Assembly: GCF_023347295.1 (NCBI RefSeq)
Contig: NZ_CP094469.1
Coordinates: 744,001-808,000 of the forward strand
Direction of reading: 5' to 3'
Source: Faecalibacterium sp. I3-3-33
Lineage (GTDB): Bacteria; Bacillota; Clostridia; Oscillospirales; Ruminococcaceae
DNA length: 64,000 nucleotides
Each line of letters opens with the position of its first letter. Positions within the stretch are counted from its first letter, which is position 1. The notes under the pieces were generated by a model. The model was not told the DNA's origin. It worked only from the letters and a program-made list of their open reading frames with translations, and ran no database searches. Both the position numbers and the translations under genes were made by a program. This document shows, in pieces, positions 1 to 64,000 of this stretch.

Positions 1-2
1 AT

Positions 3-107
3 TATCTCATCTACAATGACCCGCTTGGCTATGCCGATTTGATTCTGAATGGCAATCCGAAGGAATATCTGAGGAATGTGGCTGGAAGTCATGGGTTAGA
101 AAATTAA
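3..107 (+). CDS. C-terminal end of an unrecognised protein (5' truncated by window)
   Basis: An open frame enters from the left edge and gives about 34 residues ending in SHGLEN before TAA at 105-107. It is followed by two hairpins, the second a good terminator, so it looks like the genuine 3' end of a gene. The fragment (LGYADLILNGNPKEYL) is too short to assign to a family. No start is visible. Confidence 0.45.
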   Translation, partial: YLIYNDPLGYADLILNGNPKEYLRNVAGSHGLEN

Positions 108-121
108 AGGCAAAACAAAAA

Positions 122-152
122 CAGGGTGCGCCCCTGAATAGGACGCACCCTG
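122..152. terminator. 9-bp hairpin after the partial gene
   Basis: CAGGGTGCG (122-130) pairs perfectly with CGCACCCTG (144-152). A-rich tracts flank both sides, so it could weakly terminate in either direction. It lies just after the stop at 107. Confidence 0.35.
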
Positions 153-183
153 AAAAATCCACAGACGATAACGATATGTACAG

Positions 184-221
184 CAGGGAGTTCCCCAGCG
201 GGAACTTCCTGTTTTTCTTTT
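184..221 (+). terminator. Intrinsic terminator
   Basis: CAGGGAGTTCCC (184-195) pairs with GGGAACTTCCTG (200-211), with one G-U pair and a 4-nt loop, followed by TTTTTCTTTT. It ends transcription of the gene entering from the left. Confidence 0.8.
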
Positions 222-265
222 CCTGCAAGATGAGCCTGCTCCGCCTGCCATAGGCAAGCTGCTAT

Positions 266-307
266 AAAACGGCAAGGTCTCCCGCAATCAAGAAACCTTG
301 CCGTTTT
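266..307 (-). terminator. 13-bp hairpin terminator of the Tp47-domain gene
   Basis: AAAACGGCAAGGT (266-278) is perfectly complementary to ACCTTGCCGTTTT (295-307). Read on the minus strand it follows the stop codon at 347 and ends in a U-run. The symmetry could also let it act on plus. Confidence 0.75.
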
Positions 308-346
308 GTGCTATATGTTGGCTGAATCAGGCGGCTTTCTGCAAAC

Positions 347-1183
347 TTACAGCGCCACGCTGACCGGCAGAACATACACACCGTCGGCGGTGTAGAAGGT
401 GATCTGAGTAACAGTCTTGCCGATGATGGATGCAAAATAAGGGTCATCGGCATTGAAGCCCAGCTTGGTACCATGCCAGATGTTGGTCACATGATGCAGG
501 CCGTACTCACTGCCATCGGCGGTGGTCAGCACTACGCCGTAGACCTTGTTGGCCTTGTAGTCCAGATCAAAACCGGAGATCTTCATTTCGTAGGTGGTGT
601 GGTGACCGTTGGTATTCAGCTCCACAGTGGTGCCCTCTACGGTGGTCTCAGTGGCATGGACCTTGCCAAACTCCCACTTGCCGCTCAGCAGGTTATACCA
701 TGCGGTGATATAGTAGGCAGGGGTCTCGCTGAGCTTGTAGTAAGCGTAGCTCTCGTTCTCAAACAAGGCATCTGCGCCGGTGTAGGTGGTGGTGGATTCC
801 TTGCCCTTCAGGGTAACGGTAATGTCGTAGCTGTCGGCATCGGTAACCTGTTTTGCGTTCTTGAGCGCCCACGGGGTCAGCACCTTGACCGGGAAGGAAA
901 CGCCGGTGATGTCGGTGCCATCTGCGTTGACGTGGTAGGAACCGGCGGCAAGCTTGCCCGCACGGGTCTTGTTCTTGGTGGCGCTGGTCACAGCGTCGAT
1001 CTCAGATGCGTTGTCCACACCGGCAGCCTTGTAGAAGTCGGCGTAGGGAATGTTCATCTGAACATAGCTGGAGGTCAGGCAGTTCTCCTGCTCCACATCT
1101 TCCGCAGCGAAGGCCGGAACCGCCACGGCACATACCAGCATAGCGGCCGCAAGTGCACCTGCAAATACTTTTTTCAATCTCAT
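347..1183 (-). CDS. Secreted Tp47-type (penicillin-binding protein Tp47 domain) protein
   Basis: 278 aa. The N-terminus is a classic signal peptide (MRLKK, a hydrophobic Ala/Val stretch, then VPAFA before AEDVEQ), so the mature protein is exported. There is no lipobox Cys. The mature N-terminus contains QMNIPYADFYKAAG and DAVTSATKNKTRAG, which I recognise as typical of Firmicute proteins annotated with Treponema Tp47 domains. These are beta-rich modules whose penicillin-binding role outside Treponema is unproven. The 3' end has a strong terminator. A sigma-A-like promoter at 1307-1335 (minus) drives it, and two DtxR-like palindromes lie between the transcription start and the ATG. That suggests metal-dependent expression. 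Family call is from memory of motifs; function is unknown. Confidence 0.75.
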   Translation of the reverse strand: MRLKKVFAGALAAAMLVCAVAVPAFAAEDVEQENCLTSSYVQMNIPYADFYKAAGVDNASEIDAVTSATKNKTRAGKLAAGSYHVNADGTDITGVSFPVKVLTPWALKNAKQVTDADSYDITVTLKGKESTTTYTGADALFENESYAYYKLSETPAYYITAWYNLLSGKWEFGKVHATETTVEGTTVELNTNGHHTTYEMKISGFDLDYKANKVYGVVLTTADGSEYGLHHVTNIWHGTKLGFNADDPYFASIIGKTVTQITFYTADGVYVLPVSVAL

Positions 1184-1220
1184 CGTAACACACCTCTATC
1201 TTTATTTCTAAAAACATCTA

Positions 1221-1236
1221 GTTAGCCTGTCCTAAC
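1221..1236. promoter_or_regulatory. DtxR/IdeR-like operator, site 1
   Basis: GTTAGCCTGTCCTAAC is a GTTAG-N6-CTAAC palindrome in the 5' leader of the minus-strand Tp47 gene. Read on minus, TTAGGACAGGCTAAC matches 14 of 19 positions of the DtxR/IdeR consensus by eye. It lies exactly 60 bp from site 2, on the same DNA face. Confidence 0.5.
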
Positions 1237-1280
1237 AATGCGCGCAAAGAAAAAACTGCGGGAGAAGTATCCCTCAGATA

Positions 1281-1296
1281 GTTAGGTTGGGCTAAT
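1281..1296. promoter_or_regulatory. DtxR/IdeR-like operator, site 2
   Basis: GTTAGGTTGGGCTAAT has the same half-sites. TTAGGTTGGGCTAA is close to the iron-box core. It sits immediately downstream of the minus -10 element (1307-1312), so a bound repressor would block initiation or early elongation toward the Tp47 gene. Confidence 0.55.
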
Positions 1297-1306
1297 TGAC
1301 AAAACT

Positions 1307-1335
1307 AAAATAGCACGCCCACAGGGCATTGTCAA
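1307..1335 (-). promoter_or_regulatory. Sigma-A-type promoter for the Tp47 gene
   Basis: On minus, TTGACA (1335-1330), a 17-nt spacer and TATTTT (1312-1307). The expected start is near 1300, giving a leader of about 115 nt containing operator sites 2 and 1. Confidence 0.65.
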
Positions 1336-1459
1336 GCAGAAACCGACAAGTTTACAGAGGTGAATTTTTTGATGTGGGATACGATCTGCATTTTTTATGC
1401 CGCAGAGAAAGCTCCAATAACGAAATCTTTTTCAAAATCTCCGAAAATGCCTAAAATCC

Positions 1460-1488
1460 TTGACAGAGGCAACAGCAGGGCGTATTAT
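1460..1488 (+). promoter_or_regulatory. Sigma-A-type promoter for the methyltransferase operon
   Basis: TTGACA (1460-1465), 17-nt spacer, TATTAT (1483-1488). The start would be near 1495. A small CCGCT/AGCGG hairpin with a T-run (1502-1521) follows directly and could attenuate. Confidence 0.7.
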
Positions 1489-1533
1489 TTTGGCAGAAGG
1501 ACCGCTGAGAAGCGGCTTTTTACAAGACTGAAA

Positions 1534-1549
1534 GTTAGCTATATCTAAC
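1534..1549. promoter_or_regulatory. DtxR/IdeR-like operator, site 3
   Basis: GTTAGCTATATCTAAC, extending to AAGTTAG/CTAACTT (1532-1551), is the most symmetric of the three palindromes. It lies about 40 nt downstream of the predicted start of the plus operon, so both divergent units share the motif. Confidence 0.55.
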
Positions 1550-1646
1550 TTACGCACGAGGAATTGCTGGCCTGTCACCCGGAGCAGTGGGCGCAGCTGG
1601 TAAAAAGCATTGCATTGTGAACGATAAACAGAAAGAAGGTAGGGTT

Positions 1647-2255
1647 ATGTCCTTTTTTGAAAACACCCGAAAGCCCGTAGGACTTGGCGGGAAGATCATG
1701 GTTGTCATGATGAACTTTGGACACAGCGCAATGGCAGAATGGGGGCTGCGCTTTTTACAGCTTGCCCCGAATGCCATGGTGCTGGACTGCGGCTGCGGCG
1801 GTGGAGCGAACATTAAGACACTGTTGAAACTGTGTCCCAAAGGCAAGGTGCAGGGCATCGACTACTCAGCCGTCAGCGTGGAAAAAACGCGAAAAGTCAA
1901 TGCCAGAGCCATTGCGGCAGGACGGTGTACCGTGCAGCAGGCAAGTGTGGCAGAGCTGCCGTTTGAAGCGGAGCAGTTTGATGTGGCGACCGCCTTTGAA
2001 ACAGTCTATTTCTGGCCGGAGCTTGCGCAGAATTTCAGAGAGGTCTATCGGGTGCTGAAGCCCGGCGGGACTTTTTTCATCTGTAACGAAGCAAACGGCG
2101 AAACGACAAAAGACGATAAATGGACACAGATCATCGATGGCATGATCATCTATACGGATACTGCACTGAAAGAGTATCTGGAACAAGCGGGATTTTGTCA
2201 GATTCAAAGCCACAAAAACAAAAAGGGCTGGCTTTGCATCACAGCACAGAAATAA
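1647..2255 (+). CDS. Class I SAM-dependent methyltransferase
   Basis: 202 aa from the ATG at 1647, which follows a GAAGGTAGGG ribosome site; an in-frame ATG 60 nt upstream lacks one. The SAM-binding motif I is VLDCGCGGGANI near residue 52. Motif II/post-I GIDYSAVSV and the RVLKPGGTFFICNE segment near residue 140 are typical of Methyltransf_11-like enzymes. Substrate is unknown. First gene of an operon running to 5287 behind a promoter and DtxR-like site 3. Confidence 0.85.
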   Translation: MSFFENTRKPVGLGGKIMVVMMNFGHSAMAEWGLRFLQLAPNAMVLDCGCGGGANIKTLLKLCPKGKVQGIDYSAVSVEKTRKVNARAIAAGRCTVQQASVAELPFEAEQFDVATAFETVYFWPELAQNFREVYRVLKPGGTFFICNEANGETTKDDKWTQIIDGMIIYTDTALKEYLEQAGFCQIQSHKNKKGWLCITAQK

Positions 2256-2264
2256 GGTGCGATC

Positions 2265-2600
2265 ATGTCGAAAAAGGCAACGGAATTTCAAAGAAAAGCA
2301 ATGAGCCGGATGTACCGGGCATTCAGCACCGCCCAAAAGCACTGTGACACATGGCGTGATTACGAGATGTCGGTTGCGCCTTACGAAAACAGCAAGCCCA
2401 TCTATTATGAATTTACGGCGTGTCCGGCGGCAGAATTTGCCAAGCAGTTCGGATTTGCGGACATTATGCCCGCCCTGTGCGAGGACTTAAAGCCCTACAT
2501 TACTGCAAAAGACAAGCAGAAAAAGTGGCTGTTCGGCACGGTGGGGATGGCGGTCATTTCAGTAGTGCTGGCGACCATCATGATGACATTTATTCGCTGA
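2265..2600 (+). CDS. Short ATC-hydrolase-like protein with C-terminal membrane helix
   Basis: 111 aa. The middle (FTACPAAEFAKQFGFADIMPALCEDL, about residues 50-75) resembles the Cys-containing C-terminal part of the L-2-amino-thiazoline-4-carboxylate hydrolase-like family also seen in the gene at 4184. The expected distal Cys-Asp motif is replaced by a single transmembrane helix (about residues 89-109). It therefore looks like a truncated or repurposed, membrane-tethered relative. It starts 9 nt after the methyltransferase stop and is followed 13 nt later by a second methyltransferase. Hydrolase activity is doubtful. Confidence 0.65.
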   Translation: MSKKATEFQRKAMSRMYRAFSTAQKHCDTWRDYEMSVAPYENSKPIYYEFTACPAAEFAKQFGFADIMPALCEDLKPYITAKDKQKKWLFGTVGMAVISVVLATIMMTFIR

Positions 2601-2613
2601 AAAGAGGATACCC

Positions 2614-3456
2614 ATGAAATACAAAATCGAGAAAAACACCGTGCAGGAGACGCTGATCCTCCCGCTGTATTCCCGGAAGCTGTGTACGGAGCTGTACCCG
2701 AACCTTTACCGGGATGAAACCGCGGTTCGTCTGCTCGACCAGATCGACTACGATTTTTCAGGGGCGGAGAAAAGCTCCCGCAGTCTGATGCAGCGGTTCG
2801 GTGCGCTGGAGGTGGCCATGCGGCAGAACGACCTTACCTTTGAGGTGCAGGCGTACCTGAAAACGCACCCCTGTGCGGCAGTGGTCAATCTGGGCTGCGG
2901 GCTGGATAACACCGGCAGAGCCTGCGACAACGGCAGATGCAAGTTATACAATCTGGACTTCCCGGATGTGATTGCCTTGCGTCAGCAGCTGCTGCCCGCC
3001 GGGGAGCGGGAGCAAAACATCCCCTGCGATCTGAAAGACCCCGCATGGTTTGACAAGATCGATGCCTCCGGCGGGGCAGTGTTCTTTGCCTCCGGGGTGT
3101 TCTATTACTTTCTGACGGAACAGGTCAGGGCGCTGGTGCAGGGGATGGCAGATGCTTTTCCCGGCGGGGTGCTGGTCTTTGATGCTGCCAACCGTACGGC
3201 GGTGAAGATGATCGCCAAAACGTGGCTCAGGACGGCAAAAATCAAGGATGTGGGAGCATATTTCGCGGTTTCGGATGCTCCCAAGGAGATTGGCGAGTGG
3301 GACAGCCGGTTACGGGTATCCAGCAGGGGCTATATGCTGGGCTACAACGATTTGAAAGACCCTTCTGTCAGCGGCTTTTTCCGCTTCCTCGCCAAGGTCG
3401 GGGACAACGGGATGAAAATGCAGATCGTGAAAATCGGATTTGGAGGCAAGCAATGA
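2614..3456 (+). CDS. LCM/TcmP-type SAM-dependent methyltransferase
   Basis: 280 aa. An N-terminal helical segment (TVQETLILPLYSRKLCTELY) and a Rossmann SAM site VVNLGCGLDNTG (about residues 91-102), then LYNLDFPDVIALRQQLLP, match the leucine carboxyl methyltransferase/COG3315 family of O-methyltransferases. Such enzymes often act on small molecules; the substrate here is unknown. RBS AGAGGA precedes the ATG. The stop overlaps the next start in ATGA, implying translational coupling. Confidence 0.8.
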   Translation: MKYKIEKNTVQETLILPLYSRKLCTELYPNLYRDETAVRLLDQIDYDFSGAEKSSRSLMQRFGALEVAMRQNDLTFEVQAYLKTHPCAAVVNLGCGLDNTGRACDNGRCKLYNLDFPDVIALRQQLLPAGEREQNIPCDLKDPAWFDKIDASGGAVFFASGVFYYFLTEQVRALVQGMADAFPGGVLVFDAANRTAVKMIAKTWLRTAKIKDVGAYFAVSDAPKEIGEWDSRLRVSSRGYMLGYNDLKDPSVSGFFRFLAKVGDNGMKMQIVKIGFGGKQ

Positions 3457-4187
3457 AACTGAGCAAAGAAAAACGAGCGCTTATTGCGGGCGTGATTGGA
3501 TGCTTGCTCTATGTGATCGGCGACTTTTTGTTTGCGGCGACAGGGGAAACACAAAGCACCGAATCCATCGGGTTGATGGTCAAAGTCGCCTATCTTGATA
3601 TGGCGACCTGGCGCATGGTGGTCAGCGTCATCTGCGGCGTGCTGGGAACAGCACTCTATTACATCGGATTTCACCAGATGTGGAAGCTCCTGAAGATGCA
3701 TCTCACCCAACCGAAGCAGCAGAAATGGGTCAAGCTGTTTCAGATTGCCTATCTTACCGGCACGGTCTGCTGGGGCTATGTTCATGCTATGTTTACGAAC
3801 ATGGCGTTGATTTTCAAGTTTACCTTTGAGAAATACTGCGATATGCAGGCTGCGGCTGAAATCGCCAACAAGGTGTTTTACTGCAACGCCGCGCCGCTGC
3901 TGGCGGCGTATTTGCTCTGCGATGTGCTGCTTTCTGCCGTGATGATCGTGATGGTCTGGAAAAGGATGCTCCCGCTGAAAAACACAGCACAGCGGATATT
4001 GGCATCCTTCTGCAACCCCATCGTTTTTACGGGGATTGTGGGAAATCTCTTCACGCTTCTGCCGTGGCCGTTGGATCAGATCGATCACGGCACGGAATCC
4101 GCCGGACACCTGCTGGTTTTGGTATTGGGGCTGGTTTTGCTGCGGGAGATGGCAAAATGCGGAGAATGTAAGGAGACCGTGCAATGA
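3453..4187 (+). CDS. DUF6796-like multipass membrane protein
   Basis: 244 aa starting at the ATG that overlaps the preceding stop (GGAGG at 3442-3446). About six to seven hydrophobic helices are visible, beginning with AGVIGCLLYVIGDFLFAAT and ending with LLVLVLGLVLLREM. The opening KLSKEKRALIAG plus the GD/TWR pattern resembles DUF6796 proteins, which are found near methyltransferases and ATC-hydrolase-like genes. Function unknown. Its stop again overlaps the next start (ATGA). Confidence 0.7.
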   Translation: MKLSKEKRALIAGVIGCLLYVIGDFLFAATGETQSTESIGLMVKVAYLDMATWRMVVSVICGVLGTALYYIGFHQMWKLLKMHLTQPKQQKWVKLFQIAYLTGTVCWGYVHAMFTNMALIFKFTFEKYCDMQAAAEIANKVFYCNAAPLLAAYLLCDVLLSAVMIVMVWKRMLPLKNTAQRILASFCNPIVFTGIVGNLFTLLPWPLDQIDHGTESAGHLLVLVLGLVLLREMAKCGECKETVQ

Positions 4188-4816
4188 AATACATGGGTAT
4201 GCCTATGGGAATGTGGGTGCTGTTTGTTGGTTCTTTTCAAAAGCAGCTGACCGCTGTGCTGGGCTATGATGCAGCCACCGCAAGAGCCATCACGAAAAAG
4301 GCAAAGCCGCAATACCGGCAGATCATTCGCAGGCTGCCGGAGTTTGAAAAAGCGGACCGCTTCAAGATGAACATCGTCAACTGCGCAATGCTCGGCGCGT
4401 TCATCCTCTCCATGCCGCAGCGCCCGGCGGTGGACCGCCTGACAGATTACTACGCAAAGGCGATGATGACAGCGCCCATGCAGTGGTTCTGCCGCAAGAG
4501 CGGAAAAAGCAAATTTACCGCAAAGGACATTGCCGCCATGAAAGCCACTGCCGCCCTGAAAGCTGCCGACCGCAACCCCTACTCGTGGAACATGGACTTT
4601 TACGAATACCCGGATGGCAGCGGCTACGAGGGACGCTTTACAAAATGCGGCATCTGCGTGCTGATGAAGGAGCTGGGTCTGTACGACCTGACCCCCGCTT
4701 TGTGCCATCTGGACTACACCATGAGCGAAGCAGGCGGTGTGACAAATTTTGTGCGGCAGTATACCCTTGCTTCCGGCGGACCCTACTGCGACTGCGGGTA
4801 CAAAAGAAAGGGGTGA
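4184..4816 (+). CDS. L-2-amino-thiazoline-4-carboxylic acid hydrolase-like protein
   Basis: 210 aa. The C-terminal half carries family hallmarks: FTKCGICVLMKELGLYDLTP, ALCHLDYTMSEAGG and the terminal RQYTLASGGPYCDCGY. Conserved Cys, Asp and Cys-Asp/Cys residues are present, so it is the one complete copy among three related genes in this operon. Founding members hydrolyse a cysteine precursor, but most family members are of unknown activity, so the name should be read as family membership only. Translationally coupled to the upstream membrane protein. Confidence 0.75.
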   Translation: MKYMGMPMGMWVLFVGSFQKQLTAVLGYDAATARAITKKAKPQYRQIIRRLPEFEKADRFKMNIVNCAMLGAFILSMPQRPAVDRLTDYYAKAMMTAPMQWFCRKSGKSKFTAKDIAAMKATAALKAADRNPYSWNMDFYEYPDGSGYEGRFTKCGICVLMKELGLYDLTPALCHLDYTMSEAGGVTNFVRQYTLASGGPYCDCGYKRKG

Positions 4817-4822
4817 CGGACG

Positions 4823-5287
4823 ATGAAGGCGAAGGAAACCTATCTTTCCCGTGACTTTCGGGAGACTGCGGCGCAACGCTTTCCTACGCAGACAAAGGAA
4901 CTGAACACCGCTTTTGATATGCGCCTGAATGCGCTGCTGGCTGAAAATGCAGATGCAAGCAAGGAAAAGCAATACCACCTCAAGCGGCAGATCTTGCCGG
5001 GCATTGCGGCCTACGAGACCTTGCAGCGGGTCATGCCGAAAGAGGAGGCACTGCAAACCGTTCACGGCTATGTGGAGCGCTTGGCGAGAACGAGCCACAA
5101 ACAGCTTGCCGCCCTGCTGCACATACCGGGGCTTTACCGCCTTGTTCCCGGCGTTTTCGTCAAATCCACCCGGAGCGTTTTCGGCCCGGCGGCGGGCTTT
5201 GTCCCAAAAGAACTGCAGAGCAGTCGGCAAGCCAGAACTGGACGATCTGAGAAGGCGTGCAAAATTTATTTGGAAAAGGCTTTGTAA
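4823..5287 (+). CDS. N-terminal half of an ATC-hydrolase-like protein, probably 3' truncated
   Basis: 154 aa, starting 6 nt after the previous stop. The segment HLKRQILPGIAAYETLQRV and EEALQTVHGYVERL is the helical N-terminal part of the same family, running to FGPAAGFVPKELQSS. The last 25 residues are low-complexity and basic, and the Cys-containing C-terminal half is absent. A different frame stays open to 5468 with unrelated-looking sequence. A deletion or frameshift is likely. It may be a decaying gene or a stand-alone helper domain. Confidence 0.6.
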   Translation: MKAKETYLSRDFRETAAQRFPTQTKELNTAFDMRLNALLAENADASKEKQYHLKRQILPGIAAYETLQRVMPKEEALQTVHGYVERLARTSHKQLAALLHIPGLYRLVPGVFVKSTRSVFGPAAGFVPKELQSSRQARTGRSEKACKIYLEKAL

Positions 5288-5478
5288 TCTTCTGCAAAAT
5301 GTGGTATATAAAGTTCTCATTACCTTCAACTATAAAGAAGGAACACAGACCGTCACCTCTGGAGAAGCAACGGAAGCAGCATCCGAGGAAAATGGTTCGG
5401 ATTTGGATTGCTTTACTGCGGTGGAAAAGGGCATGACCTTTGCATTTACCATCCAGAAACAAGGATAAATAGCTTTTT

Positions 5479-5524
5479 GACCAAAGCGGTGGGCACCGTA
5501 AGGACTGCTGCTTTGGTCTTTTTT
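5479..5524 (+). terminator. Terminator of the methyltransferase operon
   Basis: GACCAAAGC (5479-5487) pairs with GCTTTGGTC (5510-5518), followed by six T residues. It closes the operon before mgtE. Confidence 0.75.
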
Positions 5525-5678
5525 GCTTTGACGGGGATTTTTGTGCCCGATTTTTTACAAAAAATTCACGCTGGCAGGGTTGCCGCTGCATACCGGATGT
5601 GCTATGATGAGGTGCAAAATTTGAAGCGGAGCGATGAATCTTGGTTTGTCGAGCTCGCGGAATCAGGAGGAACTACCC

Positions 5679-7055
5679 ATGCAGAAGAATTATGTACAGG
5701 AAATTCTGAGCATCATTCACAGCGGTCTGCCCAAGGCAGAGCTGGCCGAAAAACTGTCTGATTACCATGAAAAGGATCTGGCAGATGCGTTGGAGGCGCT
5801 GACCCCCGCTGAACGGCAGTCACTCTATTCCATTCTGGGTGTGGATACCGTTGCCGAGATCTTTACCTACCTGGACGATGCCGAGCCGTACCTGAAGGAG
5901 CTGCCCAGCCACGAAGCCGCAAAGGTCATTTCCAACATGGACTCGGACGATGCGGTGGATGCACTGGAGGACCTTGACGATACCGATAAGAACGAGATCG
6001 TCAATAAGCTGGACAAAGACTCGGTGGAAGATGTGAAGATGCTGCTCTCCTATGACGAGGATGAGATCGGCAGCAGAATGACCACCAACTACATCTCCAT
6101 CAAAAACGATATGACCATCCGGCAGGCGATGAGCGAGCTGGTGAAACAGGCTGGAGAAAACGACAATATCTCCACCCTGTATGTAGTGGACGAAAACGAG
6201 CACTTCTACGGTGCCATCGACCTGAAAGACCTCATCATTGCCCGGGCAGAGGAGAGCTTGGAAAGCCTGATCGTCCGCTCCTATCCCTATGTCACCGACC
6301 GGGAGCAGATCAGCGATTGTATCGACCGTATCGTGGACTACGCGGAGCGCAGCCTGCCGGTGCTGAACGATGCCGGTAAGCTGGTGGGCATCATCACCTC
6401 GTCCGATGTGGTCGAGCTGGTCGATGATGAGATGGGCGATGACTACGCAAAGCTGGGCGGCTTGACCGGCGAGGAAGATCTGAACGAAAGCGTTTTTGAA
6501 AGTGTGAAAAAGCGTCTCCCGTGGCTGATCGCGCTGCTGTTCCTCGGGATGCTGGTCTCCTCGGTCGTCGGCGCGTTTGAATCGGTGGTGGCGGTACTGC
6601 CGGTGGTCATCTGCTTCCAGTCGATGGTGCTGGATATGGCCGGTAACGTCGGCACCCAGTCGCTGGCCGTGACCATCCGTGTGCTGGTGGACGAAAACCT
6701 GACCCTTTCCAAAAAATTGCAGCTGCTCTGGAAGGAGACCCGCGTGGGGCTTTTGAACGGTGCCATTCTGGCCGTGATGGCCTTGGGCTTTCTGGGCTGC
6801 TACATCCACTTTTTCAAGGGCTACGTCTGGACCTCGGCGTTTTTGCTGTCCGGCTGTGTTGGCCTGTCGCTGATCGTGTCCATGGTCATTTCCAGTCTGG
6901 TGGGCACGCTGATCCCGATGCTGTTCCACAAGATCCATATCGACCCGGCGGTTGCCTCCGGCCCGCTGATCACTACGATCAACGATCTGGTGGCGGTCGT
7001 GGTCTACTATGGCCTTGCCATGGTCGTGCTGATCGATCTGTTCCACCTTGCATAA
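5679..7055 (+). CDS. mgtE: Magnesium channel/transporter MgtE
   Basis: 458 aa. Start chosen at 5679 because AGGAGG lies at 5665-5670; an in-frame upstream ATG has no such site. Domain order fits MgtE: N-terminal superhelical domain (to about 115, with acidic DSDDAVDALEDLDDTDKNE), two CBS domains (about 120-255), a connecting helix, then five membrane helices. These include FESVVAVLPVVICFQSMVLD, AGNVGTQSLAVTIR and the C-terminal NDLVAVVVYYGLA with the conserved ND pair of the pore. It imports Mg2+ and is gated by the cytosolic domains. No M-box riboswitch was recognised upstream. Confidence 0.93.
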   Translation: MQKNYVQEILSIIHSGLPKAELAEKLSDYHEKDLADALEALTPAERQSLYSILGVDTVAEIFTYLDDAEPYLKELPSHEAAKVISNMDSDDAVDALEDLDDTDKNEIVNKLDKDSVEDVKMLLSYDEDEIGSRMTTNYISIKNDMTIRQAMSELVKQAGENDNISTLYVVDENEHFYGAIDLKDLIIARAEESLESLIVRSYPYVTDREQISDCIDRIVDYAERSLPVLNDAGKLVGIITSSDVVELVDDEMGDDYAKLGGLTGEEDLNESVFESVKKRLPWLIALLFLGMLVSSVVGAFESVVAVLPVVICFQSMVLDMAGNVGTQSLAVTIRVLVDENLTLSKKLQLLWKETRVGLLNGAILAVMALGFLGCYIHFFKGYVWTSAFLLSGCVGLSLIVSMVISSLVGTLIPMLFHKIHIDPAVASGPLITTINDLVAVVVYYGLAMVVLIDLFHLA

Positions 7056-7066
7056 CGGGTGCATCC

Positions 7067-7099
7067 AGCAGGGCGTTCCCCATGCGGGAGCGCCCTGCT
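7067..7099 (+). terminator. Hairpin after mgtE
   Basis: AGCAGGGCGTTCCC (7067-7080) pairs with GGGAGCGCCCTGCT (7086-7099), one G-U pair, short T-run. Confidence 0.65.
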
Positions 7100-7183
7100 T
7101 TGCTTTAAGAGATTTAAATACCCAGAGCATAGCGGGGAGCATTCAGGCGCGTCCCAGCCCAAAGGGCAGCCGCAGACAAAAGA

Positions 7184-7219
7184 AAAAGCGACGACCCGTG
7201 CAGGTGGGTCATCGCTTTT
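7184..7219 (+). terminator. Second terminator-like hairpin
   Basis: AAAAGCGA-C-GACCC (7184-7197) pairs with GGGTC-A-TCGCTTTT (7206-7219), one mismatch, with flanking A and T tracts, so it may work on both strands. Confidence 0.6.
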
Positions 7220-7597
7220 CTCGTCCCTTGCGGGACAGGCAGGGTAAATGATAAGAAGGTAAATGAAGAAAATAGCAAGGTAAAAACAAAGGCGTGTGCG
7301 GAGCCGAAGTTACTGCTCCAAAGTGAAGATGTATCCAAGTTTCGCTTTTGTTGGATACAACATACCACTTTAGAACAGAAATTGCAAGAGGTTTTTTAAA
7401 AATTTTACTCAAAATTGCGCGGGAAATCGCATTTTTGTAGAAACGCACAAATTTTACGGAAAGTTCCCGGCAAACTGACGAACAAGCATAAAACAGAACA
7501 GCAGTTGCAAAACCGCACCGGGACACCTTTATAAAACCGGCGGGCAATGGGAGATAGGCATGGAAAGCTGATTTTCGTGGGATGTGGCTTGCACCGC
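7220..7597. other. AT-richer non-coding stretch
   Basis: About 380 bp with clearly lower GC than its neighbours. I see only a 9-bp inverted repeat (TGTATCCAA 7330-7338 / TTGGATACA 7351-7359) and a possible weak promoter (TTGCAA 7505, TTTATA 7528). No convincing gene on either strand. Confidence 0.4.
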
Positions 7598-7626
7598 TTT
7601 ACAAGCAGCCGGTGGTGTGTTAAGAT
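7598..7626 (+). promoter_or_regulatory. Candidate promoter of the MATE gene
   Basis: TTTACA (7598-7603), 17-nt spacer, TAAGAT (7621-7626), about 90 nt upstream of the chosen start. Confidence 0.4.
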
Positions 7627-7714
7627 GGACACATCTGCTGCAACCGGAAAAATACCCATACCGGGCAGCGGCGGCGTACCGGAAAAGTGTCCGGTGCCGG
7701 GAGGGGAGAAACGG

Positions 7715-9091
7715 ATGACAAAGCTACTGCATGGCAATGAAAAAAACAGCCTGAACGGCGGGCGCGAGCCGCTATTCAGCCAGAAGGAGCTGCTGGTGCT
7801 GGCCATCCCGCTGCTGGTGGAGCAGCTGCTGGAAGTGACGGTGGGCATGGCCGACACTATGATGGTGTCCCGCTGCGGCGAGGCGGCCATCTCCGGCGTC
7901 AGTCTGGTGGACATGATCAACAACCTTATCATCGTGCTGTTTGCGGCGCTGGCTACCGGCGGCGCGGTGGTGGTAAGCCAGTATCTGGGCGCAAAGGACC
8001 GCCCGGATGCCAACAAAAGCGCCGGTCAGCTGCTGCTGCTCAGCGGCTTGTCCGGTATGGTGATCGGGGCGGTATGCTTTGTACTGGCCCGTCCCATGAT
8101 CCGGCTGTTCTACGGCTCTATTGACGCCGACGTGCTGGATGCGGGCGTGAAATACTTGCAGATCATCGCCCTCAGCTACCCGTTTCTGGCACTGTACAAC
8201 GGCGGTGCGGCACTGTTCCGCAGCATCGGCAATTCTAAAATCTCCATGCAGATCAGCTTTCTGATGAACATCATCAACATCGTGGGCAACGCGGTGTGTA
8301 TCTTCGGCTTCAAAATGGGAGTGGACGGCGTTGCATGGCCCAGTGTGGTGTCTCGCGTGGTGGCTGCGGCGCTGATCCTGCGCAAGTGCTACCGGGAGGA
8401 TGCAGTGCTTACCGTGCCCAAGACCCTGCGGCTGGACGGCGGCATGGCAAAGCGCATTCTGGGTATCGGTATCCCCTCGGCCTTTGAAAACAGCCTGTTC
8501 GAGGCCGGGCGCATTCTGGTGGTGAGCATGATCTCCACCTTTGGCACGGTGCAGATCGCAGCCAACGCAGTGGCCAACAATCTGGACGGCATGGGCGTCA
8601 TCCCGGGCAAGGCTATCAGTCTGGCCATGATCACGGTGGTGGGGCGCTGCATCGGTGCCGGCGACCACGAGCAGACCGTTTACTACACCCGCAAGCTGCT
8701 GCTGTGGGCTTACATTACCATGGGGCTTTCCAACGGCGCGATCCTGCTGTTCCTCCGGCAGCTGGTGGGCATCTACGCCCTTTCCGGCGAGACGATGGAG
8801 CTGGCCATCACGCTGGTCACCATCCATGCGGGCTGCGCCATCATCTTCTGGCCGCTGTCCTTCGTGCTGCCCAACGCCCTGCGCGCGGCAAACGACGTGA
8901 AATTCACCATGGTGGTGTCCATCCTCAGCATGGCGTGCTGGCGGCTGGGCTTCAGCTATCTGCTGTGCGTCCGCATGGGCTGGGGCGCTGTGGGTGTGTG
9001 GGTGGCCATGGTCATCGACTGGACCTGCCGCGTGACCTGCTTTGTGCTGCGCTTCCGCAGCGGCGCATGGAAAACAAAATATCAGGCATAA
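7715..9091 (+). CDS. MATE family efflux transporter
   Basis: 458 aa from 7715, preceded by GAGGGGAG (7701-7708); an in-frame extension to 7547 is without a ribosome site and is not protein-like. Twelve hydrophobic segments are arranged as two related six-helix halves. The N-terminal half has LAIPLLVEQLLEVTVGMADT, and the second half restarts with GIGIPSAFENSLFEAGR. These are NorM/DinF-type MatE signatures. Likely exports cationic compounds using Na+ or H+. Substrate unknown. The xth gene follows after 16 nt. Confidence 0.9.
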   Translation: MTKLLHGNEKNSLNGGREPLFSQKELLVLAIPLLVEQLLEVTVGMADTMMVSRCGEAAISGVSLVDMINNLIIVLFAALATGGAVVVSQYLGAKDRPDANKSAGQLLLLSGLSGMVIGAVCFVLARPMIRLFYGSIDADVLDAGVKYLQIIALSYPFLALYNGGAALFRSIGNSKISMQISFLMNIINIVGNAVCIFGFKMGVDGVAWPSVVSRVVAAALILRKCYREDAVLTVPKTLRLDGGMAKRILGIGIPSAFENSLFEAGRILVVSMISTFGTVQIAANAVANNLDGMGVIPGKAISLAMITVVGRCIGAGDHEQTVYYTRKLLLWAYITMGLSNGAILLFLRQLVGIYALSGETMELAITLVTIHAGCAIIFWPLSFVLPNALRAANDVKFTMVVSILSMACWRLGFSYLLCVRMGWGAVGVWVAMVIDWTCRVTCFVLRFRSGAWKTKYQA

Positions 9092-9107
9092 CAATAAGGA
9101 GAAAAGC

Positions 9108-9860
9108 ATGAAACTGATCAGCTGGAACGTGAACGGCCTGCGCGCCTGCCTGACCCACGGCTTTGCCGAGAGCTTTGCCGCGCTGGACGCAGACATCTTC
9201 TCGGTGCAGGAGACCAAGATGCAGCCGGGACAGGCAGATTTTGCACCGGAGGGTTACACCGAATACACCTATTCAGCCGAGAAAAAGGGCTACTCCGGCA
9301 CGGCCTGCTGGTGCAAAACGGCGCCGCTGGCAGTGACTACCGGCATCGGGCTGGAGCAGCACGACCACGAGGGGCGGGTGCTGACGCTGGAATATCCCGG
9401 CTTTTATCTGGTGAACTGCTACACCCCCAACAGTCAGGACGGGCTGAAGCGGCTGGACTACCGCATGGAGTGGGAGGACGCTTTCCGGGCTTACCTGCTG
9501 GCGCTGGACGCAAAAAAGCCGGTGATCCTGTGCGGAGACCTGAACGTGGCACACACCGAGATGGACATCAAAAATGCCAAGACCAACCGCATGAGCGCAG
9601 GCTTTACCGATCAGGAGCGCGCCAAGATGACCGAGCTGCTGGCGGCGGGTTTTGCGGACAGCTTCCGGGTGGTGCACCCGGACGAGGTGAAGTACAGCTG
9701 GTGGAGCTACCGCTTCCACGCGCGGGAAAAGAACGCGGGCTGGCGCATCGACTATTTTATCGTTTCCCGGCGCATTGCTGACCGCATCCGCGCCGCCGAG
9801 ATCCACAACGAGATCTTCGGCTCCGACCATTGCCCGGTGGAGCTGCAGATCGACCTGTAA
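9108..9860 (+). CDS. xth: Exodeoxyribonuclease III
   Basis: 250 aa, start at 9108 after AAGGAGAAAAGC. Exonuclease-endonuclease-phosphatase fold: SWNVNGLRA (residues 5-13), QETKMQ (metal-binding Glu), CGDLNVAHTEMDI near residue 147, and C-terminal WRIDYFIVS with GSDHCPVELQI. All catalytic Asp/Asn/His positions are visible. Acts in base-excision repair as AP endonuclease and 3'-5' exonuclease. Closely spaced with the genes on both sides. Confidence 0.94.
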   Translation: MKLISWNVNGLRACLTHGFAESFAALDADIFSVQETKMQPGQADFAPEGYTEYTYSAEKKGYSGTACWCKTAPLAVTTGIGLEQHDHEGRVLTLEYPGFYLVNCYTPNSQDGLKRLDYRMEWEDAFRAYLLALDAKKPVILCGDLNVAHTEMDIKNAKTNRMSAGFTDQERAKMTELLAAGFADSFRVVHPDEVKYSWWSYRFHAREKNAGWRIDYFIVSRRIADRIRAAEIHNEIFGSDHCPVELQIDL

Positions 9861-9875
9861 TATAAGGAGAAGCCA

Positions 9876-10361
9876 ATGCTGAAAAATTATCTTCTGATCT
9901 TCCTTATCTCCATGGTGCCCATCATCGAGCTGCGCGGCGCGATCCCCATCGGGCTGGGCATGGGGCTGCCGGTGCTGCCCACCTACCTTTTGTGCGTGCT
10001 GGGCAACATGATCCCGGTGCCCTTCATCTACCTGTTCGCCCGCAAGTTCCTTATCTGGGGCTACCACAAGCCCCTCATCGGCCCCATCTGCCGCTTTTGC
10101 ATCAATAAGGGCGAAAAGGGTGGCCGCGCACTGGAAGCCAAGGCCGGTAAGGGCCTGACCGTGGCGCTGCTGCTGTTCGTGGGCATCCCGCTGCCGGGCA
10201 CCGGTGCGTGGACGGGCACGCTGGCGGCCTCCATTCTGGATATGAAGTTCAAGGATGTATTGATCGCCTGCATGGGCGGTGTGCTGCTGGCGGGCATCAT
10301 CATGGGCTTGGCAAGCGCCGGGCTGCTGGGTGCGCTCAGCGGGCTGTTTGCGGCAGGCTGA
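9876..10361 (+). CDS. COG2426 putative small multidrug export protein
   Basis: 161 aa with four to five hydrophobic helices. Typical family features are SMVPIIELRGAIPIGL near the N-terminus, LGNMIPVPFIYLFARK, and the loop GIPLPGTGAWTGTLAA. The family is annotated as small multidrug export proteins, although transport activity is poorly documented. RBS AAGGAG sits 15 nt after xth. Confidence 0.85.
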   Translation: MLKNYLLIFLISMVPIIELRGAIPIGLGMGLPVLPTYLLCVLGNMIPVPFIYLFARKFLIWGYHKPLIGPICRFCINKGEKGGRALEAKAGKGLTVALLLFVGIPLPGTGAWTGTLAASILDMKFKDVLIACMGGVLLAGIIMGLASAGLLGALSGLFAAG

Positions 10362-10481
10362 CAAAACGCGGACGCTTTTGTCGTGAAAAATGCCGGTAGC
10401 TTTTCCGCCCGGAGTGTGTTACACTGGATAATAGTTGTGAAAACCGGAATCTGCTTCCGGCCAGAAAGGACGTTATAGAAC

Positions 10482-11870
10482 ATGGATCAGGCACTGAATC
10501 AGAAAATTGACGCATACATTGCGGAAAACAAAGAGCAGCTGCTGCAGGACATTGCAGCGCTGGTCGCCATCGACAGCGTAGAGGGTACCCCGGAGGAGGG
10601 CGCACCCTTCGGCGCAGGCCCCCGGGCGGCGCTGGACAAGACGCTGGAACTGGCAGCAGGCATGGGCTTTGCCACCCGCAACTGCGAAAACTACATCGGC
10701 TATGCCGAACTGGCCGGTGCAGACCCGGAAAAATATCTGGCTACCATCTGCCATGTGGACGTTGTGCCCGTGGGCAACGGCTGGACGGCAGACCCCTTTA
10801 AGATGCGCATTCAGGACGGCTGGCTGCTGGGCCGCGGCGTTTCGGACGACAAGGGCCCGATGATCGTTACCCTGTACGCGCTGAAGTTCCTCAAGGAGCA
10901 GGGTTACCAGCTGCGCTACCCCATCCGTGCCATTGTGGGCGACAACGAGGAGACCCACATGAACGATGTGAAGTACTATCTGGAAAACTACCCCGCTCCG
11001 GTGTTCTGCTTTACCCCGGATGCCGAGTTCCCGGTGTGCAACGGCGAAAAAGGCCACTTTGGCGGCAAGATCGTCAGCCCGGTGTGCAACGGCGTCATTG
11101 CAGAGTTTGAGGGCGGTGTGGCCAACAATGCGGTGCCGGATCGCGCCAGCGCTCTGGTCAAGACCGATATCCGCAAGCTGAAGAACGCCCCCAACATCAC
11201 GCTGGAACCGGAAGGGGACGGCGTGCGGGTGCGCGGCTGGGGCAAATCCGGCCACGCCGCTATGCCGGAGGGCACGGTGAACGCCATTGGTCTGGTGGTG
11301 GATTACCTGCTGGACAACGGTCTGTGCAACGACACCGAGCGCGCATATCTGGAAGCGCTGCGCAAGCTGCACAGCTCCACCGCAGGCACCGGCCTTGGCA
11401 TCGACTGCGCCGACGGCCCCTTTGGCCCGCTGACCATCATTGGCGGCCGCATCTATATGGAGGACGGCAAGCTGGTGCAGACCATCGACAGCCGCTTCCC
11501 CACCTGCACCAACGGCGAAAAGCTGACCGCACAGGTCACTGCTGCGCTGGGCGATGGCGCAAAGCTGGAGGATGTGGACGCAGCCGAGCCTTTCTATATC
11601 GAGGCCGACAGCCCCGCCATCCGCGCCTGCATCGACACCTACAACGAGGTGACCGGCGAGAATGCCACCCCCTTTACCATGGGCGGCGGCACCTATGCCC
11701 GCCACTTCCCCTATGCCGTCAGCTTCGGCCCGGAGCATGAGGATGTGAAGCTGCCGGAGTTCGGCGGCCCGATGCACGGTGCCAACGAGGCTGCCCCCAT
11801 CGACAAGCTGCTGGAGGCCGTCAAGATCTACATTCTGGCGCTGCTGCGGCTGGAAGAGATCGACTTCTGA
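10482..11870 (+). CDS. pepV: Dipeptidase PepV (Sapep family, M20)
   Basis: 462 aa. Zn-ligand motifs of M20 peptidases are evident: CHVDVVPVGNGW (about residues 89-100), GRGVSDDKGP (about 117-126, with the bridging Asp) and VGDNEETHMND (about 149-159, catalytic Glu). A C-terminal MGGGTYARHFP and FGGPMHGANE supply the last ligand. It cleaves Xaa-dipeptides in the cytoplasm and supports amino-acid nutrition. Good RBS (AAAGGACG). The DUF3842 gene follows after 8 nt. Confidence 0.93.
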   Translation: MDQALNQKIDAYIAENKEQLLQDIAALVAIDSVEGTPEEGAPFGAGPRAALDKTLELAAGMGFATRNCENYIGYAELAGADPEKYLATICHVDVVPVGNGWTADPFKMRIQDGWLLGRGVSDDKGPMIVTLYALKFLKEQGYQLRYPIRAIVGDNEETHMNDVKYYLENYPAPVFCFTPDAEFPVCNGEKGHFGGKIVSPVCNGVIAEFEGGVANNAVPDRASALVKTDIRKLKNAPNITLEPEGDGVRVRGWGKSGHAAMPEGTVNAIGLVVDYLLDNGLCNDTERAYLEALRKLHSSTAGTGLGIDCADGPFGPLTIIGGRIYMEDGKLVQTIDSRFPTCTNGEKLTAQVTAALGDGAKLEDVDAAEPFYIEADSPAIRACIDTYNEVTGENATPFTMGGGTYARHFPYAVSFGPEHEDVKLPEFGGPMHGANEAAPIDKLLEAVKIYILALLRLEEIDF

Positions 11871-11878
11871 GGTACGGC

Positions 11879-12298
11879 ATGAACGTGCTTGTCATTGACG
11901 GGCAGGGCGGGGGACTGGGGCGCCAGCTGGTGGCCGCCCTCAGTGCCCAGTGCCCGGACATCCGGCTGGTGGCCGTGGGCACCAACAGTGTCGCCGCGCA
12001 GGCCATGCACAAGGCCGGTGCGCAGCGCGCCGCTACCGGCGAGAACGCTGTGGTGGTGAACTGCCGCAATGCGGATATCATCGTGGGGCCCATCGGCATC
12101 GTTATTGCAGACGCGCTGCTGGGGGAGATCACGCCCGCCATGGCCACGGCAGTGTGCCAGAGCAGCGCCACCCGGGTGCTGATCCCGGTGAACCACTGCG
12201 AAAACTATATCGTCGGCGTGCCCGACCAGCCCATCGGCAGCCTTGTAGCTGCCGCCGTGCAGAAGGTGAAAGCCCTCTGCGCCGGGGAAGGTTGCTGA
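11879..12298 (+). CDS. DUF3842 family protein
   Basis: 139 aa. Begins VLVIDGQGGGLGRQLV, a Rossmann-like glycine-rich loop, followed by ATGENAVVVNCRNADIIVGP and a C-terminal NHCENYIVGVPD. I recognise this as DUF3842, a small cytosolic family of Clostridia with unknown role. Probably co-transcribed with pepV. Confidence 0.85.
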   Translation: MNVLVIDGQGGGLGRQLVAALSAQCPDIRLVAVGTNSVAAQAMHKAGAQRAATGENAVVVNCRNADIIVGPIGIVIADALLGEITPAMATAVCQSSATRVLIPVNHCENYIVGVPDQPIGSLVAAAVQKVKALCAGEGC

Positions 12299-12342
12299 AA
12301 GGTGCTGCTTTTGCAGACCTTGTGCACAGGGCAGGCAAGACC

Positions 12343-12553
12343 ATCCAAAATGGCCGCCGCGTGTGCTCTGGCCATATTCAGCGGAAGAATATTTTGAATT
12401 TCGGGGGACAGGAAAGTCTGCGGAGCTTGTCAGGGCGAAGCCCTTCCATCTGCTTGCGCAGACCGCTTTGCCGCTTAAAAGCCCCACTGGGGCTTTCATT
12501 GCTGCGCAAACGCGGACTTTCCTGTCCCCCATTTTCACAAGAGGGGTCGTAAC
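12343..12553 (-). repeat. CGCA-loop dispersed repeat, copy A (expanded loop)
   Basis: Minus-oriented copy. The conserved pseudoknot-like domain is at 12343-12390. Hairpin arms GGGGGACAGGAAAGTC (12403-12418) and GACTTTCCTGTCCCCC (12515-12530) are separated by an expanded loop of 96 nt instead of 4. The loop carries its own GCCCCACTGGGGC hairpin and a CAGGGCGAAGCCCT motif like the second repeat family. The cap ends near 12553. This copy accounts for most of the gap after DUF3842. Confidence 0.8.
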
Positions 12554-12554
12554 A

Positions 12555-12594
12555 AAACAGGCGGCTGTACAAAATGCTGTACAGCCGCCTGTTT
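12555..12594. terminator. Bidirectional terminator
   Basis: A 16-bp perfect stem: AAACAGGCGGCTGTAC (12555-12570) with GTACAGCCGCCTGTTT (12579-12594). It lies between convergent genes and serves the HD gene on minus, and pepV/DUF3842 on plus. Confidence 0.85.
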
Positions 12595-12601
12595 AGTTTA
12601 T

Positions 12602-13189
12602 TCAGCGCATATTGCTGGTACGGTGCTCCATCAGATAGGTAGCCTGCAGGTCTGCGATGTGCAGTTTGACCGCCAGCGGGTACTTGTCGTAGGCTTCCGA
12701 AATGGCAAAACAGCCGCCTCGGGCCGCATCGTCAAAGCCGCCCATGTGCCAGCGGATGGCAACCGCTTCCTCCACCTTCAGCTTCATGAACCGCTCGATG
12801 AGGAACACGCTCTTTTCGCCGTGACCGTAGGGAAACAGGTCGTCCACACTGTAAAAGGGCGCTTTCTCCCACTGCCCGGTGGCTTCGTTCTTCACGTTGC
12901 GGGTGCCCAGCTTGTAGTAGTTAGCCTTGCACAGATCGTGCAGCAGGGCACAGATAGCGTAGCTTTCCTCGCTTTCGCCCTCGGTGAAAAAGCTGTCGTG
13001 CAGCGCGTGGTAGACGTTCAGACTGTGCATACACAGCCCGCCCTCACAGGCTCCGTGAAAACGGGTGGACGCCGGTGCGGTGAAAAAATCCGTCTTTTTG
13101 TCCAGCCAGTCCAGCAGCTTTTCACTGCCCGGGCGGGTGACGTGCTGCTGCCAGACCTCCAGAAACTCTGCGCGGTCGCCCCCGCTCAC
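12602..13189 (-). CDS. HD-domain hydrolase of unknown substrate
   Basis: 195 aa. HD superfamily metal ligands are visible as HSLNVYHALHD (about residues 55-65), then ICALLHDLCKANYY with the His-Asp pair, and a later IRWHMGGFDD. These proteins are generally metal-dependent phosphohydrolases on nucleotides or RNA. The specific substrate cannot be read from sequence. Its start overlaps the end of ydbC by 4 nt, so the two are coupled. Confidence 0.8.
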   Translation of the reverse strand: MSGGDRAEFLEVWQQHVTRPGSEKLLDWLDKKTDFFTAPASTRFHGACEGGLCMHSLNVYHALHDSFFTEGESEESYAICALLHDLCKANYYKLGTRNVKNEATGQWEKAPFYSVDDLFPYGHGEKSVFLIERFMKLKVEEAVAIRWHMGGFDDAARGGCFAISEAYDKYPLAVKLHIADLQATYLMEHRTSNMR

Positions 13190-13407
13190 AGCTCCATGTC
13201 CTCCAGAATGCCCTTGAGGATGGCCAGCTCGTCGTGGCTCAGGGAGATACCCTTGCCCATGCGGGTGCCGTCCGGGGACCAGTCGCGGATGTCGTACTTG
13301 GGCTCGCCGTCATTCCAGCTGATAAGGTTCAGCTGACGCTCCCAGCCGCGGGGACGCTGGCTCAGCACGGCTACACGCTGGACAACTTCGTATTTGATCT
13401 CTGCCAT
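13186..13407 (-). CDS. YdbC family PC4-type ssDNA-binding protein
   Basis: 73 aa from the ATG at 13407; a longer in-frame reading lacks a ribosome site. EIKYEVVQRVAVLS, then LNLISWNDGEPKYDIRDW and GKGISLSHDELAIL, are characteristic of YdbC, a bacterial PC4-fold protein that binds single-stranded DNA as a dimer. A likely role is nucleic-acid binding in transcription or repair. Promoter at 13442-13470. Confidence 0.88.
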   Translation of the reverse strand: MAEIKYEVVQRVAVLSQRPRGWERQLNLISWNDGEPKYDIRDWSPDGTRMGKGISLSHDELAILKGILEDMEL

Positions 13408-13441
13408 ATTGCAAAACCTGCCTTTATGTTTGTATGCTACC

Positions 13442-13470
13442 ATAATAAGGGAAGTACGGCGAGATTTCAA
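13442..13470 (-). promoter_or_regulatory. Promoter for ydbC-HD gene pair
   Basis: On minus, TTGAAA (13470-13465), 17-nt spacer, TATTAT (13447-13442), about 35 nt before the ydbC start. Confidence 0.65.
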
Positions 13471-13508
13471 CAGGTAAACTGAAATATTTCAAAAAATTTT
13501 TATGACAT

Positions 13509-13910
13509 TCAGCCGTAAGGGGCGTCCTCGCGCCATTCCACCAGCTCCAAAACAGCGGCAGTGTCCTCGTCCGGGGCGGGGTGACGGCTGTGCAGCTTCT
13601 GCTTTGTGCTGAACAGCTCGGGCGCGTAGTGCGCCATCACGCTGGTCTGCACGTCCCCGGCCAGAAAGGCGGCGGCATTCTTCTGACGGCAGGCCATGGG
13701 GGTGCCGTCTGTCATGGGGACGCCGGGCTTTTCCGGCTGCGGCAGCTCCGGCGGGGGCAGCTGGGTGCCGGGCGTGTCCGGCGCAGCAGGGGGCTGCAGG
13801 GGCATCCTGCCCAGCGGCGGGGCATTGCGGGTGCTGTTTGCCTGCGGGGCGGCAGCGGTGCCGGGCTGGTTTTCCAGTTCGTGGCGGATGAAGGGCTCCA
13901 GAGAATTCAT
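13509..13910 (-). CDS. Pro/Gln-rich protein of unknown function downstream of sbcC
   Basis: 133 aa from the ATG at 13910, supported by a perfect GGAGGTG seven nt upstream. The N-terminal 65 residues are Pro/Gln/Ala-rich and low-complexity (PLQPPAAPDTPGTQLPPPEL). The C-terminal part (about 65-133) looks folded: DGTPMACRQKNAAAFLAGDV, then HYAPELFSTKQ. No family recognised. It lies 42 nt after sbcC on the same strand and probably belongs to the SbcDC transcript. Confidence 0.6.
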   Translation of the reverse strand: MNSLEPFIRHELENQPGTAAAPQANSTRNAPPLGRMPLQPPAAPDTPGTQLPPPELPQPEKPGVPMTDGTPMACRQKNAAAFLAGDVQTSVMAHYAPELFSTKQKLHSRHPAPDEDTAAVLELVEWREDAPYG

Positions 13911-13952
13911 CAAAATTCACCTCCGCCTCTAGTGTGCCCCGTCGGCGGCGTT

Positions 13953-16757
13953 TTACACCCGCAGCTCTACGGTGGAGCCGCCGGTGCGGGCCTTGTGCAC
14001 CACCACCTGCCGGTCGATGCGGTCCTTGAGCGCCCCCACATGGGAGATGATGCCCACCAGCCGGTCGCCCTCGGTCAGGCCGGAGAGCACCCGGATGGCA
14101 AGCTCCAACGATTCCTCGTCCAAAGAGCCGAAGCCCTCGTCCAGAAACAAAGTATCCAGCCGGATACCGCCGGCGCTGCTCTGCACCTCGTCCGAAAGGC
14201 CCAGCGCCAGCGCCAGCGAAGCCTTGAAGCTCTCGCCGCCGGAAAGGGTCTTTACGCTGCGGCGGGTGCCGTTGTAGTGGTCGATGACGCCAAGGTCCAG
14301 CCCGGACTGGCTGCGCTGGTTCTCTGCGCCGATGCGCTCCAGCTCGTACTGCCCGGCGGTCATCTGCATCAGGCGGGTGTTGGCGTAGCGCAAAATGCGG
14401 TCCAGATAGTTCATTTGGATGTAGGCTTCCAGCTTGATTTTTTGCTTGCTGGTCAGGGTGCCGCCCGCCGTGGCGGCCAGTGCGCTGACCCATTGCCACC
14501 GGCTTTCCAGCGCCTGCCGCGCCTCGGCGGCAGCGCGGTACTGTGCCGCCGTTTTGCGGTTGGGCAGCAACTGTGCCGAAAGCTGCTTTTCCCGGCTGCG
14601 CAAAGCCTCACGCGCGGCGGTCAGCGCGGTCTGCTGTGCGGTAAGCTCCTCGGCGCTGCGGGCGGGCAGTTCCTTTTGGGCAGCGGTCTGCTGTGCGGTC
14701 AGCGCCTCCACAGCAGCTTCAGCGGCGGCAACGCTCTGCTCGGCCTGTTTCAGCTTGCGCTGCGCCGTCTCCATACCGGTGCGCAGGGTGCGGCGGTCGG
14801 CTTCCAGCTTGTCCAGTGCCGCCTGTGCGTCCGCGCGCCGGGGGTAGGGCAGAGCGGCGCGCCGCTCTGCGATTTGACTCTCCAGCGCGTCTGCACTTGC
14901 ATTCTGGGCGGCGGCGCTGCGGTCGGCCTCGGCAGCGGCCTGCTCCAGCGCCGGGCGCTGGCGGGTCTTGGCCTGCCGGTCGGCTTCCAGCTGCGCCTTG
15001 CGGCGGCAGTTGGCCTCAGCCTGTCGGCACTGTGCGGCACAGTCTGCCTGTTCCGTCTGCAAGGCGGCGGCTTCCTCGGCCAGAACGTTGGTCATCAGGG
15101 CAAAGGTGAGGGGGACGGTGCCCTCCGGGGCGGTAAAGCGCTCCGGCAGCAGGGTCTCGGCATCCCGCCGGAGGGAAGTTTTGGCTTCGTTGACAGCAGC
15201 CAGTGCGCTCTGGGCGGCAGCGCTGGCAGTCTGTGCCTGCCGGTCAGCTTCCGCAGCGGCCTGCCGTGCGGCTTCCACCTGTGCCTGCGTGGGCGCGGTA
15301 TGGGGCAGCAGGGCGCGGGCAGGGTGATGGGTACTGCCGCACACCGGGCAGGGGACGCCCTCGACAAGGCTTTCGGCCAGCAGCCCGGCCTGTGCGTCCA
15401 GAAATGCCCGTTCCAGCGCGTCCCGCCGGGCGCGGGCTTCGTCCTGTGCGGCGGCAGCGGCGCGGTAATTCTCCTGCGCCTTGTGGGCGCGTTTTGCCCG
15501 TCGCTGGCATTCCGTAAGGCGCTGCTCCAGCTTTGTCAGTGCTTCGCCGCGCTGTGTCAACTGGGCGCTGCGGTTTTGCAGCGCCAACAGCCGGGTGTCC
15601 GCGTCTGCCAGTGCGGCAAGTTCGGCTTCGGCGGCGGCAAGGGCAGCGTTCAGGTTATCCAGCTGGGTGCGCCGCTTTTGCGCCTGTGCCGCCGCCAGCC
15701 GGGCGGCGTCCCGCGCTTCGGTCTGCTGGCGGCAGACCGCGTCCAGCGCATCATAGGCCGCAAGGGCACTCTGCGCCTGCGTTACCTGTGCGGTCAGGGC
15801 ATCCAGCTGCGCGGCATCCCCGGCGTGACGGTCGGCCTCGGCACGGGCAGCATCCAGTGCGGGCTTTGCGGCGGCAAGCTCAGCCTGCCGGGCAGCCAGC
15901 TGCTGCGCCAGCCGCTGCACCTGTGCGGCGGCACCCAGCTGCTGCTGTACTTTGTTCAGCTGGGCTTCGGTGATGTGCAGGGCGGTGCCGGCTTTCTCCA
16001 GTGCCGCAGCCTGCCGTGCGGTCAGGGCGTCCAGCAAGGTAAGCGCCGTTTCCGGTACAGTCTGGGCGCACAGGGCGCGCAGCGCCTCGGCATCCGGGTC
16101 CTCCGGGCTGAATTGCAGCCCACCCAGCAGGCTGTCCAGCTTGGCGTTCTGGGCGGTGCGCTGCTGGTTCAGCGCGGATGCTTCGGCTTGTAAGCGCTCC
16201 TGCAGCTGGGCGTAGCGCTGGGTGCGGAACAGCTTGCGGAAGATGCGGCTGCGCTCCTCGGTAGAGGCATTGAGCAGCTTTGTGAACTGCCCCTGCGCGA
16301 TGAGTACGATCTGGGAAAACTGGTTATAGTCCAGCCCGATGATCTCCTGCACGGCGGCGGTCACGTCTTTGGCTTTGGTCACCGGCGGACGGCCGTCCGG
16401 GTAGGTCAGGGTGGCATCCGCCTTTTCGGTGGTCATGCCCTCGCCCCGGGCCTTGGGACGCTGATACTCCGGGTTGCGGCGCACCGTGTAGCGCACGCCG
16501 TGCACCTCAAATTCCAGCTCCACAAAGGTGGGGGTCTTGTCGTCCGCGTACTTGCAGCGCAGCATGGAGCCTTCCCGGATGCCGCTGCTGGAATGATCGT
16601 ACAGCGCGTAGGTGATGGCATCAAAAAGGGTAGTCTTGCCCGCGCCGGTGTCGCCGGTAATGAGGTACAGCCCGCCCTTGCCCAGCTTTTCAAGGTCAAG
16701 GGTAGTCTGGGCGGCATAGGGGCCAAAGGCCGAAAGGGTCAGTCGCAGCGGTCTCAT
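13953..16757 (-). CDS. sbcC: Exonuclease SbcCD, ATPase subunit SbcC
   Basis: 934 aa. N-terminal Walker A GDTGAGKTTLFDAITYALYD (about residues 35-54); long Ala/Gln-rich coiled coils interrupted by the zinc hook CPVCGSTHHP (about 470); C-terminal ABC signature LSGGESFKASLALAL and Walker B TLFLDEGFGSLDEESLE. With SbcD it forms the Mre11/Rad50-type complex that processes hairpins and double-strand ends. Start overlaps the sbcD stop by 4 nt. Its coiled-coil coding is so GC-biased that an 870-codon antisense frame stays open; that is an artefact. Confidence 0.95.
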   Translation of the reverse strand: MRPLRLTLSAFGPYAAQTTLDLEKLGKGGLYLITGDTGAGKTTLFDAITYALYDHSSSGIREGSMLRCKYADDKTPTFVELEFEVHGVRYTVRRNPEYQRPKARGEGMTTEKADATLTYPDGRPPVTKAKDVTAAVQEIIGLDYNQFSQIVLIAQGQFTKLLNASTEERSRIFRKLFRTQRYAQLQERLQAEASALNQQRTAQNAKLDSLLGGLQFSPEDPDAEALRALCAQTVPETALTLLDALTARQAAALEKAGTALHITEAQLNKVQQQLGAAAQVQRLAQQLAARQAELAAAKPALDAARAEADRHAGDAAQLDALTAQVTQAQSALAAYDALDAVCRQQTEARDAARLAAAQAQKRRTQLDNLNAALAAAEAELAALADADTRLLALQNRSAQLTQRGEALTKLEQRLTECQRRAKRAHKAQENYRAAAAAQDEARARRDALERAFLDAQAGLLAESLVEGVPCPVCGSTHHPARALLPHTAPTQAQVEAARQAAAEADRQAQTASAAAQSALAAVNEAKTSLRRDAETLLPERFTAPEGTVPLTFALMTNVLAEEAAALQTEQADCAAQCRQAEANCRRKAQLEADRQAKTRQRPALEQAAAEADRSAAAQNASADALESQIAERRAALPYPRRADAQAALDKLEADRRTLRTGMETAQRKLKQAEQSVAAAEAAVEALTAQQTAAQKELPARSAEELTAQQTALTAAREALRSREKQLSAQLLPNRKTAAQYRAAAEARQALESRWQWVSALAATAGGTLTSKQKIKLEAYIQMNYLDRILRYANTRLMQMTAGQYELERIGAENQRSQSGLDLGVIDHYNGTRRSVKTLSGGESFKASLALALGLSDEVQSSAGGIRLDTLFLDEGFGSLDEESLELAIRVLSGLTEGDRLVGIISHVGALKDRIDRQVVVHKARTGGSTVELRV

Positions 16758-17896
16758 ACAGTGTCGCCCTCCTTCCAGATCTCCTCGATCAGTTCTTGGC
16801 AGAATGCCGTCTGCTCGGCGGTCAGGGGCTGGTTGTTTTGCAGCTGGTAAAAGGCTGCCAGATGTTCCAGCGGGGAGATGCTCTCGGTGCGCTCCGGGGC
16901 GCAGATCTCCTGCTGCTGGCGGGTGCGCTGGTTGTCGTAGTCCAGCTGCATCAGGTTGGGGTAGATGACCCGCAGCCGCGCCAGCGCGTCCGGTACATCC
17001 TGCTCGTCGGTCAGGGTGATGTGCAGGTAATCGTCCACGGCGGTGCCCTCGTAGCGGCGGCGGTCGGTCAGTTCCATGTAGCTGCCGCGCAGCCCGCGCA
17101 GATCGTGCCGGGGGGTCAGGGGCGCGGTGGTGATGTGCACCTCGCCCTTTGCGCCCAGCTCCACAAAGGTGGCGCTTTTGCGCTGCCCCACTTCCGAAAA
17201 GGAATATTTCAGCGGCGTGCCGCAGTAGCGCAAGGTCTCTCGCCCCACCTTTTGCGGGCTGTGCAGATGCCCCAGCGCCACATAGTCAAAGGCATCGAAC
17301 AGGGCGGCGTCCACGCTATCCACCCCGCCCACCGAGGGTTCCTCGCTCTCGCAGGCGGCAGCACCCGCCACAAACTGGTGCGCCACCAGCACGCTGCGGT
17401 GGCCGGGGTCCGGGGTGCAGTGCCGCAGCACGCAGGCAAGGGCGTCGTTGTAGCTCTCAATAGGCTCGTCCGGCCAGACATGCCGCACCATGGCGGGCTT
17501 CAAAAAGGGCAGTAAGTACACATCCACCGTGCCGTGTGCATCCTGCAGGGGGATGGGCTGCGGCGCACCGGTGAACACCGGGCTGACGTAGACCCGGCTG
17601 TCAGCCAGCAGGGCCGAGCCAAAGGCCACTCGGTCGGCAGAATCGTGGTTGCCGCTGATGGCGAACACCGGCAGCTTCCGCGCCGCCAGTTGGGTAAGGA
17701 ACCAGTCCAGCAGCCGCACCGCTTCGGCAGGGGGAACGGGCTTGTCGTAAAGGTCGCCGGCCAGCAGCACGCCGTCCACAGGGGTCTCATCCAGCATGGC
17801 TAGAATTTGTTCCAGAATATACCGCTGATCTTCCAGCATGGAAAACTCGCACACCCGCTTGCCCAGATGCAGGTCGGATAAATGCAGAAAACGCAA
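16754..17896 (-). CDS. sbcD: Exonuclease SbcCD, nuclease subunit SbcD
   Basis: 380 aa. Calcineurin-like phosphoesterase motifs in order: LHLSDLHLGK (residues 4-13), GDLYDKPVP, SGNHDSADR, VLVAHQF and GHLHSPQ. These carry the two-metal Asp/His/Asn ligands of Mre11-type nucleases. A C-terminal capping segment has PLTPRHDLRGLRG. Translationally coupled to sbcC (ATGA overlap). Confidence 0.95.
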   Translation of the reverse strand: MRFLHLSDLHLGKRVCEFSMLEDQRYILEQILAMLDETPVDGVLLAGDLYDKPVPPAEAVRLLDWFLTQLAARKLPVFAISGNHDSADRVAFGSALLADSRVYVSPVFTGAPQPIPLQDAHGTVDVYLLPFLKPAMVRHVWPDEPIESYNDALACVLRHCTPDPGHRSVLVAHQFVAGAAACESEEPSVGGVDSVDAALFDAFDYVALGHLHSPQKVGRETLRYCGTPLKYSFSEVGQRKSATFVELGAKGEVHITTAPLTPRHDLRGLRGSYMELTDRRRYEGTAVDDYLHITLTDEQDVPDALARLRVIYPNLMQLDYDNQRTRQQQEICAPERTESISPLEHLAAFYQLQNNQPLTAEQTAFCQELIEEIWKEGDTV

Positions 17897-17989
17897 ACAG
17901 GAACACCGCCTTTCAAAAAACGCTTTGTCCTATTATAACGCAGCCGCCGCTGCACGCGCAACCAAGGAGAACAGAAAAACGGACAACTG

Positions 17990-18124
17990 CTGTTTGCCGT
18001 TGCGACCCCTTCTGTGAAAATGGGACACCGGAGCGTCCGCAGACGCTCCGGTGTCCCAAAATTTAAAATGATTTTTCCGCTGAATATGGCCAAAGCGCAC
18101 GCGGAGGCCATTCCAAATCGTTTT
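17990..18124 (+). repeat. CGCA-loop dispersed repeat, copy B
   Basis: Plus-oriented copy. Cap GCGACCCCTTCTGTGAAAAT precedes the hairpin GGGACACCGGAGCGTC (18022-18037) - CGCA - GACGCTCCGGTGTCCC (18042-18057). After an AT-rich linker comes the conserved 3' domain (18076-18120) with ATGGCC/GGCCAT and CCGC/GCGG helices interleaved. It lies between two minus genes. Confidence 0.85.
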
Positions 18125-18138
18125 ACGGTCTGCGTATA

Positions 18139-18609
18139 TCAGAACATTTTCTCCCAAGTAGCGTAGCCCACGCTGCCGTCTGCCGTCAGGCCGTTGCGGC
18201 GTTGGAACCGCTGCACGGCGGCAGCGGTGGCTGCACCGTATCTGCCGTCATCCTTCAGCCGCTCGCCCAGAGAGTTGAGCTTTTGCTGCACCAGCCGCAC
18301 TGTGCCGCCGGAATCGCCGGTGTGCAGCACAATGCCGGGGTAGGGCACCTTCAGCCCGTGCTTTGCGGTGTAGCGGGTGTAGAGCACGTTCCATGTGTTC
18401 TGTCCCACCTTGCCGTCCATGTTCATTTTGTTCTTCAGCTGGAACTCCTGCACGGCACGCTGGGTGCCGACGCCGAACTTGCCGTCCGCCTTCAGCTCGT
18501 CATACCATGTGCACGCATCACGCACGCCGTTGAGCCATGTCTGAACAAGTGCCACGTCCGGCCCGGAGGAGCCGCGCTGGAGCAGGGAATAATAACCGGG
18601 AATCGCCAT
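18139..18609 (-). CDS. Protein with two peptidoglycan-binding (PG_binding_1) repeats
   Basis: 156 aa built almost wholly of two tandem repeats: LQRGSSGPDVALVQTWLN...FQLKNKMNMDGKVGQNTWNVLY and LHTGDSGGTVRLVQQKL...FQRRNGLTADGSVGYATWEKMF. The D/G-x-x-G-x-x-T-x-x-A-V-x-x-F-Q pattern binds peptidoglycan stems. No signal peptide or catalytic domain is visible, which is odd for a wall-binding protein. Export could be non-classical, or it may be a spore/cortex-associated factor given the adjacent spoIIR. Confidence 0.85.
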   Translation of the reverse strand: MAIPGYYSLLQRGSSGPDVALVQTWLNGVRDACTWYDELKADGKFGVGTQRAVQEFQLKNKMNMDGKVGQNTWNVLYTRYTAKHGLKVPYPGIVLHTGDSGGTVRLVQQKLNSLGERLKDDGRYGAATAAAVQRFQRRNGLTADGSVGYATWEKMF

Positions 18610-18658
18610 AGAGGGATCCCTCCTTTCCCTCCATGCTATGCTCCGGCGGGGTGCGGCG

Positions 18659-19294
18659 TCACCCTGCCAGCAGCACCGTCTGCCGCCGGGCGGTCAGCCG
18701 GTGCGCCCAGTCCACCAGCCGGAACCGTAGGATGTACTGCCCGCAGACAAGGTCGTTTTCGGCAGGCAGAGCGTAGCCGCCCTGCGCAAAGCTGCACAGC
18801 CCCGGGTACAGCACACACCACCAGTTGCGTCCGCTACCGCTGCCAATATCAATGCGCACGGCATCGTACCGCCCGGCGGGCAGCTGACCGGTGGGGTAGC
18901 GCCGGGCAGGGAAGTACATATTTACAAGGTACACCCGCACTGGCGCATGGATGCCCTGTGCCGCCAGTGCACGCTGCGCCGACAGCTGAAACTGCAAAAG
19001 CTGCCCTGCTGCCCATGCCCGTGCCTCCGGTGCGCTCTGCGCCGGGCACTGCTGCATCACGGCAAGCACCGCGTCCCGCACCCGGAGCTTGGCGCTCTGG
19101 TCGGTTACAGCGTTGCTGGCTGCCCGGATGTGCAGCCGCAGGGTGTCGGCGCACAGCGCAGCCCCTGCATCCAGCTGAGTGCGCCCCCAGCATAGCCCCT
19201 GCAAAGCGCCGCACAGCGCAAAGCCCGCTAGCAAGCTGGCGCACAGCAGTCGCATCTGCCGGACGGGAAGCGGTTTTGAAAAACAGCGAAGCAT
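18659..19294 (-). CDS. spoIIR: Stage II sporulation protein R (SpoIIR)
   Basis: 211 aa from the ATG at 19294. A hydrophobic N-terminal segment (LLCASLLAGFALCGALQGL) acts as signal anchor. Family motifs follow: LRLHIRAASNAVTDQSAKLR, AVRIDIGSGSGRNWWCVLYP and GLCSF. In sporulators SpoIIR is secreted from the forespore and triggers SpoIIGA to process pro-sigma-E. The ribosome site (GAGGGG) lies inside the arm of a terminator hairpin that ends at the ATG. A later ATG at 19252 is an alternative start without a good RBS. Confidence 0.85.
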   Translation of the reverse strand: MLRCFSKPLPVRQMRLLCASLLAGFALCGALQGLCWGRTQLDAGAALCADTLRLHIRAASNAVTDQSAKLRVRDAVLAVMQQCPAQSAPEARAWAAGQLLQFQLSAQRALAAQGIHAPVRVYLVNMYFPARRYPTGQLPAGRYDAVRIDIGSGSGRNWWCVLYPGLCSFAQGGYALPAENDLVCGQYILRFRLVDWAHRLTARRQTVLLAG

Positions 19295-19343
19295 AAAAAA
19301 CAGACCCCTCTTCTGGAAATGATAACCAGAGAATGGGTCTGTT
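19295..19343 (-). terminator. Terminator overlapping the spoIIR ribosome site
   Basis: On minus, AACAGACCC (19343-19335) pairs with GGGTCTGTT (19307-19299). Inside it is a second TCTGG/CCAGA helix (19330-19326 with 19316-19312), followed by a U-run that runs straight into the spoIIR ATG. It terminates the upstream UPF0210 operon and hides GAGGGG in its 3' arm. Confidence 0.7.
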
Positions 19344-19405
19344 GCAGCGGGGTTATACAAAAAACTTTCCGTCATTACTGCACAATGACGGAGAGGAAGT
19401 TCATT

Positions 19406-20773
19406 TTAGTTCTTCAAAGACTGCATGGGTGCGGGCAGGCGGCCGCCGCGGTTGATGAACACCGAGGGGTCGTGGCTGTTCACCGGCATGATGGGACCGT
19501 AGCCCAGCAGACCGCCGAAGTCCAGCACCTCACCGGCCTTGCGGCCGATGGCAGGGATGACGCGCACGGCGGTGGTCTTGCTGTTCACCATACCAATGGC
19601 AGCCTCGTCCGCGATCAGGGCGCTGATGACGGCAGGGGTGGTGTCGCCGGGGATGATGACCATGTCGATGCCCACAGAGCAGACGGCGGTCATGGCTTCC
19701 AGCTTTTCAATCGTCAGGCAGCCGATCTCGGCAGCGTGGATCATACCGGCATCCTCACTGACCGGGATAAAGGCACCGGACAGGCCGCCGACGTGGTTGG
19801 AGGCCATCACACCGCCCTTCTTCACGGCATCGTTCAGCAGGGCAAGGCAGGCGGTGGTGCCGCAGCAGCCACAGGTCTCCAGACCCATCTCTTCCAGAAT
19901 GTTGGCCACGCTGTCGCCGATGGCAGGGGTGGGAGCCAGCGAAAGGTCGATGATACCGGCGGGCACGCCCAGTGCCTTGGAGGCAAGGTTTGCCACCAGC
20001 TGACCTACGCGGGTGATCTTGAAGGCGGTGCGCTTTACAAGTTCTGCCACCTCGTCAATGGGGGCGTCCTTGGGCAGGCGTGCCAGCGCGGCGCGTACAG
20101 CGCCCGGGCCGGAAACGCCCACATGGATCTCGCAGTCCGGCTCGCCGGGGCCGTGGAAGGCACCGGCCATGAAGGGGTTATCCTCCGGGGCGTTGCAGAA
20201 CACCACCAGCTTGGCAGCGCCGATGCACTGACGGTCGGCGGTCAGCTCGCTGGCCTTCTTCACGGCCTCGCCCATCAGCTTGATGGCGTCCATGTTCAGA
20301 CCGGCCTTGGTGGCGCCGATGTTCACCGAGCTGCACACGATGTCGGTCTCGGCCAGTGCGCGGGGGATGGACTCGATCAGGCGGCGGTCACCGGCAGAAA
20401 AGCCCTTGTGCACCAGTGCGCTGTAACCACCCACAAAGTTCACGCCCACCTTTTTGCCGGCAGCGTCCAGCGTCTTTGCAAAGTCCACGGGGTCTGCCTC
20501 CGGGCAGGCACCCAGCAGCATGGCAATGGGGGTAACGCTGATGCGCTTGTTGATGATGGGGATACCGTACTCGGCACTGATGTGCTCCACGGTGGAGACA
20601 AGGTTTGCGGCCTTGGTGGTGATTTTGTTGTAGATATTCTCGCAGGCCTTCTTGGGGTCCGGGTCGATGCAGTCCAGCAGGCTGATGCCCATGGTCACGG
20701 TGCGCACGTCCAGATTATCCTGCGTGAACATCTCGATGGTCTCCAGGATATCCCCGGTGTTAAACATACTCAT
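19406..20773 (-). CDS. UPF0210/PFL-family protein (DUF711)
   Basis: 455 aa. Near-complete match to the remembered UPF0210 pattern: [45 protein letters not shown], and the C-terminal [20 protein letters not shown]. These proteins share a fold with pyruvate formate-lyase-like structures, but their reaction is unknown. Almost always encoded next to a small ACT protein, as here (24 nt gap). Confidence 0.9.
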
Positions 20774-20797
20774 AGCGGTTGCGGGCTCCTTTCCGGC

Positions 20798-21067
20798 TCA
20801 GATGGTGTGCATGGCGTCAAAAACTTCCTGACGGGTCACGTTGATCTGCATCCCCATCTCGGCGGCAAGCGCATCGGTGCGCTTGTGCAGCTGGTCGTGG
20901 TCAACATTGCAGTTGGAAAGGTCCACCAGCATGATCATGGCAAACATTCCCTGCAGGATGCTCTGGGTCACATCCTCGATGTTGATGTTCAGTTCGGTGC
21001 ACAGACCGGCCACCTTTGCGACAACGCCCACGGTATCGTGTCCAATGACGGTAATGAAAGCTTTCAT
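20798..21067 (-). CDS. ACT domain protein (UPF0237)
   Basis: 89 aa from the ATG at 21067 with GAGGGTGG upstream; a GTG nine nt earlier is possible. One ACT domain fills the protein: AFITVIGHDTVGVVAKVAGL, then NINIEDVTQSILQGMFAMI. ACT domains bind amino acids, so it may sense a ligand for its UPF0210 partner. Confidence 0.88.
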   Translation of the reverse strand: MKAFITVIGHDTVGVVAKVAGLCTELNINIEDVTQSILQGMFAMIMLVDLSNCNVDHDQLHKRTDALAAEMGMQINVTRQEVFDAMHTI

Positions 21068-21255
21068 GGTTTCCACCCTCGTTTTCCTTATATTGATTGG
21101 TGCCGCAAAAGGCCCGGCACACGCTTACCCTTCCAGTATAGCAGATTTAGCAAATTTTGAACACACTTTTTGTAAAAAAGAGCAGAATACAGGGGCAAAA
21201 GACATTCTATATAAAAATCAAGTGCAATCTGCCGGGGCTTGTGCTATACTTATAC

Positions 21256-21435
21256 TTAAGGCAACACCGCATAATTCCCGTCTTACGGCTTAAGCACCAC
21301 TCCGGCGGCTGCGGTACGGCATCTGCGTTGCCAAAATGCTCGATAATACACAAAGTATTATCTGTGCTTTTGGCTTAGCAGCTGCCGCACCTCACTCGCC
21401 GTATCGGCACTTAGAATTATGCGGTATTGCCTTAA
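21256..21435. mobile_element. 180-bp MITE-like element
   Basis: Ends are 22-bp inverted repeats: left begins TTAAGGCAACACCGCATAAT (21256), right ends ATTATGCGGTATTGCCTTAA (21435), differing at only one or two positions. The interior has long imperfect complementarity (for example AATACacaaaGTATT near 21345) and no coding capacity. This is the form of a non-autonomous miniature element. It sits a few bases after a TATACT box, so it would form much of the leader of the downstream lrp-type operon. No target duplication was confidently identified. Confidence 0.7.
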
Positions 21436-21481
21436 TTTCCCGCGGATTTCCGTGTAGAGGGTTGATAAGGAGTATATGACA

Positions 21482-21961
21482 ATGGAACAGCTTTTGAAGA
21501 TTCTGGAAAACAACGCCCGTCTGCCCGTGGAGGACATTGCCACCATGCTGAACAAATCCCCCGCCGAGGTGGCGGCGATGATGGATCTTGCCCGGGCGCA
21601 GGGCATCATCAAGGGCTACAAGACCCTTGTGGACTGGGAAAAGGCCAAGGTGAACCGCGTGGAGGCGGTCATCGAGCTGAACGTCAGCCCCAAAAAGAGC
21701 CGCGGATTTGATGAGATCGCCGCCACCATCGCCGCCTTTGACGAGGTGGAGAGTGTGCTGCTGATGAGCGGCGGCTACGACCTGCAGCTGGTGATCAAGG
21801 GACAGACCTTCCAGGAGATCGCCCTGTTTGTGGCAAAGCGGCTTTCGCCGCTGGACGATGTGCTGTCCACCGCCACTCATTTTGTGCTGCGCACCTACAA
21901 AAAAGAGGGGCGGCTGTATCAGGATGAAGAAATTGATGAAAGAGAGTGCACGGTGCTGTGA
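21482..21961 (+). CDS. Lrp/AsnC family transcriptional regulator
   Basis: 159 aa from 21482; an ATG two codons earlier (21476) is too close to AAGGAG (21467-21472). N-terminal helix-turn-helix: LLKILENNARLPVEDIATML with PAEVAAMMDLARAQGIIKGY. C-terminal RAM (ligand-binding) domain: EAVIELNVSPKKSRGFDEIA and VLLMSGGYDLQLVIKG. Stop overlaps the aminotransferase start (TGATG), so it likely regulates that enzyme in response to an amino acid. Confidence 0.9.
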   Translation: MEQLLKILENNARLPVEDIATMLNKSPAEVAAMMDLARAQGIIKGYKTLVDWEKAKVNRVEAVIELNVSPKKSRGFDEIAATIAAFDEVESVLLMSGGYDLQLVIKGQTFQEIALFVAKRLSPLDDVLSTATHFVLRTYKKEGRLYQDEEIDERECTVL

Positions 21962-23145
21962 TGGATTATGATAAACTGATCGCGCCTGCCGCCAAGGCCA
22001 TGCGCCCCTCCGGCATCCGCAAATTTTTCGATCTGGCCGCCGAAATGCCCGAGTGCATCAGCCTTGGCGTGGGCGAGCCGGACTTCAAGACCCCATGGGC
22101 TGTGCGCGAGGCCGGCATCGAAAGCCTTGAGCATGGCCGCACCCGCTATACCTCCAACGCCGGCTTAAAAGAGCTGCGCGCCGAGATCAGCCGGTATCTG
22201 GAGCGGCGCATGAACCTGCGCTACGACCCCATGCGGCAGATTTTAGTGACCGTGGGCGGCAGCGAAGCCATTGATATGTGCATCCGCACACTGGTAAAGC
22301 CCGGGGACGAGGTGATCATCCCGGAGCCCTGCTTTGTGTGCTACGAGCCCATCACCACCCTGTCCGGCGGCGTGCCGGTGCACGTTGCCTGCCGTCAGGA
22401 GGACGAGTTCCGTCTGCGTGCCGATGCGCTGAAGGCCGCCATCACCCCCAAGACCAAGCTGGTCATCATGCCCTTCCCCAACAACCCCACCGGTGCAGTG
22501 ATGGAGCGGGAAGATCTGGAAGCTGTTGCCGAGGTGCTGCGCGGCACCGACATCATGGTGTTGTCCGACGAGATCTACGCCGAGCTGAACTACGGCCTGC
22601 GGCCGCACGTTTCCATTGCCACCCTGCCCGGCATGGCAGAGCGCACGATTGTGGTGAATGGCTTTTCCAAGAGCTACGCCATGACCGGCTGGCGGCTGGG
22701 CTACGCCTGCGGCCCGGAGGCGGTCATTAAAATTATGACCAAGATCCACCAGAGTGCCATCATGAGCGCCCCTACCACCAGCCAGTACGCCGCCATCACC
22801 GCCCTGAAGGAGTGCGATGGCGAGATCGACCGGATGCGGGACGAGTACAATATGCGCCGCCGTCTGGTGGTGCGCAGCTTCAACGATATGGGTCTGACCT
22901 GCTTCGAGCCCCGGGGTGCGTTCTACGCCTTCCCCTGCATCAAGAGCACCGGCATGAGCAGTCAGGAGTTCTGCACAAAACTTTTGGAGCAAAAGCACGT
23001 TGCCATCATCCCCGGCGATGCCTTTGGCGCTTCCGGCGAGGGCTATTGCCGCGTTTCCTACGCTTACAGCGTGGAGCACCTGACCGAGGCGCTGAAGCGT
23101 ATCCGGGAGTTTTTGGTGGAAAACAACATCTACCACGGCAACTGA
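21961..23145 (+). CDS. Class I/II pyridoxal-phosphate aminotransferase
   Basis: 394 aa. Fold-type I features: ISLGVGEPDFKTPWAVREAG, TRYTSNAGLKELR, the MPFPNNPTGAVM loop, LSDEIYAELNY, and the Schiff-base lysine in NGFSKSYAMTGWRLG (Lys237). The C-terminal Arg for the substrate carboxylate is in YCRVSYAYS. Closest to the aspartate/aromatic aminotransferase group; exact substrate not decidable. Overlaps the Lrp-type gene by one base. Confidence 0.9.
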   Translation: MDYDKLIAPAAKAMRPSGIRKFFDLAAEMPECISLGVGEPDFKTPWAVREAGIESLEHGRTRYTSNAGLKELRAEISRYLERRMNLRYDPMRQILVTVGGSEAIDMCIRTLVKPGDEVIIPEPCFVCYEPITTLSGGVPVHVACRQEDEFRLRADALKAAITPKTKLVIMPFPNNPTGAVMEREDLEAVAEVLRGTDIMVLSDEIYAELNYGLRPHVSIATLPGMAERTIVVNGFSKSYAMTGWRLGYACGPEAVIKIMTKIHQSAIMSAPTTSQYAAITALKECDGEIDRMRDEYNMRRRLVVRSFNDMGLTCFEPRGAFYAFPCIKSTGMSSQEFCTKLLEQKHVAIIPGDAFGASGEGYCRVSYAYSVEHLTEALKRIREFLVENNIYHGN

Positions 23146-23157
23146 GGAGGAACACAG

Positions 23158-24042
23158 ATGGAACGGCGAGAGCGGAGAAACGCGGTGACCGTGCTGGCAC
23201 CGGCCAAGCTCAATCTGGCACTGGATGTAGTAGGCTTGCTGCCCAACGGCTACCATGCGCTGGACATGACCATGCAGACCATCACCCTGTACGAGCGGGT
23301 GATGCTGCGCCGCAGCACCGGGCTCAGTCTGCGTCTGCCGGGCAGCCTTGTGCAGCCCAACGATAAAAATACCGCCATCAAGGCGGCGCTGGAGTTCTTC
23401 CACTACACCGGCCTGCTGGCGGGGGTGGATATCACCATCTACAAAAACACCCCGGTGCGGGCGGGCATGGCGGGCGGCAGCGCAGACGCCGCCGCCGTGC
23501 TGGTGGGACTGAACGCGTTGTACGGCGCAAAACTTTCCATGAGCGAATTGTGCGCGCTGGGCGCAGGCATCGGTGCGGACGTGCCCTTTGCCCTGATGGG
23601 CGGCACCTGCCGGGTGCAGGGCGTGGGCGACCTGCTCAAGGCGCTGCCGCCCGTGCCGGACTGCTGGTTCACGGTGGTAATGCCGGATTACGGCGTGTCC
23701 ACCCCGGAGGCCTTTGCCGCCTATGATACCGTGGGCAGCAGCACCCACCCGGACTGTGAGGCGCAGGAAAAGGCTATCCGCGCCGGAGACTTGGATGCTG
23801 TATGCGCTGCCGCCGGTAACGCGCTGGAAGAGTGCAGCGGCGCAAAGGATAACGAAAAAATCAAAGCCCTGCTCCGGGCGCACGGCGCTGTCACCGCGCT
23901 GATGACCGGCAGCGGTGCGGCGGTGTTCGGCGTGTTCCGGGACGAAGCTGCCGCCAGAGCCGCCGCAGCGGCAGCAAAGCGGCAGTGGCCGCAGGTCTAC
24001 GTTGCGCAGCCCGACCGCGGCGGTGCACGGGTGATCCGCTAA
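23158..24042 (+). CDS. ispE: 4-diphosphocytidyl-2-C-methyl-D-erythritol kinase
   Basis: 294 aa. GHMP kinase motifs: APAKLNLALDVVGLLPNGYH at the N-terminus, the ATP loop PVRAGMAGGSADAAAVLVGL (about residues 99-118) and C-terminal ALMTGSGAAVFGVF. Phosphorylates CDP-ME in the MEP pathway of isoprenoid synthesis. Good AGGAGG, 12 nt after the aminotransferase. Confidence 0.93.
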   Translation: MERRERRNAVTVLAPAKLNLALDVVGLLPNGYHALDMTMQTITLYERVMLRRSTGLSLRLPGSLVQPNDKNTAIKAALEFFHYTGLLAGVDITIYKNTPVRAGMAGGSADAAAVLVGLNALYGAKLSMSELCALGAGIGADVPFALMGGTCRVQGVGDLLKALPPVPDCWFTVVMPDYGVSTPEAFAAYDTVGSSTHPDCEAQEKAIRAGDLDAVCAAAGNALEECSGAKDNEKIKALLRAHGAVTALMTGSGAAVFGVFRDEAAARAAAAAAKRQWPQVYVAQPDRGGARVIR

Positions 24043-24052
24043 AAAAGTATAA

Positions 24053-24100
24053 ACCTCCTTCCCGCAGGGCATACTGGCCCCAAAGGAAGGAGGTCTTTTT
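24053..24100 (+). terminator. Terminator overlapping the next gene's ribosome site
   Basis: ACCTCCTTCC (24053-24062) pairs with GGAAGGAGGT (24085-24094), followed by CTTTTT directly before ATG at 24101. The 3' arm holds the AAGGAGG needed to translate the DUF378 gene. Confidence 0.75.
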
Positions 24101-24307
24101 ATGCAGACCTTTTACAAAATCTGCCTGCTGCTGCTCATTGTGGGCGGTGTGAACTGGGGGCTCGTGGGGCTTTTTCAGTTCGACCTTGTGGGCTGGCTGC
24201 TGGGCGGCAGTACCTCGGTGTGGTCCCGTATCGTGTTTGCGCTGGTGGGCTTGGCCGCCCTTGGCTGCATTCCGAATCTGTTCAGCGAGGAACCGGAGGA
24301 AGAATAA
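24101..24307 (+). CDS. DUF378 small membrane protein
   Basis: 68 aa with two membrane helices. ICLLLLIVGGVNWGLVGLFQ followed by FDLVGWLLGG is the DUF378 signature; the tail is acidic. Function unknown. Its only ribosome site (AAGGAGG) is inside the terminator stem upstream, so read-through and unfolding would be needed for translation, unless an unseen internal promoter shortens the transcript. Confidence 0.88.
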   Translation: MQTFYKICLLLLIVGGVNWGLVGLFQFDLVGWLLGGSTSVWSRIVFALVGLAALGCIPNLFSEEPEEE

Positions 24308-24348
24308 CAAAACGGCTGCTGCACTTAACAGTGCGGCAGCCGTTTTGT
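24307..24348. terminator. Bidirectional terminator
   Basis: ACAAAACGGCTGC (24307-24319) and GCAGCCGTTTTGT (24336-24348) form a perfect 13-bp stem, extended by GCACT/AGTGC. Lies between convergent genes. Confidence 0.85.
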
Positions 24349-24355
24349 GCTTGTG

Positions 24356-25000
24356 TTATCGGTCGTTATCCACATCGTCCCAGCCGATAAGGTCGGGCAG
24401 GGTCAGCGTTTCGTCCGAGCAGTGGTGGCTTGTACGGCGCTGGTCGGTGGCCTTCGTATGGATAACCTCGCGGGCAAGCTCCCGGATGGCAATGCAGTCC
24501 TCCGGCAGGTCGGTCTGGCTGCGGCCGGAGTGGGTGAACAGAATCTGCCCCTCGTGGCCGACGATCAGGGTCATGGGCAAAATCTGCGGAGCATTGCGAT
24601 CGTAATGATAACCGGCATCCCGGGCACTTTTGTAGATGCGCTGGGCAGAAAAGCTCCAGCTTAAAAGTCCGCGTGCCTGTTCCACCCCCAGATAGCTGTA
24701 CAGCACGCCCGGCGCATCGCAGATGATGGGGAAAGGAAACTCCTTGCCCTGCGTAGCCTCGGCCACCGCGCGGGGCACTGAGCGCACCACGCACGCCAGC
24801 CGCACACCCCGCAGCCGCGGCAGGGTCTTTAAGTAGCGGGCAAGGTATTCCCGGGTGACCGGGTGGTCGAACCCGGGCAGAAAGATCATGCACAGGGGCT
24901 CGGTGCCCGCACACAGGGCGTAAAAATCGTTGCCCGGGGTGGTGGGGGTGTCAAAGGTGAACCGGGGAATGGAAGTACCAACCAGATGCTCAGAACTCAT
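24356..25000 (-). CDS. Thioredoxin-fold/peroxiredoxin-like protein
   Basis: 214 aa from the ATG at 25000 (start uncertain; ATG at 25015 is also possible and neither has an ideal RBS). LVGTSIPRFTFDTPTTPGND resembles the start of AhpC/TSA-type proteins, and LPMTLIVGHEGQILFTHSG is the beta-strand/cis-Pro region of TlpA-like folds. The usual CxxC or peroxidatic Cys is not evident at the expected site (LCMIFLPGFDHPVTREYLA has an isolated Cys). Redox function is therefore uncertain. Confidence 0.6.
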   Translation of the reverse strand: MSSEHLVGTSIPRFTFDTPTTPGNDFYALCAGTEPLCMIFLPGFDHPVTREYLARYLKTLPRLRGVRLACVVRSVPRAVAEATQGKEFPFPIICDAPGVLYSYLGVEQARGLLSWSFSAQRIYKSARDAGYHYDRNAPQILPMTLIVGHEGQILFTHSGRSQTDLPEDCIAIRELAREVIHTKATDQRRTSHHCSDETLTLPDLIGWDDVDNDR

Positions 25001-25031
25001 GCCGCAATTGCACATCCTTTCAAATGGTGAT

Positions 25032-25310
25032 AAAAAAATCCACAGCCGTGCCCTGTGTTTGCAGGGGCACAAGCGGTGGATTGGATTACTATAAAGATCC
25101 CGCCCGGTCGTCTGCGGTCAATCAAACCTACCCTTACGGACAGGTGGGTGCCCTGTCTCCGGAATCACGCTTCCTCATCGAGCCTCCATGGTCGACCCAT
25201 GGCGGGGAGGTCTGCAATCCACCGGAGAACTCCGGGCTCCCGTTGAATGATTAGTAGGATCATACAAACCGCAACAAATCGAGCCGGGCAGGAAGTCTTG
25301 CACGGGTCAA
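25032..25310 (-). ncRNA. Structured non-coding RNA candidate with its own terminator
   Basis: Minus strand, between two minus genes. A 10-bp long-range helix TCCTGCCCGG (25293-25284) with CCGGGCGGGA (25107-25098) encloses about 180 nt. Inside lie compact helices: CCGCCATGG/CCATGGAGG, and CCGGAG competing with two CTCCGG partners, suggesting a pseudoknot. The 3' end is a strong terminator: CCACCGCTTGTGCCCCTG (25079-25062) with CAGGGCACGGCTGTGG (25055-25040) then U7. No ORF explains it. A candidate promoter (TTCGAA/TACGAT, 18-nt spacer) lies inside the DUF1292 coding end (25362-25333). Family unassigned. Rfam raiA and 6S models should be tried first; the compact fold fits 6S poorly. Confidence 0.7.
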
Positions 25311-25323
25311 TCCGTCAAAGGAC

Positions 25324-25638
25324 TTACTCGATATCGTAGTCCTCGCTCAGACGCTGTTCGAACAGCTTGCTGACTTCCATCAGCACCTCGTCGTCCTCTA
25401 CAACGTCCAGATATTCGCCTTCGTCATCTTCCCCGACACTCAGGATCACCAGCTGGGCGTCCTCGTTCAGGTCCTCTTCGTTCTCGGCGTATTCCACAAC
25501 AGCCAGATAATGCACGCCCTTGTGGTCCAGCGCATCGATCACCTCAAAGGTGACCTCGTTGCCGTCCTCGTCCTCAAGGGTCATCAGGTCAGGCTGATAT
25601 TCTTCCTCAGTATTGGGGTTCTTGATCTCGTCAGACAT
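25324..25638 (-). CDS. DUF1292 family protein
   Basis: 104 aa from 25638 with AGGAG six nt upstream. Highly acidic. LMTLEDEDGNEVTFEVIDAL, then YLAVVEYAE and LVILSVGEDDEGEYLDVVED, is the DUF1292 (YrzB-like) pattern. In many Firmicutes it is adjacent to ruvX; here a plus-strand lipoprotein gene separates them. Function unknown. Confidence 0.9.
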   Translation of the reverse strand: MSDEIKNPNTEEEYQPDLMTLEDEDGNEVTFEVIDALDHKGVHYLAVVEYAENEEDLNEDAQLVILSVGEDDEGEYLDVVEDDEVLMEVSKLFEQRLSEDYDIE

Positions 25639-25886
25639 AATACGCTCCTGTATTGCTTTATCACAAAAAGCAGTTGATGCCGCGGGCTGTGCCCCGCTTG
25701 GTCTGCTTATAGTGTAGCGTGTTTTGCCCGGTTCGTCAAGATGCTTTTTCGCACAGAAATCATTGGATAAATTTTCACGCAATTTCCTCTCGCACTGCCG
25801 CGCAGAATATGGTATACTACTGGTTGAATCTTTTGCGCTGCACCGTGCAGCGTTGTAGTACAGTATATGGAACAGGGAGCGGGAAT

Positions 25887-26609
25887 ATGTTGAAAAAATT
25901 CGGGGCAGTCTGTCTTGTGGCGGTGCTGCTGCTTACCGGCTGCACGCTGCGGCCGCAGGAAAACGGCAGCAAAGTCCAGAGCATCAGCCGCCCGGCGGTG
26001 GAATCGGCCGAGTTGCAGTTCACCCACCCGGCGGCGGGAGACACGGTTGCGGTGTTCGATACCTCTGCGGGTGTTTTCCGGGCGGTGCTCTTCCCGGAAA
26101 AGGCTCCGCAGGCCTGCGATAACTTTATTGGTCTTGTACAGCAGGGCTACTACAACGGCCTTACCGTGAGCCGGGTGGAGAACCAGTTCGTGGTGGAAGC
26201 CGGGCAGGGCGCAGACGGCAAAGGCTCTACCATCTGGAAGGGCAGCCGCTACCCGGTGGAAGCATCGGACGGCCTGCACCATTACGCCGGGGCGCTGTGC
26301 ATGGGCGTGGACGCCTCCGGCGCGTGTGCCAGCGTGTTCTATGTAGTGGAATCGCTGCCGGGAGAGCAGTCGGTGACGCAGGAGCTGGTGGACCAGATGA
26401 ATGCCGCCGGTTACCGCGCCGAGGTGGTATCCGCTTACCAGACGGCGGGCGGTGCGCCCTATCTGGACTACACCGATACCGTGTTCGGGCAGGTGTACGA
26501 GGGCATGGACATCGTGGACGCCATCGCCCAGACCGCTGTGGACGAAAGCCAGAAGCCCACCACCGAGATCACCATCAACAGCGTGAGCATCGAGACCTAT
26601 CAGGGATAA
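25887..26609 (+). CDS. Cyclophilin-type peptidyl-prolyl isomerase lipoprotein
   Basis: 240 aa from 25887 (GGGAGCGGGA upstream). The signal peptide ends in a lipobox LLLTGC, so Cys18 is lipidated and the protein is anchored on the outer face of the membrane. The cyclophilin fold follows from about residue 55: FRAVLFPEKAPQACDNFIGL, GYYNGLTVSRV, FYVVESLPG and TVFGQVYEGMDIVDAIA. Some catalytic-core positions diverge from classical cyclophilins. Likely assists folding of exported proteins. A TGGTATACT extended -10 is at 25810. Confidence 0.88.
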   Translation: MLKKFGAVCLVAVLLLTGCTLRPQENGSKVQSISRPAVESAELQFTHPAAGDTVAVFDTSAGVFRAVLFPEKAPQACDNFIGLVQQGYYNGLTVSRVENQFVVEAGQGADGKGSTIWKGSRYPVEASDGLHHYAGALCMGVDASGACASVFYVVESLPGEQSVTQELVDQMNAAGYRAEVVSAYQTAGGAPYLDYTDTVFGQVYEGMDIVDAIAQTAVDESQKPTTEITINSVSIETYQG

Positions 26610-26620
26610 TAGTAAAGTCA

Positions 26621-26658
26621 AAAAATGATGCCTGTGCGTGAGCACAGGCATCATTTTT
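26621..26658. terminator. Bidirectional terminator
   Basis: A 17-bp perfect stem with GTGA loop: AAAAATGATGCCTGTGC (26621-26637) and GCACAGGCATCATTTTT (26642-26658). It lies between convergent genes and reaches the ruvX stop codon. Confidence 0.88.
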
Positions 26659-27089
26659 CATATCTCCCCGGGGTGTTCCTTGCGCCATGCAAGGTAGTCC
26701 TCCAGAATCACCGTGGCGCTGACCGAATCCAGGATCTCCTTGCGGCGGCTGCCGTAGGTGCCGCTTTCGTCCAGAAGGTCGGCGGCGGCGCAGGTAGTCT
26801 GGCGCTCGTCCCACATCCGCACCGGCAGGCCGCTCCAAAGCTCCACGGTCTTTGCCAGCTTGCGGCTCTTGGCGGCGCGTTCGCCCTCGGTGCCGTCCAT
26901 ATTCAGCGGCAGACCGATCAGGATCATCTCGGCTTCGATCTCCTTCGCCACCTCGCATACCCGGGCGGCTACTTTGTTGCGGGCCTTTAAGGTGATCTGG
27001 GGCGTGATGGCGGTGGTAAGAAATTCGGTGCGGTCACAGGTGGCAAGCCCGGTGCGGCTGTCCCCGTAGTCAACGGCTAAAATCTTCAT
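26658..27089 (-). CDS. ruvX: Putative pre-16S rRNA nuclease / Holliday junction resolvase YqgF
   Basis: 143 aa from 27089 (AAAGGGA upstream). RNase H-like fold: ILAVDYGDSRTGLATCD (residues 3-19), ILIGLPLNMDGTEGERA and VRMWDERQTTCAA, with the three acidic metal ligands Asp, Glu and Asp. Processes rRNA 5' ends; resolvase activity is debated. Divergent from addB. Confidence 0.92.
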   Translation of the reverse strand: MKILAVDYGDSRTGLATCDRTEFLTTAITPQITLKARNKVAARVCEVAKEIEAEMILIGLPLNMDGTEGERAAKSRKLAKTVELWSGLPVRMWDERQTTCAAADLLDESGTYGSRRKEILDSVSATVILEDYLAWRKEHPGEI

Positions 27090-27227
27090 ACAAAGTCCCT
27101 TTCCGGTGTGCAGAGTGTTTTTTTCAGTGTACCACAGCGGCGGCGGGATTGCAAAGAAAAGCGGTGGTTTTATCACCGGTTTCGTGTTACAATAAAGGCA
27201 AAAATCAACGAGCGGGAGGAAACCGAA

Positions 27228-30200
27228 ATGCTGAAACTGGTTCTGGGCGCTTCCGGCAGCGGCAAGACCACCCTGCTGTATGCCCGTATCCGCGCCCGCG
27301 CCGAGGCGGGCAAGCGCAGCATCCTGCTGGTGCCGGAGCAGTTCACTTCCAGCACCGAGGCACGCATCTACCGGGAGCTGGGAGATGCCCTTTCCGGTAT
27401 GGTGGAAAGTTATTCCTTCACCAGTCTGGCGGAGCATATCCTTGCGGCTCTTGGCGGTGCGGCGGTGCAGACCCTGACCGATGCCGGGCGGGCGGTGTTG
27501 GTGCGCCGTGCGCTGGAAGAATTGCAGGATAACGTGCACTACTACTACCGCCACCGGCGCAGCGCAGCCTTTTGCCAGATGGCTGCCGAGACCATCGACG
27601 AGCTGAAAAGCGCCGGGCTTTCCGGGCAGCAATTGCAGGAGCTTGCCCGGGACTGCGGTACCGAGAGCGCAAAGCTGGGCGAGCTGGCACTCATCTTTCA
27701 GGGCTACGAAAGCCTGCTGGCGGGCACCGGCATGGACCCCGCCGACCGTCTGGAACTGGCGGCCGACCGTCTGGAAGCTGCGCTTGCCCGGGACGAGCTG
27801 CCGGACTTTCTGCGCGAGCGCGAGGTGTTTATTGACGAGTTCGATACCTTCAACGCGCCCAAAAAGCGGCTGATGGGTGCCATGCTGGCTGCATTGCCTG
27901 CCGTGACGGTGGCGCTGTGCGAGGACGGCGCACCTATGCAGCCCGGTGATCTGGAGCTGTTCTCCGGCGCAAAGCAGGTGGCGGCGCAGCTGCGCCAGCT
28001 GGCGCGCAAAAACGGCGCACAGGTGGCCGCGCCGGAGCTGCTGCGGCGGGACCTGCGCCACAAAGACGCCCCGGGCCTTGCCGCCCTGACCGAACTGCTG
28101 GAGACCGGCAGCTGCACCCCGCCGGAAAGCGCCCCGGAGCTGCGGCTGTTTGCCGCCGCCAGCCGGGAAGAGGAAGCCCGCTGCGCCGCTGCCGCCATCC
28201 GCCGCCTGATGCGGCAGGGGGTGCGCTGCGGAAAAATTGCGGTGGTCTGCCGCGATATCAGCCTGTACCGGGCTGCGGTGCGGTACGAGTTCCGCATGGC
28301 AGAGATCCCTCTGTACTGCGATGAGCCCACCACCCCGGAGTTCAGCGCCCCCGCCACGGCGGTGCGGGCGCTGCTGGCATTGCTGCGGGGCGCGGACATG
28401 ACCGAGCAGCTGACCGTGCTGGCCAAGACAGGCCTGTGTGACCTGACCGAGCCGGAGGTCTGCGCGCTGGAAAACTACGCCTACACATGGTCGCCTAATG
28501 CGGCGGCGTGGCGGGCAGAATTTACCAAAAGCCCCCGGGGCTTCGGTGACGCCGAGCTGACCGAGGAAGATACGCTGAACCTGACCCGCGCCGAAAACGC
28601 CCGCAAAAAGCTGGTGACGGCGGTGGATACTTTGCGCAGTAAGGTGCGCAGCGCCAACGCCGAGCAGATCAGCCGGGCGCTGTATTTCTGTCTGAAGGAG
28701 CTGGGCGCAGAGGGACAGCAGGCCGCGCAGGTGGAGGATATCCGCGCCGCCCGGGGCATCCCGGCAGCAGAGGAAGCCGCCCGCGAGTGGAACGTGGTGA
28801 TGCAGCTGCTGGACGAGATGGCGCGGCTGCTGGGCAGTCAGGGCATCACCGTGCCGGAGTACGAGGATCTTTTCTGTCTGCTGCTGCGTTCGTCTGACCT
28901 TGGGCATATCCCGCAGACCTTGGACGCGGTGGTGCTGGCAAGCGCCGGTAAAATGCGTCTGGATGCGCCGGACTATGTGTTCGTGCTGGGGCTTGCGGAG
29001 GGGGAATTCCCCTGCACCCCGGCGGAAAGCGGCCTGCTGACCCACGCCGACCGCGACCTGCTGATGGCAAAACAGATCGATCTGCCGGACTGTTTTGAAA
29101 ACCGTGTGGTGCGGGAACAGGTCTGTTTTTATAAGGCACTTACTGCCCCGGCAAAGGGGCTGTGGATGAGCTGGCCAAAGGGGCAGGGGCAGACCCTGTG
29201 CGCCGCGCTGGAGCCCATCGTGGAGGCGTTGCAGCCCGCCGCGCCGCAGCTGGAACTGATCGACCTTGCCGCCACCCCCGCAGACGGCTTGGACGTGCTG
29301 GGCGGCGGCTGGCCGCTGACCGAGCTGGAGCGTGCCAGCCTGACCGAGGCGCTGCGCGCCCCCGGCGAAGGGGTACAGGCGCCCCGGGGGCTGGCACTGT
29401 TACAGCGCATGGAGCAGGATCCGCCCCGGCAGGTGCAGGATCTGCCCACGCTGGAAATGCTGCTGGGCAGGCGGCTGCACATCTCGCCCAGCCAGCTGGA
29501 AAAATACTATACCTGCCGCTACGGCTACTTTTTGCAGTATGTGCTGGGGCTCAAACCCCGCCGCCGTGCGGAGCTTTCGGCAGACCAGAGCGGTACCCTG
29601 ATGCACTGGGTCTTGCAGATGGCACTGGACCCTCACCCCGGGGCAGACAACCCCTGTGCCGGGCTGCGCCCCTTTTTGGAACTGGACGATGCCGCCATGG
29701 CTGACCTTGCCGCCGCGCTGGTGGACGAGTATGCGCGGCGCTATCTGCCAGAAGATACCGCACGCTTTGCCTATCTGCTCTCCCGGCTGAAAAAGAGCAT
29801 GACCAGCCTGTTGTGCTATCTGCGGGACGAGCAGAACCAGTCCCAATTTAAGCCCGTGGCCTGTGAGCTGAAAATAGGCCGGGGCGAGGATGCCGTGCCC
29901 GGGCAGGTGTACCGCCTGTCAGATGGGCGCACGGTGCAGCTGGTGGGCACGGTGGACCGCGCGGACGAGTGGATCGAGGACAACGGCACCCGCTGGGTGC
30001 GGGTGGTGGACTACAAGACCGGCAGCAAAAAGCTGGACTTGAAAGAAGTCTACTGCGGGCTGGACTGCCAGATGCTGCTGTATCTGTTCAGCCTGACCCG
30101 GGATTCCGGCGGGCGCTTTACCGGCGCACAGCCGGCGGGCGTGTTGTATCTGCTGGCCGACCCCGCCCCCCAGACCTTGCCCCGCGGACAGGCTGCCCGG

Positions 30201-30586
30201 GCGGTGGAGTACCAACTGGACGGCCTTGTGCGGGACGAGCAGAAGATCTTTGACGCGATGGACGCGGACGAAACCGGCAAGTATCTGCCCTTTGGCTACC
30301 GCAATGGCGCACCCAGCCCCTACCAGAAGGACAAGCGGGCGGACAGCGCCAAGCTCAGCCGCATTCAGCTGCATCTGGACGATCTTGTCACCCAGATGGG
30401 CGAGCAGCTTTACGGCGGGCAGATCGATGCCGAGCCGCTGGTGGTGAGCAGCAGCAAAAGCCCCTGTACTTGGTGCGATTACAGCTTTATCTGCTGCCAC
30501 GAGACCGGGCTGCACGAGCGTGCGCTGGAAGCCCCTGCAAAGCCCTTTGAACCCGAGGAAGAAAACGAAGAAGAGGAGGAACAGCC

Positions 30587-30590
<4 letters not shown>
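27228..30590 (+). CDS. addB: Helicase-exonuclease AddAB subunit AddB
   Basis: 1120 aa from 27228 (GGGAGGAAACC). N-terminal Walker A LGASGSGKTTLLYAR; inactivated helicase core; C-terminal RecB-type nuclease (VRVVDYKTGSKKLDLKEVYC, QMLLYLF). The four Cys of the Fe-S staple are present: YYTCRYGYFLQY near residue 760 and SPCTWCDYSFICCHETG at the C-terminus. Processes double-strand breaks for RecA loading. GTG start of addA overlaps its stop. Confidence 0.95.
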
Positions 30591-34273
<3,683 letters not shown>

Positions 34274-34275
34274 AA

Positions 34276-34411
34276 CGATTGAAAATGGCCTCCGCTGCGC
34301 TCTGGCCATGAATAGCGGAAGAATTATTTATATTTTCGCGTTTGTCGCGCTCTGCGGAGCGCGACAAACGCTATTTTCACGGGAAAGGTCGTAGAGGAAA
34401 ACAAGTGGCTT
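34276..34411 (-). repeat. CGCA-loop dispersed repeat, copy C1
   Basis: Minus-oriented copy directly after addA. Conserved domain 34276-34323 retains both interleaved helices. Hairpin GCGTTTGTCGCGCTC (34338-34352) / GAGCGCGACAAACGC (34357-34371) has a TGCG loop on plus, i.e. CGCA on its own strand. The cap extends to about 34411. Faces copy C2 across a central hairpin. Confidence 0.85.
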
Positions 34412-34416
34412 TACCC

Positions 34417-34449
34417 GCAACGCCTGTTTCCAAAGGAAACAGGCGTTGC
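34417..34449. repeat. Central hairpin between mirror repeats C1 and C2
   Basis: GCAACGCCTGTTTCC (34417-34431) is perfectly complementary to GGAAACAGGCGTTGC (34435-34449) with a 3-nt loop. Forms the axis of a symmetric composite. Confidence 0.8.
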
Positions 34450-34450
34450 A

Positions 34451-34586
34451 GATGCTGTTTTGATTTACGACCCCTCCTGTGAAAATGGGTTTCAGGAAAG
34501 TCCGCAGACTTTCCTGAAACCCGAAATTAAAATAACCATTCCGCTGAATATGGCCAGAGCGCAAGCGGAGGCCATTCAAAATCGTC
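34451..34586 (+). repeat. CGCA-loop dispersed repeat, copy C2
   Basis: Plus-oriented copy. Cap ACGACCCCTCCTGTGAAAAT, hairpin GGGTTTCAGGAAAGTC (34487-34502) - CGCA - GACTTTCCTGAAACCC (34507-34522), then the conserved domain (34540-34585) with CCGCT/AGCGG and ATGGCC/GGCCAT. Confidence 0.88.
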
Positions 34587-34634
34587 CCGTTGGCCGGAAA
34601 GTCATATTTTTTCCAAAGAACGCATAAAAAGTGC

Positions 34635-34663
34635 TTGACAGGGCAGATAAAGCGTGGTAAAAT
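34635..34663 (+). promoter_or_regulatory. Promoter of the infC-rpmI-rplT operon
   Basis: TTGACA (34635-34640), 17-nt spacer, TAAAAT (34658-34663): a near-consensus sigma-A promoter. Start near 34670 leaves a leader of roughly 195 nt. Confidence 0.85.
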
Positions 34664-34785
34664 AGCCGAGTAAAGAAAGCAGCTACGGCCTGTGCCGCGC
34701 TCGCCTTGTGGGAGAACGTCCCCGGGCTATACCCGAAACAGCAGCTTATTCCTTTGCGAATGCTGCGGCTTTGTGTGAAATTTCG

Positions 34786-34818
34786 CGCGGCTGTCCAGAA
34801 TATGGGCGGCCGCGTTTT
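34786..34818 (+). terminator. Attenuator-type terminator in the infC leader
   Basis: CGCGGCTGTCC (34786-34796) pairs along 11 bp (two G-U) with GGGCGGCCGCG (34804-34814), followed by TTTT. It lies inside the leader before infC, where L20-controlled attenuation is known in Firmicutes. Its use here is inferred. Confidence 0.6.
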
Positions 34819-34865
34819 CTATGCCAAATATTGCAACACTATGGATTTTGTTTGGAGGTGCATTC

Positions 34866-35399
34866 ATTATCGCTACCGCTGGAAAGTCGAAGGAACTGGA
34901 GATCAACGGCCAGATCCGTGATCGTGAGGTTCGCCTGATCGGTGCTGACGGCGAGCAGAAGGGCGTTGTGTCCATTCAGGTGGCCATGCGCGCTGCAGAA
35001 GAAGCCGGGCTCGATCTGGTAAAGATCGCACCGCAGGCTGTGCCGCCTGTGTGCAAGGTGCTGGACTACGGCAAATACCGTTTTGAACAGCAGAAGAAGG
35101 AGAAGGAAGCCAAGAAGAACCAGAAGGTGGTCGAGGTCAAGGAGACCCGCCTTTCGCTCAATATTGACACCAACGACTTCAACACCAAGCTCAACCAGAC
35201 TGCCAAATTCCTGGCAGCCGGACACAAGGTAAAGGTTTCGATCCGTTTCCGCGGCCGCGAAATGGCGCACAGTGCTCTGGGCGCAGACGTGCTGAAGCGG
35301 TTTGCCGAGGCTCTGCCTCAGGCATCCACCGATAAGCCGCCCGTGCTCGAGGGCCGCACGATGTCCATTCTGCTGATCCCGAAACCCAATAAGGACTAA
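34866..35399 (+). CDS. infC: Translation initiation factor IF-3
   Basis: 177 aa with a non-canonical ATT start at 34866, placed six nt after GGAGGT (34854-34859) and typical of infC autoregulation. An in-frame ATG at 34821 falls in the leader just after the terminator and would add 15 unrelated residues. IF3-N motif: INGQIRDREVRLIGADGEQ; IF3-C: VKVSIRFRGREMAHSALG with the long linker KKEKEAKKNQK. Prevents subunit joining and checks initiator tRNA. Confidence 0.93.
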   Translation: MIATAGKSKELEINGQIRDREVRLIGADGEQKGVVSIQVAMRAAEEAGLDLVKIAPQAVPPVCKVLDYGKYRFEQQKKEKEAKKNQKVVEVKETRLSLNIDTNDFNTKLNQTAKFLAAGHKVKVSIRFRGREMAHSALGADVLKRFAEALPQASTDKPPVLEGRTMSILLIPKPNKD

Positions 35400-35417
35400 T
35401 TTTAGGAGGAAACTAAA

Positions 35418-35621
35418 ATGGCTAAGATGAAACTGAAGACGCACTCCGGCGCTAAGAAGCGCTTTAAGCTGACCAAGAACGGCAAGATCAAGCGCGGTCA
35501 TGCATTCCGCAGCCACATCCTGACCAAGAAGACCACCAAGCTGACCCGTGGCTATCGTCAGCCCAGCTACGTTGATAAGACCAACGCAGCTACCATCAAG
35601 AGCATGCTGCCCTACGCCTAA
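35418..35621 (+). CDS. rpmI: 50S ribosomal protein L35
   Basis: 67 aa, highly basic. [20 protein letters not shown] and [20 protein letters not shown] are hallmark L35 sequences. AGGAGG precedes the ATG. Second gene of the IF3-L35-L20 operon. Confidence 0.97.
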
Positions 35622-35676
35622 GAGCGAGCCGCAGGTACACAAAACTTTCTACGAGATACTAAAGGAGATATAAAAA

Positions 35677-36027
35677 ATGGCACGTATCAAAGGCGCAACC
35701 ATGACCCACAAACGTCGTAAGAAGATGCTGAAGCTGGCCAAGGGCTTCTACGGCTGCAAGAGCAAGCACTTTAAGATGGCCAAGCAGCAGGTCATGAAGA
35801 GCGGCAACTACGCTCTGGCTGGCCGCCGCATGAAGAAGCGTCAGTTCCGCAACCTGTGGATCTGCCGTATCAACAATGCAGTTCGTCCTCTGGGCATGAA
35901 CTACTCCACCTTTATGGCTGGCCTGAAGAAGGCAGGCATCGAGCTGAACCGCAAGATGCTGTCTGAGATGGCCATCAACGATCCTCAGAGCTTTGCCGCT
36001 CTGGTCGAGACCGTGAAGAACGCCTGA
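35677..36027 (+). CDS. rplT: 50S ribosomal protein L20
   Basis: 116 aa, basic. [20 protein letters not shown] and [20 protein letters not shown] match L20. Needed for early 50S assembly. In Firmicutes it can bind the operon leader to repress the operon. Confidence 0.97.
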
Positions 36028-36044
36028 TAAAGACCTTGCATCGT

Positions 36045-36076
36045 GACGCCCGCGCGTATACGCGGGCGTCCGTTTT
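36045..36076 (+). terminator. First terminator after rplT
   Basis: GACGCCCGCG (36045-36054) with CGCGGGCGTC (36061-36070), short TTTT run. Confidence 0.75.
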
Positions 36077-36116
36077 GTATCCGGGCATTTTTTGCGGCCA
36101 GGGAAACAAGGCAACG

Positions 36117-36164
36117 GGGCAGCGCCCTGCCGCAGAAACCTGCGGCAGACGCTGCCCTTTTTCT
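36117..36164 (+). terminator. Second terminator after rplT
   Basis: GGGCAGCG (36117-36124) with CGCTGCCC (36150-36157), extended inside by CTGCCGCAG/CTGCGGCAG, followed by TTTTTCT. Tandem terminators insulate the ribosomal operon. Confidence 0.82.
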
Positions 36165-36209
36165 ATTGTATCCAAAGCAAAAGCATACACACCTGTTCGG
36201 GAGGGACTC

Positions 36210-36992
36210 ATGGACGAAAAGATCACCAGCCGGGAAAACGCAAAAGTAAAATACGCCTGCCGCCTTGCTTCCAGTGCGGCATTCCGCCGCACCGAGGGGC
36301 GCTTTCTGGCCGAGGGGCGCAAATTGTGCCCGGAGCTTGCCCGCGGCGCAGAGCTGGAGACCCTGTTTTATACCGAAAATGCGCTGGAAAAGTGCCCGGA
36401 GCTTGCCGCTTTGCCGGGCGAGCATTATCTGGTAGAGGATCATGTGGCGGACAAGCTGGCAGACGTGGGCACCCATCAGGGGGTGTTCGGGGTGTTCCGC
36501 ACCCCGGTGCATACCTTGGAGGAGGTGCGCCCCGGCGGGCGGTATCTGGCACTGGAACGGGTGCAGGACCCCGGCAACGTGGGCACTTTGCTGCGCAGCG
36601 CGGCGGCCTTTGGCTTTGACGGCGTCATCCTGAGCGAGGGCTGCGCCAGTGTCTATGCCCCCAAGACCCTGCGCGCCTCCATGGGCGCGGCGGTGCGCAT
36701 CCCGGTCATCGAGACCGGTGCCATGCCGCAGGCCATCGCCCTGCTGCGGGAAAAAGGCATCACCTGCCTTGCGGCGGCGCTGTACCAGTCCCAGCCGCTC
36801 AGTGCGGCAAAGGCCGGGCATCCCGGCGGCGTCTGCGTGGTCATCGGCAGCGAGGGTCAGGGCCTGACCGAGGAGACCATCGCTGCCTGCAACAGCACGG
36901 TGCGCATCCCCATGACCGACCGGGTGGAAAGCCTGAACGCCGGCATCGCGGGCAGCATCCTGCTGTGGCACTTCCGGGAGGAGAGCCTGTGA
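36210..36992 (+). CDS. TrmH/SpoU family RNA 2'-O-methyltransferase
   Basis: 260 aa from 36210 (GGGAGGG at 36199-36205). N-terminal substrate-binding domain: ITSRENAKVKYACRLASSAA and EGRFLAEGRKL. SpoU catalytic knot: ALERVQDPGNVGTLLRSAAA, VVIGSEGQGL and IPMTDRVESLNAGIAGSIL. Closest to the 23S rRNA methyltransferase subgroup (RlmB/TsnR-like). The end overlaps the dprA GTG start. Confidence 0.9.
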   Translation: MDEKITSRENAKVKYACRLASSAAFRRTEGRFLAEGRKLCPELARGAELETLFYTENALEKCPELAALPGEHYLVEDHVADKLADVGTHQGVFGVFRTPVHTLEEVRPGGRYLALERVQDPGNVGTLLRSAAAFGFDGVILSEGCASVYAPKTLRASMGAAVRIPVIETGAMPQAIALLREKGITCLAAALYQSQPLSAAKAGHPGGVCVVIGSEGQGLTEETIAACNSTVRIPMTDRVESLNAGIAGSILLWHFREESL

Positions 36993-38116
36993 CCGGGCAG
37001 ACCAGCCTGTTCCCGCCGGAGCCTGCACCTGACCCGCTGCTGTGCTGGCTGTGGCTGTCACAGGTGCTGGGGCCTGCCAGTCTCCACGCCGGAAAGGTGC
37101 TGGACGCCTTTGGCGGCGCACAGGAGGCGTGGGAAGCGCGGGAGACCGAGGAATTCCGGCAGGCGGCAGGGGATACGGCCTTTAAGCGGGCAGCACAGCT
37201 GGATGCAGAAAGTTTCCACACGCTGGTGATGCAGTGCGATGCCCTGCGGGTGCGCATTCTGCCTTTTGACGATCCGGACTACCCACTGGCCTTTTCCCGC
37301 ATCCCGGATATGCCGCTGGTGCTCTACTGCACCGGCGACCCCCGCTGGCTCAACGAGCCCGGGGCGGTGGGCATCGTGGGCAGCCGCAAGCCCACGGAAT
37401 ACGGCCTGAACGCGGCGGCAGATATCGGCGGGGAACTGGCAAAAAACGGAGCCATCATCGTCAGTGGTCTGGCCGATGGGCTGGACAGCGCCGGACACCG
37501 GGCAGCGGTAAAGAACGACTGCCCCACCATTGCGGTGATGGGCGTACCCATCGACCGCACCTATCCGGCAGCCAATGCCGCTCTGCGGCAGAAAATCGAG
37601 CACAAGGGCTGCGTTATCAGCGAGTACCCGCCCTGCGGCGAGGGCGTAGGCCCTAACGGCTTTTTGCAGCGCAACCGGCTCATCGCGGCGCTTTCCTCGG
37701 CTGTACTGGTGGTGGAGGCGCGGGAAAAAAGCGGCACCATGTCCACAGTTGCCCACGCCGAGCGCTACGGCAAGCCTGTGTACGCCGTGCCGGGGAGCAT
37801 CTACTCCTCCAATTCGGCAGGCACGAACGGCCTGCTGCGGGACGAACGCGCCCGGGCCGTGGCGGGTGCAGCCGACCTGCTGGCGGCGCTGGGCCTGCAC
37901 ACCCGGCAGGCAGCACCGGCGGCTGTAAAGCAGCCTGCACCCCTGAGCGATACCGAGCGCCGGGTGCTGGCGGGCATCGGGCCAAAGCCCGTGGGCATCG
38001 AGGAATTGTGCGTGAGCACCGGCCTGCCCATGTCCGCGCTGCTGGGCACCCTGATGAAGCTGGAACTCACCGGCCGGGTGTACAAGCAGCCGGGGCAGCG
38101 GTATGTGCTGCGGTAA
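36989..38116 (+). CDS. dprA: DNA-processing protein DprA
   Basis: 375 aa using GTG at 36989 that overlaps the preceding stop (GTGA). N-terminal SAM-like region; extended Rossmann domain with VGIVGSRKPTEYGL, IIVSGLADGLDSAGHRAA, VISEYPPCGEG, FLQRNRLIAALSSAVLVVEA and SGTMSTVAHAERYGKPVYAV; C-terminal DprA winged helix (TERRVLAGIGPKPVGIEEL). Protects incoming ssDNA and loads RecA in transformation. topA follows, the usual Firmicute order. Confidence 0.94.
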   Translation: MTGQTSLFPPEPAPDPLLCWLWLSQVLGPASLHAGKVLDAFGGAQEAWEARETEEFRQAAGDTAFKRAAQLDAESFHTLVMQCDALRVRILPFDDPDYPLAFSRIPDMPLVLYCTGDPRWLNEPGAVGIVGSRKPTEYGLNAAADIGGELAKNGAIIVSGLADGLDSAGHRAAVKNDCPTIAVMGVPIDRTYPAANAALRQKIEHKGCVISEYPPCGEGVGPNGFLQRNRLIAALSSAVLVVEAREKSGTMSTVAHAERYGKPVYAVPGSIYSSNSAGTNGLLRDERARAVAGAADLLAALGLHTRQAAPAAVKQPAPLSDTERRVLAGIGPKPVGIEELCVSTGLPMSALLGTLMKLELTGRVYKQPGQRYVLR

Positions 38117-38228
38117 AATTGTGGAATATTTCCGCTGGTAAAGCACACAACAGCTGTGGTACAATAATATGAGCGAATGACCGTGCATCCCCTTGGGGGC
38201 ACGTTGCAGATAGAGGAGAAAAGAAGAA

Positions 38229-40313
38229 ATGGCGAAACTGGTTATCGTGGAGTCGCCTGCAAAGGCGAAAACCATCGGCAAATATCTGGGCGATGACTAC
38301 GAGGTCACCGCCAGCATGGGTCATATCCGCGATCTGCCCGCATCTCAGCTGGGCATTGATGTGGAGCATGGCTATACCCCGCAATACATCAGCATCAAGG
38401 GCAAGGAAAAGCTCATCAAGGAACTGAAGAGCAAAGCCAAACACGCCGACGGCGTGCTGCTGGCGACCGACCCGGACCGCGAGGGCGAAGCCATCAGCTG
38501 GCATCTGGCAAATATTCTGGGGCTGGATCCCCACGAGCCCAACCGCGTCACCTTTGACGAGATCACCAAAAAGGGTGTGAAGGAGGGCATGTCCCACCCC
38601 CGCGCCATCGACGAGGATCTGTTCAACGCCCAGCAGGCACGCCGCGTGCTGGACCGTCTGGTGGGCTATAAGCTCAGCCCATTCCTGTGGCGCAAGGTGC
38701 GCCGCGGTCTGTCCGCAGGCCGTGTGCAGAGCGTGGCGGTGCGGCTGATCGACGACCGGGAAAAGGAGATCGAAAACTTCAAGCCCGATGAATACTGGAA
38801 CGTGGACGCCACCTTGGGTGCCGGGCACAAGAGCTTTGTGGCACGCCTTGCCACGGACGCCAACGGCAAAAAGCTGCTGCCCAAAAGCGAGGCCGAGGCA
38901 CGCGCCATTGAAAAGGGCTTGGAGGGCGCAAGCTATGTGGTGAGCGAGCTCAAGCGCGGCAAGCGCGCAAAGCAGCCCACCCCGGCCTTTATCACCAGTA
39001 CCCTGCAACAGGAGGCCTCTCGCCGGTTGGGCTTTACGGCCACCCGCACCATGCGCGCCGCCCAGACGTTGTACGAAGGCGTGGACATTGCCGGACACGG
39101 CATGATGGGTTTGATCACCTATATGCGTACCGACAGCCTGCGCATCTCGGACGAGGCTGTGGCTGCCGCCAAGGAGTATATCGCCGGTGCTTACGGCGAG
39201 GCGTATATCTGCCCCTATAAGCGCACATGGAAGACCAAGAGCGCCACGGCAGCACAGGACGCCCACGAAGCCATCCGTCCCTCTGTGCCGTCCCTGACCC
39301 CGGACGAGGTGGACAAGAGCATCAGCGGCGACACCGCAAAGCTGTACCGCATGATCTGGAGCCGCTTTATGGCCAGCCAGATGGCAGACTGCCAGCAGGA
39401 CACCGTGTCGGTCACCGTCAGCGCGGCGGATTACCACTTCAAGGCCAGCGGCTACACCGTGACCTTTGATGGCTTTACCGCCCTGTACGAGGAAGCCACC
39501 GACGAAAAGGAAAAGAAGGAAACGAACCTTCCCCCGCTGGAGCAGGGACAGGTGCTCAAGCTGCGGGAGCTGAAGAGCGAGCAGAAGTTCACCCAGCCGC
39601 CCGCCCGCTACACCGAAGCTACCCTCATCAAGGCGCTGGAAGAAAACGGCATCGGCCGTCCCTCCACCTACGCGCCCATCATCACCACCATCATCGACCG
39701 CGGCTATGTGGAGCGCGACCAGAAAAAGCTTAAGCCCACCCTGTTGGGCCGGGCTGTGGACGGGCTGATGCTGGAGCAGTTCCCCCACATCGTGGACGTG
39801 GATTTCTCCGCGCAGATGGAGAAGAATCTGGATAAGGTGGAAAGCGGCAAGGCCGACTGGCGCAAGACCGTGGATGACTTCTATCAGGGCTTTGAAGCCA
39901 GTCTGGAACAGGCCGAAAAGAACATGGAGGGCAAAAAGGTCAAGGTACCGGACGAGCCTTCCAGCGAGGTGTGCGACCTGTGCGGCCGCCCCATGGTCAT
40001 CAAGGTGGGCAAGTACGGCAAGTTCTTGGCGTGCAGCGGCTTCCCGGAGTGCCGGGGCACCAAGCGCCTGGTCAAGGACACCGGCGGCATCTGCCCCAAG
40101 TGCGGCAAGGGACGTCTGCTGGAGCGCAAAAGCTCCAAGGGACGCATCTACTACGGCTGCGAGTGCTACCCGGACTGCGATTTTATGACTTGGGATATGC
40201 CGGTAGCCACCAAGTGCGAAAAGTGCGGCAGCACCCTGTTCCGCAAGGGCGGCAAGCTGTACTGCGCCAAGGAAGGCTGCGGCTTTGAGATGCCGGTGCC
40301 CAAAAAGGATTAA
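38229..40313 (+). CDS. topA: DNA topoisomerase I
   Basis: 694 aa. Toprim domain: KLVIVESPAKAKTIGKYLG and TDPDREGEAISWHLA (acidic DxD/E metal site). Active-site Tyr298 in GLITYMRTDSLR. Three C-terminal zinc modules: CDLCGRPMVIK, CPKCGKGRLL and CEKCGSTLF. Relaxes negative supercoils. An extended -10 (TGGTACAAT near 38158) could drive it after dprA. Confidence 0.97.
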   Translation: MAKLVIVESPAKAKTIGKYLGDDYEVTASMGHIRDLPASQLGIDVEHGYTPQYISIKGKEKLIKELKSKAKHADGVLLATDPDREGEAISWHLANILGLDPHEPNRVTFDEITKKGVKEGMSHPRAIDEDLFNAQQARRVLDRLVGYKLSPFLWRKVRRGLSAGRVQSVAVRLIDDREKEIENFKPDEYWNVDATLGAGHKSFVARLATDANGKKLLPKSEAEARAIEKGLEGASYVVSELKRGKRAKQPTPAFITSTLQQEASRRLGFTATRTMRAAQTLYEGVDIAGHGMMGLITYMRTDSLRISDEAVAAAKEYIAGAYGEAYICPYKRTWKTKSATAAQDAHEAIRPSVPSLTPDEVDKSISGDTAKLYRMIWSRFMASQMADCQQDTVSVTVSAADYHFKASGYTVTFDGFTALYEEATDEKEKKETNLPPLEQGQVLKLRELKSEQKFTQPPARYTEATLIKALEENGIGRPSTYAPIITTIIDRGYVERDQKKLKPTLLGRAVDGLMLEQFPHIVDVDFSAQMEKNLDKVESGKADWRKTVDDFYQGFEASLEQAEKNMEGKKVKVPDEPSSEVCDLCGRPMVIKVGKYGKFLACSGFPECRGTKRLVKDTGGICPKCGKGRLLERKSSKGRIYYGCECYPDCDFMTWDMPVATKCEKCGSTLFRKGGKLYCAKEGCGFEMPVPKKD

Positions 40314-40325
40314 AGGAAAGACTAA

Positions 40326-41702
40326 ATGAACGAATATAAAGTAACCATTCTGGGCGCGGGTCTGGCGGGCTGCGAAGCAGCTCTCTGGCTGGCGGGCAAG
40401 GGCGTGCAGGTAGAGCTGTACGAGCAGAAGCCCGTCCACTTTTCTCCCGCCCACAAAAGCGAGGGCTTTGCGGAGCTGATCTGCTCCAACAGCCTGAAGG
40501 CTGAGCGGCTGGACTCTGCCTCCGGTCTGCTGAAGGAAGAGATGCGCCGCATGGGCAGCCGGCTGCTGACCGCCGCCGAGGAGACCCGCGTGGCCGCCGG
40601 CGGTGCGCTGGCGGTGGACCGCGACGCTTTCAGCGCCGCTGTCACCCGCATGGTGGAGCAGTGTGAGAATATCACCGTCCATCGGGAACAGGTGGAAAAG
40701 ATCGACGAAACTGCGCCTATTCTGGTAGCCACCGGCCCCCTGACCGACGGCGCACTGGCTGACGAGATCGGACGCCTGACCGGGGACGAGCGGCTGCATT
40801 TTTACGATGCCGTTGCGCCCATCGTCACCGCCGAAAGCTTGGACTACGGCAAGGTGTTTGCCGCTTCCCGCTACGACCGGGGCGAAGCCGACTACCTGAA
40901 CTGCCCCTTCAACAAGGCAGAATATGAGGCTTTCCATGCCGCGCTTGCCGCTGCCGAGCGTGCCCCCCTGCACGACTTTGACACAGGTGCAGAGCAGAGC
41001 ACAAAGCCCGACCCGGACGCCCACGGCAAAAAGGCCGATACCGTCACCGTGTACGAGGGCTGTATGCCCATTGAGATCATGGCTGCCCGGGGTGCCGACA
41101 CCATGCGGTTCGGCCCGCTGCGCCCGGTGGGTCTGGTAGATCCGAACACCGGCCACCGCCCTTGGGCAAATGTGCAGCTGCGCGCAGAAAATAAGGAGCG
41201 CACCCTGTATAACATCGTGGGCTTCCAGACCAACCTCAAGTGGGGCGAGCAGAAGCGGGTGTTCAGCATGATCCCCGGGCTGGAAAATGCGGAGTTTGTG
41301 CGCTACGGCGTGATGCACCGCAACACCTTTCTGGATGCGCCCCGGGTGCTCAGCGCTCAGCTGTGCCTGAAAGCGCACCCCAACGTGTTTTTTGCCGGTC
41401 AGATCACCGGCTTTGAGGGCTATATGGAAAGCGCCGCCTGCGGTCTGCTGGCAGCACGCAGCCTCTACGCCCGCTTGCAGGGCAGGCAGCTGCCCCCGCC
41501 GCCCGCCGATACCATGTGCGGTGCGCTGGTGCAGTATCTGACCACCGAGAACAAGAACTTCCAGCCCATGGGCGCAAACATGGGCATCCTGCCGCCGCTG
41601 CCCGCCGAGACCCGTCCCCGGGACAAGCGGCTGCGTTACATGGCACAGGCCGAGCGCGCTGTTGCCAGCTTCCAGCACTGGCTGGAGGAAACTGCTCTGT
41701 AA
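40326..41702 (+). CDS. trmFO: Methylenetetrahydrofolate-tRNA (uracil-5-)-methyltransferase TrmFO
   Basis: 458 aa. FAD-binding VTILGAGLAGCEAALWLAGK at the N-terminus; SNSLKAERLDSASGLLKEEM with AELICSNSL; the central Cys motif DYLNCPFNKAEYEAF; EGCMPIEIMAARGADTMRFG; and GQITGFEGYMESAACGLLAA. Makes ribothymidine at tRNA position 54 using folate and FAD. 12 nt after topA, a common pairing. Confidence 0.96.
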   Translation: MNEYKVTILGAGLAGCEAALWLAGKGVQVELYEQKPVHFSPAHKSEGFAELICSNSLKAERLDSASGLLKEEMRRMGSRLLTAAEETRVAAGGALAVDRDAFSAAVTRMVEQCENITVHREQVEKIDETAPILVATGPLTDGALADEIGRLTGDERLHFYDAVAPIVTAESLDYGKVFAASRYDRGEADYLNCPFNKAEYEAFHAALAAAERAPLHDFDTGAEQSTKPDPDAHGKKADTVTVYEGCMPIEIMAARGADTMRFGPLRPVGLVDPNTGHRPWANVQLRAENKERTLYNIVGFQTNLKWGEQKRVFSMIPGLENAEFVRYGVMHRNTFLDAPRVLSAQLCLKAHPNVFFAGQITGFEGYMESAACGLLAARSLYARLQGRQLPPPPADTMCGALVQYLTTENKNFQPMGANMGILPPLPAETRPRDKRLRYMAQAERAVASFQHWLEETAL

Positions 41703-41731
41703 GGCAAACCACCTGAAAGGAGAAAACAGGT

Positions 41732-42748
41732 ATGAAGATCATTGTGGACATGATGGGCGGCGACAACGCCCCGCTGGCTGTTCTGGAAGGCGCTGCACAG
41801 GCCGTCAAGGAGTACGGCGTGCAGCTGATCGGTGTGGGCAACGAGGCGCTGGTGCGCAAGACCGCCGCCGAGCACAACATCCCGCTGGACGGCATCGAGC
41901 TGGTGAACTGCACTGAGACCATCGAGATGTGCGACGAGCCTGCCCGCGCCATCCGCCAGAAGAAGGATTCCTCCATCGTGGTGGGTCTGAATATGCTTAA
42001 AGAGGGCAAGGGCGATGCCTTTGTCTCTGCCGGCAGCACCGGTGCGCTGCACGTTGGCGCAAGCCTCATCGTGCGCACTTTGCGGGGCGTCAAGCGCCCG
42101 GCACTGGCTACCATGGTGCCCGCAAAGCAGCAGGCTTACCTGCTGCTGGACTGCGGTGCCAACGTGGAGTGCCGTCCGGAGATGCTGGCAGCCTTTGCGG
42201 TCATGGGCAGCTGCTATGTGAACAAGGTGGAGGGCCGCAAGAGCCCCAGCGTGGCACTGGCCAACAACGGTGCCGAGGAGAGCAAGGGCACCCCCGTGCT
42301 GCGGGACGCACACCAGCTGCTCAAGACCACCCCGGGCATCCGCTTTGTGGGCAACATCGAGCCGCGTGATGTGCCCAACGGCGAAGTGGACGTGGTGGTC
42401 TGCGACGGCTTTACCGGCAACGTCATCCTCAAGCTGACCGAGGGCGTGGCAAAAATGCTGCTGGGGATGCTCAAGCAGATGTTCCTTGCAAACCTTGGCG
42501 GCAAGCTGGCTTACCTGCTGCTCAAGAGCGGCATTACCGACCTGAAGCACCAGATGGACAGCGAGGAGTACGGCGGCGCACCCTTCCTTGGCGCAAAGCA
42601 GCCGGTCATCAAGGCACACGGCTCCTCCAAGGCAAAGGGCATCAAAAACGCCATCCGGCAGGCAAAGATCTGCGTGGAGAACGACCTGTGCGGCACTATG
42701 CAGTCCGCACTGGACGAGCTTGCCGCAGCACAGAAAACTGAGGAATAA
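41732..42748 (+). CDS. plsX: Phosphate acyltransferase PlsX
   Basis: 338 aa. MKIIVDMMGGDNAPLAVLEG at the N-terminus; FVSAGSTGALHVGASLIV; LLDCGANVECRPEML; VVCDGFTGNVILKLTEG. Converts acyl-ACP to acyl-phosphate for phospholipid synthesis. The usual acpP between plsX and rnc is missing here (18-nt gap). Confidence 0.96.
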   Translation: MKIIVDMMGGDNAPLAVLEGAAQAVKEYGVQLIGVGNEALVRKTAAEHNIPLDGIELVNCTETIEMCDEPARAIRQKKDSSIVVGLNMLKEGKGDAFVSAGSTGALHVGASLIVRTLRGVKRPALATMVPAKQQAYLLLDCGANVECRPEMLAAFAVMGSCYVNKVEGRKSPSVALANNGAEESKGTPVLRDAHQLLKTTPGIRFVGNIEPRDVPNGEVDVVVCDGFTGNVILKLTEGVAKMLLGMLKQMFLANLGGKLAYLLLKSGITDLKHQMDSEEYGGAPFLGAKQPVIKAHGSSKAKGIKNAIRQAKICVENDLCGTMQSALDELAAAQKTEE

Positions 42749-42766
42749 AAGGGAGTAAAAACGACC

Positions 42767-43441
42767 ATGAGCCATCAGTTGGAAACTATCATCGGTTACA
42801 AATTCAAAAACCCGGAGCTGCTGGAGATCGCGCTTACCCACACCAGCTACGCCAACGAGAGCCGCACCCCGGTCAAGCACAACGAGCGGCTGGAGTTTCT
42901 GGGCGACAGCGTATTGCAGATCGTATCCGCAGACTATCTGTTCCACGCCTACGCCGACCGCCCGGAGGGCGATCTGACCCGCATCCGCGCCAGCCTTGTC
43001 AGCGAGGGTGCGCTGTTCCAGTTTGCACAGGAGATCGGCCTTGGCGAGTATCTGCGCCTTGGCCGCGGCGAGGAGCGCTGCGGCGGCCGCACCCGTCCCA
43101 GCGTGGTGTCGGACGCCTTTGAGGCCGTTATTGCCGCCTTGTATCTGGACGGCGGCATGGAGGTGGCGCGCAAGTTCATCCTGCCTTTCATCACCGAGGG
43201 CAAGCACGCCGAGGCGGACTACAAGACCCGTCTGCAGGAGATCGTGCAGCAGAACCCGGAAGAGCGCCTGAGTTATGTGGTGGAAAGCGAGTCCGGCCCG
43301 GATCACGACAAGCATTTCGTGGTGGCGGTGCGCTTTAACTCCGACCGCGTGGCGCGGGGCGAGGGACGCAGCAAAAAAGCCGCCGAGCAGTGCGCCGCCA
43401 AGGAAGCGCTCAAGCTGCTGGGCGTGATAAAGGAAAAGTAA
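42767..43441 (+). CDS. rnc: Ribonuclease III
   Basis: 224 aa. Catalytic signature HNERLEFLGDSVLQI (about residues 37-51), second acidic cluster SDAFEAVIAALYLDGG, and C-terminal dsRBD (DYKTRLQEIVQQ, GEGRSKKAAEQCAAKEAL). Cleaves double-stranded rRNA precursors and structured mRNAs. smc starts on the next base. Confidence 0.97.
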   Translation: MSHQLETIIGYKFKNPELLEIALTHTSYANESRTPVKHNERLEFLGDSVLQIVSADYLFHAYADRPEGDLTRIRASLVSEGALFQFAQEIGLGEYLRLGRGEERCGGRTRPSVVSDAFEAVIAALYLDGGMEVARKFILPFITEGKHAEADYKTRLQEIVQQNPEERLSYVVESESGPDHDKHFVVAVRFNSDRVARGEGRSKKAAEQCAAKEALKLLGVIKEK

Positions 43442-46400
43442 ATGGTATTCAAGGAACTGGAGATCCAGGGCTTTAAAAGTTTTCCCGATAAGGTAAAGAT
43501 CAGTTTTGATACCGGCGTTACCGGCGTGGTGGGTCCCAACGGCTCCGGTAAGTCCAACCTTTCGGACGCAGTGCGCTGGGTGCTGGGCGAGACCAGCTCC
43601 CGCCAGCTGCGTGCCGCCGGCAAAATGGAGGACGTCATCTTTGGCGGCACCCGCAAGCGCAGCCCCATGGGCTTTGCGCAGGTGCGGCTGACGCTGGACA
43701 ACGCCGCCCACACGCTGGATGTGGACGCGGACGAGGTGACCATCGGGCGCAAATACTACCGCTCCGGCGACAGCGAGTACACCATCAACGGGCAGGTATG
43801 CCGCCTGCGTGACGTGTACGAGCTGCTGCTGGATACCGGCATCGGCAGGGACGGCTATTCGGTCATTGGGCAGGGACGCATTGCGGAGATCGTGGCAGCA
43901 AAAAGCAGCGAGCGCCGCGAGATCTTTGAAGAAGCCTGCGGCATTGCCAAGTACCGCTACCGCAAGACCGAAGCCGAGCGCCGTTTGGCTGCGGCGGGCG
44001 AGAACTTGGAGCGGTTGCGGGATATCCTTGGAGAGCTGGAAAGCCGGGTGGGTCCGCTGGAAAAAGAGAGCGCCAAGGCACAGAAGTTTCTGGAACTGAG
44101 CGCCCAGCGCAAAACGCTGGAAGTGACCCTGTGGACCGATGGAGTGCACCGTGCCCGGGAAGCCGTGCGCCAGCAGGTGCGGGACTACGAGACCGCCCAG
44201 ACCGACTACGAGCGTTTCGACCGGGAGACCAAGGCCGCCGAGCAGGAGGCTGAGGAGATCCGTATGCAGGCACAGCAGCTGACGGTTGCTGTCGAGCGCC
44301 TGAATGGGGATATCCGCAGCATCACCCAGCAGATCAGCGGCTCCGAAAGCCGCATCGCCGTGCTGGAAAACGATATTCTGCGCAACGACGAGAGTGCGGC
44401 TTCCCTGCAGCAGGAAATCGCCGCTGGGCAGCAGGATACTGCCGAAGCGGATGCCGCTTTGCAGCGCCACCGCGCCGTGGCAAAGACCATGGAGGCGGCG
44501 GGCGAAAAGCTTGCGGCAGAGATCGAGGCGCTGAACGCCGAACTTGCCCGGCTGGCAGATGCCAGCACCGCCAGCGGTGCACGCAAGGACAGTCTGCGGG
44601 CAGAGCTTGCCGACCGCACCGCAAAGCGCACCGAAGCACAGGTGGCACAGGCAGCCGCCGAAGCTGCCGGAGACACCGCCCGGCAGCGTCTGCCCGCGCT
44701 GGAACAGAGCGCCCGGGACGCCGCCGCACAGCTGGAAAAGACAAAACAGGATCTGGCCGATACCGTAAAGTACCGCCAGACGCTGGAGGAAAATGAAAAG
44801 CAACTGGGCAACATCCGTTCCGGTCTGGAACTCAAGCTGCGCAGCCGCAAGGCCGCGCTGGACGAAGCCGATGCCGCCGAGCAGCGGCTGGGCAGGGAAC
44901 TGGATGCTGCCCGGCAGCGCCTTTCGGTGCTGCGGGAGCTGGAAAAGAACATGGACGGCTACCAGAACTCGGTGCGCGCGGTCATGCGCGCCGCCGGGGC
45001 ACGCCGTCTGCGGGGCGTTCTGGGGCCGGTATCCACCATCCTGAAAGTCGAGCCCGGGTGCGAGGTGGCTATCGAGACCGCATTGGGCGGCGCGTTGCAG
45101 AACATCGTGGTGGAAAACGAAGCCGCCGCGAAAGCCGCTATCGCTCTGCTGCGCAATGACCATGCAGGCCGCGCCACCTTCCTGCCGCTGGACACCGTGC
45201 AGCCCGGCGCGTTCCGGGGACGGCTGTCCGGCACGGCGCGGCTGGCCTCTGCGCTGGTGCAGGCCGACCCCCGGTACGAGAATATCGTCTCGAACCTGCT
45301 GGGGCGCATCATCGTGGTGGAGGATATCAACGAAGCCTCCCGCGTGGCGCGGGACAACGGCTACCACAACAAGGTGGTCACCATGGACGGACAGGTGATC
45401 AATGCAGGCGGCAGCTTTACCGGCGGCAGCGTGCAGCGCAGCGCCGGTCTGTTTACCCGCAAGCAGGAGATGGAAGAGCTGCGCCTGAAGGCGGCCAAGC
45501 TGCAAAAAGACTGCTTTGCCGCACAGGAAAAGACCGACCAGTGTAAAGAACAGGCGGACGCATTGCAGGCAGAGCTGACTGCCACCGCCAGCGAGCAGAT
45601 CACTGCCGCCAACGACCGAGTGCGTGCAGAGGCCGAACAGAAGCGGCTGGAAGCTGCCGCCGCCCAGCTGGAAACTGCCGTGCAGAACGCGCAGCAGCAG
45701 ATGGACGCCTTGCAGGCTGCCTTGAATGACAGCCGCGCCAAGGCCGATGCTGCCGCCTTGCAGCAGGCAGAGCTGACGGCGCAGATCGAGCAGCTGACTG
45801 CCGAGCTGAGCCGCATCGCAGAGGGCAGCGACAGCTTCCTGACCCAGCAGAACCAGCTGGCACAGGCGCTCAGCGCCAAGCGGCTGGAACAGGTGACCCG
45901 CCGAAAGGACGCGGAGCTGGCTTACAGCCAGATCGCTGCGCTGGAACAGCGCGCCAAGGACGCCGCTGCCCGCCGCACTGCACTGGAAGAAAGCCTTGCC
46001 GCCCTTGCCGCCCGCAGCGAAGCCTGCCGCACCGAGATCGCGGCTATCCGCAAGGCCAAGACCGACAGCCAGACCACCATTACCCAAAAGGAGCAGGCCA
46101 TCCGCGAAGCTACTGAAAAGCGGCTTGCCTGCCAGCAGAAGGAAACGGAAGCGCTGGCGAAAGCCCGCACCGCCTCCGACAGCCGCGAGGAGGTGGGCCG
46201 GGAGATGGCACGCCTTGCCGAGCGCAAGGCCGCTGCCGAGACCGAGTACGACCAGACCGTGGCAAAGCTGTGGGACGAGTATCAGATCTCGGTCAGTCAG
46301 GCGGAGCAGTTGTGCGTGGAGTTCGACAGCCTGACCGCCTTGCGGGCACAGGTGGCAGACCTGCGCGGCAAGATCCGTGCCCTTGGTAGCGTGAACGTGA

Positions 46401-46999
46401 GCGCTATCGAGGAGTACAAGGAGGTCAAAGCCCGCTACGATGAACTGTCCCGTCAGGTGACCGATGTGGAGGAGAGCCGCAACGAGCTGGGACGCATGAT
46501 CGCAAAGCTTTCCGCCCAGATGCGGGAGATCTTCACCGACAGCTTCCGTGCCATCAACGAAAACTTCAGCCGCGTGTTCACCGAGCTGTTCGGCGGCGGC
46601 GAAGCCAGCCTTGTGCTGGAGGACGAAAGCGATGTGCTGGCCTGCGGCATCGGTATCCGGGTAGCGCCGCCGGGCAAGGTGATCAAAAATCTGGAAGCCC
46701 TCTCCGGCGGCGAGCAGGCGCTGGTGGCGATCAGCATCTACTTTGCCATTCTGGCTGTGAACCCCGCGCCCTTCTGCATTCTGGACGAGATCGAAGCCGC
46801 CTTGGACGATGCCAACGTGGTGCGGTTTGCTCAGTATCTGCGCCGCATCAGCGATAAGACCCAGTTCATCGTCATCACCCACCGCCGCGGCACCATGGAG
46901 GCCGCCAACGTGCTGTATGGTGTTACCATGCAGGAGGACGGCGTGTCCAAGCTGCTCAAGCTGGATCTGGAACAGGTTGACGCAACGCTGGTTTCCTGA
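43442..46999 (+). CDS. smc: Chromosome segregation protein SMC
   Basis: 1185 aa. Walker A VVGPNGSGKSNLSDAVRWVL (near residue 30); a long coiled coil; hinge around 515-640 (RLRGVLGPVSTILKVEPGCE, and GGSFTGGSVQRSAGLFTRKQ); a returning coiled coil; C-terminal signature ALSGGEQALVAISIYFAIL and Walker B PFCILDEIEAALDDANVVRF. ATPase core of condensin. Directly abuts rnc, with ftsY 35 nt downstream, the classic Firmicute rnc-smc-ftsY order. Confidence 0.97.
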   Translation: MVFKELEIQGFKSFPDKVKISFDTGVTGVVGPNGSGKSNLSDAVRWVLGETSSRQLRAAGKMEDVIFGGTRKRSPMGFAQVRLTLDNAAHTLDVDADEVTIGRKYYRSGDSEYTINGQVCRLRDVYELLLDTGIGRDGYSVIGQGRIAEIVAAKSSERREIFEEACGIAKYRYRKTEAERRLAAAGENLERLRDILGELESRVGPLEKESAKAQKFLELSAQRKTLEVTLWTDGVHRAREAVRQQVRDYETAQTDYERFDRETKAAEQEAEEIRMQAQQLTVAVERLNGDIRSITQQISGSESRIAVLENDILRNDESAASLQQEIAAGQQDTAEADAALQRHRAVAKTMEAAGEKLAAEIEALNAELARLADASTASGARKDSLRAELADRTAKRTEAQVAQAAAEAAGDTARQRLPALEQSARDAAAQLEKTKQDLADTVKYRQTLEENEKQLGNIRSGLELKLRSRKAALDEADAAEQRLGRELDAARQRLSVLRELEKNMDGYQNSVRAVMRAAGARRLRGVLGPVSTILKVEPGCEVAIETALGGALQNIVVENEAAAKAAIALLRNDHAGRATFLPLDTVQPGAFRGRLSGTARLASALVQADPRYENIVSNLLGRIIVVEDINEASRVARDNGYHNKVVTMDGQVINAGGSFTGGSVQRSAGLFTRKQEMEELRLKAAKLQKDCFAAQEKTDQCKEQADALQAELTATASEQITAANDRVRAEAEQKRLEAAAAQLETAVQNAQQQMDALQAALNDSRAKADAAALQQAELTAQIEQLTAELSRIAEGSDSFLTQQNQLAQALSAKRLEQVTRRKDAELAYSQIAALEQRAKDAAARRTALEESLAALAARSEACRTEIAAIRKAKTDSQTTITQKEQAIREATEKRLACQQKETEALAKARTASDSREEVGREMARLAERKAAAETEYDQTVAKLWDEYQISVSQAEQLCVEFDSLTALRAQVADLRGKIRALGSVNVSAIEEYKEVKARYDELSRQVTDVEESRNELGRMIAKLSAQMREIFTDSFRAINENFSRVFTELFGGGEASLVLEDESDVLACGIGIRVAPPGKVIKNLEALSGGEQALVAISIYFAILAVNPAPFCILDEIEAALDDANVVRFAQYLRRISDKTQFIVITHRRGTMEAANVLYGVTMQEDGVSKLLKLDLEQVDATLVS

Positions 47000-47034
47000 T
47001 ATAAAATAAACAGAAAATAGATGGGAGGACCACT

Positions 47035-47973
47035 ATGGCGTTCTTCGGATTTGGAAAAAAAGAAAAAGACAAGATGAAAACGGGTCTGGAAAAGACCCGC
47101 ACCGGCTTCTGGGGCAGCATTATGAACACCCTGACCGGCAGCGTCATCGACGATGAGATGTACGATGATCTGGAGGAGCAGCTGATCCTTGCCGATGTAG
47201 GCGGCGAGGTGGCGGTGCATCTGGTGGACAAGCTCCGCGACCGTGTGCGCGATAAGGGGCTCAAGACCGGCGAACAGGCCGCAGATGCCCTGCGCGACAT
47301 CATTGCCGAGGAGATGACCCCGGAGGCCGAGATGGCACTGGACGGCAAGCCCGCCGTCATTCTGGTCATCGGCGTCAACGGTGTAGGCAAGACCACCAGC
47401 ATTGCAAAGCTGGCCGATTACTACACCCGGCAGGGCAAGCGGGTCATGCTGGCCGCCGGTGACACCTTCCGTGCCGCTGCCAGCGAGCAGCTGGAGATCT
47501 GGGCAGGCCGCGCCGGTGTGCCCATCGTCAGCGCAGGCGAGGGCGCAGACCCCGCCGCCGTCATCTTTGATACGGTCAAGTCTGCCACCGCACGCGGCTA
47601 CGATATGGTCATTGCGGACACCGCAGGCCGTCTGCACAACAAATCAAACCTGATGGCAGAGCTTTCCAAGATCAGCCGCAGCGTCAAAAAGGCCAGCCCC
47701 GAGGCCAGCCTTGAGACCCTGCTGGTGCTGGATGCCATCACCGGGCAGAACGCCATCAGTCAGGCCAAGGAGTTCTGCAAGGCTGCCGATGCCACCGGCA
47801 TCATCCTGACCAAGCTGGACGGCACCGCCAAGGGCGGCTGCGTCGTGGCGGTCAAGCAGCGTCTGGGCCTGCCGGTGCGCTTTATCGGCGTGGGCGAGGG
47901 CATCGACGACCTGCTGCCCTTCACCCCGGAGGGCTTTGTGGAAGAGCTGCTCCCCCGGGAATGGAAACACTAA
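47035..47973 (+). CDS. ftsY: Signal recognition particle receptor FtsY
   Basis: 312 aa with a very short N-terminal A region, then NG domain. GTPase motifs: [54 protein letters not shown], and [18 protein letters not shown]. Docks SRP-ribosome complexes at the membrane. Confidence 0.96.
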
Positions 47974-47989
47974 AACAGAACCCTCTCAC

Positions 47990-48100
47990 CGTTCCGTCCG
48001 CTTACAGCGGCGCGGAAACGGAGATTCCCCTCTCTGGCGCTGGACGCGCCATCTCTCCCCGGCCGGGGAGAGTCTTTCCTCTCAGGGGGAGCTTTGAAAG
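47990..48100 (-). repeat. Two-hairpin GC-rich repeat (second family), minus orientation
   Basis: On minus: CTCTCCCCGGCCGGGGAGAG (48070-48051), then TGGCGC-gtcca-GCGCCA and GAGAGGGG. This shares layout (CTCCCC hairpin, GGC hairpin, GAGAGGG end) with 52611-52663, though the stem sequences differ. Lies between ftsY and rdgB. Confidence 0.5.
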
Positions 48101-48116
48101 CGGAAGGAGTAACAAG

Positions 48117-48752
48117 ATGAAAATTTGTGCAGCCACCGGCAACGCCGGAAAGCTTCGCGAGCTGCGCCGCATTCTGGAAGCGCAGGGACATGAGGTGGTC
48201 AGCCAGAAAGAACTGGGCATCACCATCGAGCCGGAAGAGACCGGCACCACCTTTGCCGAAAACGCCCTCATCAAGGCCGAGACCATCTGCAAGGCCAGCG
48301 GCCTGCCCACCATCGCCGATGACTCCGGCCTGTGTGTGGACGCGCTGGACGGCGCACCCGGCGTGTACAGCGCCCGCTACTGCGGCCACCACGGTGACGA
48401 CGAGGCCAACAATGATAAGCTTCTGGCTGCCATGCAGACGGTGCCTGCCGGGCAGCGGGGCGCAAAATTTGTCTCGGCGGTGTGTTTCATCCTGCCGGAC
48501 GGTCGGCACCTGACCTGCATGGGCGAATGCCCGGGCAGCATCGCCTTTACGCGGCTGTGCGGCGACTACGGCTTTGGATACGACCCGCTGTTCATCCCAG
48601 CCGACTGCGGCGTGGGCAAAACGGACAAGCGCCCCAACACCGAGAACCGCAGCTATGCCCAGCTGACCCCGGACGAAAAGGACGCCATCAGCCATCGCGG
48701 CAACGCGCTGGCAGCGCTGGAAAAGCAGCTGCCCAGCTTTCTGGGAGAGTGA
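48117..48752 (+). CDS. rdgB: XTP/dITP diphosphatase (RdgB/HAM1)
   Basis: 211 aa from 48117 with GGAAGGAG upstream; a longer open frame covers repeat sequence and is rejected. Motifs: ICAATGNAGKLRELRRIL, IADDSGLCVDALDGAPGVYS, GFGYDPLFIP and ISHRGNALAALE. Hydrolyses non-canonical purine triphosphates. Confidence 0.94.
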   Translation: MKICAATGNAGKLRELRRILEAQGHEVVSQKELGITIEPEETGTTFAENALIKAETICKASGLPTIADDSGLCVDALDGAPGVYSARYCGHHGDDEANNDKLLAAMQTVPAGQRGAKFVSAVCFILPDGRHLTCMGECPGSIAFTRLCGDYGFGYDPLFIPADCGVGKTDKRPNTENRSYAQLTPDEKDAISHRGNALAALEKQLPSFLGE

Positions 48753-48794
48753 AGAGACGCAAACTCAACTGCGTTTGCCCCGGACGGTTGGTAC

Positions 48795-48887
48795 TTTCTC
48801 TGAGGACCGTCCGCTGGGGTGGGACCCTGTTGCCCGCAGGGCAATAGGGCGGGCGATGGAATGGCCCGATTCGTGTCCGAAGAGAAA
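48795..48887 (+). repeat. 93-bp repeat module, first copy
   Basis: Bounded by TTTCTCT and AGAGAAA, and identical by eye, in inverse orientation, to 63629-63721. Flanks CGGTTGGTAC and GTACCAGCCG form an outer stem specific to this copy. Confidence 0.85.
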
Positions 48888-48904
48888 TGTACCAGCCGCC
48901 CGTG

Positions 48905-49018
48905 CCACCTCCCGTGAAAAAGTAAAATTGAAAAATCTGCAGATTTTTCAATTTTACAAAATATAAAAAGAATTCCGCTGATATTGTCAGAGCGTAAGCG
49001 GAGACAATTCTAAATCGT
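48905..49018 (+). repeat. CGCA-loop dispersed repeat, copy D (TGCA loop)
   Basis: Cap ACCTCCCGTGAAAA; hairpin GTAAAATTGAAAAATC (48922-48937) - TGCA - GATTTTTCAATTTTAC (48942-48957). The 3' domain (48971-49018) has ATTGTC/GACAAT in place of ATGGCC/GGCCAT, i.e. two compensatory pair changes, while CCGCT/AGCGG is kept. Confidence 0.85.
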
Positions 49019-49059
49019 GTTTTACCGGAATATCAACCTGAAAATAAAGGAGAAAAACT

Positions 49060-49356
49060 ATGCTGACTAGCAAACAGCGCGCCATTCTGCGCGGCAAGGC
49101 AAATACCATGGACCCCGTTTACATCGTGGGTAAGGGCGAGATCGACGAGACTTTGATCCAGGGCGTCAAGGACTGTCTGGATGCCCGGGAGCTAATCAAG
49201 CTCAAGGTGCTGGAAAACAGCATGTACAACGCCCGCGAGGCCGCTACTAAGCTGGCTGAGGCCACCGGCGCAGACTGCGTGCAGGTCATCGGCTCCAAAT
49301 TCGTGCTGTATCTGCAGAAGAAAAAGGACAGCGCCTACGCTGCCCTGCTGAAGTAA
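49060..49356 (+). CDS. yhbY: YhbY family RNA-binding protein (CRM domain)
   Basis: 98 aa. LTSKQRAILRGKANTMDPVY, then IVGKGEIDETLIQGVKDCL with the GxxG loop (GKGE), is a single CRM domain. Associates with pre-50S ribosomes. nadD starts 1 nt after its stop. Confidence 0.92.
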   Translation: MLTSKQRAILRGKANTMDPVYIVGKGEIDETLIQGVKDCLDARELIKLKVLENSMYNAREAATKLAEATGADCVQVIGSKFVLYLQKKKDSAYAALLK

Positions 49357-49357
49357 G

Positions 49358-49996
49358 ATGAAGATCCTTCTCTATGGCGGCAGCTTTGACCCGCCCCATA
49401 ACGGCCACCTGAACAACCTGCGTGCAGCGGCAGACCGCGTGCGCCCGGATAAGATCGTGGTGATGCCGGCAGGCACTTCCCCCTTTAAGCAGGGGACGAA
49501 CGCCTCCGGTGCGCTGCGGCTGGAAATGTGCCGGTGCTTTGCGGCGCTGGCGCAGGAGCCCGGGATGCCGCCGCTGCAAGTGAGCGGCTGGGAGGTGGCG
49601 CAGGCCGCAGCGGGCAGCCGCAATTATACCGTGCTCACGCTGGAAATGCTGGCGCGGGAAAACCCGGGTGCAGTGCTGTACCTTGCCATTGGCAGCGATA
49701 TGCTGCTCAGTTTTGAGGGCTGGCACCGCTGGCAGGATATCCTGCACCTTGCGCGGGTGGTGGTCACCAGTCGGGATATCGGCGATGCCCCGGCGCTGCA
49801 CGCAAAGGCAAAGCTGCTGGACCCGTCGGGCGGACGCATCCTGTTTGCCCCGGTGCAGGCGCTGCCCATGTCCAGCAGCCAGCTGCGGGCCCGGCTTGCC
49901 AACGGAGAAGAGTGTGAAGCCGAACTGCCGGAGGAAGTGCGCAGCGTTATCCGGCGGGAGGGACTATACCGGAACACAGAAGGAAGTAGCAGATAA
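49358..49996 (+). CDS. nadD: Nicotinate-nucleotide adenylyltransferase
   Basis: 212 aa. Nucleotidyltransferase HxGH motif in LLYGGSFDPPHNGHLNNLR, MPAGTSPFK, IGSDMLLSFEGWHRW, and C-terminal PMSSSQLRARL. Forms nicotinate adenine dinucleotide in NAD synthesis. Abuts yqeK. Confidence 0.95.
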   Translation: MKILLYGGSFDPPHNGHLNNLRAAADRVRPDKIVVMPAGTSPFKQGTNASGALRLEMCRCFAALAQEPGMPPLQVSGWEVAQAAAGSRNYTVLTLEMLARENPGAVLYLAIGSDMLLSFEGWHRWQDILHLARVVVTSRDIGDAPALHAKAKLLDPSGGRILFAPVQALPMSSSQLRARLANGEECEAELPEEVRSVIRREGLYRNTEGSSR

Positions 49997-50575
49997 ATGG
50001 ATCTGAAACAGGCAAAGGAGCTTGTGCGCGGCCGCTTGAGCGATAAGCGCTACGAGCATACCATTAACGTAAAAAAAATGGCCGTCAAGCTGGCCAAGCA
50101 CTACGGCACCGACCCGGAGCAGGCCGCACTGGCTGCGCTTTTGCACGATGCAGCCAAAGAACTGCCCAAGGATGAGATGCGCGCTATCATGCAGGCGCAC
50201 CCGGAATACGCACAGGGCGGTGAAGCACGCCCCACGCCGGTGTGGCACGGCATCTGCGCCGCTATTCTGGCGCGTACCGAATGGGGCGTTACGGACGAAG
50301 CCGTGCTCAGCGCCATCGCCTGCCATACCGCAGGCAAGGCGGGCATGACCCAACTGGATAAGATCCTGTATCTGGCCGATATGACCAGTGCCGAGCGGGA
50401 CTGGCCCGGGGTGGAAAAGCTGCGCAAGCTGGAAATGAAGGACTTGGATGCCGCCATGCTTGCGGCGCTCAAGCAGACGAACGGCTTTGTGCTGTCCGAG
50501 GGCAAGCCCCTTGACCCCGAAAGCAAGGCTGCCTACGAGGATATCTTAGCGCACAGCGGGCAGAATGAAGGGTGA
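49997..50575 (+). CDS. yqeK: YqeK-type bis(5'-nucleosyl)-tetraphosphatase (symmetrical)
   Basis: 192 aa. HD-domain ligands: RYEHTINVKKMAVKLAKHYG, ALLHDAAKELPKDEM, HGICAAILARTEWGV and IACHTAGKAGMTQLDKILYL. YqeK enzymes hydrolyse Ap4A to two ADP. Normal yhbY-nadD-yqeK-LCP-rsfS order of Firmicutes. Confidence 0.93.
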   Translation: MDLKQAKELVRGRLSDKRYEHTINVKKMAVKLAKHYGTDPEQAALAALLHDAAKELPKDEMRAIMQAHPEYAQGGEARPTPVWHGICAAILARTEWGVTDEAVLSAIACHTAGKAGMTQLDKILYLADMTSAERDWPGVEKLRKLEMKDLDAAMLAALKQTNGFVLSEGKPLDPESKAAYEDILAHSGQNEG

Positions 50576-50625
50576 AAAGCCGGACGCCGGTTAAAAATGG
50601 TTCCGGCCATCCCCGGATAAAACAA

Positions 50626-50654
50626 TTGCAGATTTTGCCGTACCATGCTATACT
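50626..50654 (+). promoter_or_regulatory. Promoter upstream of the LCP gene
   Basis: TTGCAG (50626-50631), 17-nt spacer, TATACT (50649-50654). Confidence 0.65.
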
Positions 50655-50722
50655 GAAGGATATGACAGGTCTGCAAGTAAAAAACTCTGCAGAGCAGTGA
50701 AAAGCTGGAGGATACAAAAAGC

Positions 50723-52096
50723 ATGAGCCAGACGCCACGCCATATCAATACAGACCGCTCACTCAGCCGCCCGGATCAGGCGGCGCGTGCCCCGCAGGCT
50801 GCCCCGGAGCAGAACACCCGCAGCAACGCCGGGGCACAGCACGCCGCCCCGCCCCGCCGCCCGGCACAGCCCGACATGGGCGGGGATAATGCACCGCGCC
50901 GCCGCAAAAAGAAGAAAAAGACCCCGCTGTGGCTGCCCTTTGCCATCGTGATGGGGGTGATCGCCGTGATCTCCGGTGTGGTGGTGTACGGTGTGAGCCT
51001 TGTGAACAAGGTAGAGGACAGCATCCGCCCGGCGGAAAGCGCTCCCTCCATCGTACAGGAGATCCAGACCGCCGAGGAGTACAAGGGTGATGTGGTCAAC
51101 ATTCTGGTCTGCGGCATCGACTTTGAAGAGGGCCGCACCTATAGCGACACCAGCTCCAACGATGGTATGACGGATATGATCCTGTACTGCCAGTTCGATA
51201 TCAAGGGCGGTGCGCTGCGGATGCTGCAGATCCCCCGCAACACGCTGGTGACCACCCAGAACCGCAAGCTTACCCTCTCTAACGGCAAGACCTATGCCGT
51301 TTCCAACTACCAGATCAACTCGGTGGCGCTTTCCAACGGCGGCAGCATTGCCGCACTGGCAGATGTCATCTACGACCAGTACCATCTGCCCATCGATTAC
51401 TATGTCACCATTGATATGCAGGCACTGGTGGAAATGGTGGATAACTTCGGTGGCATCGAGGTGTATATCCCCCGGGATATGTCCTACGGCGGCAGTAAGC
51501 TGCTGAAGGGCTACCGCAATCTGGATGGTGCTTCGGCAGAGTTCTTTGTGCGCTGCCGCCACGGTGACGGCTACGCAAACTCTGATATCGACCGTTTGAA
51601 TATGCAGCGCTACTTCTACGCCGGTCTGTTCAAGCGCGCCCGGTCTATGGGCATCACCGATATCCTGAACCAGCTGCCGCTGGTGTTTAAGAACTATATC
51701 CACACGGATATGGATATCACCACCATTGCAAAGCTGCTGGCATCTTTCCTTAAAATTGACAGTTCCAATATCATTCTGGCACAGACGCCGGTGTTCATGG
51801 GCGTGCCCAACGTGGGCAAGACCGACTCCTTTGCCGGCTACTCCTGCGTGGTGCCGGATGCAGGCTCCATCGCAAACCTGCTCAACCAGTATTTCTGCAC
51901 CTACACCGGCCCGGTGGAGGTAAGCGAGCTGCACATGGTCACCGACCAGTGGCCCCACGGCAGCGCATCCACCGATGCCAACGTGCAGTATATGGGACGC
52001 ATCGATAAGGAATCCGACGATGCCATCCTCAGCGGCGATACCGACCTTTCCGGCGCTGTGACCACCGATGGTCAGGCAGCGGGCACCGGACAGTAA
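50723..52096 (+). CDS. LytR-CpsA-Psr (LCP) family cell-wall ligase
   Basis: 457 aa. An N-terminal Pro/Ala-rich cytosolic tail of about 70 residues, basic RRRKKKKK, one membrane helix (about 73-94), then the LCP domain: VNILVCGIDFEEGRTYSDTS, MTDMILYCQFDIKGG, MLQIPRNTLV, and FFVRCRHGDGYANSDIDRLN. Transfers wall polymers from lipid carriers to peptidoglycan outside the cell. RBS is a weak GGAGG site 15 nt upstream. Confidence 0.9.
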   Translation: MSQTPRHINTDRSLSRPDQAARAPQAAPEQNTRSNAGAQHAAPPRRPAQPDMGGDNAPRRRKKKKKTPLWLPFAIVMGVIAVISGVVVYGVSLVNKVEDSIRPAESAPSIVQEIQTAEEYKGDVVNILVCGIDFEEGRTYSDTSSNDGMTDMILYCQFDIKGGALRMLQIPRNTLVTTQNRKLTLSNGKTYAVSNYQINSVALSNGGSIAALADVIYDQYHLPIDYYVTIDMQALVEMVDNFGGIEVYIPRDMSYGGSKLLKGYRNLDGASAEFFVRCRHGDGYANSDIDRLNMQRYFYAGLFKRARSMGITDILNQLPLVFKNYIHTDMDITTIAKLLASFLKIDSSNIILAQTPVFMGVPNVGKTDSFAGYSCVVPDAGSIANLLNQYFCTYTGPVEVSELHMVTDQWPHGSASTDANVQYMGRIDKESDDAILSGDTDLSGAVTTDGQAAGTGQ

Positions 52097-52157
52097 CAAC
52101 AGAAAACAACGCCCTGCACATGGTGTGCAGGGATGTTCCGACAGAAGGGAGAAACAT

Positions 52158-52541
52158 ATGGATAATTTCAACGACAGCAAGGCGCTTGCCATTGAGATCG
52201 CCAAGATTTTGGACAAGAAGAAGGCACAGGATGTGCGGGTGCTCAAGGTGGAAAGCCTGACCGTCCTGACCGATTACTTCGTCATCGCCTCCGGTACCTC
52301 CACCACACAGGTGGCATCTCTGGCCGATGAGGTGGAGTACGAGCTTTCGCAGAAGGGTCTGGAGCCTTACAGCACCGAGGGTCACGACACCAAGAACTGG
52401 GTGCTGCTGGATTACTCCAACGTCATCGTGCACGTCTTTGTGCCCAACAGCCGCGCTTACTATGATCTGGAGCACCTGTGGGCAGACGGCGAGCCGGTGG
52501 ACATCTCGGAGTACCTGACCCCGGATAGCAGCATTGAATAA
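52158..52541 (+). CDS. rsfS: Ribosomal silencing factor RsfS
   Basis: 127 aa from 52158 (AAGGGAGAAAC). AIEIAKILDKKKAQDVRVLK, LTDYFVIASGTSTTQVASLA, GHDTKNWVLLDYSNVIVHVF and YYDLEHLWADG are diagnostic. Binds L14 and blocks subunit joining in starvation. Confidence 0.95.
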   Translation: MDNFNDSKALAIEIAKILDKKKAQDVRVLKVESLTVLTDYFVIASGTSTTQVASLADEVEYELSQKGLEPYSTEGHDTKNWVLLDYSNVIVHVFVPNSRAYYDLEHLWADGEPVDISEYLTPDSSIE

Positions 52542-52610
52542 TTAAGGCAAAAAGGTTTGCTTCTGGCAGGACCCGCTCCGTTATTGCGGCGCAATAGGGA
52601 AAGTTGGCAG

Positions 52611-52663
52611 AAAAGCTCCCCCCTCGGGGGAGCTGGCAGGGCGAATGCCCTGACTGAGAGGGT
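52611..52663 (+). repeat. Two-hairpin GC-rich repeat (second family)
   Basis: AGCTCCCCC (52614-52622) / GGGGGAGCT (52626-52634), then CAGGGC (52637-52642) / GCCCTG (52647-52652), ending in CTGAGAGGG. It lies in the leader between rsfS and leuS. I found no T-box there. Confidence 0.55.
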
Positions 52664-52739
52664 TTGTACCGGAAGTACCTTAAAAGCATACGCCCCTAAG
52701 CAACGGTATTTTGGTTAAAGTCTGGAGCTGATTACAAAC

Positions 52740-55289
52740 ATGAAGTATGATTACAAGGCTGTTGAAGCCAAGTGGCAGAAGGTGTGGGAGGACGAAAAGA
52801 CCTTCCATGTTGAGATCGACCACAAAAAACCCAAGTTCTATGCCCTTGTGGAGTTCCCGTATCCCTCGGGTGCGGGCCTGCACGTCGGTCATCCCCGCAG
52901 CTACACCGCGCTGGACGTGGTAAGCCGCAAGCGCCGTAAAAACGGCTACAATGTGCTGTACCCCATGGGCTGGGATGCCTTCGGTCTGCCCACCGAGAAC
53001 TTCGCCATGAAGAACCACATCCACCCGGCCATCGTCACCAAGAGCAACGTGGATCATTTCCGCAGCCAGCTCAAGGCGCTGGGCTTCTCTTTTGACTGGG
53101 ATCGTGAGATCAACACCACCGACCCCGAGTACTACAAGTGGACCCAGTGGATCTTCCTGCAGCTGTACAAGCATGGTCTGGCTTACAAGAAGGAAATGAA
53201 TGTCAACTGGTGCACCGGCTGCAAATGCGTGCTGGCCAACGAGGAAGTTGTCAACGGCGTGTGCGAGCGCTGTGGCAGCGAGGTGGTGCACCGCGTCAAG
53301 AGCCAGTGGATGCTTAAGATCACCGCTTATGCCGATAAGCTGATCGACGGTCTGGACGGTTTGGATTACATCGAGCGCGTGGCCACCCAGCAGAAGAACT
53401 GGATCGGCCGCAGCCACGGCGCAGAGGTGAACTTCGGCACCACCGCCGGGGACACTCTGACCGTGTACACCACCCGCTGCGATACCCTGTTCGGCGCTAC
53501 CTACATGGTCATCTCCCCGGAGCACGCTCTGCTCAAGGCATGGCTGGAAAAGGGCATCATCAAGAACGCCGATGCCGTCAAGGCTTATCAGGCCGAAGCT
53601 GCCCGCAAGAGCGACTTTGAGCGCAGCGAGCTGAACAAGGAAAAGACCGGCGTGCAACTGGACGGCGTGATGGGCATCAACCCGGTCAACGAGAAGGAGA
53701 TCCCCATCTTCATCTCCGACTACGTTCTGTCCACCTACGGCACCGGCGCCATCATGGCCGTGCCCGCTCACGATACCCGCGACTGGGAGTTCGCCAAGAA
53801 GTTCGGCCTGCCCATCATCGAGGTGGTCAAGGGCAGCACCCCGTCCAATCTGGACGAAGCTGCCTTTACCGATGTGGCTACCGGTACGCTGGTCAACTCT
53901 GGCTTCCTGAACGGCCTGTCCGTGGTCGATGCCAAAAAGAAGATGATCACTTGGCTGGAAGAGACCGGCAAGGGCCGCGATAAGGTCAACTACAAGCTGC
54001 GCGACTGGGTGTTCAGCCGTCAGCGTTACTGGGGCGAGCCCATCCCCATGGTGCACTGCGACAAGTGCGGCTGGCAGCCCCTGCCCGAGAGCAGCCTGCC
54101 GCTGACCCTGCCGGACATCACCGACTTTGAGCCGGGCCCGGACGGCGAGTCCCCGCTGGCACGCCATAAGGACTGGGTCAAGACCACCTGTCCCTGCTGC
54201 GGCGGCCCTGCTACCCGCGAGACTGACACCATGCCCCAGTGGGCTGGTTCCTCCTGGTACTTCCTGCGCTACATGGACCCCCACTGCAAGGATGCGCTGG
54301 CCTCTAAGGAAGCACTGGAATACTGGTCTCCGGTGGACTGGTACAACGGCGGCATGGAGCACACCACCCTGCACCTGCTGTACAGCCGCTTCTGGCATAA
54401 GTTCCTGTACGATATCGGTGTGGTGCCCACGGCAGAGCCCTACCAGAAGCGTACCGCCCACGGCATGATCCTTGGCCTGAACCCCCACAGCTTTGTCAAC
54501 CTGCCCGCTGAGGAGCAGGAGAAGCTGCTGAAGGAGTACGGCAGCCAGAAGGCCGCCGAGAAGGCACTGGAAGAGAAGTACGGCGAGATGGCACGCCATC
54601 CCATCGTGAAGATGTCCAAGAGCCTTGGCAACGTCATCAACCCCGACGAGGTGGTGGACCAGTACGGTGCCGACACCATGCGTCTGTACGAGATGTTCAT
54701 GGGCGACTTTGAGCAGGCTGCACCGTGGCAGACCTCTGCCATTGCGGGCTGCAACCGCTTCCTTGACCGCGTGTGGGCACTGAGCGATAAGCTGGTGGAG
54801 GGCGAGGGCTACCGCCCCGCCATGGAGACCCTGATGCACCAGACCATCAAGAAGGTCAGCGCAGATATCGAGGGCCTGAAGATGAACACCGCCATTGCCC
54901 AGCTGATGACGCTGGTCAACGCCCTGTACGACAACGGCGGCGCGACCAAAGCCGAGTTTGAGACGCTGGTGCAGCTGCTGAACCCCTTTGCTCCCCACAT
55001 GACCGAGGAGCTGTGGGAGAAGCTGGGGCACAGCCACGACGAGCAGCTGGCCTACTATCCGTGGCCTGCCTACGAGGAAGCCAAGTGCGTGGAGGCTGCT
55101 GTGGAGATCGCCGTGCAGGTGAACGGCAAGGTGAAGGCACGCCTGAAGGTGCCTGCAGACATCACCGCCGAGGACGCCATTGCCGCCGCCAAGGCAGACC
55201 CCGCTGTGGCTGCCGCGCTGGAGGGCAAGCAGCTGGTCAAGGAGATCTACGTCAAGGGCCGTCTGGTCAATCTGGCTGCCAAGGGCTGA
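52740..55289 (+). CDS. leuS: Leucyl-tRNA synthetase
   Basis: 849 aa, class I synthetase. HIGH motif as HVGH (residues 48-51) after [13 protein letters not shown]; zinc-binding [21 protein letters not shown]; editing CP1 domain with [25 protein letters not shown] at 624-628 in [18 protein letters not shown]-terminal anticodon and leucine-specific domains. No clear RBS directly before the ATG (GGAGCTGATTACAAAC is a plausible one). Confidence 0.96.
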
Positions 55290-55418
55290 GAACTGCTGCT
55301 CCGCTGAATAAGCGTGAACATATCATCACCCGCAGAGGCGGATTTAGCGCAGGAAACACCCGGGAGCGTCTGTTCAAAAATCTTTCAAAAGTTTTGAGCA
55401 AAAACTTTCAAAAAAAGG

Positions 55419-55447
55419 TTGACGAACCGGATAAAATGCGCTATACT
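55419..55447 (+). promoter_or_regulatory. Promoter of rpsU
   Basis: TTGACG (55419-55424), 17-nt spacer, TATACT (55442-55447). Confidence 0.8.
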
Positions 55448-55510
55448 GTCTACTGTTAGTTACCATGTAACAACGAAATTCCTGCCTCACGGTCCAAGGG
55501 AGGGAATAAG

Positions 55511-55687
55511 ATGTCGGAAATTCGTGTTAAAGAGGGCGAGTCGCTGGAAAGCGCACTGCGTCGCTTCAAGCGCAGCACTGCTCGCAGCGGTGTGCTCGCA
55601 GAGGTTCGTAAGCGCGAGGCTTACGAGAAGCCGTCTGTTAAGCGCAAGAAGAAGTCCGAAGCAGCCCGCAAGCGCAAGTTCAAGTAA
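55511..55687 (+). CDS. rpsU: 30S ribosomal protein S21
   Basis: 58 aa: [20 protein letters not shown], followed by a basic tail ending [18 protein letters not shown] lies 7 nt before the ATG. S21 aids mRNA binding during initiation. It has its own promoter and terminator, so it is monocistronic here. Easily missed because of its length. Confidence 0.96.
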
Positions 55688-55744
55688 TTGATTGCTTGGA
55701 ATCGCACGTTGCTTTAGATTTTAAACGCGTTGCTAACGCCGATG

Positions 55745-55778
55745 TAGGGGAGCCTGTTTATGCAGGTTCCCCTATTTT
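55745..55778 (+). terminator. Terminator of rpsU
   Basis: TAGGGGAGCCTG (55745-55756) pairs with CAGGTTCCCCTA (55763-55774), one G-U, then TTTT. Confidence 0.85.
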
Positions 55779-55823
55779 CATTTTAAAGCTGCTTTGCGCA
55801 GGGCAGACTGAGAGGGTCTATTT

Positions 55824-56327
55824 ATGCTCATTACCCCCGAATATGTTTTTAAGGACGTTACCCATATCACGCCGGAATGGCTGGCTTCCAAGGGCATCAC
55901 GGCTCTGGTGCTGGATATCGACAACACCCTGACCGCAGACCGCAGTCAGGAAATGCCGGAAGAGGTTGCCGCGTGGCTTGCCGCCATGCGCAAAGCCGGG
56001 GTAAAGCTGACCATCGTCTCCAACGGTGCGGAAAAGCGTGTACGCCCCTTTGCGGAAAAGCTGGGCCTTGCCTACCTGTACCGCGCCGCCAAACCCCTGC
56101 CCTTTGCGCTGATGGTGGCACAGCACCGCATGGGGGTGAAGCACCGCCAGATGGCCATGGTGGGCGACCAGCTTTACGCCGACCGTATGGTGGCTGCGCT
56201 GTACGGCATCCCCGGGCTGATGGTCATCCCCCGCGGGCCGGACTTGGGCGCACAGGTCATCCTCAAGCGCAAGTGGGAAAAGAAACACTGGCAGAAGTAC
56301 TACGACCGGGGAGGTAAGACCCTATGA
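55824..56327 (+). CDS. yqeG: YqeG family HAD IIIA-type phosphatase
   Basis: 167 aa. HAD motif I LVLDIDNTLTADRSQEMP (the two catalytic Asp), motif II LTIVSNGAEKRVRPFAEKLG, and motif IV MVGDQLYADRMVAALYG. Resembles phosphatidylglycerophosphatase GEP4 relatives; the Firmicute substrate is unsettled. ATGA overlap with the next gene. Confidence 0.92.
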   Translation: MLITPEYVFKDVTHITPEWLASKGITALVLDIDNTLTADRSQEMPEEVAAWLAAMRKAGVKLTIVSNGAEKRVRPFAEKLGLAYLYRAAKPLPFALMVAQHRMGVKHRQMAMVGDQLYADRMVAALYGIPGLMVIPRGPDLGAQVILKRKWEKKHWQKYYDRGGKTL

Positions 56328-57193
56328 GTGAAGCTTGGAAGATCCGGTTCGGCACTGCAGGCACCAGCGACAGCTTTGCCGCCCAAGGCTACAAAAGCAG
56401 TCTGGATGTGCCGGAGTACACCGCAAAAATGGGACTGAACGCCTTTGAATACCAGTGCGGGCGCGGGGTGCGTCTGGGGCTGGACAAGGCTGCCCGCATG
56501 GCTGCCCTTGCCGCGGAGCGGGATATCCTGTTCAGCGTCCACGCACCTTATTATATCAGTATGTCCAGTCTGGAAGAGGACAAGCGGCTGAACAGCATCC
56601 AGTACCTGCTGCAAAGTGCAGCGGTGTGCCGGGCGCTGGGCGGCAGACGCATCATCTTCCATTCCGGCAGCTGCGGCAAGCAGAGCCGGGAGGCTGCGCT
56701 GGAAAAGGCGCTGGATACCATGCGCCGCGCTGTGGCTGCGCTGGACGAGGCGGGCTTTGGGGATATGACCCTGTGCCCGGAGACCATGGGCAAGGTGGGG
56801 CAGCTGGGCACGCTGGACGAGGTGCTGGCGCTGTGCGGCGTGGACAGCCGCATCACCCCCTGCATCGACTTCGGCCACCTGAACGCCCGCACGCTGGGCG
56901 GTATCCAGACCAAGGCGGACTATGCCGCCATTCTGGACCGTATGGCCGAGGTGCTGAGGGATGACCGTGCCCGGCAGTTCCATGTGCACTTTTCCCGCAT
57001 TGAGTACTCAGCGGGCGGCGAAAAGCGCCACTGGACCTTTGCCGATACTCAGTTCGGCCCGGAGCCCCAGCCCCTGATGGAGCTGCTGGCACAGCGGCAG
57101 CTGACCCCGGTGGTCATCTGCGAGAGCGCGGGCACACAGGCCGAGGACGCGCAGACGATGCAGCAAATGTACCGCGCAGCGCGGAATGTGTAA
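56324..57193 (+). CDS. TIM-barrel protein of the endonuclease IV/xylose isomerase-like superfamily
   Basis: 289 aa. RFGTAGTSDSFAAQGYKSSL at the N-terminus, FSVHAPYYISMSSLEEDKRL (His ligand), RRIIFHSGSCGKQSREAAL, LCPETMGKVGQLGTLDEVL (Glu ligand), CIDFGHLNAR (Asp/His ligands) and FHVHFSRIEYS. The spacing of metal ligands fits AP endonuclease 2 family TIM barrels. True DNA-repair activity is not certain. Coupled to yqeG. Confidence 0.8.
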   Translation: MSEAWKIRFGTAGTSDSFAAQGYKSSLDVPEYTAKMGLNAFEYQCGRGVRLGLDKAARMAALAAERDILFSVHAPYYISMSSLEEDKRLNSIQYLLQSAAVCRALGGRRIIFHSGSCGKQSREAALEKALDTMRRAVAALDEAGFGDMTLCPETMGKVGQLGTLDEVLALCGVDSRITPCIDFGHLNARTLGGIQTKADYAAILDRMAEVLRDDRARQFHVHFSRIEYSAGGEKRHWTFADTQFGPEPQPLMELLAQRQLTPVVICESAGTQAEDAQTMQQMYRAARNV

Positions 57194-57232
57194 AAAATTT
57201 TGTGTTTTTATCGTCTTTTTTGCCCAAACCCC

Positions 57233-57261
57233 TTGCCAAACCGGGGCAGATTGGGTAAAAT
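57233..57261 (+). promoter_or_regulatory. Promoter of efp
   Basis: TTGCCA (57233-57238), 17-nt spacer, TAAAAT (57256-57261). Confidence 0.75.
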
Positions 57262-57312
57262 AAATAGAGATATGCGTTAAGCATCTGAGATTAAATTTAT
57301 GGAGGAATTCCT

Positions 57313-57870
57313 ATGATTTCTGCAGGCGAGTTTCGCAATGGCGTGACCTTTGAGCAGGACGGCCAGGTTCTTCAGGTCGTTGAGTTCCAGCACGTCAAGC
57401 CCGGCAAGGGCGCTGCCTTTGTCCGTACCAAGACCAAGAACGTTATCACCGGCTCTGTGGTCGAGACCAGCTACAACCCCACCGCAAAGTTCCCGCAGGC
57501 TTTCATCGAGCGTAAGGACGTGACTTACAGCTACGAGGATGGCGACCTGTACCACTTCATGGACAACGAGACCTACGATGACATCCCCGTCAACGCAGCC
57601 GATGTGCCCGATAACTTCAAGTTCTGCAAGGAGAACGAGCTGTGCAAGCTGCTGAGTTACAAGGGCAAGGTGTTCAGCGTCGAGATCCCCAACTTCATCG
57701 AGCTGGAAGTCACCCAGACCGAGCCGGGTGTCAAGGGCAACACTGCTACCAACACCCTGAAGCCCGCTACCGTTGAGACTGGCGCCGAGATCCGTGTGCC
57801 TCTGTTCATCAACGAGGGCGATCACATCCGCATCGATACCCGCACCGGCGAGTATATGGAGCGCGTCTGA
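57313..57870 (+). CDS. efp: Elongation factor P
   Basis: 185 aa, full length. N-terminal KOW-like domain with [20 protein letters not shown]; Lys32 is at the tip that is modified in many bacteria. Then two OB folds, with the C-terminal [20 protein letters not shown] and [17 protein letters not shown]. Relieves polyproline stalling. AGGAGG precedes the ATG. Confidence 0.97.
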
Positions 57871-57892
57871 TCATTTGTCGCATACCGGGCAG

Positions 57893-57915
57893 CGGGCAAC
57901 CGTTTGCCCGGTTTT
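57893..57915 (+). terminator. Hairpin after efp
   Basis: CGGGCAA (57893-57899) with TTGCCCG (57904-57910), then TTTT. Likely partial termination before the CD1247-type gene. Confidence 0.6.
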
Positions 57916-57942
57916 GTATTATAAGTTAGGAGGGCATTTCAG

Positions 57943-58506
57943 ATGGAACTGAACAAGAAAGCAGCCTACCTGCAGGGCTTAGTGGACGGTCTGGGCGTGG
58001 ATGAGAGCACCAAAGAGGGCAAGATCATCAAGGCCATGGCCGCGCTGCTGGGCGAGATGGCCGATGCCATTGCCGCCATGGACGAGGATCTGACCCAAGC
58101 CTACGACCAGATCAACGATCTGAGCGAGGAGCTGGAGGATCTGGAAGCCGACCTGTACGAGGACGAGGATGCCGAGGACGAGGACGACGAGGATGAGGAT
58201 GCGGGAGATGACGACATCGCCAGCGAGCCCTTCTACGAGGTAGCCTGCCCCGCCTGCGGCGAGACCGTCTACGTCAGCGAGGATGATCTGGATGCAGGCG
58301 AAGCCAACTGCGCCCACTGCGGTGTGACCTTTGAGGTCGCACTGGAAGGTGACGAGGACGAAGCCAAGGACGCCCCCGTGCAGTACGAAGTGACCTGCCC
58401 CGCCTGCGGAAAGACCGCCGTATTTGAGGAGGATGAGCTGCTGGACGGCGCACCCAAGTGCCCCAACTGCGGCGAGCCGCTGGACTTTGAGGTGACCGAG
58501 GAGTAA
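57943..58506 (+). CDS. CD1247 N-terminal domain-type acidic zinc-ribbon protein
   Basis: 187 aa. N-terminal helical domain KAAYLQGLVDGLGVDESTKE, recognised from CD1247-type proteins; a strongly acidic linker (about residues 65-92, Glu/Asp runs); two C-terminal zinc ribbons: CPACGETVYV with CAHCGVTFEV, and CPACGKTAVF with CPNCGEPLDF. Cytosolic; function unknown. Follows efp after 72 nt, probably on the same transcript. Confidence 0.85.
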   Translation: MELNKKAAYLQGLVDGLGVDESTKEGKIIKAMAALLGEMADAIAAMDEDLTQAYDQINDLSEELEDLEADLYEDEDAEDEDDEDEDAGDDDIASEPFYEVACPACGETVYVSEDDLDAGEANCAHCGVTFEVALEGDEDEAKDAPVQYEVTCPACGKTAVFEEDELLDGAPKCPNCGEPLDFEVTEE

Positions 58507-58511
58507 ATGCT

Positions 58512-58685
58512 TCTCTTGTGAAAATGGGATCCAGAAAATAACGCCTTTTGCTGCTGATGCTGTTTTCCTTTACGACCCTACCGTGAAAAGGCAATTTTGG
58601 AAAATCCGCAGATTTTCCAAAATTGCAATTTAAAACAAAATTCCTATGAATATGGCCAAAGCGTACGCGGAGGCCATTTCCAATC
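58512..58685 (+). repeat. CGCA-loop dispersed repeat, copy E
   Basis: Begins with an extra cap-like fragment (CTTGTGAAAATGGG, about 58514-58528), as though one copy was inserted in another. Hairpin GCAATTTTGGAAAATC (58591-58606) - CGCA - GATTTTCCAAAATTGC (58611-58626). The 3' domain (58638-58684) keeps ATGGCC/GGCCAT; the CCGCT helix is degraded to CCTAT. Confidence 0.82.
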
Positions 58686-58690
58686 GTCCT

Positions 58691-58734
58691 TATAAAAACG
58701 CAATGCCGGGCAGTCCGCAGACTGTCCGGCATTG
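58691..58734 (-). terminator. Terminator of the 58751 gene, with a CGCA loop
   Basis: CAATGCCGGGCAGTC (58701-58715) - CGCA - GACTGTCCGGCATTG (58720-58734), one G-U pair. On minus it follows the stop at 58751 and is followed by a U-run (CGTTTTTATA). The loop is the same as in the repeat hairpins. Confidence 0.8.
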
Positions 58735-58750
58735 TTCATTTTAACTTGTT

Positions 58751-59038
58751 TCAGCGGTTCTCGTTGGCCTTCTGCAGCCAGATGCCGCCAATGTCCAGCG
58801 CATTGTACAGGCCGTGCTTGGTGGTCTGACGCGCTACGCGCTCCTGCGGAGCCTTGGTGGTATCGGTAGAAAGCAACATCAGGTGCACCTTGTCGGCTAC
58901 CTGCTGCTCGCCCACCGGGGTGGTGGTCAGGATCTGCAGATACAGCACATAGGGATCGGTCATGCTGCCGTAATACAGCTCGTTGTCCTTGCGGACGAGG
59001 GGCTTGCCTTTATAAGTCAGTTTCGGTGTAAATGCCAT
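58751..59038 (-). CDS. Small conserved-looking protein of unknown function
   Basis: 95 aa with GGGAGG ten nt before the ATG, and its own terminator. Soluble, mixed alpha/beta composition: FTPKLTYKGKPLVRKDNELY, then GSMTDPYVLYLQILTTTPVG and ARQTTKHGLYNALDIGGIWL. No family recognised. Divergent from the SGNH hydrolase gene. Confidence 0.75.
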   Translation of the reverse strand: MAFTPKLTYKGKPLVRKDNELYYGSMTDPYVLYLQILTTTPVGEQQVADKVHLMLLSTDTTKAPQERVARQTTKHGLYNALDIGGIWLQKANENR

Positions 59039-59186
59039 CGTGAAAGCCTCCCTGTCGTTTGATTCATCTTAGTATAACACATCCTGCCTATGGGATGCAA
59101 GCGTTTGAGGCAGTGCACTGTCAGTTTTGCACCAAAACTGCCCCGCACCGTGCAAAACCGGCGGCACATTTTTGGCAAATGGGGCT

Positions 59187-59214
59187 TGCCGTTGGGTGCA
59201 GTTATGCTATACTA
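59187..59214 (+). promoter_or_regulatory. Promoter of the SGNH hydrolase gene
   Basis: TTGCCG (59187-59192), 16-nt spacer, TATACT (59209-59214). Confidence 0.65.
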
Positions 59215-59259
59215 TAAATAGAACAGCCCGCATTCCGGGCCGGAAGTGAGGGAACGACA

Positions 59260-60159
59260 ATGGCAGATTATCAGGAATACCGGCGGCGCATCCTGCACCG
59301 GCGCTGGCGCAGGGTGTTTATCATCGTTGCCCTTCTGGCGCTGGTGGCTCTGCTGAGCGCCATCGGCATTCTGTGGAAGGTGCTGCACCGGGAGCGCGTG
59401 GATACCGCCCTGAGCCAGAACACCATTCTGCGGCAGGTGACTACGGACAACACATGGAACACGGTCAGCTATCCGTTGGCGCGGCAGCTCCGGGTGCAGA
59501 CGCTGGAGGGCAGCACGGAAACGGCGCTGGACTTCCGCATGGCGGCGCTGCCGGCCAGCGCTCCGGTGGAAAAAAGCTGGTTTGCGCAGGCCAGCTTTGT
59601 GGGCGACAGCCTGACACAGGGGCTGCAGATCTACGATACCGGCCTGCCCGGGGCGCAGTTCTGCGCCTATAAAGGGGTAGGCCCCAACGCCTTTGTCAAC
59701 GGAACCAGCTGCAAGCGGGTGGACGGCGTGGCAGAGATCCCGCTGGACGCCTTGACCGCCCAGCAGCCCAAGGCCGTTTATGTGCTGCTGGGCAGCAACG
59801 TGCTGGGGCGGGACACCGATTACACCAGCTTTTTGACCTACTACCGTCTGATGCTGGATATGATCAGTCAGGCGCTGCCGGATGCAAAGATCTATGTGCA
59901 GTCTATCACGCCGGTACGGCCGGAGGTGAGCGCACAGGAAAACCACGCGGGACTGAATCGCGATCGCCTGTGCCGCATCAACAACGAGCTGGCCGCCATT
60001 GCACTGGAAAAGGACTGCTATTTCCTCAACCTGTGGGAGGTGCTGGCGGACGAAAACGGCGACCTGATCGAAAGCTATGCCCAGTCGGACGGCTACCACA
60101 TCAAGCCGGAGGGCTACGCCGCATGGGTGGACTACCTTTGCAGCCACACAATGGAGTAA
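59260..60159 (+). CDS. Membrane-anchored SGNH/GDSL hydrolase
   Basis: 299 aa. Basic N-terminus, one membrane helix (about 19-40), so the catalytic domain lies outside the cell. Block I FVGDSLTQGLQ with nucleophile Ser117; block III AVYVLLGSNVLG; C-terminal Ser-Asp-x-x-His block QSDGYHIKPEGY. Probably a wall-polymer or carbohydrate esterase; substrate unknown. Good RBS and terminator, single-gene unit. Confidence 0.85.
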   Translation: MADYQEYRRRILHRRWRRVFIIVALLALVALLSAIGILWKVLHRERVDTALSQNTILRQVTTDNTWNTVSYPLARQLRVQTLEGSTETALDFRMAALPASAPVEKSWFAQASFVGDSLTQGLQIYDTGLPGAQFCAYKGVGPNAFVNGTSCKRVDGVAEIPLDALTAQQPKAVYVLLGSNVLGRDTDYTSFLTYYRLMLDMISQALPDAKIYVQSITPVRPEVSAQENHAGLNRDRLCRINNELAAIALEKDCYFLNLWEVLADENGDLIESYAQSDGYHIKPEGYAAWVDYLCSHTME

Positions 60160-60168
60160 AAAAACACA

Positions 60169-60204
60169 AAAGGCTGTTGCACGGGGATTTGTGCAGCAGC
60201 CTTT
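60169..60204 (+). terminator. Terminator of the SGNH hydrolase gene
   Basis: AAAGGCTGTTGCAC (60169-60182) pairs with GTGCAGCAGCCTTT (60191-60204), one G-U pair. Confidence 0.75.
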
Positions 60205-60217
60205 CTTGCTGTGTGGG

Positions 60218-60345
60218 ACGATTTGGAATGCCCTCTGCGTTGCTTTGGGCATCTTCAGCGGAAAAATTATTTTATATTTCGCGTTTGTCGCGCCCTGCGG
60301 GGCGCGACAAACGCATTTTCACAGTAGGAGCTGTTTCCGGTGGTA
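60218..60345 (-). repeat. CGCA-loop dispersed repeat, copy F1
   Basis: Minus-oriented copy. Hairpin GCGTTTGTCGCGCCC (60281-60295) / GGGCGCGACAAACGC (60300-60314), loop CGCA on its own strand; arms nearly equal those of C1. In the 3' domain (60218-60267) helix 2 reads ATGCCC/GGGCAT, a compensated change. Confidence 0.83.
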
Positions 60346-60346
60346 C

Positions 60347-60461
60347 CTTTTTCCGTGAAAAAAGTGGTTCAGAAACGTCCGCAGACGTTTCTGAACCACG
60401 ATCATAAAACTAAAATACCTTGATTTATGGTCAGAGCGAAGCGGAGACCATCAAAATCGTT
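60347..60461 (+). repeat. CGCA-loop dispersed repeat, copy F2
   Basis: Plus-oriented partner facing F1. Hairpin GTGGTTCAGAAACGTC (60364-60379) - CGCA - GACGTTTCTGAACCAC (60384-60399). 3' domain (60420-60461) with helix 2 ATGGTC/GACCAT (compensated); helix 1 is lost. Confidence 0.83.
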
Positions 60462-60490
60462 TTGCTGCAAAAAGGGCTGAGAGCGCCAGC

Positions 60491-62152
60491 TCAGAACAGA
60501 CCGGTGACCTTGCCGTCGGCATCCACATCGATGTTCACGGCGGCGGGCTTTTTGGGCAGGCCGGGCATGGTCATGATGTTGCCGCAGATGACGACCACGA
60601 AGCCAGCACCGGCGGCCAGACGCACCTCGCGTACCTCCATGGTAAAGCCGGTGGGGGCACCGGTCAGCTTGGCGTTGTCGCTGAAGCTGTACTGGGTCTT
60701 GGCAATGCAGACGGGCAGGTTGCCATAGCCCATCTCGGTCAGCTCGGCCAGCGTCTTGCTGGCGGCGGCGCTGTAATTCACGCCGTCGGCGCGGTAGATC
60801 TTGGTGGCAATGGCGTTGATCTTGTCCTTCAGGGGCATCTCCAGCGGGTAGGTGTACTGGATGGGACGATCCTCCAGGATCTCCAGCACCTTCTCAGCCA
60901 GTGCCTTGCCGCCCTCGCCGCCCTTGGCGAACACCTCGCTCAGCACGCAGGGCACGCCCTGCTCGGCGCAGACCTGCTCCACATAAGCCTGCTCCTCGGC
61001 GGTATCGGTGGGGAAGGCGTTGATGGCAACCACCACCGGCAGACCGAAGCCATTCTTCAGGTTGTCGATGTGACGGATCAGGTTGGAGGCACCGGCCTTG
61101 ACAGCCTCGAGATTGGGCTGGTTCAGGTCAGCCTTGGCTACGCCGCCGTGGCTCTTGAGGGCACGCACGGTAGCCACCAGCACACAGGCAGAGGGGGCAA
61201 TGCCGGCGTAGCGGCACTTGATATCCAAGAACTTCTCCGCACCCAGATCGGCGCCGAAGCCTGCCTCGGTAATGGTATAGTCTGCCAGCGAGAGGCTGAG
61301 CTTGGTGGCCAGCACGCTGTTGCAGCCGTGGGCAATGTTGGCAAAGGGGCCGCCGTGGATGATGGCGGGGTTGTTTTCCAGTGTCTGCACAAGGTTCGGG
61401 TCCAGTGCATCCTTCAGCAGGGCGGTCATGGCACCGGCTGCGCCGATCTCACCGGCAGTCACCGGCTTGCCATCGTAGGTGTAGGCGCACACGATGCGGG
61501 ACAGCCGCTCTTTCAGGTCGGAGATGCTGGTGGCAAGGCAGAAGATGGCCATGACTTCGCTGGCCACAGTAATGTCAAAGCCGTCCTCGCGGGGGGTGCC
61601 GTTCACCTTGCCGCCCAGACCGTCCACGATGAACCGCAGCTGCCGGTCGTTCATGTCCATGCAGCGCTTCCAAGTGATGCGGCGGGGGTCGATGTTCAGC
61701 GGGTTGCCCTGCTGGATGCTGTTGTCGATCATGGCAGCCAGCAGGTTGTTGGCGGTGCCAATGGCGTGCAGGTCGCCGGTAAAGTGCAGGTTGATGTCCT
61801 CCATGGGCACCACCTGTGCGTAGCCGCCGCCGGCAGCGCCGCCCTTTACGCCGAACACGGGGCCAAGGCTGGGCTCGCGCAGGCAGAGCATGGTCTTTTT
61901 GCCCAGCGCGTTCATGGCATCGGCCAGACCTACGCTGGTGGTGGTCTTGCCCTCACCGGCAGGGGTGGGGCTGATGGCGGTGACAAGGATCAGCTTGCCC
62001 TGCTTTTTGGCGTTGTGGATCAGCCGGTGGTCGATCTTGGCCTTGTAGCGGCCATAGGGAATCACACTTTCCTCCTCCAGACCCAGCTGGGCTGCGATCT
62101 GGGTAATCGGCTTCATTTTAGCTTCCTGCGCGATCTCGATATCGGTCTTCAT
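60491..62152 (-). CDS. fhs: Formate-tetrahydrofolate ligase
   Basis: 553 aa from 62152, preceded by AAGGAGGA. The open frame extends upstream, but that part is riboswitch sequence. P-loop [94 protein letters not shown]. Makes 10-formyl-THF from formate, THF and ATP for purine synthesis and one-carbon flux. Controlled by the ZTP-type riboswitch upstream. Confidence 0.96.
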
Positions 62153-62173
62153 ACAGACATCCTCCTTGATAGC

Positions 62174-62293
62174 AAAAAAAGGACAGCTTTGCGCAGCAAT
62201 TGCGCAAGGCTGCCCAGACGGTCGGCATTGACATCCCATGCATCCCTGCACTGTGGTGCTCCACAAGGTTCCGTCAGCAGGGATGCGGTCTAT
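62174..62293 (-). promoter_or_regulatory. ZTP (pfl-type) riboswitch with terminator, upstream of fhs
   Basis: Minus strand. Helix GCATCCCTGC (62286-62277) / GCAGGGATGC (62249-62240) encloses a TGTGG/CCACA hairpin. Downstream is the family hallmark CCGTCTGGGCA (62221-62211). The terminator starts inside this motif: GGGCAGC-c-TTGCGCA (62215-62201) with TGCGCAA-a-GCTGTCC (62195-62181), then U7 (62180-62174). Ligand binding to the aptamer would sequester CTGGGCA and allow read-through. ZTP/ZMP signals folate shortage, fitting fhs. Confidence 0.82.
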
Positions 62294-62299
62294 GCTGTA

Positions 62300-62329
62300 A
62301 AGATAGCACACCACCGGGGTGTTTGTCAA
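62300..62329 (-). promoter_or_regulatory. Promoter of the ZTP riboswitch-fhs unit
   Basis: On minus, TTGACA (62329-62324), 18-nt spacer, TATCTT (62305-62300). Confidence 0.7.
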
Positions 62330-62371
62330 GGAGGTACAGTTACAAAAATCACCCATAAATGCAGAAAATTT

Positions 62372-62400
62372 TTGCGTTATCCAAGGGTTTGTGCTATACT
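62372..62400 (+). promoter_or_regulatory. Promoter of the cysteine desulfurase gene
   Basis: TTGCGT (62372-62377), 17-nt spacer, TATACT (62395-62400), divergent from the fhs promoter. Confidence 0.65.
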
Positions 62401-62448
62401 TATTCTGGGTTATTATGAAAACAACGACAGAAAGCAGGAAATCCGTTT

Positions 62449-63600
62449 ATGCTGCAAAACCCTCAGTTACATTATCTGGACAACGCGGCCACCACCATCG
62501 TAGCGCCGGAGGTGGCGGACGTTATCGACAAGGCCATGCGGGAGCACTGGGCAAACCCTTCCAGCCTGTACGGCCCGGGCGCGCGCAGTGAAGAAGCCCT
62601 GAACGCCGCCCGCGCCGCCGTGGCGCGCACGCTGGGCTGCAAAAGCCGGGAGCTGTACTTTACCTCCTGCGGCAGCGAGAGCAACAATCTGGCGCTGCTG
62701 GGCGCGGTGCAGACCCGCACCTTCGGCAAGGGCATCGTGGTGTCCGGCTTCGAGCACCCCAGCGTGCAGCGGCCGCTGGAGCGGCTGGCAAAGCAGGGCT
62801 ACGACGTTACCGTGGTAGCACCCCGGGCAGACGGCACGCTGGACATTGCCGCCATGCTGGAGCGGGTGGACAAAAACACCATCCTTGTAGCCTGCATGAT
62901 GGTGAACAACGAGATCGGCACCCGCAACGATGTGGAGCGCCTTGCCGCCGAGGTAAAGCGCCGCAACAGCCGCACCATCGTCCATGTGGACGCAGTGCAG
63001 GCGTGGATGCGTGTGCCCATCAAGTTGGACAACATCGATACACTCTCGGTGAGCGGCCACAAGATCCATGCCCCCAAGGGCATTGGTGCGCTCTACCTTT
63101 CCGACCGGCTGGTGCAGGCCTTCCAGCCGCCCTATCTGGGCGGCGAGCAGGAGCGGCAGATGCGTCCCGGCACCGAAAACCTGCCCTACGCCATGGGTCT
63201 GGCCGCAGCGGCCACCCGTCTGGCAAAGACCATGAAGAGCCGGGACACCGCCATGCGTGCGCTGAACCGGCAGCTGAGGGAGGGGCTGAAAGCCTTCCCG
63301 GAGGTGGTCATCAACAGCCCGGAGAACGCCGTGCCCGAGGTGCTGAACTTCAGCGAGATGTGCATCAAGAGCGAGACGATGCTGGCTTTTCTGGCCGAGG
63401 AGCAGATCTACGTTTCCTCCGCCAGTGCCTGCGGGCGCGGTCAGCCCAGCCACACGCTGGCAGCCATGGGGCGCGACCCGCTTGCCATCGATACCGCCAT
63501 CCGGGTGTCCTTCTGCGCCGACAACACCCCGGAGGATGTGGACGCCTTCCTCAACCGCTTCGAGAACGGCATGAAGCACCTGCAGAAGATCAGAAAGTAA
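62449..63600 (+). CDS. Cysteine desulfurase (NifS/IscS-like)
   Basis: 383 aa. Fold-type I PLP enzyme: LHYLDNAATTIVAPEVADVI, FTSCGSESNNLALLG, MMVNNEIGTRNDVERL, HVDAVQAW, Schiff-base Lys205 in LSVSGHKIHAPKGIGALYL, and active-site Cys328 in SSASACGRGQPSH. Supplies persulfide sulfur. Because thiI follows, it likely serves s4U8 tRNA synthesis, as in the Bacillus NifZ-ThiI pair, but iron-sulfur or other roles are possible. Confidence 0.93.
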   Translation: MLQNPQLHYLDNAATTIVAPEVADVIDKAMREHWANPSSLYGPGARSEEALNAARAAVARTLGCKSRELYFTSCGSESNNLALLGAVQTRTFGKGIVVSGFEHPSVQRPLERLAKQGYDVTVVAPRADGTLDIAAMLERVDKNTILVACMMVNNEIGTRNDVERLAAEVKRRNSRTIVHVDAVQAWMRVPIKLDNIDTLSVSGHKIHAPKGIGALYLSDRLVQAFQPPYLGGEQERQMRPGTENLPYAMGLAAAATRLAKTMKSRDTAMRALNRQLREGLKAFPEVVINSPENAVPEVLNFSEMCIKSETMLAFLAEEQIYVSSASACGRGQPSHTLAAMGRDPLAIDTAIRVSFCADNTPEDVDAFLNRFENGMKHLQKIRK

Positions 63601-63628
63601 AAACTGAAGCCGCAGAACGGCTGACAGC

Positions 63629-63721
63629 TTTCTCTTCGGACACGAATCGGGCCATTCCATCGCCCGCCCTATTGCCCTGCGGGCAACAGGGTCCCACCCC
63701 AGCGGACGGTCCTCAGAGAAA
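63629..63721 (-). repeat. 93-bp repeat module, second copy (inverted)
   Basis: Exact reverse complement of 48795-48887 by eye. Flanks AGAACGGCTGACAG (63614-63627) and CTGTCAGCCGTTCT (63722-63735) form a perfect 14-bp stem unrelated in sequence to that of the other copy. Confidence 0.85.
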
Positions 63722-63749
63722 CTGTCAGCCGTTCTATGGGAAGATGCAG

Positions 63750-63877
63750 TTTGCCTGCGCGACCCCAATGCGTGAAAGGGTGAATGGAAAATGACCGCAG
63801 TCATTTTCCATTCACAGATAAAAATAATTCATCCGCTGAATATGGCCAGAGCGAAAGCGGAGGCCATTATAAATCCC
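63750..63877 (+). repeat. CGCA-loop dispersed repeat, copy H
   Basis: Cap CGACCCCAATGCGTGAAAGG; hairpin GTGAATGGAAAATGAC (63780-63795) - CGCA - GTCATTTTCCATTCAC (63800-63815); 3' domain (63831-63876) with CCGCT/AGCGG and ATGGCC/GGCCAT intact. Ends just before the thiI ribosome site. Confidence 0.86.
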
Positions 63878-63898
63878 ACATCAGGAGATGCAACATTT

Positions 63899-64000
63899 AT
63901 GAAGGAAATTATTATGGGCTATCAGGGCGAGATGTCCCTGAAAGGCCTCAATCGCAACCAGTTCGAAGCAGCCATGATGAAGATCCTGCGCTACCGCCTT
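63899..64000 (+). CDS. thiI: tRNA 4-thiouridine synthase ThiI, N-terminus (cut by window end)
   Basis: 34 codons visible: MKEIIMGYQGEMSLKGLNRN followed by QFEAAMMKILRYRL. This matches the ThiI start (KEIIxxxYGExxLKGxNR). AGGAGA lies 10 nt upstream. Continues beyond 64000. Confidence 0.88.
   Translation, partial: MKEIIMGYQGEMSLKGLNRNQFEAAMMKILRYRL

What the first reader, a model, noticed from the sequence alone, without database searches (positions are those of the whole stretch)
12343..63877. Dispersed repeat whose hairpin arms differ in every location but always self-pair around CGCA
Nine copies (12343-12553, 17990-18124, 34276-34411, 34451-34586, 48905-49018, 58512-58685, 60218-60345, 60347-60461, 63750-63877) share a cap resembling CGACCCCTCCTGTGAAAA and a conserved 3' domain. 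Between them lies a 15-16 bp perfect hairpin. Arm sequences range from GGGACACCGGAGCGTC to GTAAAATTGAAAAATC, yet each copy is self-complementary and the loop is CGCA (TGCA once, expanded once). Keeping a perfect stem while its sequence diverges this far implies strong structural selection or an unusual copying mechanism. RAYT/REP elements, by contrast, normally conserve stem sequence. I know of no named family with this behaviour.
Basis: seen in the sequence. Interest (0 to 1): 0.82.

Follow-up and report, generated by a model that had tools for sequence, protein, structure and literature searches.

The report
Faecalibacterium mobile repeat with swappable DNA hairpins
A gut bacterium carries about 150 copies of a small repeat built round a perfect 16-base-pair hairpin whose sequence differs between many places, and comparison with relatives shows that whole hairpins can be exchanged in place while their pairing is kept.

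Summary
All nine window copies carry the hairpin; the own genome (genus Faecalibacterium) has at least 150 hits (capped). Of 61 genomes searched 12 match, all in this genus. In 113 distinct 16-bp hairpins 14 of 16 pairs covary and only 14 of 1808 cells are G-U. G.T and A.C mismatches are about equal (16 and 13), and copies between tandem genes show no strand bias: constraint looks DNA-level or strand-symmetric. Close pairs are inverted, cap to cap (22 of 23), and some sites are empty in relatives: REPIN/BIME-like DNA, but without the Y1 transposase in this genome. In shared insertions stems change 0.8% per site against 5.1% in flanking DNA, which neutral template switching would not give. Yet 13 of 38 orthologous pairs with the same 3' half (8 sites) differ in the stem, at 7 sites by paired changes: hairpins are swapped or altered in place. 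Verdict: new variant of a known kind, a mosaic non-autonomous repeat with exchangeable, structure-conserved hairpins. The driving enzyme and any host function are unknown.

The parts
12340..12554 (-). copy with perfect 16-bp outer stem (arms 12403-12418 and 12515-12530) and a 96-nt loop that holds its own hairpins
   Evidence: empty site in G022, short loop in G026
18001..18121 (+). full copy; hairpin 18022-18057 GGGACACCGGAGCGTC, loop CGCA; same stem in orthologues in G022 and G026, loop TGCG (inverted) in G026
34275..34393 (-). left half of an inverted doublet; hairpin 34338-34371
34417..34449 (.). central hairpin (15-bp arms GCAACGCCTGTTTCC, loop AAA) between the two halves of the doublet
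34466..34585 (+). right half of the doublet; hairpin 34487-34522; the whole doublet is absent from G022 and G026
48901..49018 (+). full copy; hairpin 48922-48957, AT-rich stem, loop TGCA
58571..58687 (+). full copy; hairpin 58591-58626; a broken copy (cap and part of a 5' arm) lies at about 58512-58548
58700..58735 (+). further hairpin of the same design (loop CGCA, 16 pairs of which two are G.T) without the 3' domain
60218..60335 (-). left half of a second doublet; hairpin 60281-60314
60344..60460 (+). right half of the second doublet; hairpin 60364-60399; doublet absent from G022, G003 and G026
63758..63877 (+). full copy; hairpin 63780-63815

Best explanation
A genus-restricted, non-autonomous, REPIN/BIME-like mobile repeat. 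A unit (about 120 bp) is a cap (like ACGACCCCTCCCGTGAAAA), a 16-bp hairpin closed by CGCA, an AT-rich spacer and a 3' domain with a second stem; two units joined cap to cap form an inverted doublet with 3' domains at both ends. What is conserved is the shape of the hairpin plus a few fixed positions, on both strands alike. Shown: covariation, strand symmetry, presence/absence at orthologous sites, slow stem change in resident copies, and sites where hairpin and cap differ between strains while spacer, 3' domain and host flanks stay. Inferred: the exchange is ectopic recombination or gene conversion between copies, which moves both arms together and so keeps pairing; new stems arise by rare paired changes (compensation or template switching) and spread by exchange and transposition; an unidentified trans-acting enzyme that binds a single-strand hairpin or cruciform recognises the shape.
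For: Covariation: 14 of 16 pairs with both-side changes in 113 distinct hairpins, score 0.837 against 0.213 shuffled and at most 0.175 when slid. Strand symmetry: G.T+T.G 16, A.C+C.A 13 among 2083 pairs of 132 distinct hairpins (binomial p 0.71); between tandem genes 25 copies with the genes, 26 against. Placement: 3 of 100 copies overlap gene calls; 39 of 98 lie between convergent genes against 85 of 646 neighbouring gene pairs (p 2e-9; doublet halves count twice). Doublets: 22 of 23 close pairs cap to cap. Presence/absence: both window doublets are missing in close relatives. Mosaic: same-stem copies in the own genome are barely more alike in the 3' domain (0.718) than different-stem copies (0.686). 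Exchange: 13 of 38 orthologous pairs with the same 3' half differ in the stem, 8 sites, 7 of them by paired changes; e.g. G029/G030 with 9 of 16 pairs changed and 3' domain 98% identical; cap identity at the 7 sites 0.64-0.86 against a mean of 0.94 in the 25 same-stem pairs. Constraint: stem 8 of 1006 sites changed, host flank 145 of 2833, in 32 same-insertion pairs (pairs share genomes and sites, so p values are optimistic).
Against: No transposase or recombinase was tied to the family: Y1 (PF01797) and RVT_1 are absent from the own genome, and in the fetched 0.85 Mb no transposase-like repeated gene lies beside copies. No regular target-site duplication; many empty sites show small losses or composite insertions, so some absences may be deletions. 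Slow stem change in resident copies is not expected of purely selfish DNA, so a host function or continued correction may be needed. Exchange tracts of some 60 bp with little homology are short for ordinary RecA conversion (recalled). At three of the 7 paired-change sites the spacer is only 0.77 alike (L095, L115, L260), so independent insertion at one site is not excluded there; at three (L239, L259, L095) only 2-4 pairs changed, which may be stepwise.
Confidence: 0.6

Rival explanations
1. RNA-level element: the hairpin acts in the transcript, as a terminator or a 3'-end stabiliser between genes.
For: Enriched between convergent genes (39 of 98). In window 48000-64000 the hairpins of 2 of 5 copies score as terminator-like on the antisense strand, where the stem is followed by TTTTTCAC or TTTTTTCAC. 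IS200 copies in relatives sit directly behind family hairpins much as one sits behind a terminator-like hairpin. A hairpin working in both directions would also need Watson-Crick pairs on both strands.
Against: G-U only 14 of 1808 cells and no excess over A.C; no orientation bias between tandem genes, 25 against 26; mostly A-rich sequence, not a T-run, directly after the stem on the element's own strand. A transcript-orientation test had only five informative mismatches (3 wobble, 2 A-C), so it decides nothing.
Confidence: 0.17
2. Neutral template switching (quasipalindrome correction): replication copies one arm onto the other, so stems stay perfect while drifting freely.
For: Known to homogenise arms and invert spacers (PMC8604942 and PMC8794818, abstracts). 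One orthologous copy has its loop inverted, CGCA to TGCG, on an unchanged stem. 6 of 8 stem substitutions in same-insertion pairs are parts of paired changes.
Against: The neutral version predicts stem divergence like the flank (my inference); observed 0.8% against 5.1%. Stem length, closing pair and loop are conserved. A tandem G.A mismatch class (5' arm with TTTGGAGC) persists in 27 of 247 copies and several sequence variants instead of being corrected. Paired one-step differences are 18 transitions to 16 transversions whereas single mismatches are 19 to 2 (p 0.007).
Confidence: 0.1
3. A true REP/REPIN system driven by a RAYT-like Y1 transposase, now lost from this strain.
For: Y1 genes or fragments occur in 6 of the 8 copy-rich genus genomes and 5 of the 23 others (Fisher p 0.012, one post-hoc test). 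Doublet architecture.
Against: None in the own genome nor in G030. Of 17 Y1 matches 16 loci were searched. The four of these that I read (L248, L290, L296, L297) show IS200-type elements: in L290, L296 and L297 the IS end lies directly behind a family hairpin or in its cap, in L248 behind another hairpin with a T-run. So the IS uses hairpins as insertion targets and the repeats do not frame it; this may also explain the co-occurrence. No GT(A/G)G head: 0 of 100 own copies have it within 8 nt of the stem.
Confidence: 0.08
4. A dedicated hairpin-cassette exchange: an enzyme swaps whole hairpins between fixed docking sites.
For: The 3' limit of the exchanged tract lies within a base or two of the end of the stem in the clearest cases (L089:9540, L261:13415).
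Against: The 3' domain is also exchanged while the hairpin stays (L097:7999 and L089:12171 against G003), as ordinary recombination would do; no enzyme known.
Confidence: 0.05

Closest known systems
REPINs / BIMEs with RAYT transposases
   Same: Extragenic, many copies, inverted doublets forming hairpins, compensatory changes, strain-specific (PMC3116915 and PMC2817692, passages).
   Different: No GT(A/G)G head, no Y1 transposase in this genome, unit about 120 bp with two covarying stems, stem exchanged in place between strains.
Pneumococcal BOX, RUP and SPRITE repeats
   Same: Modular small interspersed repeats with strong secondary structure in a Gram-positive (PMC3049150, passages).
   Different: Different modules and structure; the words compensatory and covariation do not occur in that text.
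Bacterial MITEs
   Same: Short, non-autonomous, doublet with inverted ends.
   Different: No cognate IS and no regular target duplication found (partial searches).
Template-switch (quasipalindrome) evolution of hairpins
   Same: Paired multi-base changes and one loop inversion.
   Different: Stem divergence far below the flank; whole stems replaced by quite different ones.

Membership tests
REP / REPIN | extragenic, high copy number | tested here: met
   at least 150 hits (cap reached); 3 of 100 copies overlap crude gene calls
REP / REPIN | inverted doublets forming hairpins | tested here: met
   22 of 23 pairs closer than 350 bp among 150 hits are inverted with one polarity
REP / REPIN | GT(A/G)G head beside the palindrome | tested here: not met
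   0 of 100 own-genome copies have it within 8 nt before the stem; 92 have GTGAAA within 12 nt (the pick required a GTGAAA-like motif)
REP / REPIN | cognate RAYT (Y1_Tnp) in the genome, flanked by the repeats | tested here: not met
   no PF01797 match in the own genome
MITE | terminal inverted repeats | tested here: met
   doublets end in inverted 3' domains; single copies lack this
MITE | target-site duplication of fixed length | tested here: inconclusive
   32 empty-site rows, some redundant; overlaps irregular, small losses or composite insertions frequent
MITE | autonomous IS with the same ends | tested here: inconclusive
   among 687 gene calls in 0.85 of 2.99 Mb the repeated genes were 8 two-member groups, by their look not transposases
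Rfam RNA families | match at gathering score | tested here: not met
   whole window: only 6S and ZTP riboswitch; doublet alone: five weak matches far below gathering score
Template-switch hairpin | arm homogenisation with neutral divergence | tested here: not met
   stem 8/1006 against flank 145/2833
Template-switch hairpin | inversion of the loop | tested here: met
   1 of 25 same-stem orthologous pairs
BOX element | boxA-boxB-boxC modules | not tested
   no alignment made; compared by description only

The most novel reading that the evidence does not exclude
Faecalibacterium has a hairpin-cassette system: some 150 chromosomal docking sites hold interchangeable perfect 16-bp DNA hairpins, which an unknown enzyme recognises by shape and swaps between sites, and which the host keeps under purifying selection for a DNA-level role between converging genes.
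Probability: 0.1. Interest if true: 0.85.

Novelty: new variant of a known kind. Interest (0 to 1): 0.52.

Why it matters
It separates two things usually seen together: conservation of a hairpin and conservation of its sequence. The strand-symmetric pattern with almost no wobble pairs points to selection on DNA folding, which is hard to show from sequence alone, and the in-place differences record ectopic exchange of short tracts in a common human gut commensal. It also supplies some 80 distinct perfect stems for testing how hairpins are kept perfect: selection, conversion or template switching.

Tried and rejected
Rejected: (1) known RNA family. (2) RAYT/Y1-driven REP in this genome. (3) Reverse-transcriptase-driven copying: PF00078 is absent from the own genome and present in 13 of 31 genus genomes, 5 of 8 copy-rich and 8 of 23 others. 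(4) Autonomous transposase gene next to copies: none seen. (5) Phage or plasmid origin: no plasmid match; 14 unannotated faecal 'Bacteriophage sp.' records match, not followed, they may be bacterial contigs. The 25 viral stretches with the short exact pattern and the 3 of 21 genome records outside Faecalibacterium give no model match. (6) The pseudoknot CCGC...GCGG seen by eye in the 3' domain: no pair with both-side changes, and 12 of 110 copies break one pair. (7) Neutral template switching alone.

Limits. Copies for the statistics were picked by scripts that need a cap-like motif, a 3' motif, G first and C last in the stem and at least n-6 paired positions, and that favour CGCA-like loops. 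So 'percent paired', the loop share and the invariance of pair 1 are biased upward, and copies are missed: only 5 of the 9 window copies are in that set. G.T and A.C are treated alike by the pick. For the G.T/A.C count 37 of 247 copies were dropped first: those with more than 3 mismatches and those whose 5' arm contains TTTGGAGC or TTTGTCGC. A5 holds only n=16 hairpins (113); A6 was made from 110 of 166 references (149 printed), my shortened choice. Own-genome stretches were chosen round hits (0.85 of 2.99 Mb). Gene calls are a crude codon-usage model. One search scored at most 59 and at most 24 candidates a genome with strict filters, so weak relatives can be missed. Some contexts were wrongly assigned; one search replaces it. 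The stem-rate test leaves out hairpins differing at more than 5 of 36 positions, i.e. the swaps, and pairs with divergent flanks.
Full report
What is there. The window lies in a 2,994,777-base chromosome (744001-808000). The genus is Faecalibacterium: of 21 named genome stretches with the exact core pattern 18 are Faecalibacterium; the other three have no model match. A unit reads cap - 16-bp hairpin with loop CGCA - AT-rich spacer - 3' domain with a second stem ATGNNC...GNNCAT. A covariance model from eight window copies gave 150 hits in the own genome, the number of candidates scored, so the true count may be higher. In a sample of 148 family genomes only the own genome matched (strict filters). 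Rfam has no match at gathering score.

Chance. The window has 11 perfect hairpins with arms of 13 bp or more, 8 of them these copies, against 2 unrelated ones in 117,689 bases from copy-poor relatives, mostly one orthologous region. In 854,782 bases of the own genome, chosen round hits, 93 of 174 perfect hairpins (arms of 12 or more) have a CGCA/TGCG loop and 70 of those have arms of exactly 16 bp.

Covariation. In 247 picked copies from eight genomes (2.45 Mb) 185 have no mismatch and 226 have the loop CGCA. For 113 distinct 16-bp hairpins 98.9% of cells pair, 14 of 16 pairs have both-side changes, and the covariation score is 0.837 against 0.213 for shuffles and 0.07-0.175 for slid partners. 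The pick favours paired copies and fixes pair 1, but not which base pairs occur. Ten of the 16 positions show all four Watson-Crick pairs. C16 is invariant and G9 and A11 nearly so. The 3'-domain stem also covaries (four of six pairs); a pseudoknot helix seen by eye does not.

DNA or RNA. A one-way RNA hairpin should tolerate G-U (general knowledge). Here G-U is 14 of 1808 cells, and among distinct hairpins G.T and A.C mismatches are 16 and 13. Between tandem genes copies lie 25 with and 26 against the genes. 39 of 98 copies lie between convergent genes against 85 of 646 neighbouring pairs, and 8 between divergent ones (p 2e-16 for the table, doublet halves counted twice). The pattern is what a DNA hairpin or cruciform, or a function that must work from both strands, would give. 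A bidirectional terminator is not excluded.

Mobility and architecture. 22 of 23 pairs of hits closer than 350 bp are cap to cap, as in REPINs. The doublet at 34275-34585 is absent from G022 and G026, and the one at 60218-60460 from G022, G003 and G026. Empty sites show no regular duplication. Y1 transposase and reverse transcriptase families are absent from the own genome. In copy-rich relatives IS200-type elements sit directly behind family hairpins or in their caps (L290, L296, L297), so hairpins serve as IS targets; this is not evidence that the IS moves them.

Mosaic structure and stem exchange. Copies of the own genome that share a stem are hardly more alike in the 3' domain than others (0.718 against 0.686; 15 of 500 shuffles reach the observed value). 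Of 38 orthologous pairs with the same spacer, 3' domain and host flank, 25 (21 sites by the first copy) keep the stem and 13 differ, at 8 sites. One site (L089:9540) has three stems in four genomes; at another (L261/L271) nine of sixteen pairs differ while the 3' domain is 98% identical. Three sites differ by 2-4 pairs only (L239, L259, L095), and one by a single unpaired change (G009/G030). The reverse also occurs: same stem, new 3' domain (G000 against G003). The cap differs with the hairpin (identity 0.64-0.86 at the seven paired-change sites; mean 0.94 in same-stem pairs).

Constraint in place. In 32 same-insertion pairs the stem changed at 8 of 1006 sites (0.8%), the loop at 3 of 128, the 3' domain at 3.6%, the spacer at 4.1%, the host flank at 5.1% and the cap at 9.2% (stem against host p 1e-11, optimistic because pairs share sites). 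Six of the eight stem changes belong to paired changes (L113/L251, one pair, a transversion; L239/L283, two pairs). Under neutral template switching the stem should diverge like the flank (my inference), so that model fails alone, though one loop inversion (CGCA to TGCG) is its mark. In the own genome, copies whose 3' domain is gone or unrecognised have perfect stems in 12 of 17 cases, against 64 of 83 with it. A relic in copy-poor genome G020 keeps a perfect 16-bp stem of quite different sequence.

Literature. Searches of the held library listed no paper describing this Faecalibacterium repeat; that is a statement about those listings only. The REPIN paper already notes common compensatory changes (PMC3116915, passages), so divergence with kept pairing is not without precedent; exchange of the stem in place is, to my knowledge, the unusual part. 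RepRanger does not mention Faecalibacterium in its main text (PMC12306157, term search).

Verdict. A genus-specific, non-autonomous, mosaic repeat that works like a REPIN/BIME but fails the transposase and head tests in this genome; its hairpin is kept as a strand-symmetric structure and can be exchanged between copies as a unit. Mechanism of exchange, mobilising enzyme and host role are inferred or unknown.

Noticed in passing
window 25093-25297 (-): 6S RNA (Rfam RF00013, 66.9 bits).
   Followed up: no
window 62205-62291 (-): ZMP/ZTP riboswitch (RF01750, 54.2 bits).
   Followed up: no
window 48784-48898 and 63618-63732: 115-nt inverted repeat, 93% complementary, just upstream of two of the copies: another dispersed repeat.
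   Followed up: no
L089, L091, L108 and other intergenic stretches next to copies: A second repeat family (CCCTCAGTC ... GACAGCTCCC) also seems to carry hairpins of differing sequence, and recurs in composite insertions.
   Followed up: no
L091:2195, L092:4303, L098:9509, L103:13924, L107:8610, L109:4916, L126:3910: These copies have their 3' domain cut by one and the same module with CAACGACGACGACCGCCGCC, as if a further element targets this point.
   Followed up: no
window 12419-12514; L090:12766, L097:18575, L102:5497, L116:6929, L124:9270: Some copies have an insertion in the hairpin loop, several with an AAAGCCCC-type hairpin of its own; the outer stem is perfect in the window case.
   Followed up: partly
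e.g. L110:3360, L109:4916 (own genome), L255:16664 (G029): A stem class keeps a tandem G.A mismatch (GCGTTTGGAGCGCTC / GAGCGCGACAAACGC and variants): 27 of 247 picked copies in 7 of 8 genomes, 12 of them in the own genome.
   Followed up: partly
G000 chromosome: Hits are denser outside 1.0-2.0 Mb (126 of 150) than within it (24 of 150), perhaps origin-near, if base 1 is near the origin.
   Followed up: no
L248 about 15060-15815; L290 about 2120-2880; L296 from about 2450; L297 to about 3110: IS200-type elements or fragments inserted directly behind hairpins followed by T-runs: behind a family hairpin or in its cap in L290, L296 and L297, behind another hairpin in L248.
   Followed up: partly
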